This document shows positions 1 through 28,331 of a stretch of DNA of 28,331 nt, piece by piece; position 1 is the stretch's first letter; each line of letters begins with the position of its first letter. The position numbers and the translations under genes are program-made. A model generated the notes under the pieces. That model saw only the letters and a program-made list of their open reading frames with translations. It was not told the DNA's origin and ran no database searches. This stretch comes from a virus: IMG/VR virus record IMGVR_UViG_3300009593_002765, positions 1 through 28,331 of that record; one strand, written 5' to 3'.

Positions 1-797
1 CCGCCTAATAATGAATTTGGACTTGGTGTTTTGTCGTAATGTTCTTGAGCAAATCCTTTTGGACCACCTTTTCCTATAGAACCTCTACTATAATGTACAG
101 TTTCGTAATCTACTGTCATTGAGTTTGATACAGGATCACTTGCTGAGTTATCCATAGTGTCATGTTGCCATTGAGATATTATTGGATTTACTAATGTAAA
201 TGCTGTATATTTCTTTCTTGACATTTGATAAATGGTAATACTATTAAAGAATGGTTCAAGGCTATCGTTATCAAAACCATATCTGTATTGTGTTTCTGCA
301 AATGCTGTTCCTCTATTAAATTGAGTTGGTGCTTTGAACTGTTTTTTAGTTGGATCTGGTGAACCGTCTGGTTGTACTGCGGCGTAATTACCGTCTCTAA
401 AGTAATATCTGTAATATGCTTCCCACATAGCAGTTGTTACACCAAACGAATCATCGTGAAATGTAATATTAAGAGGTTGGTAATCAATTCTTTTTTGTAC
501 TACACGTTTTCTATTGTATTGATGTTTTACATCTGTTTGAACATTATATGCTGGTAACTGTACACTTTTTACTAGCATGTTTAATTCGTTATTATGTTTT
601 GATGTTAATTGTGGAATTATAGAAGACGCTTGACTGTTTATATTAAACGATACATGGTAAAGAAATTTTACTTTTGGTGATAATCTATGACTATCGTCAA
701 CGTATAATCTAGCACCATGTTGCCAGTCTGCGAGGTTTCCTTTGGGGTTTAATGCCCCAGAAAACACGTTATCTAAAAATCCATTCAAAAAGCTCAT
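1..797 (-). CDS. Tail-tube-fold structural protein (gp19/gp54-like), C-terminus cut by window edge
   Basis: I translated this frame by hand: it starts at ATG 797-795 and stays open for 265 codons to base 1, so its stop lies outside. The product begins MSFLNGFLDNVFSGALNPKG and contains segments typical of marine T4-like tail tube or tube-initiator proteins: a 'VKSVQLPAYNV' strand, then 'YNRKRVVQKRIDYQPLNITF' and 'HDDS', then a long aromatic helix region (MWEAYYRYYF) and a 'SITIYQMSRKKY' segment. T4 gp19 and gp54 share this strand order (a 'K..QLPA' strand followed by the 'R...YDPLTITF' type). It is probably a tube or baseplate-tube component made late. It lies downstream of the iscU/His-rich insert, separated by a terminator, with a late promoter element abutting its start codon. 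The family is fairly sure; the exact T4 counterpart is not. Confidence 0.7.
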   Translation of the reverse strand, partial: MSFLNGFLDNVFSGALNPKGNLADWQHGARLYVDDSHRLSPKVKFLYHVSFNINSQASSIIPQLTSKHNNELNMLVKSVQLPAYNVQTDVKHQYNRKRVVQKRIDYQPLNITFHDDSFGVTTAMWEAYYRYYFRDGNYAAVQPDGSPDPTKKQFKAPTQFNRGTAFAETQYRYGFDNDSLEPFFNSITIYQMSRKKYTAFTLVNPIISQWQHDTMDNSASDPVSNSMTVDYETVHYSRGSIGKGGPKGFAQEHYDKTPSPNSLLG

Positions 798-802
798 ACT
801 AA

Positions 803-810
803 TATTTATC
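803..810 (-). promoter_or_regulatory. Late promoter element GATAAATA
   Basis: The minus strand reads GATAAATA, matching the T4-like late -10 element NATAAATA that recurs at six other places here. With T4 geometry the start site would fall about on the A of the ATG at 797, so the transcript would be leaderless or nearly so. An AAGGA overlapping the element could act as a poorly spaced (11 nt) ribosome site on read-through RNA. Confidence 0.6.
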
Positions 811-835
811 CTTATCTATTAAGTATGTATTTAAT

Positions 836-870
836 GAAGAAAGAATTAGGAGAAAAAAATCTCCTAATTC
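836..870 (-). terminator. Rho-independent terminator after the His-rich gene
   Basis: A perfect 11-bp inverted repeat (843-853 with 860-870, stem GAATTAGGAGA) encloses a six-base loop and is followed on the minus strand by the U-rich run TTTCTTC. It lies 17 bases after the stop codon of the His-rich gene. The plus-strand side lacks a T run, so the direction is minus. Confidence 0.75.
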
Positions 871-886
871 AATTTAAGTTACCAAT

Positions 887-1342
887 TTAGACTGGTGCTT
901 CATCTTCGTGACTATGTTCTTCGTCGCCACCTTCGTGTGCATGTGTTGTGCCATCTTCATGCGTATGCTCTACTTCGTTCATACTTTCTTCAACTGCATC
1001 TAGTTCGTCCATTGCAGGTGCTTCTTCAACAATATCACCTCTTGTTGCACTATCTTGTAGTTCAGCAGGTGCTTCCATTGCTGGTGCTTCTTCTGCAGGT
1101 GCTTCCATTGCTGGTGCTTCTTCTGCAGGTGCTTCCATTGCAGGTGCTTCTTCAGCAGGAGCCATACTAGCCATATGAGCACTTAATTGTCCCCACATAT
1201 CTCTAGCATTGTGTCTGCTATCTAATTCTAAGCCGTGCATTCTTGCTTCAGTTTCCATCATACCTTTGATATGCGATTCCATTTCACTTGCATTACTTTG
1301 CATGTCTTCCATGCTTTGTATCATTGCTTCTGTTACATACAT
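887..1342 (-). CDS. Histidine-rich acidic repeat protein, possible metal binder
   Basis: No family recognised. I start at the second Met (1342), not 1372, because AAGGAG lies 6-7 bases before it and nothing suitable precedes the upstream Met. The 151-residue product has a Met- and Glu-rich, probably helical N-terminal 60 residues, then three tandem copies of a ten-residue EEAPAMEAPA-type unit, a short acidic linker, and a tail with three regularly spaced HxHE motifs (HTHE, HAHE, HSHE) among Asp, Glu and Gly. Such tails bind Zn, Ni or Fe in metallochaperones and transporter loops, so metal binding is a reasonable inference. It follows iscU on the same strand, and the pair is bracketed by terminators. 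An alternative is a gp67-like acidic prohead core protein, but no portal or scaffold genes adjoin it. Confidence 0.7.
   Translation of the reverse strand: MYVTEAMIQSMEDMQSNASEMESHIKGMMETEARMHGLELDSRHNARDMWGQLSAHMASMAPAEEAPAMEAPAEEAPAMEAPAEEAPAMEAPAELQDSATRGDIVEEAPAMDELDAVEESMNEVEHTHEDGTTHAHEGGDEEHSHEDEAPV
1065..1154 (-). repeat. Three 30-base tandem repeats inside the His-rich gene
   Basis: Units lie at 1065-1094, 1095-1124 and 1125-1154. The first two are identical and the third differs at two positions. Each encodes ten residues (EEAPAMEAPA phase). The near identity at DNA level indicates recent expansion by slippage or unequal recombination. Confidence 0.9.
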
Positions 1343-1409
1343 ATTTGTCTCCTTTATTACTTGAGTATACAAATATTTAAGTAATGCTTAAAGTAAATTA
1401 AAACTCGGT

Positions 1410-1790
1410 TTAATTTTTAGATTTATAATCTTGTATTGCTGATTTAATAGCATCTTCAGCTAAAACTGAACAATGTATTTTTACTGGAGGTAAACTTAGT
1501 TCTTCTACTATGTCAGTGTTTTGTATTTTTCCTGCTTCGTCTACAGTCTTATTCATTATCCATTCACTGGCTAAAGATGAACTTGCTATTGCAGAGCCAC
1601 AACCAAAAGTTTTAAATTTACAATCTACTATCTTTTTAGATTCTTCATCTACTTTTATTTGTAACTTCATTACATCACCGCACTCTGGAGCACCAACAAG
1701 ACCAGTACCAACACTAGCATCGCTACTATCCAGAGAACCAACGTTACGTGGTCTTTCATAATGTTCTATAACTTCCTTTGAATAACTCAT
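1410..1790 (-). CDS. iscU: IscU, Fe-S cluster assembly scaffold
   Basis: The 126-residue product aligns end to end with bacterial IscU (about 128 residues). It assembles [2Fe-2S] clusters from IscS-derived sulfur and hands them on through HscA/HscB. All landmarks are present: VGAPECGDVMKLQIKV with ligands C37 and D39, TFGCGSAIASSS with C64, and LPPVKIHCSVL, which combines the HscA-binding LPPVK motif with H106 and C107. It therefore looks functional and is ISC-type, not SufU or SufA. No IscS, HscA or ferredoxin is seen, so it would feed host machinery. It follows the gp19 terminator and precedes the His-rich gene. No clear Shine-Dalgarno precedes the ATG. As a host-derived metabolic gene inserted between tail genes it is unusual; the identity is secure. 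Confidence 0.96.
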   Translation of the reverse strand: MSYSKEVIEHYERPRNVGSLDSSDASVGTGLVGAPECGDVMKLQIKVDEESKKIVDCKFKTFGCGSAIASSSLASEWIMNKTVDEAGKIQNTDIVEELSLPPVKIHCSVLAEDAIKSAIQDYKSKN

Positions 1791-1803
1791 AAGTTTCGGT
1801 CAT

Positions 1804-1826
1804 AAAAAAAGGGCCCTAAGGCCCTT
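1804..1826 (-). terminator. Rho-independent terminator after gp19
   Basis: The minus strand reads AAGGGCC-TTAG-GGCCCTT followed by five further Ts: a GC-rich 7-bp stem, a four-base loop and a U tract, 28 bases after the gp19 stop and 13 bases before the iscU ATG. The U tract runs only in the minus direction. Confidence 0.88.
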
Positions 1827-1854
1827 GATTTATTTTATAATGCTAAATTATTTT

Positions 1855-2484
1855 TTATGTTGAACCACCGCCAGTAATTGCAGTATTAATAGTTCTGCCA
1901 ACTGCTGTACCAATTCCTGTTCCTTGTGGAGTTTGTATAGCGTTGTCATATCTTATTGACATTGTAACTGTTACTGGTTCTGAAGTTGCATAGTTTAGTG
2001 TATTGTAGTTTGCGTTTTCTACATAACAACCATACAATTCGTATGTTTCTAATACAGTCGGTGCATTCGCTCCATTTCCACCATCAAGTATTTCAATTCT
2101 AGTAACAAATTTATAATCGCTACCAGACGCCGCACTTGACATTTCAAAGAAATCAAATTGTTTCTGTAATTGTTCACCAACCATTTTTTGAACATTGTTA
2201 CTAACGTCTTCACGTAAGTTAATAGTAATAGGTTCCCAAGTATGTTTACCTGCTAGGTATACTCTTGAGTTGTAAATATCTACTGTCATTTGATCAAATG
2301 TAACATTTGGTCTCGTAACATCCATTACTTGTTTGGTAAGTTCTGTTGTTGGACTTGATGTACCAAAGTTTTCTAGCGATACCCTAAAACGGTATTGCAG
2401 TTTGGGCATCAACAATCCCTGGTTTGATGAACTTGCGTTACTGTCCAGTGGAACTGTTAATCTTGAAAGTGTTGAAATTGCCAT
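1855..2484 (-). CDS. gp19: Tail tube protein, T4 gp19-like
   Basis: The 209-residue product carries the hallmarks of marine T4-like tail tube proteins: LMPKLQYRFRVSLENFG near residue 25, TELTKQVMDVTRPNVTFD, YNSRVYLAGKHTWEPITINL, VGEQLQKQFDFFEMSS, EILDGGNGANAPTVLETYEL and a final YATSEPVTVTMSIRYDNAIQ strand. Hexamers of this protein stack to form the inner tube inside the gp18 sheath, through which DNA passes. It is longer than T4 gp19 (163 residues), as in cyanophages. The start is set by AGGAG seven bases before the ATG and a late promoter just upstream. It directly follows gp18, the usual order. It is followed by a terminator and iscU, not by the portal gene gp20 often found next in relatives. 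Confidence 0.93.
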   Translation of the reverse strand: MAISTLSRLTVPLDSNASSSNQGLLMPKLQYRFRVSLENFGTSSPTTELTKQVMDVTRPNVTFDQMTVDIYNSRVYLAGKHTWEPITINLREDVSNNVQKMVGEQLQKQFDFFEMSSAASGSDYKFVTRIEILDGGNGANAPTVLETYELYGCYVENANYNTLNYATSEPVTVTMSIRYDNAIQTPQGTGIGTAVGRTINTAITGGGST

Positions 2485-2504
2485 CTATATGCTCCTATTA
2501 CTTT

Positions 2505-2512
2505 TATTTATC
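2505..2512 (-). promoter_or_regulatory. Late promoter element GATAAATA for gp19
   Basis: GATAAATA on the minus strand lies 20 bases before the gp19 ATG with AGGAG (2492-2496) between them, leaving a short 5' leader containing the ribosome site. It overlaps the gap between gp18 and gp19, so the tube gene can be transcribed separately. Confidence 0.75.
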
Positions 2513-2515
2513 CGT

Positions 2516-5500
2516 TTAGAGTCCTGCTATTTCACCAGTGTTTTTAAGTCTCAATGGAATGTAAATAAATTCCACAGCTTTTACTGGTTCTATTGCAATG
2601 TCCAAATAAAGTTCATTTCTATCAATTCTCGCCGGTGTATTATTAGACTCATCACAAACACACAAGAAGTCATACAATGCTCTTTGAGAAACTAACTCAA
2701 GCATTAAGCTATCTGCTTGTGCTTTGATCTCATCACGTGTGATCTTGTCGTTTGGCTCAAAGATGTATGGTTTAGCAAGTTTCTTAAGTTGTGATCTTAA
2801 GTAAACTACTAAACGTGCAACGTTAATTCTGTCTAACGCACTTGCATTTTTAGCTCTAGTCTTTTGACCATAGTTAACAAGTCCTGCGCCAGTTAAGAAT
2901 GTAATTGGGTTAATACTTTGTGAGTATAGTGTATCACGTTGGCCTTCATTTAAAGCTACTGATTTAAATTCGCCTTCGCCGTCAATGTATCCTGCCGCAC
3001 TTGCGTTTGTAATACCACCACGTCTTGTTCCTGCTGGTGCAAACCATGGAAACGATACTTGATCGCTTAATGCTAATGTTCTTAACATACCATGACTCGC
3101 TGGAACTGTTACGTTTTTACCTGCGTTATCACTTGTAAACAAGCTAGGATAAAACACACCTAAATATTCATCTCTAGTAACTAAACCGTTATCGTTATCT
3201 TCAACTGCTAAGTTAACATTACTACCCCAGTTGTTTAAAGTAGTTGCGTCTGAAGTTAATCTAAACGGTGAGTCACCAACGATAAATGCTGTTAGTCCTC
3301 TATCATTGTTCAATGCCTGCATCTCGCCAATCAATTCTGAATAACCTGGACATGCCATTAAGTTAAACAATCTTGATTCGTCATCTCTAATGTCTTGATT
3401 AGAGTTAACTAATGCTTGAAGTGCTTGAATAACAACTTTTCTTTGGGCTTTTCTACCAAATGAACCTGAACCATCTATTTGGTTAGCAGATTCAGTAACC
3501 CATCTGTGTGGATAATAAGTTGCTTGACTTGCGTCATCCATTCTTACGTTCTTATCTGTTGTAACAACATGGTTACGTACAAATTTCTTAACGTTAAATC
3601 CACTTCTTCTTAAGTTCCATAGTAACATACCTTTTGGATAAAGTGCAGGATCTGGAGCATCAGTATCTAAATGGTCACTTACAAGTAACTCTTTAATTGT
3701 ACCTGAAGGTGCTGTAGTTGCAGTACCTCCGCTTGTTCCGTATCTTGCATCTGCAAATAGTATGCCATCTTCTGTAGTTTGATCACTTTCATCAAGTGCA
3801 ATCCACTTAGTTAGATCTGCATTGTATCTGTGTACTTGCGGATATGTTTCTAAATCAGCAGTACTAATCCAAAGGTCACCTGTAACCAACGGAGTTGTAT
3901 CTGACTGTTCAGTTGGCTCTGTAGCACTTACAATCGGTCCGTTTGGATCAGCACTAGGATAAACTCCTCCGTAACCTTTCCATGTTGTACCGTTGTGTAC
4001 CATCATGTCAACTTCGTCAACTATTGAGCTGTACCAAAGTCTACCATCTGATGTTAATGCTGTTGGAGCATTTCCACTTGCAGTATAAGTTAAAATTTTC
4101 CAGTTTGAAGCATGCCAATCTGACAAGCTATCACCTGAAGGTTTTGTATAAAGATTAGCTGTTCCTAACTTAGTTGTGTAATTATAAGCACTAAAACCAA
4201 TGTTAGCTAATGCACCACTTGTATCTTTAATGCGTATTTCTCCGCCATCGTTATGACTAATAACAACTCTGTTACTTGCATCTACTGTAGCAACAATATT
4301 TGTAAAACCTTTTGCGTTAATTGCATCAGCAATAGTATCAGCATCAGCTGTAGCACCTGCCGCTGTAAAGCTAACAGTCATGTGTGCGTTCATTGCCGCT
4401 TGTCCAACGATGCTTTCTGCCATTGTAAATGTTTTTGCACCAGCGCCTATTGAACTTGCAGTTACAGCCGAAGATGTAATTGTAGTTGCACCAGCTGTAT
4501 TTCTAGCAAAAAGTGTAAAGTCAGCTTCTTCGTCTTCATTCAATGTTGTGTGTGCTTGAATATAAACTTGACCTAATGTTAAATTCATTCCGCCGCCAGC
4601 TTTGTCCATGTTGTACAATGCTTGTGCATGTGAAGTATATAACGGTGCTGACTCTGTTGACCAAAGTTTAGTTGTACTGTTATATTTTTTAACAGAATAG
4701 TTTGCACCTAAGTTTGCTTCTGTAGTTTTAAGCCAAACAGACCCAGATGGTCTTGATTTTGCTTCAGCTGTTTTCCATTCTGGAACGCTTGTATGTGGTT
4801 TAATCTCTAATGCTGGAGCATAGTAAGTTCCTGCTGTAATACCTAAGTCAGCAAGTAATGTACCTGAAGCACCTGCACTAATTGCGATTGCACCGTCATC
4901 GTCTGTAGAACCGTCTGTTGTTGATGTTCCGTCACTGTAAATATTTAATTTACCATCAATTACTGCTGAACTTACACCAGTAATACCTGCGGCATCAATA
5001 GCAGTTTCCATTGCACTTACAGTTGTACCTGAAATGCTAACTGTAGTTCCGTTAATAACAATAGTTTGTGCTGAAACAAGAGTTGGATTTGCTGTTGAAG
5101 CAACAATAGTTGGATGACTGTTTACCCAGTCAGCCGCGCCAACTTTTTTCCAAGCGCCACTTGCATTTTTATAGTAAATTTTATTAACAGTAGTTGTTGT
5201 TACTACTGCATAGTCACCAATTTGTCCTACTGAACCTTTTGGAATACCTGTATTTGATTCTCCAACAAGTTGTGTATTTGAAGTTATAACTACTGGAACT
5301 TTGTTTGTAAATGACTGTCCACCAGTAACAGTTGCCGCATTGCCGTTCCATTCAAATATACCATATTTTGTTTGTGCTGTATCAAACCAATAAGTTCCGT
5401 TTGCTGGATCTGCCGCAGGTGCACTTGCACTTGCTTCAATTTCAGCTAAGTCGATGTCTGCTCTAGTAACAAAAGCTCTGTTACTAACACCCAAGTATGA

Positions 5501-5794
5501 GTAAGCCGCTTGTAGTCCGTATTCGTTAAGCTCTCCTGCATGTATTGGATTGTTACTTGTATCTGTTTTGAAGATCGGATCTCCAAATGTTTCTGTTAAG
5601 TCTCTTTGTGATGTGATTAAGTAAGGGGTACCTGCTTTTGCTTTTGTAGTACCTGCCGCTGTTCCTGTTCCTGCGCCGTTTTGTTTGTCTTGCTTAGACA
5701 CAACAAAAATCATTGGCGTTGTGCCCGGCTCTGCTGGAGTGTAAAAACTCTCGTCGATTACACTTACTTGTACACCTGGTGATGTTAATGCCAT
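2516..5794 (-). CDS. gp18: Contractile tail sheath protein, T4 gp18-like, with a large insertion
   Basis: The N-terminus (MALTSPGVQVSVIDESFY) and C-terminus (from about residue 725: RRSGFNVKKFV, DIRDDESRLFNLMACPGYSE, NPITFLTGAGLVNYGQKTR, IEPVKAVEFIYIPLRL) are typical of gp18, the sheath whose contraction drives the tube through the envelope. T4 gp18 has 659 residues; this one has 1092. The excess lies between about residues 120 and 720 and is Ser/Thr/Ala/Gly-rich. It holds five short modules of the form G-x-W/Y...(N)G/T-x-x-W (about 133-150, 193-215, 351-378, 584-605, 639-664) and two flagellin-hook-like IN segments (about 243-290 and 470-523). The insertion probably decorates the outer sheath surface. 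AGGAG sits seven bases before the ATG, behind a consensus late promoter. The identity is secure; the role of the insertion is unknown. Confidence 0.95.
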   Translation of the reverse strand: MALTSPGVQVSVIDESFYTPAEPGTTPMIFVVSKQDKQNGAGTGTAAGTTKAKAGTPYLITSQRDLTETFGDPIFKTDTSNNPIHAGELNEYGLQAAYSYLGVSNRAFVTRADIDLAEIEASASAPAADPANGTYWFDTAQTKYGIFEWNGNAATVTGGQSFTNKVPVVITSNTQLVGESNTGIPKGSVGQIGDYAVVTTTTVNKIYYKNASGAWKKVGAADWVNSHPTIVASTANPTLVSAQTIVINGTTVSISGTTVSAMETAIDAAGITGVSSAVIDGKLNIYSDGTSTTDGSTDDDGAIAISAGASGTLLADLGITAGTYYAPALEIKPHTSVPEWKTAEAKSRPSGSVWLKTTEANLGANYSVKKYNSTTKLWSTESAPLYTSHAQALYNMDKAGGGMNLTLGQVYIQAHTTLNEDEEADFTLFARNTAGATTITSSAVTASSIGAGAKTFTMAESIVGQAAMNAHMTVSFTAAGATADADTIADAINAKGFTNIVATVDASNRVVISHNDGGEIRIKDTSGALANIGFSAYNYTTKLGTANLYTKPSGDSLSDWHASNWKILTYTASGNAPTALTSDGRLWYSSIVDEVDMMVHNGTTWKGYGGVYPSADPNGPIVSATEPTEQSDTTPLVTGDLWISTADLETYPQVHRYNADLTKWIALDESDQTTEDGILFADARYGTSGGTATTAPSGTIKELLVSDHLDTDAPDPALYPKGMLLWNLRRSGFNVKKFVRNHVVTTDKNVRMDDASQATYYPHRWVTESANQIDGSGSFGRKAQRKVVIQALQALVNSNQDIRDDESRLFNLMACPGYSELIGEMQALNNDRGLTAFIVGDSPFRLTSDATTLNNWGSNVNLAVEDNDNGLVTRDEYLGVFYPSLFTSDNAGKNVTVPASHGMLRTLALSDQVSFPWFAPAGTRRGGITNASAAGYIDGEGEFKSVALNEGQRDTLYSQSINPITFLTGAGLVNYGQKTRAKNASALDRINVARLVVYLRSQLKKLAKPYIFEPNDKITRDEIKAQADSLMLELVSQRALYDFLCVCDESNNTPARIDRNELYLDIAIEPVKAVEFIYIPLRLKNTGEIAGL

Positions 5795-5828
5795 TTAAGT
5801 TCTCCTGTAATATAACAACTGTTAAAAG

Positions 5829-5836
5829 TATTTATA
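5829..5836 (-). promoter_or_regulatory. Late promoter element TATAAATA for gp18
   Basis: An exact T4 consensus TATAAATA on the minus strand lies 34 bases before the gp18 ATG and is followed by the AGGAG ribosome site at 5802-5806. Confidence 0.85.
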
Positions 5837-5891
5837 CGATTTCCAAAAAATATAGTGCGAAAGTACCTATGAAAAGGGGGTAAAAAGGGTA

Positions 5892-5899
5892 GCTAAATA
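5892..5899 (+). promoter_or_regulatory. Degenerate late promoter element GCTAAATA before the HNH-like gene
   Basis: GCTAAATAC differs from the local consensus NATAAATAC at one position and ends four bases before the ATG. The gene lacks a well-placed Shine-Dalgarno. The arrangement mirrors the other abutting elements at 803 and 7648, but the mismatch keeps the call weak. Confidence 0.35.
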
Positions 5900-5903
5900 C
5901 GAT

Positions 5904-6239
5904 ATGCGTCCTTTATGTGAATATTGCAAACAAAGGCCAGCCGCTATAAACTATAGAAAGGCTGGTAGAACCTATTATCGTAAGCAATGTGAAAGTTGTT
6001 TACACAACGGTAAAGGACACGGTATACCTAGTTGGTATAAAGCTGGTTACCGTATGAAAAGCGAATGTGATAAGTGCGGGTTCAAAGGAGTAAAGGATCA
6101 GTTTAATGTCTATCATATAGACGGACATTTAAACAATGTTTCTTTTGGAAACTTAAAAACAATTTGTGCTAATTGCCAACGGACTCTGCAGAAGAGTGGC
6201 GTAAAGTGGAAGCAAGGCGACCTTGTACCTGACTTTTAA
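5904..6239 (+). CDS. Small HNH-like zinc protein
   Basis: The 111-residue product has four CxxC pairs (C5/C8, C29/C32, C55/C58, C88/C91), enough for two zinc sites, and an HNH-like core at 70-91: YHIDGHLNNVSFGNLKTICA followed by the last CxxC, resembling the H-x-D-G...N...NL..C..C pattern. Homologues of this length beginning MRPLCE and ending in an acidic 'DLxPDF' are, as I remember, common hypothetical proteins of marine T4-like phages near the neck genes. A nuclease or DNA-binding role in packaging or head-tail joining is possible. The usual catalytic His pair is not clear, so activity is uncertain. Its last 71 bases overlap the 3' end of the dNMP kinase on the other strand. Confidence 0.82.
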   Translation: MRPLCEYCKQRPAAINYRKAGRTYYRKQCESCLHNGKGHGIPSWYKAGYRMKSECDKCGFKGVKDQFNVYHIDGHLNNVSFGNLKTICANCQRTLQKSGVKWKQGDLVPDF

Positions 6240-6795
6240 GATCGTCTAAAGTTCCTTCATTGTAAATATTAAAATCAAACGAAACTTTAGCCCAACGCCA
6301 TTCACTAGGATGTACATCTTGTGGTTCTACATCTAAGTCTTGATATTGTCTAAACCAAAGTGGATCTGGGCCACGTTTAACACACCAAACTTTGCCGTTT
6401 AATCCTTTAATTACTTCTGCTTCGTTAGTAAAACGTACATCAGGAATAACAAAGTTTTGGTTTGGATTTTCAATAATCTTTTTACGTACAAAACTAACCC
6501 ATACGCCATCAAAGAATCCATTACGCATACAATCTGTACCAAATTCTTGTAATACCAATCTAGGTGTTATTTTACGTCCAGTTTCATTTGTCCAAAACTT
6601 ATCTTCTTGCTCACGCCAATATCTACTATCAGGAGTATCTCCTTCGAGCATTTCTCTATCCCAGTCAAAAAGAATAGACACAGCATCTTTTAACTTGTCT
6701 GCAAATGATATTTTTTGAAATTTCTGTTCTTCAACTAGGATATCGGCAACTGTTCCTTTGCCTGAACCCATTAACCCACATAAACCGATAATCAT
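6169..6795 (-). CDS. gp1: Deoxynucleoside monophosphate kinase, T4 gp1-like
   Basis: The 208-residue product starts MIIGLCGLMGSGKGTVADIL, a P-loop at residues 7-15. It continues with KISFADKLKDAVSILF, the LID-like 'TPDSRYWREQEDKFW' region, GRKITPRLVLQEFGTDCMR and VIPDVRFTNEAEVI, all characteristic of phage dNMP kinases. It would phosphorylate dNMPs released from host DNA towards dNTPs for replication. T4 gp1 has about 241 residues. Unlike the flanking virion genes it is served by a consensus sigma70-type promoter, fitting early expression, with AAGGA six bases before the ATG. Its last 23 codons lie antisense to the HNH-like gene, so its C-terminal tail may be a recent extension. Confidence 0.9.
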   Translation of the reverse strand: MIIGLCGLMGSGKGTVADILVEEQKFQKISFADKLKDAVSILFDWDREMLEGDTPDSRYWREQEDKFWTNETGRKITPRLVLQEFGTDCMRNGFFDGVWVSFVRKKIIENPNQNFVIPDVRFTNEAEVIKGLNGKVWCVKRGPDPLWFRQYQDLDVEPQDVHPSEWRWAKVSFDFNIYNEGTLDDLKSQVQGRLASTLRHSSAESVGN

Positions 6796-6819
6796 CGTTA
6801 ATCCTTTATTATATTAATT

Positions 6820-6848
6820 ATTATACGATATTATTGACAGGTTGTCAA
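6820..6848 (-). promoter_or_regulatory. Consensus sigma70 early promoter of the dNMP kinase
   Basis: On the minus strand TTGACA (6843-6848) and TATAAT (6820-6825) are separated by exactly 17 bases, a perfect housekeeping promoter 25 bases before the kinase ATG. The -35 hexamer is one arm of a perfect inverted repeat, TTGACA-ACC-TGTCAA (6834-6848), which could be an operator. Confidence 0.88.
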
Positions 6849-6855
6849 GTGGTTC

Positions 6856-7617
6856 TTAACCAATTGTGAAAGAGTATCCTTGACCGCCACCTACTTGTAG
6901 CATCATATCAGCTTCTAGTTTTTCAATTTCAGCGGCCGCTTCTTGCTTTAATGCATCACCATTTAATGCTGATCCGCCTTGTGGTCCAGCTATAGTTGCA
7001 AATTTTGATCTAGCTTCGCCGAGCATAAATTTACACTTTGCAAGTGTATAATCTTTAATCCATTGTTTTGCTAGGTAGTCGTCTAACAGTTCAAAGTCTG
7101 GTCTGTAGTTATAACAATAAAGAAGTATGTCTTCTTCTGCTCTTGGTCTTTGTAATAATGTAAGTTTTTTAGAAGTAGTGTTCCAATTAAATTCAATAAA
7201 AGATCCAAACATTCTACCTACTAATTCTTGATATCCAGCAAATGCATTATAAGTTGCTAATCCACCCATATTAGAACTTGCTAACAAGTATGTATTTGTA
7301 TATGCCATATTAAATGGTTCAAATAAAGTTCCGCCGTCGCCACCACCTGTTCTTGAACCAATACTTCTTCTAAATAACTTTCTTACTTCTGTAACTTCGT
7401 TAGGTAAAGTATACTCGTTTTGGTCTATAACTGTTGGAAGAAACATATAAGATTCTTCTACTGAATTATCTGATCTTTGTCTAAATTTTGCAAGTGCGGC
7501 TTGCAGGGCGGTTTCGTAATGATCTGGGTCAAGCTCAACGTCTACCATGCCTCCGCCGAGATTTAGCTCTACATATTTGAATACTTCTTGTTTTTTTGTT
7601 TTAATATTGGTTGCCAT
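6856..7617 (-). CDS. gp13: Neck protein, T4 gp13-like
   Basis: The 253-residue product resembles marine T4-like gp13: an N-terminal helical region (YETALQAALAKFRQRSDNSV), EESYMFLPTVIDQNEYTLPN, EVRKLFRRSIG, a Gly-rich loop, GRMFGSFIEFNWNTTSKKLT, then WIKDYTLAKCKFMLGEARSK and FATIAGPQGGSALNGDAL near the end. The last segment corresponds to the 'GG.T.NG' helix-loop of T4 gp13. With gp14 it forms the neck connector between portal and tail. I start at 7617 rather than 7623 because GGAG lies seven bases before the later ATG and only one base before the earlier. A late promoter at 7636 drives it, divergent to gp14, which is unusual because these neck genes normally run in one direction. Confidence 0.82.
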   Translation of the reverse strand: MATNIKTKKQEVFKYVELNLGGGMVDVELDPDHYETALQAALAKFRQRSDNSVEESYMFLPTVIDQNEYTLPNEVTEVRKLFRRSIGSRTGGGDGGTLFEPFNMAYTNTYLLASSNMGGLATYNAFAGYQELVGRMFGSFIEFNWNTTSKKLTLLQRPRAEEDILLYCYNYRPDFELLDDYLAKQWIKDYTLAKCKFMLGEARSKFATIAGPQGGSALNGDALKQEAAAEIEKLEADMMLQVGGGQGYSFTIG

Positions 7618-7635
7618 ATACATTCTCCGCTACAG

Positions 7636-7643
7636 TATTTATG
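7636..7643 (-). promoter_or_regulatory. Late promoter element CATAAATA for gp13
   Basis: CATAAATA on the minus strand, 18 bases before the chosen gp13 ATG, with GGAG in the leader. Together with the plus-strand element at 7648 it forms a perfect inverted repeat. Confidence 0.75.
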
Positions 7644-7647
7644 CACG

Positions 7648-7655
7648 GATAAATA
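7648..7655 (+). promoter_or_regulatory. Late promoter element GATAAATA for the gp14 operon
   Basis: GATAAATAC ends eight bases before the gp14 ATG. With T4 spacing the RNA would start about three bases before the ATG, and no Shine-Dalgarno is present. It is the only strong promoter I see for the whole plus-strand operon running to 16200. Confidence 0.7.
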
Positions 7656-7663
7656 CTTACGTT

Positions 7664-8824
7664 ATGCCAAGAATCAGTTTATACAAACCTGAAAAGGGAA
7701 AAGATTATAAATTCTTAGATAAAACCATCACTGAGATGTTCACTGTTGGTGGTACCGACGTGTTTGTACACAAATACTTAGGTCCTAAGAATCCTGCAGA
7801 ATCAGATGCTACAGCGGCTCAACCTCGGTATGATGCTGTAAAAGAAACTAATATACAGGATATGCTATTCCTAGAGAATAGAGATAGAAAATACGATCCA
7901 GATATCTATACAATGCGTGGCATTTATAACGTATCTGATGTTGACTTTGACATGAGTCAGTTTGGTTTATTTCTACAAAATGACATTGTATTTTTAACAA
8001 TACCCATTAATTATAGTGTTAATATCTTAGGTAGAAAAATTATGGCAGGAGATGTTATCGAATTACCACATCTTAAAGATGATTTTGCACTTAATGATTA
8101 TAGTGTTGCACTTAAAAGATTTTATGTTGTAGAAGATGTTAATCGTGCAAGTGAAGGATTTACACAAACTTGGTATCCACACTTGTATAGAGTTAAAATG
8201 AAGCAAATAGTTGACTCTCAAGAATTTAAAGATATACTTGATTTACCAACAGAAGAAGGATCTACACAAACATTAAGAGATGTACTATCTACATACGAAG
8301 CAGAAATGCAAGTAAACAATGCAGTAATCCAACAAGCAGAAGCAGATGCAGACAAATCAGGATATGATACTAGTAACTTATATACATTACAAGTAGATGA
8401 ACAAGGTGTTCCAGAACTTGTTACAACAGATTCAAGTACTTTAGATGCAAGTACACATGGCGAACTAGCAGATAGAGTAAATCAAACTCCTTCGAGATCA
8501 GGATATGATGGATACTTAATTGGAGATGGTATAGCACCAAATGGTGAAGCATTTGGTAGTGGTATAGGATTTCCGTCAGCTCAGGAAAAAGGAGATTATT
8601 TTCTTAGAACTGACTTATTACCAAATAGATTATTTAGATATGACGGACAACGGTGGGTTAAAATGGAAGATAATGTAAGAATGACATTAACTAATAGTGA
8701 TACAAGGAATACACATAAAACAGGATTTGTTAACAATAGTGCAACAACAAATAATATTGCAGGCGAAACAGTTAAAGAAAGACAAAGTTTAGCAGAAGCA
8801 CTTAAACCTAAGGCGGATAGTTAA
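7664..8824 (+). CDS. gp14: Neck protein, probably T4 gp14-like
   Basis: I use ATG 7664 (MPRISLYKPEKGKDYKF, 386 residues). The frame is open upstream, but that part lies on gp13 coding sequence and before the promoter. The core (about 45-195) has QPRYDAVKETNIQDMLFLEN, a YTMRGIYNVSDVDFDMSQFG strand region, NILGRKIMAGDVIELPHLKD and LKRFYVVEDVNRASEGFTQT, resembling gp14 neck proteins with their 'GD.I..P......Y.V..V' barrel. Position supports this: it sits between gp13 (divergent) and gp15. T4 gp14 has 256 residues; the extra C-terminal part includes a W-module at 310-331 like those in gp18 and gp15. Its stop overlaps the gp15 start by one base (TAATG). Structural role sure, exact gp number likely. 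Confidence 0.75.
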   Translation: MPRISLYKPEKGKDYKFLDKTITEMFTVGGTDVFVHKYLGPKNPAESDATAAQPRYDAVKETNIQDMLFLENRDRKYDPDIYTMRGIYNVSDVDFDMSQFGLFLQNDIVFLTIPINYSVNILGRKIMAGDVIELPHLKDDFALNDYSVALKRFYVVEDVNRASEGFTQTWYPHLYRVKMKQIVDSQEFKDILDLPTEEGSTQTLRDVLSTYEAEMQVNNAVIQQAEADADKSGYDTSNLYTLQVDEQGVPELVTTDSSTLDASTHGELADRVNQTPSRSGYDGYLIGDGIAPNGEAFGSGIGFPSAQEKGDYFLRTDLLPNRLFRYDGQRWVKMEDNVRMTLTNSDTRNTHKTGFVNNSATTNNIAGETVKERQSLAEALKPKADS

Positions 8825-10281
8825 TGCAACATTTCTACGATGGTCAAATAAGACGTTACATTACTCAACTTATTAGGTTGTTTAGTAACTTCTCTTACAA
8901 AGATGGCGAAGGTAAACTAGTACAAATTCCTGTAATGTATGGAGATATTACTAGACAAGTAGGACACATACTTCGTGACAACTCTGAAAATAAAATTCCA
9001 TCTGCACCAAGAATAGCTGTCTATGTAACAGGGTTAGAATTAGATAGAAGCAGAACAGCTGATTCTTCTTATGTACACAAAGTTCATCTAAGAGAACGTG
9101 CTTATGACGATACTAATAAAGAATACTTAAACACACAAGGAAAAAATTATACAGTAGAAAGAATTATGCCTACTCCGTATACACTAAACGTTAATATTGA
9201 TATATGGAGTACAAATACTGAACAAAAATTACAAATAATGGAACAGATATTAATGCTGTTTAATCCAAGTTTAGAAATACAAACTACAGACAACTATGTT
9301 GACTGGAGTAGTTTGTCTGTTGTTGAACTAACTAATGTTAATTTTTCTAATAGAGCTATTCCAATTGGAACAGAGTCTGAAATAGATGTAGCACAATTAG
9401 GATTTACAACTCCTATATACTTAAATCTTCCAGCTAAAGTTAAAAAGTTAGGTGTTATTACAAGTGTGGTAATGAGTATATTTGATGAATCCAAAGGTAC
9501 TATTGATTTAGGAAATAGTACACCTCAACTAATGGCCTATTCTGATGCTGAATCATCTCATCCGCAAATGGATAAAGAAAATGATAAAACAGTACGAAGT
9601 GGCGTAAACATAGGTATGACAACATATAAAGATTATGACATTATTGTAATGAATAACATTGCACAAATAGCTGATAGGGGTGTAGTAGGCTCTATACAAT
9701 GGGACAAAGTTATTGAGGCATTACCAGGATCGTTTAGAACAGGATTATCACAACTACAACTTAAAAGAAAACTTTTAGAAGGTGAAGCAGGAAGTATTAG
9801 TGTAAACGGAACTGTTGCTATAAATGAATTAGACAGAACACAGTTAATAATAACATATGATGCTGATACTATTCCAACAAATACAGATTTAACTTCTCCA
9901 AGTGGACGTAACAATACAGGTTCTGTAGATTACATAGTTGATCCTTTAAAATTTAACCCAGCAACTTCTCAAACTGCTGGACTAAGATTACTACTTTTAG
10001 GTGCAATTAACACTAGTTCCAATGTAGGCGTTGCAGGTTATGATGGCCCAGATGCATGGAAAAATGCAGATAATACAGATTTTGCGGCTGGTGAAAATGA
10101 TATAGTTGAATGGGACGGTACTAAATGGCATGTTGTTTTTGATGCTAGTACTGATGCTGGAACAACTACAAAATACGTTACAAACCTAAACACAGGTGTT
10201 CAATATAGATGGACTGGCACAGAATGGATACTTTCATTCGAAGGCGAGTATCAAAAGGGCACTTGGCGCCTTTCATTTTAA
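8824..10281 (+). CDS. gp15: Tail terminator/completion protein, T4 gp15-like, with C-terminal extension
   Basis: The first 230 of 485 residues match gp15: HFYDGQIRRYITQLIRLFSN with VQIPVMYGDITRQVG (T4: 'YNSSFRRYATLMGDLFSN' and 'RVPITYAS'), a 'SAPRIAVYVTGLELDR' strand, and MPTPYTLNVNIDIWSTNTEQ followed by a MEQILMLFNPSLEI segment (T4: 'VEQILPYFQP'). gp15 hexamers cap the tube and sheath and dock the neck. T4 gp15 has 272 residues. Here about 210 residues are added, Ser/Thr/Asn-rich and ending in two short W-modules (ENDIVEWDGTKW near 424-435, GVQYRWTGTEW near 458-468). It starts on the gp14 stop (one-base overlap), so translation is probably coupled. The terminator identity is well supported; the extension is unexplained. 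Confidence 0.9.
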   Translation: MQHFYDGQIRRYITQLIRLFSNFSYKDGEGKLVQIPVMYGDITRQVGHILRDNSENKIPSAPRIAVYVTGLELDRSRTADSSYVHKVHLRERAYDDTNKEYLNTQGKNYTVERIMPTPYTLNVNIDIWSTNTEQKLQIMEQILMLFNPSLEIQTTDNYVDWSSLSVVELTNVNFSNRAIPIGTESEIDVAQLGFTTPIYLNLPAKVKKLGVITSVVMSIFDESKGTIDLGNSTPQLMAYSDAESSHPQMDKENDKTVRSGVNIGMTTYKDYDIIVMNNIAQIADRGVVGSIQWDKVIEALPGSFRTGLSQLQLKRKLLEGEAGSISVNGTVAINELDRTQLIITYDADTIPTNTDLTSPSGRNNTGSVDYIVDPLKFNPATSQTAGLRLLLLGAINTSSNVGVAGYDGPDAWKNADNTDFAAGENDIVEWDGTKWHVVFDASTDAGTTTKYVTNLNTGVQYRWTGTEWILSFEGEYQKGTWRLSF

Positions 10282-10294
10282 GATAATTATTTAC

Positions 10295-10744
10295 ATGAGC
10301 GAAGAAATCGTATGTAGTGGTGCCCTCTTCTATTGTTTGACAAGTAAAAGATTCTTACTACTACACAGAACACAAAGTAAACAAAAAAATGTATGGGGAT
10401 TAGTTGGTGGAACTAATGGAAAAAATGAATCTCCGTGGCCTGCATTACAGCGTGAAATAAACGAAGAAGTCGGAAAAACTCCAAAAATAATTAAAACTAT
10501 TCCTTTAGAAACATTTGTTAGTACAGACTCAAAGTTTCATTTTCATACGTACTTGTGTGTTGTTAAAGAAGAATTTCTACCATCTTTAAACGAAGAACAT
10601 GATGGATATGCTTGGGTAAGTTTTGGAAAATGGCCAAAACCTTTACACATGGGTTTAAGAAATACACTTCAAAATAAAACAAACCAAACAAAATTACAAA
10701 CTGTATTTGATCTAATAGGAATTTTAGAGAATGAAACGAATTAA
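10295..10744 (+). CDS. Nudix hydrolase
   Basis: A 149-residue protein starting MSEEIVCSGALFYC; ATG 10295 is chosen because the longer frame runs back into gp15 and this Met begins the Nudix beta strand directly. The Nudix box is G39-x5-E45-x7-R53-E54-I55-x-E57-E58-x-G60, preceded by KNVWGLVGGTNG. These residues bind Mg and hydrolyse nucleoside diphosphate-X substrates; which X cannot be told. Possible substrates are damaged dNTPs, or a nucleotide sugar or cofactor from the adjoining heptose or halogenase pathways. It is 13 bases after gp15 and overlaps the first halogenase by 14 bases, so it opens the enzyme part of the operon. A long loop separates the box from the WVSFGKWPKPLHMG tail. Confidence 0.92.
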   Translation: MSEEIVCSGALFYCLTSKRFLLLHRTQSKQKNVWGLVGGTNGKNESPWPALQREINEEVGKTPKIIKTIPLETFVSTDSKFHFHTYLCVVKEEFLPSLNEEHDGYAWVSFGKWPKPLHMGLRNTLQNKTNQTKLQTVFDLIGILENETN

Positions 10745-12239
10745 AAATATTACAATAGTAGGTGGAGGTTCTGCGGCATGGTTGGCGGCAACTTACATAC
10801 AAAATAATTTTTGGGACTTACCTATTACAGTAATAGATAAAGAAGTTGGTAATCCTATAGGAGTAGGAGAAGCAACTGTACTTACATTCACACAGTTTTT
10901 AAGGAAATGTGGTATTAATTTACCTCAATGGTTTAAACATGTAGACGGTACTTATAAGGCAGGAATAGATTTTCCGCATTGGAAAAATCCTAAAAATAGA
11001 GTCTGGCATCCTTTCTATTTAAATAGATCGTACTTTGATCTGAAATGTACTCAATACGATATTTGGTCTCAAAAAAAAGATTTAGATTTTTGTAAACATG
11101 CATTACCTTGCTACGATACAATAATGGAAAATAAATTAGATCTGTATAATAGTTTTGAAACCCTAGCATATCATATTGACGCAGGAAAGTTAGTAAAAGA
11201 GTTACAAAACATTTGTAAGAATACTGTACAAGTAATTAAAAGTGATGTTGTAAAAGTAAACAAAGACCTAGATGGCTTTATAACAAGCCTTGAACTAAAG
11301 AACGGTGCAACACATACATCAGACTTTTACCTAGACTGTACGGGCTTTATTTCGCTGTTAAAAGACCAAAAAAAGAAGGAATTACTAAACAGTAGATTGT
11401 ATACTAACTCTGCTGTTGCTGGTCATGTACCATACGAAGACTACGAAAACGAATGTACACCTTACGTAAAATGCCCAGCTGTAGATCATGGTTGGATTTG
11501 GAAAATTCCTGTTCAATCAAGGATAGGTTCAGGATTAGTATTCAATAGAGATATTACAGATCCTGATACAGCAATGCAATACTTTAGCGATCATTGGAAT
11601 GGAAGAGTAAAGCCTGAAGACTTAAAACTAATAGACTGGACCCCGTATTATAGTGAAAACTTTTGGGATAAAAATGTTGTATCAATTGGGCTTAGTGGAG
11701 GGTTTATTGAACCATTAGAAAGCACAGGACTTGCTAGTATGACATATGGTGTAGAGCAATTAGCTTTACATATACCTCAATATGTTTATAGTGAAGATAA
11801 CATAGAAACTTACAATAGATCTATGATGTCTTGGTACTCTGATGCTGTTGACTTTGTTGGAAGTCATTATGCAGATACTGAATGGGATACTGATTTTTGG
11901 AACTATGTAAAAGACGTGCATGTAAAATCTGACAAGCACTTATGGTATGAAGAATGGTTAAAAGATCCGCATAGATCTTTCTATAGTGATGTATCGAGTC
12001 CACACTTATTCCATCCGCAAAATTGGCAACTATGGTTAATCCAAATGGGATATCCTGTTAATAAAGACATTAATCGAATACCTCCTATGCAAATTGATTA
12101 TGCAATGTCAGAATTTTTACGAGCAGAAGAAATAAGAAGAAGATCAAGTATAAGTCATATTGATGCTATTGAAACTACAAATATGGGTCTTGATTGGTAT
12201 GCAACATACAACGGCCAACGTGAAGGTTTCGTGATATGA
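10731..12239 (+). CDS. Flavin-dependent tryptophan-halogenase-like protein 1
   Basis: The 502-residue product has the flavin-dependent halogenase signatures: FAD motif VGGGSAAWLAA at 10-20, the catalytic-lysine segment GTYKAGIDFPHW (K76, matching PrnA K79), WIWKIP at 255-260 (the WxWxIP motif that separates halogenases from monooxygenases) and GFIEPLESTG (E330-S331-T332-G333, matching PrnA E346 and the halide site). Such enzymes use FADH2, O2 and halide to make hypohalous acid that attacks an electron-rich ring. A reduced-flavin supplier is needed and none is seen here. Cyanophage VirX1 is a known active viral member. Substrate unknown; the C-terminal half need not bind tryptophan. It overlaps the Nudix gene by 14 bases and halogenase 2 by four (ATGA). 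Confidence 0.92.
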   Translation: MKRIKNITIVGGGSAAWLAATYIQNNFWDLPITVIDKEVGNPIGVGEATVLTFTQFLRKCGINLPQWFKHVDGTYKAGIDFPHWKNPKNRVWHPFYLNRSYFDLKCTQYDIWSQKKDLDFCKHALPCYDTIMENKLDLYNSFETLAYHIDAGKLVKELQNICKNTVQVIKSDVVKVNKDLDGFITSLELKNGATHTSDFYLDCTGFISLLKDQKKKELLNSRLYTNSAVAGHVPYEDYENECTPYVKCPAVDHGWIWKIPVQSRIGSGLVFNRDITDPDTAMQYFSDHWNGRVKPEDLKLIDWTPYYSENFWDKNVVSIGLSGGFIEPLESTGLASMTYGVEQLALHIPQYVYSEDNIETYNRSMMSWYSDAVDFVGSHYADTEWDTDFWNYVKDVHVKSDKHLWYEEWLKDPHRSFYSDVSSPHLFHPQNWQLWLIQMGYPVNKDINRIPPMQIDYAMSEFLRAEEIRRRSSISHIDAIETTNMGLDWYATYNGQREGFVI

Positions 12240-13717
12240 AGATAATAGTTTTAGGTGGTGGTACAGCTGGTTGGTTGGCCGCATTAATGATATCAAAAAT
12301 TAGACCTGAGCATAATGTTACTGTAATAGAAAGTTCTAAGATTGGTATAGTTGGTGCTGGAGAAGGAAGCACAGGCGCTCTTACAAATATAATACATAAC
12401 GAAATGTGGAATTTAGGTTGTGTTGAGAAAGACTTTATTAGCGAATGTGACGCAACAATTAAGTTTGGTATTAAACATATTGGTTGGAATAAAGATCCTA
12501 AAGCCCATTATTATGGTCCTATTGATGGATCTCCTACAAGTGGTGATGTTGCAGATGTAGTATTTTTACATGCACTAGGGTATAGAGAGCAAGATTTACT
12601 ACACATATCAAGTGAACTAGGATACAAAATACATCATAATAAAAATAGTTTTGTTGAACCAAATGGTAATCATGCTTATCATTTTGATGCACATAAAGTA
12701 GGACAGTATTTTAAAAAGATATCAACAGATGTTAAACACATTGATGCAGAAGTAAATGAAGTTATAACAGATTCAGAACATGGATGGGTTACAGAATTAA
12801 AACTTAGTAATGAACAAAGTATTAAAGGCGATATTTTTATAGATGCTAGTGGATTTAATCAAGTGCTTATGAAAGCAGTTGGTGGAAAATGGAAAAGTTA
12901 TAAAGAAAATTTGCCAGTTAATAGTGCATTACCTTTTTTATTACCTTATGAAGAAGATGAAAAAATTGAACCAGTAACAAATGCTTGGGCTCAACCTAAC
13001 GGGTGGTGTTGGCAAATACCTACAATACATAGAAGAGGTTGTGGATATGTTTTCTGTGACGACTTTGTAACGCCAGAGAAGGCTCAAGAAGAATTAGAAT
13101 TAAACTTAGGTAAAAAAATAGATCCTATTAGATTACTTAAATTTGATAGTGGCAGACAAGAAAACTTATGGATTAAAAATGTTTTATCTATTGGATTGTG
13201 TGCGGCTTTTGCTGAACCATTAGAAGCAACAAGTATACATACAACTATTTTTCAATTAAAACATTTTATATTCAGCTGTTTAGGTAAAGAAAGAGATGAA
13301 ACGTGCAATCAAGGACAAGTAGCAGACTATAATCAAAAAAATGCACATCTTTATGATACAATGAAAGACTTTCTTGTTGCTCATTATACATGCGGTCGTA
13401 ACGATAGTGAGTTTTGGAAATATATTGACAGTGGACAAACAACAACTGAGTTTGTAAAAACAATGCATGAAGTTTGTAAAAATAGAGTACCAAATCATAC
13501 GCTATTTCCAAGGCATGAAGGGTGTGCAGGATGGCCTCTTTGGAGTTATGTATTATCAGGTACTGGTAAAATAACTGATGATACTTGTAGGAAAGAGTTA
13601 CACTACAATAATGATGTTAAGATTGCCGATACTGCTTATGTTTATCATGTTAGTCAACACGATACTAAAAGTAAAGACTTACCAGACAATACTAAATTTA
13701 TAAAGGACATGCAGTGA
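12236..13717 (+). CDS. Flavin-dependent tryptophan-halogenase-like protein 2
   Basis: The 493-residue product starts MKIIVLGGGTAGWLAAL (FAD site, 7-13) and has AGEGSTGALTN near 41, the lysine segment CDATIKFGIKHIGW (K76), WCWQIP at 257-262 and FAEPLEATS at 325-333. It keeps all catalytic residues of the family but differs clearly from its neighbour: outside the motifs I see little identity, so the pair is not a recent duplication. The ring-binding loop residues after 80 (a Pro/Gly/His-rich stretch) also differ, suggesting a different substrate. It overlaps halogenase 1 and hldE by four bases each (ATGA, GTGA), giving strict translational coupling between halogenation and heptose genes. Family sure, substrate unknown. 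Confidence 0.92.
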   Translation: MKIIVLGGGTAGWLAALMISKIRPEHNVTVIESSKIGIVGAGEGSTGALTNIIHNEMWNLGCVEKDFISECDATIKFGIKHIGWNKDPKAHYYGPIDGSPTSGDVADVVFLHALGYREQDLLHISSELGYKIHHNKNSFVEPNGNHAYHFDAHKVGQYFKKISTDVKHIDAEVNEVITDSEHGWVTELKLSNEQSIKGDIFIDASGFNQVLMKAVGGKWKSYKENLPVNSALPFLLPYEEDEKIEPVTNAWAQPNGWCWQIPTIHRRGCGYVFCDDFVTPEKAQEELELNLGKKIDPIRLLKFDSGRQENLWIKNVLSIGLCAAFAEPLEATSIHTTIFQLKHFIFSCLGKERDETCNQGQVADYNQKNAHLYDTMKDFLVAHYTCGRNDSEFWKYIDSGQTTTEFVKTMHEVCKNRVPNHTLFPRHEGCAGWPLWSYVLSGTGKITDDTCRKELHYNNDVKIADTAYVYHVSQHDTKSKDLPDNTKFIKDMQ

Positions 13718-14964
13718 TAAAAATTTATGGCGACATCATGTTAGACAGATGGGTCTATGGGTCGTGTGATCGAGTAAGTCCAGAAGCTCCTATACTTGTT
13801 ATGAAAGAAGATGAATACAATTACAGTATTGGTGGTGCAGGTAATCTTGCAACCAATGTTAAAAGTATTAATGGAGATGTAGAATTATATAGTTGTGTAG
13901 CTAAGGATAAAGAAGGTTACAAGCTATTAGATTTATTATTAAAGACAGATATAAAAACTAATATTACTGTTGACGCAGACATGACAACTACAAAAACAAG
14001 ATTTGTTGGTCAAGGCGGACAGCAAGTATTAAGATGGGACCGAGAAAGAATTTACAAACAAGATGGTGTATTAGAACGATTATTAAAGAATGTACAAGAA
14101 GATGATATAGTTTGTATAAGCGATTATGCAAAAGGCACAGTCAAAGCAAACACAGTAAGTCAATTATTTCGAAAGGCTAAAGTTCTTGTTGATCCAAAAC
14201 AAAAGGATTATTTTTATGATGGTGCATTTTTGGTTAAACCAAATATGAAAGAATATGTTGATTGGTTTGGAAGATTTAATGAAATAGATGCAACAAACAT
14301 AATGAGAAAACATAACTGGCAATGGTTAGTTGTTACCGATGGAGCAAACGGGATACATGTTCTTTGCGAAGATACAAGATACAAACATTTTAAAGAAGCA
14401 ACAGATCAAATTGTTGACGTTACTGGAGCAGGTGATACTGTTTTAGCTGTTATTGCTCATTGCTTACATGAAGGCAAAGATGTTTTTGAAGCATGTGAAG
14501 TAGCGTGTTATGCGGCCGCCAGAGCAGTTGAAAGACAAGGTACTACAGTAATAACCAAAAAAGATTTAAAAAAGAATATTACTGTATGGACAAATGGTGT
14601 GTTTGATGTGTTGCATAAAGGGCATCTAGAACTGCTTAAATTTGCCCGTAAGCAAGGGGATAAACTTATTGTAGGTATTAATAGCGATGCCAGTGTAAAA
14701 CGCTTAAAAGGTGAAACTAGACCCATTAACGATGTTAATACACGTAAAGAACAGCTTGAAAGTTTACCTTGGGTAGACCAGATCGTAGTCTTCGATGACG
14801 ACACTCCTTTAAATAATATAAAACAATATCAACCCGACATTATTGTAAAAGGTGGTGATTATATTGTTGATACTGTAGTAGGAAATGAGTTAGCTGAGGT
14901 AGTAATATTTCCAACTATAGAAGGTGTTAGTACAACTAAAACAATAGGAAAAATGACGCAATGA
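13714..14964 (+). CDS. hldE: HldE: bifunctional heptose 7-P kinase / heptose 1-P adenylyltransferase
   Basis: Two domains make the 416-residue product. Residues 1-280 are a PfkB-type kinase: GDIMLDRWVYGSCDRVSPEA, SIGGAGNLATNV and catalytic DVTGAGDTV (235-243, D241 as base). Residues 289-416 are a nucleotidyltransferase: WTNGVFDVLHKGHLELLKFA with the HxGH motif at 301-304, then GETRPIN and the closing GVSTTKT. HldE phosphorylates D-glycero-D-manno-heptose 7-phosphate at O1 and, after GmhB removes the 7-phosphate, adenylylates heptose 1-phosphate to ADP-D,D-heptose. E. coli HldE has 477 residues; both active sites are intact in this shorter form. The start codon is GTG inside a four-base GTGA overlap with halogenase 2; hldD follows with an ATGA overlap. 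Confidence 0.93.
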   Translation: MIKIYGDIMLDRWVYGSCDRVSPEAPILVMKEDEYNYSIGGAGNLATNVKSINGDVELYSCVAKDKEGYKLLDLLLKTDIKTNITVDADMTTTKTRFVGQGGQQVLRWDRERIYKQDGVLERLLKNVQEDDIVCISDYAKGTVKANTVSQLFRKAKVLVDPKQKDYFYDGAFLVKPNMKEYVDWFGRFNEIDATNIMRKHNWQWLVVTDGANGIHVLCEDTRYKHFKEATDQIVDVTGAGDTVLAVIAHCLHEGKDVFEACEVACYAAARAVERQGTTVITKKDLKKNITVWTNGVFDVLHKGHLELLKFARKQGDKLIVGINSDASVKRLKGETRPINDVNTRKEQLESLPWVDQIVVFDDDTPLNNIKQYQPDIIVKGGDYIVDTVVGNELAEVVIFPTIEGVSTTKTIGKMTQ

Positions 14965-15806
14965 AAATACTAGTTACAGGACACAAAGGCTTTATTGGAA
15001 GTCATATGGCTCAGTATCTAATGCATAAAGGTCACGAAGTAGACGGTTTTGAATGGATTGAAAACGTAGTACCAGCTGTTGAACAATATGACTGGGTAAT
15101 ACATTGTGGAGCAATATCAGACACTACTGAAAGAGATGTTAACAAAGTATGGAGACACAACTACGAGTTTACTATGCGTTTGTTACAAATTTGTGACAAC
15201 TATCAAACTAATATTCAGTTAGCAAGTACATCAGCAGTATACGGACCAAATAAATCATTTAACGAAGAAGATCCTGTATATCCACAGACACCTTATGCTT
15301 GGAGCAAGTATTTGGTTGATAAGTTTTTAGTAGACAATGGCTTTGAAAATTTTAATACGCTTGTACAAAGTTTTAGATATTTTAATGTATATGGTCCAGG
15401 TGAAGGACACAAAGGCGACCAAATGAGTATGGTTAGTAAATTTCAAGTACAAGCATCTACAGATGGAGTAATTAAACTATTTAAAAATAGTAAGAATTAC
15501 AAAAGAGATTTAGTTTGCGTATACGACCTAGTACGAATACACGAAGAAATGTTGCATCAAGATGTTAGTGGAATTTATAACTTAGGTACAAATAAAGCTG
15601 TTGACATAGAAACTGTAGCTAAATTAATTGCTAAAGATCAAGATGCAAAAATAAAATATATTGACATGCCAGCAAAGTTAAAAAATCAATATCAAGATTA
15701 TACTTGTGCTGATAATGCCAAACTACACAATACTATACCAATTAGACATTGGATAACACTAGAAGAATATTTAAAGGATGTTGTAAAAAATGCAGGAAAG
15801 ACTTGA
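14961..15806 (+). CDS. hldD: HldD: ADP-heptose 6-epimerase
   Basis: A 281-residue short-chain epimerase with the NAD(P) glycine motif VTGHKGFIGSH (G7-x2-G10-x2-G13), catalytic PYAWSKYLVD (Y112, K116), and the HldD-specific run FRYFNVYGPGEGHKG at 138-152, followed by LFKNSKNYKRDLVCVYDL, VSGIYNLGTNKAV and a LKNQYQDYTCAD segment, each matching E. coli HldD (310 residues). It epimerises ADP-D-glycero-D-manno-heptose to ADP-L-glycero-D-manno-heptose, the donor for LPS inner core. It sits between hldE (ATGA overlap) and a cupin (17-base overlap). I consider a generic NDP-sugar epimerase unlikely given the specific matches and the neighbour. Confidence 0.92.
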   Translation: MKILVTGHKGFIGSHMAQYLMHKGHEVDGFEWIENVVPAVEQYDWVIHCGAISDTTERDVNKVWRHNYEFTMRLLQICDNYQTNIQLASTSAVYGPNKSFNEEDPVYPQTPYAWSKYLVDKFLVDNGFENFNTLVQSFRYFNVYGPGEGHKGDQMSMVSKFQVQASTDGVIKLFKNSKNYKRDLVCVYDLVRIHEEMLHQDVSGIYNLGTNKAVDIETVAKLIAKDQDAKIKYIDMPAKLKNQYQDYTCADNAKLHNTIPIRHWITLEEYLKDVVKNAGKT

Positions 15807-16200
15807 AGGTAAGATAGAAAAAGGTTGGGGATACGAATTAATTTGGGCAACCAATGACAAGTACTGTGGAAAAATTATGGTATTTGAAAAAGTGGGATCT
15901 AAATTTAGTTTACATTTCCATAAAGAAAAAGACGAAACTTGGTTTGTTAATCAAGGAAGATTTTTATTACGTTGGATAGATACTAAAACTTCAAAATTAC
16001 ATGAACAAGAACTTACCGTTGGAATGACTTGGCATAATCCTCCATTACAACCTCATCAATTAGTTGCTATGGAAGCTGGAAGTAGTATTACTGAAGTTAG
16101 TACTGCTGATTCTGTAGAAGATAACTATCGTATTGCACCAGGTGATTCACAAAACGAGCCTGTAGACGTTACGCCTGAGCCTCGCCCCACTTCACAATAA
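15790..16200 (+). CDS. Cupin (type II sugar-phosphate isomerase-like) protein
   Basis: The 136-residue single-domain protein carries a textbook cupin motif 1, G36-x5-H42-x-H44-x4-E49-x6-G56, and a motif 2 region MTWHNPPLQPHQLVAM with H89, giving a three-His-one-Glu metal site. The GWGYELIWATNDKYCGKIM start is like the stand-alone cupins of marine phages and the C-terminal domain of type II mannose-6-phosphate isomerases. In the heptose operon it could act on a sugar or sugar phosphate, perhaps as an isomerase or epimerase; this is inference. A role in place of the missing GmhA is conceivable but that enzyme belongs to another (SIS) fold. It overlaps hldD by 17 bases and its last 32 bases overlap the giant structural gene on the other strand. 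Confidence 0.82.
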   Translation: MQERLEGKIEKGWGYELIWATNDKYCGKIMVFEKVGSKFSLHFHKEKDETWFVNQGRFLLRWIDTKTSKLHEQELTVGMTWHNPPLQPHQLVAMEAGSSITEVSTADSVEDNYRIAPGDSQNEPVDVTPEPRPTSQ

Positions 16201-19200
16201 CATTAGCTGTTGTTGCTGTACCTTCTGTTTTATATATGTTAATAGCTAAAACATCAGGTCCATTTGGAAAAGTACCTCTACCACCTAGTGTAGTATTTGT
16301 AAGTTCCTTCAACTGCTCAAGATCCAATGTTGATCTTTCACCTGGTTGAGCAATAAATGAAAATACAGTTTCTCCAGGCTGTGCGTATGGCGCTTGTGTA
16401 AATGTAAAGTTAAACAAGTCACCAGGTGAAGCTGTTCCTGTAAATGAATTATTAAATGTTACTTTATAATATTCAATACCTGAGCCACCTTGATCACCAA
16501 ATAACAATGGTCCTTGAACGTTTGATACAATACTTCCCGCAGGCATTTTAATATCACTTTGGTTAGTAGGTTCACCACCGGAGTCACCTAGTAGCGTACC
16601 TGCTTTAGCCGCCGCGGTATCCCAAACTGATTTAGTAAAAAATTGGTAGTTGGAATTAACTTGGTCTCCACCTTTTTTAAATCTTTGTTGAGCACCGTTA
16701 CCTGAGTTTCCGCTTGGATATTGTGAAAATACTACTCTACACCAACCAGCGTTAGAGTTTTTCTGGACTGACTGAACCACTGTTCCTTGTGGAAAGTAGT
16801 TATTGCCAGATGTACTAATTTCATCACCAACGTTAATATTTTCAGCTTCAAAATCAGCTAAGTTAAAGTAAATATCGTTATACCTAGTATAAGCTCTATC
16901 CCAAGGCATCATTGTTACATCTGCTTCAACAGTTGCCATAACGGCCGCTGTTGAGTACGTAGATGTTGCACCTGAGTTCCAACTAACCGAACCACCTGAA
17001 GCGATTTGAGCAAAACTTGGCTGTCCACCTTGTGCAAGTCCTGATAGTCCTTGCCAACCAACGTCTGCTGGGTTAACTGGATAGTTTTGAGGATTAAGTA
17101 TTCCTTCAATAACAATACCCCCAATAATTGGAGCATTAGAGTTATCTGGATCAACACCGTCTGATGTAAGTTCAAGTCCTTGCATTAGTAGCTGAGCTCT
17201 GTTTAAAAGTTCTCTATCACCCAAGTCACCAACAATAGCGTTAGAAACACTTGGTGCTAGTCTAAGTAAAAATGCTGTTTGTCTAGTTGTACTAACTTCA
17301 ATACCTGCCTCAGTATAGTTGAAGATATAACCTCTATCTTCATCAAATCCACCATCTGTTAGGAATGCTGAACCCCAGTGTGATATAAGTGGAGTAATTG
17401 TATTACTAATTAATATAACACCTGTTCTTGCCGCATGTCCACTTGCTGGACTTGCTGAATACTGTCTTACAGCACCAGCTTGGAAGTTAGTTAAACTTGT
17501 TCCTCTAGTACATCCTGAAAATGTTTTTGTTGTATCGTTTTTAGCTGTATATGAAATAATTTCGTTATCAATCATCACAGTTCCTGTTTCTGGAAAAAAC
17601 TTACTTTCGTTAAGTACAAAAGTTGTTTGTGAACTGTCAATCTCACTTGTTAATGTAGAAACTGCACCTTCGTTAGTAACTTCATATCTAACTGGTAAGT
17701 TACCTGATCTCATAAATGCTTCTGTGTTTACGTTTGAATTACGCATTCTATGACAGAATACAAAGTTACCGTCAGCACCACGTACCATCCAATCAATAAA
17801 ACCAGCACCATACCAACTGTATTGGATACCAATCATCTGCATGTATCTAACATCCATTTTGTATCCACTCTTGCCTGAACCGTCTAGTTTATCAAGATTC
17901 CATTCTTCTTGTAGTACTTTTTTGTCTGTAACTAAGTTTATTTTACATGCCGCCGCTGGATTAACTCCTCTATAATCTGGAGTAATTGTAATTTGTGATT
18001 GCGAATCAACGTTAGCAACAACGTGTGTCATACCTTTAATAACAATTCTGTCACCAGCTTTAAGCTGATCTCTAAATCTTGAGTTAGTACCTGTTATTAA
18101 ATTTGAATCTGGGTTAACTGCACCAGTTCCTGCTATCTGTTTTGTTGATGTTCTTTGAGCAACACTAACGTTTGTTCCGTCGTATTCCCAGTAAATTCCG
18201 TTTTGATCATCAAATATTCCTGAACGTACAGTAGCACCATGCCACCCAACAACAGTCATTTGTGCCGCAAAACCAAGTACAGCATTTGTACCACCAAGTC
18301 TACGTGTTGTTAAGCATTTTAATTGTCTTTCGTCAATAATTTGTGTAATAATATATTCACCGTTAAATCCTTCAGTTTCAACACCAATAAGTCTAATCTT
18401 ACCACCTACCTGAGCGCCATGATCGTTGTCGTCAGTAGTAATTGTTAATGTAGATCCAATTTCAGTTCCGTTTGAAACTACTGATCTAACATCGTATGAT
18501 GGAGCAAAAAGAGCACCAGTTGTATACATAATACCTTTACCTGACTGGTATCTAATATATTTTTTACTTTGTCTAATTGCTTGAGCACCGTGTTGTGGTC
18601 CACCAGTTCCTAACTGTACACCTCCATCGTATGGTCTGTGTATAAAGAAAGAGTCTGGACGCATATAAACCTGGCCTCTTACTCTGTCTTCAGTTGAAGT
18701 TCCTGCGGCAAATTCAACTATATTTCCTGGAGCTCTAGTATTATATCTAATTGTTTTACTTGTTGGTACTGTAATTGCAATAAACGATCCTGCCGCTAAA
18801 GAGTGGTTATTTCCGCCGACTCCAGAATCTGATGATACTGTTACAATAAATGTATCACCTGGAACAATACCATGTGCATTTGGCCAAGTAACTTCCATTG
18901 TAGCTAATGCTTCAAATGGAATATTTGTACTTGAATTTATAGAAGTAGTTGTGTAATCTGATAATGTAACACCGTTTACTAAGTTTAGTCCACCACCTGC
19001 AACGGCTGTTCCTGTAACTGTTCCCATAGTGTTAAGTCCACCAGATCCGTCAACTGCTGAAACTATAACAGTCATATCGTTAGTTGGACTTGATCCACCT
19101 AAATTTGTACCTGCTACTGTAATTTCGTTACCTGGTTTATAACCAGAACCACTTGCGTTAATAACAGCAGTATATGTTCCTGATGTTCTAGTTACGTTTA

Positions 19201-22141
19201 ATGTTCCACTTGAACCAGCATGAGCAAGATTAGTTCCTGCTAAACCTGTAAAGCTAGTTGGTAATGTTGGAGCTGTACCTGTTACACTTGCTGATGCAAT
19301 TATACCTTGTGTAGCATAACCTGTAGTGTTTATACTATCAATTGTTACTGTTGCATCGTTAGTTGGACTTGTTCCGCCTAACGCTGTACCTGCAATAGTA
19401 AATGTTTGGTCTTTTCCATAGTCAGTACCTGCTGTATCTATTGCTACTGAATAAATTGAACCGTTATTAGTTATATCAAAAATAGCACCAGTACCTGCAA
19501 GGTTAACTAACGATTTACCTGATACACTATTACCATTAAATAACGCTGGAGCTGTTGATTCATCTGAACCTTCTGCTCTAACATCAGTAATTCCGCCTTG
19601 TCCATTTACTGAAACAACTCTTAAGTATATGTCATTAGCTGGACTTGCGCCACCTAAATTTGCACCAGAACAAACAATAACGTCAGCTGTGTTATAACCT
19701 GTTCCTGTTTGTTGAAGCTGTACCATAATTGAAGCTGATGTACTTACTGTTTTATTAATTTGAAATTCAAATCCGCCGCCACTGCCTCCAGTGAAAGACA
19801 GTCCTGAACCGCCAAAGCTATAAGATAAAGTTGTATCGGGTGGTGTACCCATTCTTGCCGCATCAGCTATAAAACTTGTACCTGTAATTGTTCCACCGCC
19901 ACCAACACTTGTAACTTGTACCATAACATCATTACCACTGCCCCATGTTTGTGAACCATCTGAACTTGTTCCTGGTACGACTTGCGAACCTACTAATCTA
20001 AGTAAATCTTTATTAGCATAACCTGAAGTTTCGTTAGGTGAACTAAATGTTATTGTACTATAAGCATTGTTTTCCCAACCAATATCAACAGTAGTTGCAC
20101 CCCAAGTACCAGTACCACTATTATAAGTTGATGCTACATTTTGATAAGTTATACTTCCACTAAGTGCTGTTCCTGTAGCACTTGCACCTGTTATTCCACC
20201 TATTCCGTCAATAGTTGTAACTAAAATAGTTGCATCGTTACCAGGAGTTAAACCTCCTAAGTCAGTTCCTAAAACTTTAACTGTATCACCTACTTTATAT
20301 CCTGAACCTGCTTGATTAATTCCGTCTACTGTATAGTTAACACCGGATCTACTTATATTAAATTGTCCATTTGCGCCAGCTGGGTTAGGCATAGTTCCGC
20401 TAACACCTGTATAAGTTTCTGTATTTTTTGCAACTGAAGATGTAAACGACCCACTCATACTTACTGTATTACCTACAATATTGTTTACAAATATAGCATC
20501 GCCTGAACCATTATCACAAGCTAATCCTGCTATAATATTTGTTGTTGATCCAACTGTAAACTGTGTATTACCAGGAGCAATATCTGAAGTTAGTTGCATA
20601 GCTAATGGTGATCCACCTGGAGTACTCGAAATACCAGTAACCTGTGTACCTACTGGAATTGCTGTTGGATAATTAATCGGAGCACCAATTTCTGGAACAT
20701 CTCCTGTAGTAGCTATCTTGTTTTCACTAATTTGTGCCGCTAATGAAAGCGTCATAGTACCATTTGTACCATTACTGTATACAGAAAAGTCTGGGTTTCC
20801 TATTGCCGCTCCAGTATAAAATCCACCTTGTCTTAACTGAGTATAAGTTGTTGACAATACTTGTCCGTTGGTTGTACCAACTTTTGCTTTAGCGTAAAAT
20901 GTAAATGTAGTAGCAGTTGGAACTTCTTCAATAACAAATGATCCTTCTGCTCTTGCCGCTCCGCCTATAGCATCTTCTAATGCTTTAATTGTAATTGGAG
21001 TACCTTCAACAAATCCATGTTGTCCTAATGTAGTAACTGTAATTTTAGAAGCACCAATGCCACTTGTGCCAGTTGATGCATCTGTAACAACTGTTTGCAC
21101 TTGTGTATCTGTACCTGGAATTTCGTATACACTAGGATAGCCTCTCATCATTCCAATAGCTGACCATTTAGTTGGCTGTAAGCCGTACTCAAAGTCTGCG
21201 TCAAGCATTGATAATGGAGGTGCAATTCTCATACGCTCAATAGCGTCTGTTCCAAAGTCGTACGGTCTAACTTTTTGTTCTTCGTTATCTACAAAAATTT
21301 GTATTTCGTCGTCGGTTGAATGTGTACTTGTATTGTATTTTAAGTCAACAACTGTAATAGAATCTGTTGTCTGTAAATATTTTGGAAAGTCAGCATCTGC
21401 ATTTTCATTTGCATTTACTGAATCATATTTTACAACATATCCACTAGAGTCTCTAGGAGTAACATCGTCAACTCTTGTTACTTTGCCGCCTTTAGTTGCA
21501 TCAGTAAAGTTAAAAATTACTTCTGATTTAGTAGAGTTTGTAATAATTAACAAATCACTTGCGTCGTAGTTTCCAATAAATCTAATGTGTCCTAAACCTT
21601 TTCTTTCAAAAGTTGGTAAAGAACTTGTTCCATTTGTTATAACTGAAATAACATAACCTGATAGTGCTTGTATTCTTGTTCCAGCCGCCGGTTCGCTTGT
21701 GTAAGCTGTATTAATAACTTGTGCATGTGTAGATTGATATGGTGTGCTTTGTGCAGAATTACTTAAAACATGATTAATAATCAAGTCTCTTGTAAACTGT
21801 TTTGCTTTAATTTCTGGTTGTCTATTACCGTCAATTTGTGCTACAGTCTTTTCCCAGTAAGTGTTAGCAATACGTGTTGTTTCTTCATTACCACCGTATT
21901 TTAAATCATGTATCCAAGCTACAACATTAAAATTTGTATCTCGTCTACATCTTGCACCATCGTACGTGTATCCAGAAAAGTCTGTTGCATTATCTGCAAC
22001 CTGTTGTTGTATCCATGCTTCAACTTCATATTGAATAAAGTTTTTGTTTGCGTTAATTAAAAATTCGGCGTTTGGATAATGACTATCGTCTAATCCTAAT
22101 CCTGGGTAAAATTTATAATTATCAATTTTTTTCTTTGCCAT
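16169..22141 (-). CDS. Giant virion protein (1990 aa), probable tail-fibre or baseplate-appendage component
   Basis: This is the longest gene. The Gly/Ser/Thr/Asn-rich beta-type composition, lack of enzyme motifs and position before fibre-like genes support a virion role. The N-terminal 170 residues (KFYPGLGLDDSHYPNAEFLI, YEVEAWIQQQVADNATDF) look like a globular anchoring domain. Residues about 590-1045 hold five Gly-rich repeats of some 93 residues. Residues about 1140-1560 form a more conserved aromatic core (YMRPDSFFIHRPYDGGVQLG, MQMIGIQYSWYGAGFIDWMV). Later comes a 'MIDNEIISYTAKNDTTKTFS' strand typical of phage appendage proteins. The last 200 residues end in LDLEQLKELTNTTLGGRGTF and NVIVKWGEAQA. 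Comparable giant structural proteins are usual in marine T4-like phages. It follows the fibre-like gene by five bases. The precise place in the virion is unknown. Confidence 0.82.
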   Translation of the reverse strand: MAKKKIDNYKFYPGLGLDDSHYPNAEFLINANKNFIQYEVEAWIQQQVADNATDFSGYTYDGARCRRDTNFNVVAWIHDLKYGGNEETTRIANTYWEKTVAQIDGNRQPEIKAKQFTRDLIINHVLSNSAQSTPYQSTHAQVINTAYTSEPAAGTRIQALSGYVISVITNGTSSLPTFERKGLGHIRFIGNYDASDLLIITNSTKSEVIFNFTDATKGGKVTRVDDVTPRDSSGYVVKYDSVNANENADADFPKYLQTTDSITVVDLKYNTSTHSTDDEIQIFVDNEEQKVRPYDFGTDAIERMRIAPPLSMLDADFEYGLQPTKWSAIGMMRGYPSVYEIPGTDTQVQTVVTDASTGTSGIGASKITVTTLGQHGFVEGTPITIKALEDAIGGAARAEGSFVIEEVPTATTFTFYAKAKVGTTNGQVLSTTYTQLRQGGFYTGAAIGNPDFSVYSNGTNGTMTLSLAAQISENKIATTGDVPEIGAPINYPTAIPVGTQVTGISSTPGGSPLAMQLTSDIAPGNTQFTVGSTTNIIAGLACDNGSGDAIFVNNIVGNTVSMSGSFTSSVAKNTETYTGVSGTMPNPAGANGQFNISRSGVNYTVDGINQAGSGYKVGDTVKVLGTDLGGLTPGNDATILVTTIDGIGGITGASATGTALSGSITYQNVASTYNSGTGTWGATTVDIGWENNAYSTITFSSPNETSGYANKDLLRLVGSQVVPGTSSDGSQTWGSGNDVMVQVTSVGGGGTITGTSFIADAARMGTPPDTTLSYSFGGSGLSFTGGSGGGFEFQINKTVSTSASIMVQLQQTGTGYNTADVIVCSGANLGGASPANDIYLRVVSVNGQGGITDVRAEGSDESTAPALFNGNSVSGKSLVNLAGTGAIFDITNNGSIYSVAIDTAGTDYGKDQTFTIAGTALGGTSPTNDATVTIDSINTTGYATQGIIASASVTGTAPTLPTSFTGLAGTNLAHAGSSGTLNVTRTSGTYTAVINASGSGYKPGNEITVAGTNLGGSSPTNDMTVIVSAVDGSGGLNTMGTVTGTAVAGGGLNLVNGVTLSDYTTTSINSSTNIPFEALATMEVTWPNAHGIVPGDTFIVTVSSDSGVGGNNHSLAAGSFIAITVPTSKTIRYNTRAPGNIVEFAAGTSTEDRVRGQVYMRPDSFFIHRPYDGGVQLGTGGPQHGAQAIRQSKKYIRYQSGKGIMYTTGALFAPSYDVRSVVSNGTEIGSTLTITTDDNDHGAQVGGKIRLIGVETEGFNGEYIITQIIDERQLKCLTTRRLGGTNAVLGFAAQMTVVGWHGATVRSGIFDDQNGIYWEYDGTNVSVAQRTSTKQIAGTGAVNPDSNLITGTNSRFRDQLKAGDRIVIKGMTHVVANVDSQSQITITPDYRGVNPAAACKINLVTDKKVLQEEWNLDKLDGSGKSGYKMDVRYMQMIGIQYSWYGAGFIDWMVRGADGNFVFCHRMRNSNVNTEAFMRSGNLPVRYEVTNEGAVSTLTSEIDSSQTTFVLNESKFFPETGTVMIDNEIISYTAKNDTTKTFSGCTRGTSLTNFQAGAVRQYSASPASGHAARTGVILISNTITPLISHWGSAFLTDGGFDEDRGYIFNYTEAGIEVSTTRQTAFLLRLAPSVSNAIVGDLGDRELLNRAQLLMQGLELTSDGVDPDNSNAPIIGGIVIEGILNPQNYPVNPADVGWQGLSGLAQGGQPSFAQIASGGSVSWNSGATSTYSTAAVMATVEADVTMMPWDRAYTRYNDIYFNLADFEAENINVGDEISTSGNNYFPQGTVVQSVQKNSNAGWCRVVFSQYPSGNSGNGAQQRFKKGGDQVNSNYQFFTKSVWDTAAAKAGTLLGDSGGEPTNQSDIKMPAGSIVSNVQGPLLFGDQGGSGIEYYKVTFNNSFTGTASPGDLFNFTFTQAPYAQPGETVFSFIAQPGERSTLDLEQLKELTNTTLGGRGTFPNGPDVLAINIYKTEGTATTANVIVKWGEAQA
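19010..20360 (-). repeat. Five tandem Gly-rich repeats (~93 residues) in the giant protein
   Basis: Each unit has the pattern Y/F-x-V...G-x-G/D-Y-x2-G/K-D...V-x-G-x-x-LGG-x-(S/T)P-x-NDxT(V/I)-x-V-x2-(V/I)-x3-GG-(I/L), e.g. GSGYKVGDTVKVLGTDLGG and GSGYKPGNEITVAGTNLGG. The LGG cores encode near 20255, (19930, degenerate), 19650, 19378 and 19098, a period of about 280 bases for the last three steps. Boundaries are approximate. Protein similarity exceeds DNA similarity, so the repeats are old. Confidence 0.8.
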
Positions 22142-22146
22142 ATTCT

Positions 22147-22701
22147 TTACGCTCCAAATGCTACTGCTAATGCTGTTGCTGTTGAATCAACATAGGATTT
22201 TCTAGTGGCGTGTGTTCCTACTGTCGGGTCTTTTTGCATTAATAAATTGTCAGTCACTGTTACATCTCCGTTTAGATTTGTTCCACTAGCATTAATATTA
22301 CTTGCTGAACTATCTGGTGCAGTTGTCATATCAATTCCGTAAGCTCTAATTTGTCCAGGAGTAGTATATCCAATGTCAACATTTTCGATTGTTCCGGGTA
22401 TTCCTATGTTGTTGATTACTATTCTTGAATTTATTACTGATAAAATCGTGTTATTATTAGTATCATTTACTTTGAAAACCCCACCATTAACAGCTAAACT
22501 ATCAAAAGAGTTTGAAACTGTTGTTCCTGTATCATCACTAGTATCACCAGTTTCAGCTTGAACAAACGCTTTACCGTTAAGTAAAATTGATTGCACATCT
22601 AATGATACTCCAGTAATTTTACCTGCTGTATCAACGTTGAAACTCGGACTTTCAAATCCGTTTTGTGCTTGAAATTTATCGTTTACTACTGTGCCTGCCA
22701 T
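22147..22701 (-). CDS. Fibre-like virion protein (184 aa)
   Basis: No named family recognised. The product (MAGTVVNDKFQAQNGFESPS...) is Asn/Thr/Ser-rich and beta-like, with a DTNNNTILSVINSRIVINNI stretch of the kind seen in trimeric fibre shafts, GIPGTIENVDIGYTTPGQIR and a C-terminal KDPTVGTHATRKSYVDSTA. That last motif resembles the 'A(T)KxYVDS' repeat of tail-fibre proteins. It lies nine bases after one fibre-like gene and five before the giant gene, with AGGAT before the ATG, so all three are probably cotranscribed and assembled together. A small connector or fibre tip between larger appendage proteins is plausible. Confidence 0.72.
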   Translation of the reverse strand: MAGTVVNDKFQAQNGFESPSFNVDTAGKITGVSLDVQSILLNGKAFVQAETGDTSDDTGTTVSNSFDSLAVNGGVFKVNDTNNNTILSVINSRIVINNIGIPGTIENVDIGYTTPGQIRAYGIDMTTAPDSSASNINASGTNLNGDVTVTDNLLMQKDPTVGTHATRKSYVDSTATALAVAFGA

Positions 22702-22709
22702 TGTCTATC

Positions 22710-24197
22710 CTATATTGCACTCATATCTTTAACAACTATTGTACCTTGCATAGCCGCATGAGCTGTACATTGGTATTGATAGTTTCCTGAAATATTTGAC
22801 GGAACTTTCCAATATAAGGTTCCTGATGTTGCGCCTTGAGCACTTACACCTGTTGTTTCTGTACCGTCTGGAGCTACATGAACTAAACCGTTATTATATT
22901 GTACTCCACCACTTGTTTCAATTTGGAAAGGATGCATTGACATAGATGAATCATTTAAGTTAAATGCTATTGTTGCTCCTGCTAAACAATAAATTGTTGG
23001 ATCTTCTGTAACACCGTATTGATCAAATTTATATCCGTTACTATTATCAGCTGTAACAACTAAAGTTGTAATTGCTGGGTAAGCAATTTGATCAAGTGTA
23101 TATCCGCTGTCTTCCCATCCACCTGATTTTTTAACTAATATATTACCAGTTGCTACGCCTGTAGTGTTTACATCAGTTAATGAGTTTAAGTCATTTGATC
23201 CTGAGTAATCAATAGTAACTGTGTCGCCTGACACTGATGTTGAAATATTTGTACCACCAGCAATAGTTAACGTATCTGTTTTACTATCTGCCGCCGCTGT
23301 ACCCGAGTCTGAAGCAACATTACTAAATGCAAGTTGGTTTACTTCACCCGAGTTAGGTGAACCTGTATAAGCAATAGTAACTGTGTCTCCAACAATAGTA
23401 GTTGAAATGTTATCACCACCTGCTACAGTTAATGTATCTGTTTGTGAATTAGCTGTTGTTGTTCCCGAATCTGCATCTACTGTTGCAAAAATATTTTGAT
23501 TTCCGCCTGAACTTGGAGTTGTCCAAGTAAATGTTCCATTACCATTTGAAGTTAATACTTGAGCCGCTGACCCTTGAGTAATACTTAAATCTGTAAGTAC
23601 AGTAGGTATACTTGGTTTGTTATTTAAATTATTATAATTTAAGTAGTATGAACCATCTTGTCCATCTAATGTATCAGCGTCAGTTCCTGCACCACCAGTA
23701 GTTGCATCTGTTCCAGGTGCCCATTTACCACCGTCCCACTTTAAAACATTTCCTGTTTGTGGTGGATTTGAAGTTGTGTCTACATCTGTTAATGCATTTA
23801 TGTTTCCTAAGTACGCAATTGATTTAATAGGATCAGTGTAGTTTGTGATGGCTCCTCCACTTGTATCCATTAATAATTTGTGCCACGTTCCGCCGTGTGC
23901 AACATGAACTGTTCCTGATTCATGATTGTGTAATATCACACCGTGATATGTTGATGCGTTAATTGCGTTTAGTGCGTTGTTAGTTCCAACCTTAAACGAA
24001 ATTTTATTAACTTTTGTGTCATCTACTGGAACATCTATTTCCAAACTCGAATTGACGATATCTAGTAAGTTTGTGCCATCGCCTAAAGCATTATATAGTT
24101 CAGTTGTATTTGCGTTGATTTTAGTAGCGCCACCTCTAAGAGTATCGCCAGTTCCATCATTTACCGCTGTACCTATATTTAATATTGATTTTGCCAT
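22710..24197 (-). CDS. Fibre-like protein with C-terminal cupredoxin (type 1 copper) domain
   Basis: The 495-residue product opens with SILNIGTAVNDGTGDTLRGG and KINANTTELYNALGDG, a module common at the N-terminus of marine-phage fibre proteins. Mid-protein are two tandem copies of a unit containing DSGT-x3-DSxTDTLT(V/I)AGG-x-NIST-x3-GDTVTI-x-Y, and two 'LTDVxTT...GNxLxxxxGxW' segments. Residues about 373-495 form a cupredoxin: H422 (SMSMHPFQIET), then YQCTAHAAMQGTIVVK with C477, H480 and M483, the C-x2-H-x2-M spacing of amicyanin. All four type 1 copper ligands are in place. Whether it binds copper, or merely uses the fold as a binding domain, cannot be seen. AAGGG/AGAG precedes the ATG, and an internal late promoter lies 65 bases upstream. 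Confidence 0.85.
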   Translation of the reverse strand: MAKSILNIGTAVNDGTGDTLRGGATKINANTTELYNALGDGTNLLDIVNSSLEIDVPVDDTKVNKISFKVGTNNALNAINASTYHGVILHNHESGTVHVAHGGTWHKLLMDTSGGAITNYTDPIKSIAYLGNINALTDVDTTSNPPQTGNVLKWDGGKWAPGTDATTGGAGTDADTLDGQDGSYYLNYNNLNNKPSIPTVLTDLSITQGSAAQVLTSNGNGTFTWTTPSSGGNQNIFATVDADSGTTTANSQTDTLTVAGGDNISTTIVGDTVTIAYTGSPNSGEVNQLAFSNVASDSGTAAADSKTDTLTIAGGTNISTSVSGDTVTIDYSGSNDLNSLTDVNTTGVATGNILVKKSGGWEDSGYTLDQIAYPAITTLVVTADNSNGYKFDQYGVTEDPTIYCLAGATIAFNLNDSSMSMHPFQIETSGGVQYNNGLVHVAPDGTETTGVSAQGATSGTLYWKVPSNISGNYQYQCTAHAAMQGTIVVKDMSAI

Positions 24198-24202
24198 CTC
24201 TT

Positions 24203-24715
24203 TTAACCCTTATCAAATGTTAGTGTTGTATTATCCATCGTATTCTCTATACTGTCAAAAGTATTTATTCCACTTGACTCCTCAGTTGATGTATCTGCGA
24301 CTATCGCTGGAGGAGTTAATTGATGGATTGTTTTAGCGTATGTTGCATGGAATAATAACTTGGCGCCTGTATAATTACTGCTTTTAGGTGATACATTTAT
24401 AAAACAAGTGCTTTCGTCTACAGTAACTGATATGTCTATTAGTTCCTGATTAATACTTGATCTCCCAAAAATAGTTGCTACTGCTCTATCCGGTCTAGCA
24501 ACAACACTTAATTGCATAATTTCTTTTTCATTTGAGTCGTATTCAACTGTAATTTGGTATATTGCACTACTAAAATCTCCAACAGCCCACCTGTCCATTA
24601 CAGTACCGGTAAAAACACCAATCCAGTTTCCTTTGAAACTGAAACTACTTCGATTTCTTAACTCTATAGTGTTATTTTGACCTTTTGAAAATAAATTAGC
24701 TGTGCTTTTTTCCAT
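24203..24715 (-). CDS. Probable virion structural protein, unknown family (170 aa)
   Basis: I do not recognise this protein. It is acidic and beta-rich (SSFSFKGNWIGVFTGTVMDR, SAIYQITVEYDSNEKEIMQL, ELIDISVTVDESTCFINVSP, GAKLLFHATYAKTI) and looks like one globular beta-sandwich domain with a flexible Ser/Asp-rich C-terminal tail from about residue 135. It is first in the late-promoted structural set (GATAAATA 19 bases upstream of the ATG, GGAG eight bases before it), six bases ahead of the cupredoxin fibre gene, so a virion role such as fibre adaptor or baseplate attachment is the natural guess. No signal peptide, membrane segment or enzyme motif is seen. Confidence 0.72.
   Translation of the reverse strand: MEKSTANLFSKGQNNTIELRNRSSFSFKGNWIGVFTGTVMDRWAVGDFSSAIYQITVEYDSNEKEIMQLSVVARPDRAVATIFGRSSINQELIDISVTVDESTCFINVSPKSSNYTGAKLLFHATYAKTIHQLTPPAIVADTSTEESSGINTFDSIENTMDNTTLTFDKG
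24262..24269 (-). promoter_or_regulatory. Internal late promoter element AATAAATA
   Basis: AATAAATAC on the minus strand lies inside the 3' part of the 170-residue structural gene, 65 bases before the cupredoxin-fibre ATG. It fits the local NATAAATAC consensus and would give that gene and those after it an additional late start. Confidence 0.45.
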
Positions 24716-24733
24716 TATACATGCTCCATATTG

Positions 24734-24741
24734 TATTTATC
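24734..24741 (-). promoter_or_regulatory. Late promoter element GATAAATA for the fibre-region operon
   Basis: GATAAATAC on the minus strand, in the 56-base gap after gmhB, followed by GGAG (24724-24727) eight bases before the ATG at 24715. It separates late expression of the structural genes from the enzyme genes upstream. Confidence 0.75.
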
Positions 24742-24771
24742 GTTTTAAACAGATATGTAGAAGTATAATAA

Positions 24772-25356
24772 TTAGGACAAGTCTACTAAACTATGTGCAT
24801 ATTGGTGGAGATTATCAAATACTTCGGTGCGTTTTTTAAGGTCTTTATTAGCAAATGAGTTAAGTTTTTTCTCAGCTTCTTCACCATATCCTGTGCGTAC
24901 TAGAATAGGCTTTGCTTTAGCTTTAACTGCGGCTTTAAGATCTGTTATTTTATCGCCAACGTATACACCGTTAGTCCAATCTACACCAATTTCTGCTGAT
25001 GCTCTTTTAAACATTCCAGGGTTAGGCTTTCTATAAGGGTCGTCTTTAAATGGCGTAGTTGAATAGTATAATCCATTAATACTTTTACACCCTATTTCAC
25101 CTAATAGTTTTAACATATAATTATTTACTAAATCTACATCAACAGGATCAAATAGACCTTTTTGAATTCCTGATTGATTTGTTAATATTACAACATCATA
25201 CCCTTTGTCTCGAATCAGTTTTATTGCTTCTAAACTTCCGGGTATAGGTTTAAATTGTTCTGGTTTTATGCAGTAAGGCGGAACTCCTTTTACAGTTAAT
25301 CCGATATCTTCGTTAATTGTTCCGTCACGGTCTAATCCTATTACTGGTATTGACAT
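24772..25356 (-). CDS. gmhB: GmhB: D,D-heptose 1,7-bisphosphate 7-phosphatase
   Basis: A 194-residue HAD phosphatase with motif I GLDRDGTIN (D9 nucleophile, D11 acid/base), motif II ILTNQSGIQKGLF (T59-G63), the RKPNPGM segment (K110) and motif IV YVGDKITDLKAA (D135, D139). The TNQSG and RKPxPGM pairing is that of the GmhB/HisB-N group. GmhB removes the 7-phosphate from heptose 1,7-bisphosphate between the two HldE reactions. The usual four-ligand zinc loop before RKPxPGM is gone: the equivalent segment is YYSTTPFKDDPYRKPNPGM with no Cys. It therefore belongs to zinc-free relatives. Its ATG directly follows the SGNH gene stop (TAAATG). Histidinol-phosphatase is the alternative, but hldE and hldD in the same window favour GmhB. 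Confidence 0.88.
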   Translation of the reverse strand: MSIPVIGLDRDGTINEDIGLTVKGVPPYCIKPEQFKPIPGSLEAIKLIRDKGYDVVILTNQSGIQKGLFDPVDVDLVNNYMLKLLGEIGCKSINGLYYSTTPFKDDPYRKPNPGMFKRASAEIGVDWTNGVYVGDKITDLKAAVKAKAKPILVRTGYGEEAEKKLNSFANKDLKKRTEVFDNLHQYAHSLVDLS

Positions 25357-26208
25357 TTAAGGTCTCCATCTATCATCTGACCAACCATGTTTATCTTTAT
25401 TGAACCAGTCTAGCTCGTATAATAAAATGGTATCCTTGCTTAATTTTTCTCTCCACTGCTCAACAAATTCTGTTGTTTGTTGATCTAATTTTTCTACATG
25501 ATTGCTTACAAATTCAGCGGCTTCATGCGTAAGAGGATGTACTTCTGGTTGTATCATATGTTTATGTCCTTCATCTTTGCTAGGTATACTAGTAGGTCTA
25601 CTTTTAAAAAACTTGTCGTCTGCATTAAACTTTAGTGCAGTAAGTATAGGAGGTGTTGAAAGTTTTATTTCTTCTTTATATTTTTCTAACACAGCCCTTA
25701 CGTCTTCAATAGTAAGATATTTTTGTTGAGTGAATTCTGTAGATAATTCTGTCCAACCATCTTGCCACTCTCTAAATCCTGTTGATATAACTTGACAACC
25801 TATACTTGCTAATGCTCTATGTGTGCTTGATATTAATGCACAATCTCTCATTACAGCGTGTACAGGATCTGCCCAAACGTTTTGATTTTCGTAAAAATAA
25901 TTATTTAAAACAAAAGATTGATTTTCGTTATTTAAATTAAAGTTGCCGGGGGTCCACCAACCTTTGTTCATATGATATCTATCTTCACGAAACATACTTG
26001 TCCATTGTAATAGTATTACATCATCTTTTGTAAAGTTATGAACCGTGTTGGCTTCCCACAACCTTGTTGCTATATATTGATTACCTGCTCCACTCTTAGC
26101 CCAGTTTTCTCCATAGTAACCTTTGTTTTTATATTGATGTATAAGAACGTCAGCCCAGGTAGGATAAAAATATTGTGATAAACTACACCCAAATGCAAAA
26201 ATTCTCAA
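25357..26208 (-). CDS. SGNH-hydrolase-like protein of the marine-phage 'GCSLS' type
   Basis: A 283-residue protein beginning MRIFAFGCSLSQYFYPTWAD, equivalent to SGNH block I with candidate nucleophile S9. Then come ENWAKSGAGNQYIATRLWEA with the GxN block (N43), a DDVILLQWTSMFREDRY strand, and PEVHPLTHEAAEFV near 221-234 with candidate catalytic His H224. The Asp normally three residues before that His is absent (Pro; a Glu lies two before), so esterase activity is uncertain. Such proteins with a 'PTWAD' start are frequent in marine myoviruses in my recollection and are often annotated hypothetical. SGNH enzymes deacetylate or deacylate glycans and lipids, which would fit a surface-glycan module. 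It overlaps halogenase 3 by four bases (ATGA) and abuts gmhB. Confidence 0.75.
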   Translation of the reverse strand: MRIFAFGCSLSQYFYPTWADVLIHQYKNKGYYGENWAKSGAGNQYIATRLWEANTVHNFTKDDVILLQWTSMFREDRYHMNKGWWTPGNFNLNNENQSFVLNNYFYENQNVWADPVHAVMRDCALISSTHRALASIGCQVISTGFREWQDGWTELSTEFTQQKYLTIEDVRAVLEKYKEEIKLSTPPILTALKFNADDKFFKSRPTSIPSKDEGHKHMIQPEVHPLTHEAAEFVSNHVEKLDQQTTEFVEQWREKLSKDTILLYELDWFNKDKHGWSDDRWRP

Positions 26209-27656
26209 ACTAAACTCCGTAATAAATCTATCATAGTCTTATGTGGAACAGCTTTAACAGTATCAAAATCATTTTTTTCTTTAATTACTATTTCAATATG
26301 TTGTTTGACTTCTGGTGCGATATGTTGGTATTGTTTTTGTAAACTTTCTCTGTTAAAAATATCCATACCGTGTAATACTAATGCATGATTATATTCATTA
26401 AATAGTAATTTTTTACTTGTATCAGAAAAGTCATCTGCAATTGGTAGTCTATGTTTCCACATTTGAAGATTGCTATGTAAACTGCTAGGTAACTCTATTT
26501 GACTTACGTCTTGCCAAAATTCTGTATCACGTCTATTACTAATATAATGTAATGCAATAAAGTCTCTAATATTATCCATAATTGCATTAACTTCTGTATT
26601 GTATCTAGCAACCGATGCTGGATTGTAATTTATTATTCTATTACAAAGTAAAAATGCTTGTTGTATACTTGTTCCAATAGAACTTGCTTCTAAAGGTTCA
26701 ACAAAATTAGCACTTAGTCCTATAGCACAACAGTTCCCAATCCAAGGTTTAGTAAGAGCACCAGGATCAAACTTAATTGTTTTTGCTATAGATATGTCCC
26801 AACCTAGATATTTTTCTACTTCGAGTTTGGCTTGATCAGCTGTAATGTAGTCGCTATCAAAAATATATCCGTTTCCTTTTCTACCCCAAACAGGAATTCT
26901 AAACATCCAACCATAATCCATTGCTCGAGCAAGTGTCCAAATAGGAATTTCTTCTTCTTCAGCTGTAGGAAATACTATTGCTTCTTTCATTTTAAGAAAG
27001 TTTCCGTAAGATTTCCAATGAGCTCCAAGTTTGTTTATTAATAATCTTTTAAATCCTGTACAGTCTATATAAAAGTCATGCTCGTATATTTGTTTTTTTC
27101 CAACTAATGAAGTAATATTAGTATCATGTTTAACGTCAACTATTTCATCATCTATAACTACACAACCTTTTTCTTTAGCTTTCCTTGTTAAAAAATCATT
27201 TAACTTCATTGTATTAAAATGATATTGTGAAACTCCAGTTTCATTTGGACGTTCTTCAATAAATTTCATAAAAGGAGTTTTGTTTTCCCAAAGATATTTT
27301 CCTGTTAACTCTTTAGGATCAACATCTTCACTCATTAGTTTTGAGTAAGCTATTGGTAATCCGTTTTGGTTAGCTTCAAAAGGTCCGTGAACGCTTTGTA
27401 AATAATCTCGTCCTCCCCAATTTTGAAACATAATTCCACTTTTAAATGTAGCATCACATTCTTTTACCATGTCTCCTGCTACAATTCCGCAGTAGTCCAT
27501 AAATCGTGTCCAATGCTCAGTAGATCCTTCACCAACACCTATAGTAGGAATGTTAGTGCTTCGAATAACTTCAACATGGAAGTTTGGAAACGTTGTTTTA
27601 ATTATTAGTGCTGATACAAAACCTGCTGTGCCGCCACCAACGATTGCTATTTTCAC
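26205..27656 (-). CDS. Flavin-dependent tryptophan-halogenase-like protein 3
   Basis: The 483-residue product has IVGGGTAGFVSAL (FAD site, 6-18), VGEGSTEHWTRFMDYCGI, the catalytic-lysine segment ECDATFKSGIMFQNWG (K72), WMFRIP at 250-255 and NFVEPLEASSIGTS (E323). The second Trp of WxWxIP is Phe here; the rest is canonical. It is about as different from halogenases 1 and 2 as they are from each other, though its motifs (CDAT-x-K, EPLEA) are nearer to 2. The start is GTG within a four-base GTGA overlap with the exported-protein gene, and its end overlaps the SGNH gene (ATGA). Substrate unknown. The change in WxWxIP does not rule out activity, since variation at that Trp occurs in the family. 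Confidence 0.9.
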   Translation of the reverse strand: MKIAIVGGGTAGFVSALIIKTTFPNFHVEVIRSTNIPTIGVGEGSTEHWTRFMDYCGIVAGDMVKECDATFKSGIMFQNWGGRDYLQSVHGPFEANQNGLPIAYSKLMSEDVDPKELTGKYLWENKTPFMKFIEERPNETGVSQYHFNTMKLNDFLTRKAKEKGCVVIDDEIVDVKHDTNITSLVGKKQIYEHDFYIDCTGFKRLLINKLGAHWKSYGNFLKMKEAIVFPTAEEEEIPIWTLARAMDYGWMFRIPVWGRKGNGYIFDSDYITADQAKLEVEKYLGWDISIAKTIKFDPGALTKPWIGNCCAIGLSANFVEPLEASSIGTSIQQAFLLCNRIINYNPASVARYNTEVNAIMDNIRDFIALHYISNRRDTEFWQDVSQIELPSSLHSNLQMWKHRLPIADDFSDTSKKLLFNEYNHALVLHGMDIFNRESLQKQYQHIAPEVKQHIEIVIKEKNDFDTVKAVPHKTMIDLLRSLV

Positions 27657-28015
27657 GTAGGATCACCCCATTCTGCTAAATCAATCTCTACTCCATAACC
27701 TATCACACAAAATTGATTGTATGGATGGTTATGGTATTCTAGTATTGTAAATGTTTTTGTTTCAAAATTAACATACAAAGCAAATGGCAGTATAGCCGGT
27801 GTTTGTGATAAGCCATCAGCTTCATCAGGATCACGGACCTTGCCTAAAAGTTTTCCTCCAAACACTAATCTTTCTTCTTTGTCAGCCATCATAGAAAAAA
27901 TTTCGTCTTTAGGAGCACACATTACAGGTTTTTCTTGCCATTCACCTGCTCTACTTGTGTCTGTGTATACAACTACTGCTGTAATAAAAACTAATAATGC
28001 TATTAATAATTTCAT
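27653..28015 (-). CDS. Small exported protein with signal peptide, unknown function
   Basis: The 120-residue product begins with a clear signal peptide (MKLLIALLVFITAVVVYTDT, probable cleavage after SRA at 23). The mature 97 residues contain two Cys (at 33 and about 103) that could form one disulfide, MMADKEERLVFGGKLLGKVR, an ILPFALYVNFETKTFTILEY strand pair, HNHPYNQFCVIGYG and an acidic end. I recognise no family. It would act in the periplasm or outer envelope of the host, an unusual place for a phage protein other than lysis or exclusion factors. GGAG lies eight bases before the ATG. It is eleven bases after the oxygenase and overlaps halogenase 3, so it belongs to the accessory enzyme operon. 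Confidence 0.78.
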   Translation of the reverse strand: MKLLIALLVFITAVVVYTDTSRAGEWQEKPVMCAPKDEIFSMMADKEERLVFGGKLLGKVRDPDEADGLSQTPAILPFALYVNFETKTFTILEYHNHPYNQFCVIGYGVEIDLAEWGDPT

Positions 28016-28026
28016 AATAATTTCTC

Positions 28027-28331
28027 CTATTCGTCAAAGGTGTACCACCCAGTAACAATATATTTTATTCCTTTATATATTGGGTTTCCTCTGTGAGGGT
28101 GGGTGTAATAAGCTGGAAAGAAAACAAGTTTTCCAGGTTCTGGTTTAATTTTTACTCCTTGGTATAAAAATTCTGTCTCTCCTCCTTCTTCAACTGAATT
28201 TAGATAAAGCGTATACGCCATTATCCTTGAAGAAGTAACTAAGTCTGCATTCTCACAATGCCAAGAATGGTATCCTTGGTGTGGTCTTGTCTTTTGAACA
28301 CTCATTCCTTTAGGAGAGTGTTGAACTACAG
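28027..28331 (-). CDS. 2OG-Fe(II) oxygenase (prolyl-4-hydroxylase-like), N-terminus cut by window edge
   Basis: The frame stays open from the stop at 28027 to the right edge, reading VVQHSPKGMSVQKTRPHQGY, so the Met at 28305 is internal. Visible are QKTRPHQGYHSWHCEN, a YTLYLNSVEEGGETEFLYQ double strand, KPEPGKLVFFPAYYTHPHRG and a final KYIVTGWYTF strand: the double-stranded beta-helix of the phage and bacterial P4H-like family. The metal motif appears as H-x-E (HCE) with a distal His in THPHRG, and the Lys of GIKY is a candidate 2OG anchor. Such oxygenases are very common in cyanophages and pelagiphages and may hydroxylate proteins or small molecules; the substrate is unknown. It is the first gene seen of the right-hand minus-strand operon. 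Confidence 0.88.
   Translation of the reverse strand, partial: VVQHSPKGMSVQKTRPHQGYHSWHCENADLVTSSRIMAYTLYLNSVEEGGETEFLYQGVKIKPEPGKLVFFPAYYTHPHRGNPIYKGIKYIVTGWYTFDE

Follow-up and report, generated by a model that had tools for sequence, protein, structure and literature searches.

The viral DNA analysed here (the window; all 28,331 nt of IMG/VR record IMGVR_UViG_3300009593_002765) encodes three proteins, HalA, HalB and HalC, that are genuine PrnA-type flavin-dependent halogenases (FDHs) by family and by catalytic residues, and this three-halogenase set is fixed in a jumbo-like myovirus lineage. Their sugar-making and tail-protein neighbours suggest a possible role in chemical decoration of the phage's own tail. 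The source is an uncultured marine phage, probably a giant one. Because its tail sheath is nearest to those of the jumbo myoviruses Phosso, Atu_ph07 and PA5oct and psbA was absent from the 17 IMG/VR records searched, a cyanophage identity was excluded, and with it the kinship with cyanophages implied in the initial annotation. The genes considered below are as follows.

10196..10744, + strand: NUDIX hydrolase at the head of the HalA/HalB operon (PF00293, E=5.9e-15)
10731..12239, + strand: HalA, clade A, 502 aa (PF04820, 288 bits; clade support 100)
12236..13717, + strand: HalB, clade B, 493 aa (PF04820, 302 bits; clade support 99)
13714..14964, + strand: HldE-like heptose-7-phosphate kinase/heptose-1-phosphate adenylyltransferase (PRK11316; rfaE domains I and II)
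14961..15806, + strand: HldD-like ADP-heptose 6-epimerase (TIGR02197)
15790..16200, + strand: small cupin (PF07883, phrog_7851)
16169..22141, - strand: virion structural protein, 1990 aa (phrog_5838, 837 bits)
22147..22701, - strand: 184-aa protein between the gp10-like and large virion proteins (no family match; gene order kept in relatives)
22710..24197, - strand: gp9/10-like baseplate wedge/tail fibre connector (phrog_677, E=4.5e-88)
24203..24715, - strand: 170-aa protein without assigned function (syntenic among relatives)
24772..25356, - strand: HAD phosphatase, GmhB-like (D,D-heptose 1,7-bisphosphate phosphatase; phmmer: 4pnh 1.3e-20, 2gmw 3.9e-17)
25357..26208, - strand: SGNH-hydrolase-like ORF, 283 aa, possible esterase (conserved GCS, SGAGN and HPLTHEA blocks)
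26205..27656, - strand: HalC, clade C, 483 aa, GTG start, W-x-F variant (PF04820, 303 bits; clade support 93; AF2 and Foldseek)
27653..28015, - strand: u120, 120-aa ORF coupled to HalC (found in only some relatives)
28027..28331, - strand: 2OG-Fe(II) oxygenase, truncated by the window end (PF13640, 7.4e-15)

Identification of three flavin-dependent halogenases

All three halogenase reading frames were open at the coordinates listed, and profile searches gave full-length PF04820 matches (288, 302 and 303 bits for HalA, HalB and HalC against a cut-off of 21) that ran from position 1 of the 458-position profile to about position 445. The FAD motif was present as GGGSAA (GxGxxA) in HalA, a type found in half of clade A, and as GGGTAG in HalB and HalC. 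In HalA, HalB and HalC respectively, the catalytic Lys segment was GT-Y-K, AT-I-K and AT-F-K, and the catalytic Glu segment EPLESTGL, EPLEATSI and EPLEASSI. Across an alignment of clades A, B and C these two residues, which correspond to K79 and E346 of PrnA, were conserved in 119/119 (Lys) and 118/119 (Glu) sequences, with HalA K76 and E330 unvaried in all 34 clade A members. The WxWxIP region was WIWKIP in HalA, WCWQIP in HalB and WMFRIP in HalC, the W-F already noticed in the third enzyme, and F occurs there in 36 of the 42 clade C members. Pairwise identity among the three was 27-33%. These data bear out the initial annotation of three divergent FDH-type enzymes with FAD motif and catalytic Lys and Glu intact, and structure prediction agreed as regards the fold of HalC: the AF2 model of HalC (pLDDT 90.6) aligned in Foldseek with PyrH, PrnA, SttH and BrvH at TM 0.84-0.90, so that HalC can confidently be predicted to have the FDH fold. 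For HalA and HalB the same fold is expected from sequence alone. The three enzymes may differ in substrate.

Distribution and evolution of the halogenases

In phylogenetic analysis each enzyme fell within its own phage-only clade (support 100 for A, 99 for B and 93 for C) without bacterial members (none among 60 in the tree), and each clade included cyanophage or pelagiphage sequences, with S-SSM7 in clade A and S-RIM44 in clade B. VirX1, cited earlier as a known viral halogenase, lay outside all three clades among the remaining tree sequences, and the implied enzyme kinship was wrong. Recent acquisition from bacteria therefore has no support in the tree, and recent duplication is ruled out by the 27-33% identity among HalA, HalB and HalC; the earlier view of three acquired or long-separated enzymes rather than copies holds as to long separation but not as to separate acquisitions. 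The halogenases are under purifying selection, with dN/dS of 0.05-0.16.

Three halogenases per phage had been considered striking, but about 30 of the 44 halogenase-containing IMG/VR records fetched have at least three, with a maximum of five. The accompanying statement that single viral halogenases are known was incomplete: two per cyanophage were tabulated in 2010 (PMC3037559), and S-RIM44 carries three PF04820 genes, one of which (clade B) has Gln in place of the catalytic Glu. A-A-B and B-B duplications were seen in relatives. Multi-halogenase sets are stably maintained in several lineages of large phages rather than being the curiosity of one contig.

Heptose genes and the tail-adhesin cassette

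The NUDIX gene runs 14 nt into HalA, the HalA stop and HalB start overlap as ATGA, and the HalB stop and HldE start as GTGA. The translational coupling to sugar-nucleotide genes proposed at the outset therefore applies to HalA and HalB but not to HalC, which overlaps u120 and the SGNH-like ORF by 4 nt each. Counting from HalC, the GmhB-like HAD gene comes after the SGNH-like ORF. The latter has no Pfam or PDB relative in the profile library and PDB sequence searches, and the blocks conserved in an alignment of 7 orthologs point to a putative SGNH family member.

HldE, GmhB-like and HldD members of the ADP-heptose pathway are present in the window. HldE scored 337 bits with PRK11316 (curated cut-off 521) and HldD 219 bits with TIGR02197 (cut-off 274.6); as both lie under the NCBIfam equivalog cut-offs, their exact functions are putative. 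The GmhA isomerase family PF13580 was absent from 14 records searched, S-SSM7 included, and the 111-aa S-SSM7 protein annotated as GmhA matched no Pfam family. Flavin reductase families PF01613 and PF03358 were each absent from 23 related records searched; the reductase providing FADH2, whose gene does not have to be linked to the halogenases, would then come from the host.

The window stops before the adhesin genes, which are expected in this phage from its near relatives. In these the cassette runs in the order big tail protein, three Cys/Trp-rich adhesins, tail-fibre-assembly-like protein, heptosyltransferase-like (GT9-like) protein, 2OG oxygenase and carbamoyltransferase, and cyanophages S-SSM7, Sf-FS3 and S-CAM1 have it in collinear form apart from minor differences. 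In the relatives the GT9-like gene lies upstream of HalC and just downstream of the three tandem adhesin genes. The carbamoyltransferase gene is not within the 28 kb window, lying just past the corresponding region in the syntenic relatives G004, G009, G012-G015, G020 and G022. For the 367-aa GT9-like protein no GT9 Pfam match above cut-off was found in 15 records, and nothing in the PDB by sequence; in a moderate model (pLDDT 74, TM about 0.5) its nearest folds were two GT9 heptosyltransferases, WaaC and WaaF, and TibC, which heptosylates an adhesin. Halogenase, 2OG oxygenase, cupin and HAD phosphatase components of an S-SSM6a-type cluster are present in the window, and S-SSM7 carries a PF05175 gene, a candidate for the HemK-like methylase of such clusters.

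Association of halogenases with tail proteins and 2OG oxygenases

In five cyanophage and pelagiphage isolate genomes, S-H38 being left out, 12 of 13 Gly-rich ORFs (150-420 aa), including those adjoining VirX1, lay within 10 kb of a halogenase gene (1.7 expected; 0/20000 permutations). The Gly-rich proteins beside VirX1 and in IMG/VR islands match the tail-fibre family phrog_863/PF21722. 2OG oxygenases were likewise concentrated near halogenases (36 vs 12.4 expected, 0/20000 permutations), and psbA, another auxiliary gene, lay away from the Gly-rich genes. Several of the associated isolates inherited the locus from a common ancestor and so are not independent events, and the region may be no more than a hot-spot for insertions. 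Counter-evidence came from Sf-FS3 and S-CAM1, which have the cassette without a halogenase, and from P-SSM2 (clade C), S-PM2 (clade B) and S-B64, whose halogenases lie apart from Gly-rich tail genes. Adhesin Trp richness was dropped as a sign of halogenation because the Sf-FS3 adhesins are equally Trp-rich without a halogenase; in the IMG/VR islands, Gly-rich tail proteins contain Trp at ordinary levels.

Possible roles of the halogenases

To our knowledge, no natural substrate is known for any viral halogenase, VirX1 included. The best explanation, to which we give somewhat less than an even chance as a whole, is that HalA, HalB and HalC belong to a tail-adhesin modification cassette. We infer the following course of events, timing included: HldE, GmhB and HldD would make ADP-heptose, which the GT9-like transferase would place on the tandem tail adhesins; the carbamoyltransferase, 2OG-Fe(II) oxygenases and SGNH-like enzyme would further modify the heptosylated adhesin; and the halogenases, with FADH2 from host reductases and halide from sea water, would act on adhesin aromatic residues (Trp/Tyr) or on an aromatic group attached to the adhesins. 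A broader and distinctly tentative proposal is that protein halogenation is the role of phage FDHs, VirX1 among them: Cl or Br would be added to the phage's own Gly-rich tail adhesins within a glycosylating, carbamoylating and hydroxylating virion-decoration module, and the virion itself would be halogenated.

With modest confidence, adhesin modification is favoured over small-molecule synthesis. That the cassette serves in infected cells to make a diffusible halogenated secondary metabolite derived from a sugar or amino acid, the role put forward for the S-SSM6a cluster, seems rather unlikely, in spite of the published reading of that cluster (carbamoyltransferase, methylase, halogenase, 2OG enzymes, cupin and HAD; PMC7824862), the 41% identity of HalA to the S-SSM6a/S-SSM7 enzyme and the fact that carbamoyltransferases and FDHs commonly tailor natural products. 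The window annotation shows no PKS, NRPS or peptide-precursor genes, and genes for tail fibres, adhesins and the baseplate are interspersed among those of the cassette, the GT9-like transferase gene adjoining the adhesins. The usual role of ADP-heptose and GT9 enzymes is building the LPS core, which would fit remodelling of host LPS or capsule in infection, with halogen and heptose/carbamoyl decoration blocking superinfection. Capsule decoration has also been given as an alternative (PMC7824862), but FDHs require electron-rich aromatic substrates that LPS sugars do not offer and the single GT9-like gene always adjoins tail adhesins, making this role improbable.

We would put still less weight on an ordinary auxiliary metabolic role in which tryptophan or indole is halogenated in free form, for example for pyrrolnitrin-like protection. 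It has been suggested repeatedly for cyanophages (PMC2984593, PMC9964418), and tryptophan halogenases are among the best PDB relatives, but similarity to PrnA/RebH mostly ends before, or else within, the C-terminal free-Trp-binding part (PrnA matches end near residues 408-442), further pyrrolnitrin genes are lacking, and each phage has three to five halogenase copies. Equally hard to favour is a kept FDH fold serving other flavoprotein functions (hydroxylases, oxidases): the Lys and Glu both required for halogenation are essentially invariant in clades A-C, against which stand W-x-F for W-x-W in HalC, EPLEA[T/S]S for EPLESTG at the halide site of HalB and HalC, and Glu to Gln in one cyanophage clade B branch; some bacterial homologues likewise have Ala directly behind EPLE, with Ser two positions beyond that Ala. 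If halogen on tail adhesins were confirmed, it would add a new class of virion modification and make protein-acting halogenases available; otherwise many ancient phage FDHs would have a metabolite still to be found.

Comparison with known systems

PrnA, RebH, PyrH and SttH share the fold, FAD site and catalytic Lys and Glu, but at about 25% identity (fold alignment), with genes in natural-product clusters and a free-Trp-binding C-terminal part not recognisable by sequence in the phage enzymes. FDHs acting on Trp of ribosomal peptides, SrpI and MibH (PMC10858898), provide precedent for the proposed chemistry; they belong to RiPP clusters, and the parallel with the phage enzymes is one of proposed chemistry. 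VirX1 of cyanophage Syn10 (PDB 6qgm) is likewise a PF04820 FDH with intact Lys and Glu adjoining Gly-rich tail-fibre genes and 2OG oxygenases, but is only 28-30% identical over about 420-440 residues and outside clades A, B and C. S-RIM44 resembles the window in having two adjacent halogenase genes and one distant, but its clade B gene has the Glu to Gln change and neither of the remaining genes belongs to any of the three clades. The TibC system offers a fold neighbour of the GT9-like protein adjoining adhesins, but is a bacterial autotransporter glycosylation system without a halogenase; the likeness is one of predicted fold, and TibC itself has an iron-binding part. The related S-SSM6a/S-SSM7 cluster, described for S-SSM6a in 2021 (PMC7824862), shares a clade A halogenase (41% identity), carbamoyltransferase (64%), GT9-like protein (59%), adhesin (39%), HldE/HldD, cupin and 2OG enzymes with the window lineage; S-SSM7 belongs to another phage lineage and has one full-length halogenase and a divergent frame, whereas in the window lineage the three FDHs are divided between two operons of opposite orientation.

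Three halogenases and their phage lineage

HalA, HalB and HalC matched the flavin-dependent halogenase (FDH) profile PF04820 over their full length in profile searches (288-303 bits), belong to one PHROG family (phrog_2928) and have intact catalytic Lys and Glu motifs, confirming that the window encodes three halogenases with intact catalytic residues. The coupling to sugar-nucleotide genes described in the initial annotation also holds for HalA and HalB, which share an operon of overlapping ORFs with HldE and HldD.

10731-12239, plus strand: HalA, in the operon NUDIX-HalA-HalB-HldE-HldD-cupin, whose starts and stops overlap
12236-13717, plus strand: HalB, same operon
26205-27656, minus strand: HalC, flanked on one side by a 2OG oxygenase and a 120-aa ORF and on the other by an SGNH-like ORF, a GmhB-like phosphatase and baseplate genes

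The catalytic Lys was kept in 119/119 and the Glu in 118/119 members of clades A, B and C, the phage-only clades holding HalA, HalB and HalC respectively. Structure prediction, proposed at the outset, was run on HalC, the most deviant of the three; the model (31 sequences, pLDDT 90.6) has an FDH-type fold, with tryptophan halogenases as the closest solved structures (TM 0.84-0.90). Values of dN/dS against orthologs were 0.05-0.16, with synonymous sites close to saturation. All three look like active enzymes. No flavin reductase (PF01613 or PF03358) was detected in 23 records searched, six isolate records among them, and FADH2 is therefore probably supplied by the host.

The 28,331-base IMG/VR virus record (GC 35.6%) carries T4-like structural genes for two tail tube proteins, a 1092-aa sheath, a gp15-like sheath stabiliser, a gp9/10-like baseplate protein and a 1990-aa virion protein. 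The sheath's nearest relatives are from Sinorhizobium phage Phosso and Agrobacterium phage Atu_ph07 (470-490 kb), followed by the PA5oct group, and psbA, present in 5/6 marine isolate records, was absent from 17 related IMG/VR records searched; on these grounds the phage is related to jumbo myoviruses of rhizobia and Pseudomonas. Among the syntenic records fetched, the longest had 261,806 bases. A NifU/IscU-like Fe-S scaffold gene lies between the tail tube genes (1410-1790), and P-SSM2 also has a NifU-like gene. A clade-A-like halogenase (46% identity to HalA) lies beside an HldD-like gene at L204:4001-5440; the contig was assigned to an Alcaligenaceae MAG and is possibly mis-binned phage and a host lead.

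Phylogeny and number of halogenases

A FastTree phylogeny was built from 138 phage and 60 bacterial representatives plus one solved Trp 6-halogenase. It placed HalA, HalB and HalC in separate clades containing 34, 43 and 42 sequences (support 100, 99 and 93), and none of the 60 bacterial representatives fell in any of them. Of the two origins first suggested, long separation is thus upheld and separate acquisition is not supported. Cyanophage or pelagiphage members were S-SSM7 (clade A), S-RIM44 (clade B), and S-H38 and HTVC008M (clade C), while VirX1 and the other enzymes of Syn10, P-TIM40 and S-RIM44 lay outside these clades. Deeper branching, including B-C sisterhood, was weakly supported (60 and 0).

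Three halogenases in one phage had been considered striking. When PF04820 ORFs were counted in 44 IMG/VR records and six isolates, with split frames joined, about 30/44 IMG/VR records had at least three, a figure that is not a prevalence as these were picked for containing a halogenase and include near-duplicates. The window's layout, in which two genes adjoin and the third lies about 13 kb off on the other strand, recurs in records of its own lineage, for which the set is a normal trait. Other records held four or five, in groups with catalytic Lys and Glu conserved, and record G039 has five full-length genes within 31.4-43.1 kb. In the isolates, full-length genes number three in S-RIM44 and two in Syn10, and P-TIM40 has a divergent third gene besides two adjacent ones; Sullivan et al. 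(2010, PMC3037559) had already listed two prnA genes for each of two cyanophages. In the clade-B enzymes of S-RIM44 (L154, 10013-11449) and S-PM2 (L461, 10001-11476) the catalytic Glu is replaced by Gln (EPLQATSI), which suggests lost or altered activity in this cyanophage branch, and because of this substitution three fully intact halogenases were found in no cultured phage among those examined.

Tandem duplication of the clade-A gene (A-A-B order) was seen in relatives (L062:4947-9378, L069). Divergent PF04820-like proteins of about 400 aa, off the usual FDH motifs, lie beside islands at L140:3322-4536, L136:15534-16700 and L112:2342-3586. The halogenases also matched four Campylobacter phage records in the phages collection. 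A GroEL/GroES pair (PF00118, PF00166; L132:384-2406) adjoins a four-to-five-halogenase island, with ORFs of similar size in L104, L122 and L152; since FDHs are often difficult to fold, the pair could conceivably assist in their folding.

Halogenases near tail-adhesin genes

Five complete isolate genomes contain 13 ORFs of 150-420 aa with at least 15% Gly. Of these Gly-rich ORFs, 12 lay no more than 10 kb from a halogenase, where circular shifts predicted 1.7 (0/20000), and eight no more than 5 kb away, where 0.9 were expected (p=0.001). Those of Syn10 lie about 5 kb or less from VirX1 and its neighbour. Tail-fibre family phrog_863 (PF21722 in those compared with it) includes the Gly-rich ORFs tested from Syn10, S-WAM1 and S-CREM1 as well as one tested from an IMG/VR island. 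Of nine further isolates six had such ORFs within 10 kb, and S-B64, P-SSM2 and S-PM2 had none there. Several of all these phages inherited the locus from a common ancestor, so the effective sample is smaller. 2OG oxygenases were also enriched near halogenases (36 against 12.4 expected).

The most economical reading, held tentatively, is a cassette for tail-adhesin decoration whose halogenases would modify either aromatic residues or an aromatic substituent, a substrate that we infer from gene adjacency. The same pattern could arise if the neighbourhood of tail-fibre genes were an insertion hot-spot, but psbA was not found near these genes. A published alternative is that the related S-SSM6a cluster makes a halogenated secondary metabolite or decorates the capsule (PMC7824862). 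The value of the set lies in tying viral halogenases to tail adhesins in a way that can be tested.

The cassette in relatives and cyanophages

Past the window's right end, relatives encode, in this order, a large tail protein, three tandem adhesins, a tail-fibre-assembly-like protein, a 367-aa protein, 2OG oxygenases, a carbamoyltransferase, a 2OG oxygenase, DUF6445, a further 2OG oxygenase and HalC. The adhesins contain 10.6% Cys, 3.5% Trp and 18.9% Gly; in the three tandem adhesins at L200:5281-7830 and L285:14001-16414, about 10% Cys with 3.5% Trp is extreme for a phage structural protein. The 367-aa protein contains a GT9-like GCDSLGQHMAKALG stretch, and the best matches of its model (pLDDT 74) were GT9 heptosyltransferases (E 3.5e-9 to about 1e-6, TM about 0.5), among them WaaC, WaaF and the adhesin heptosyltransferase TibC. 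With HldE, HldD and GmhB it forms a nearly complete route to make and use ADP-heptose, GmhA not being found in profile searches of related records. HldE and HldD scored below NCBIfam equivalog cut-offs, so we infer their exact reactions. Proteins labelled 'DNA endonuclease V' (phrog_274, denV) lie beside halogenases at L144:12631-13230, in S-H38 (L157, 6392-7024 and 9434-9925) and in S-SSM7 (L155, 7450-8004); at the latter two places they match 2OG-Fe(II) oxygenase profiles, and the label looks misannotated.

Cyanophage S-SSM7 has much the same cassette order as the window's relatives, with 59% (367-aa protein), 64% (carbamoyltransferase) and 39% (adhesin) identity, followed by a clade-A halogenase, HldE, cupin and HldD adjoining neck genes. 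Sf-FS3 and S-CAM1 have the cassette without a halogenase, which is therefore an optional addition. The three-halogenase set is a variant of an already described cluster.
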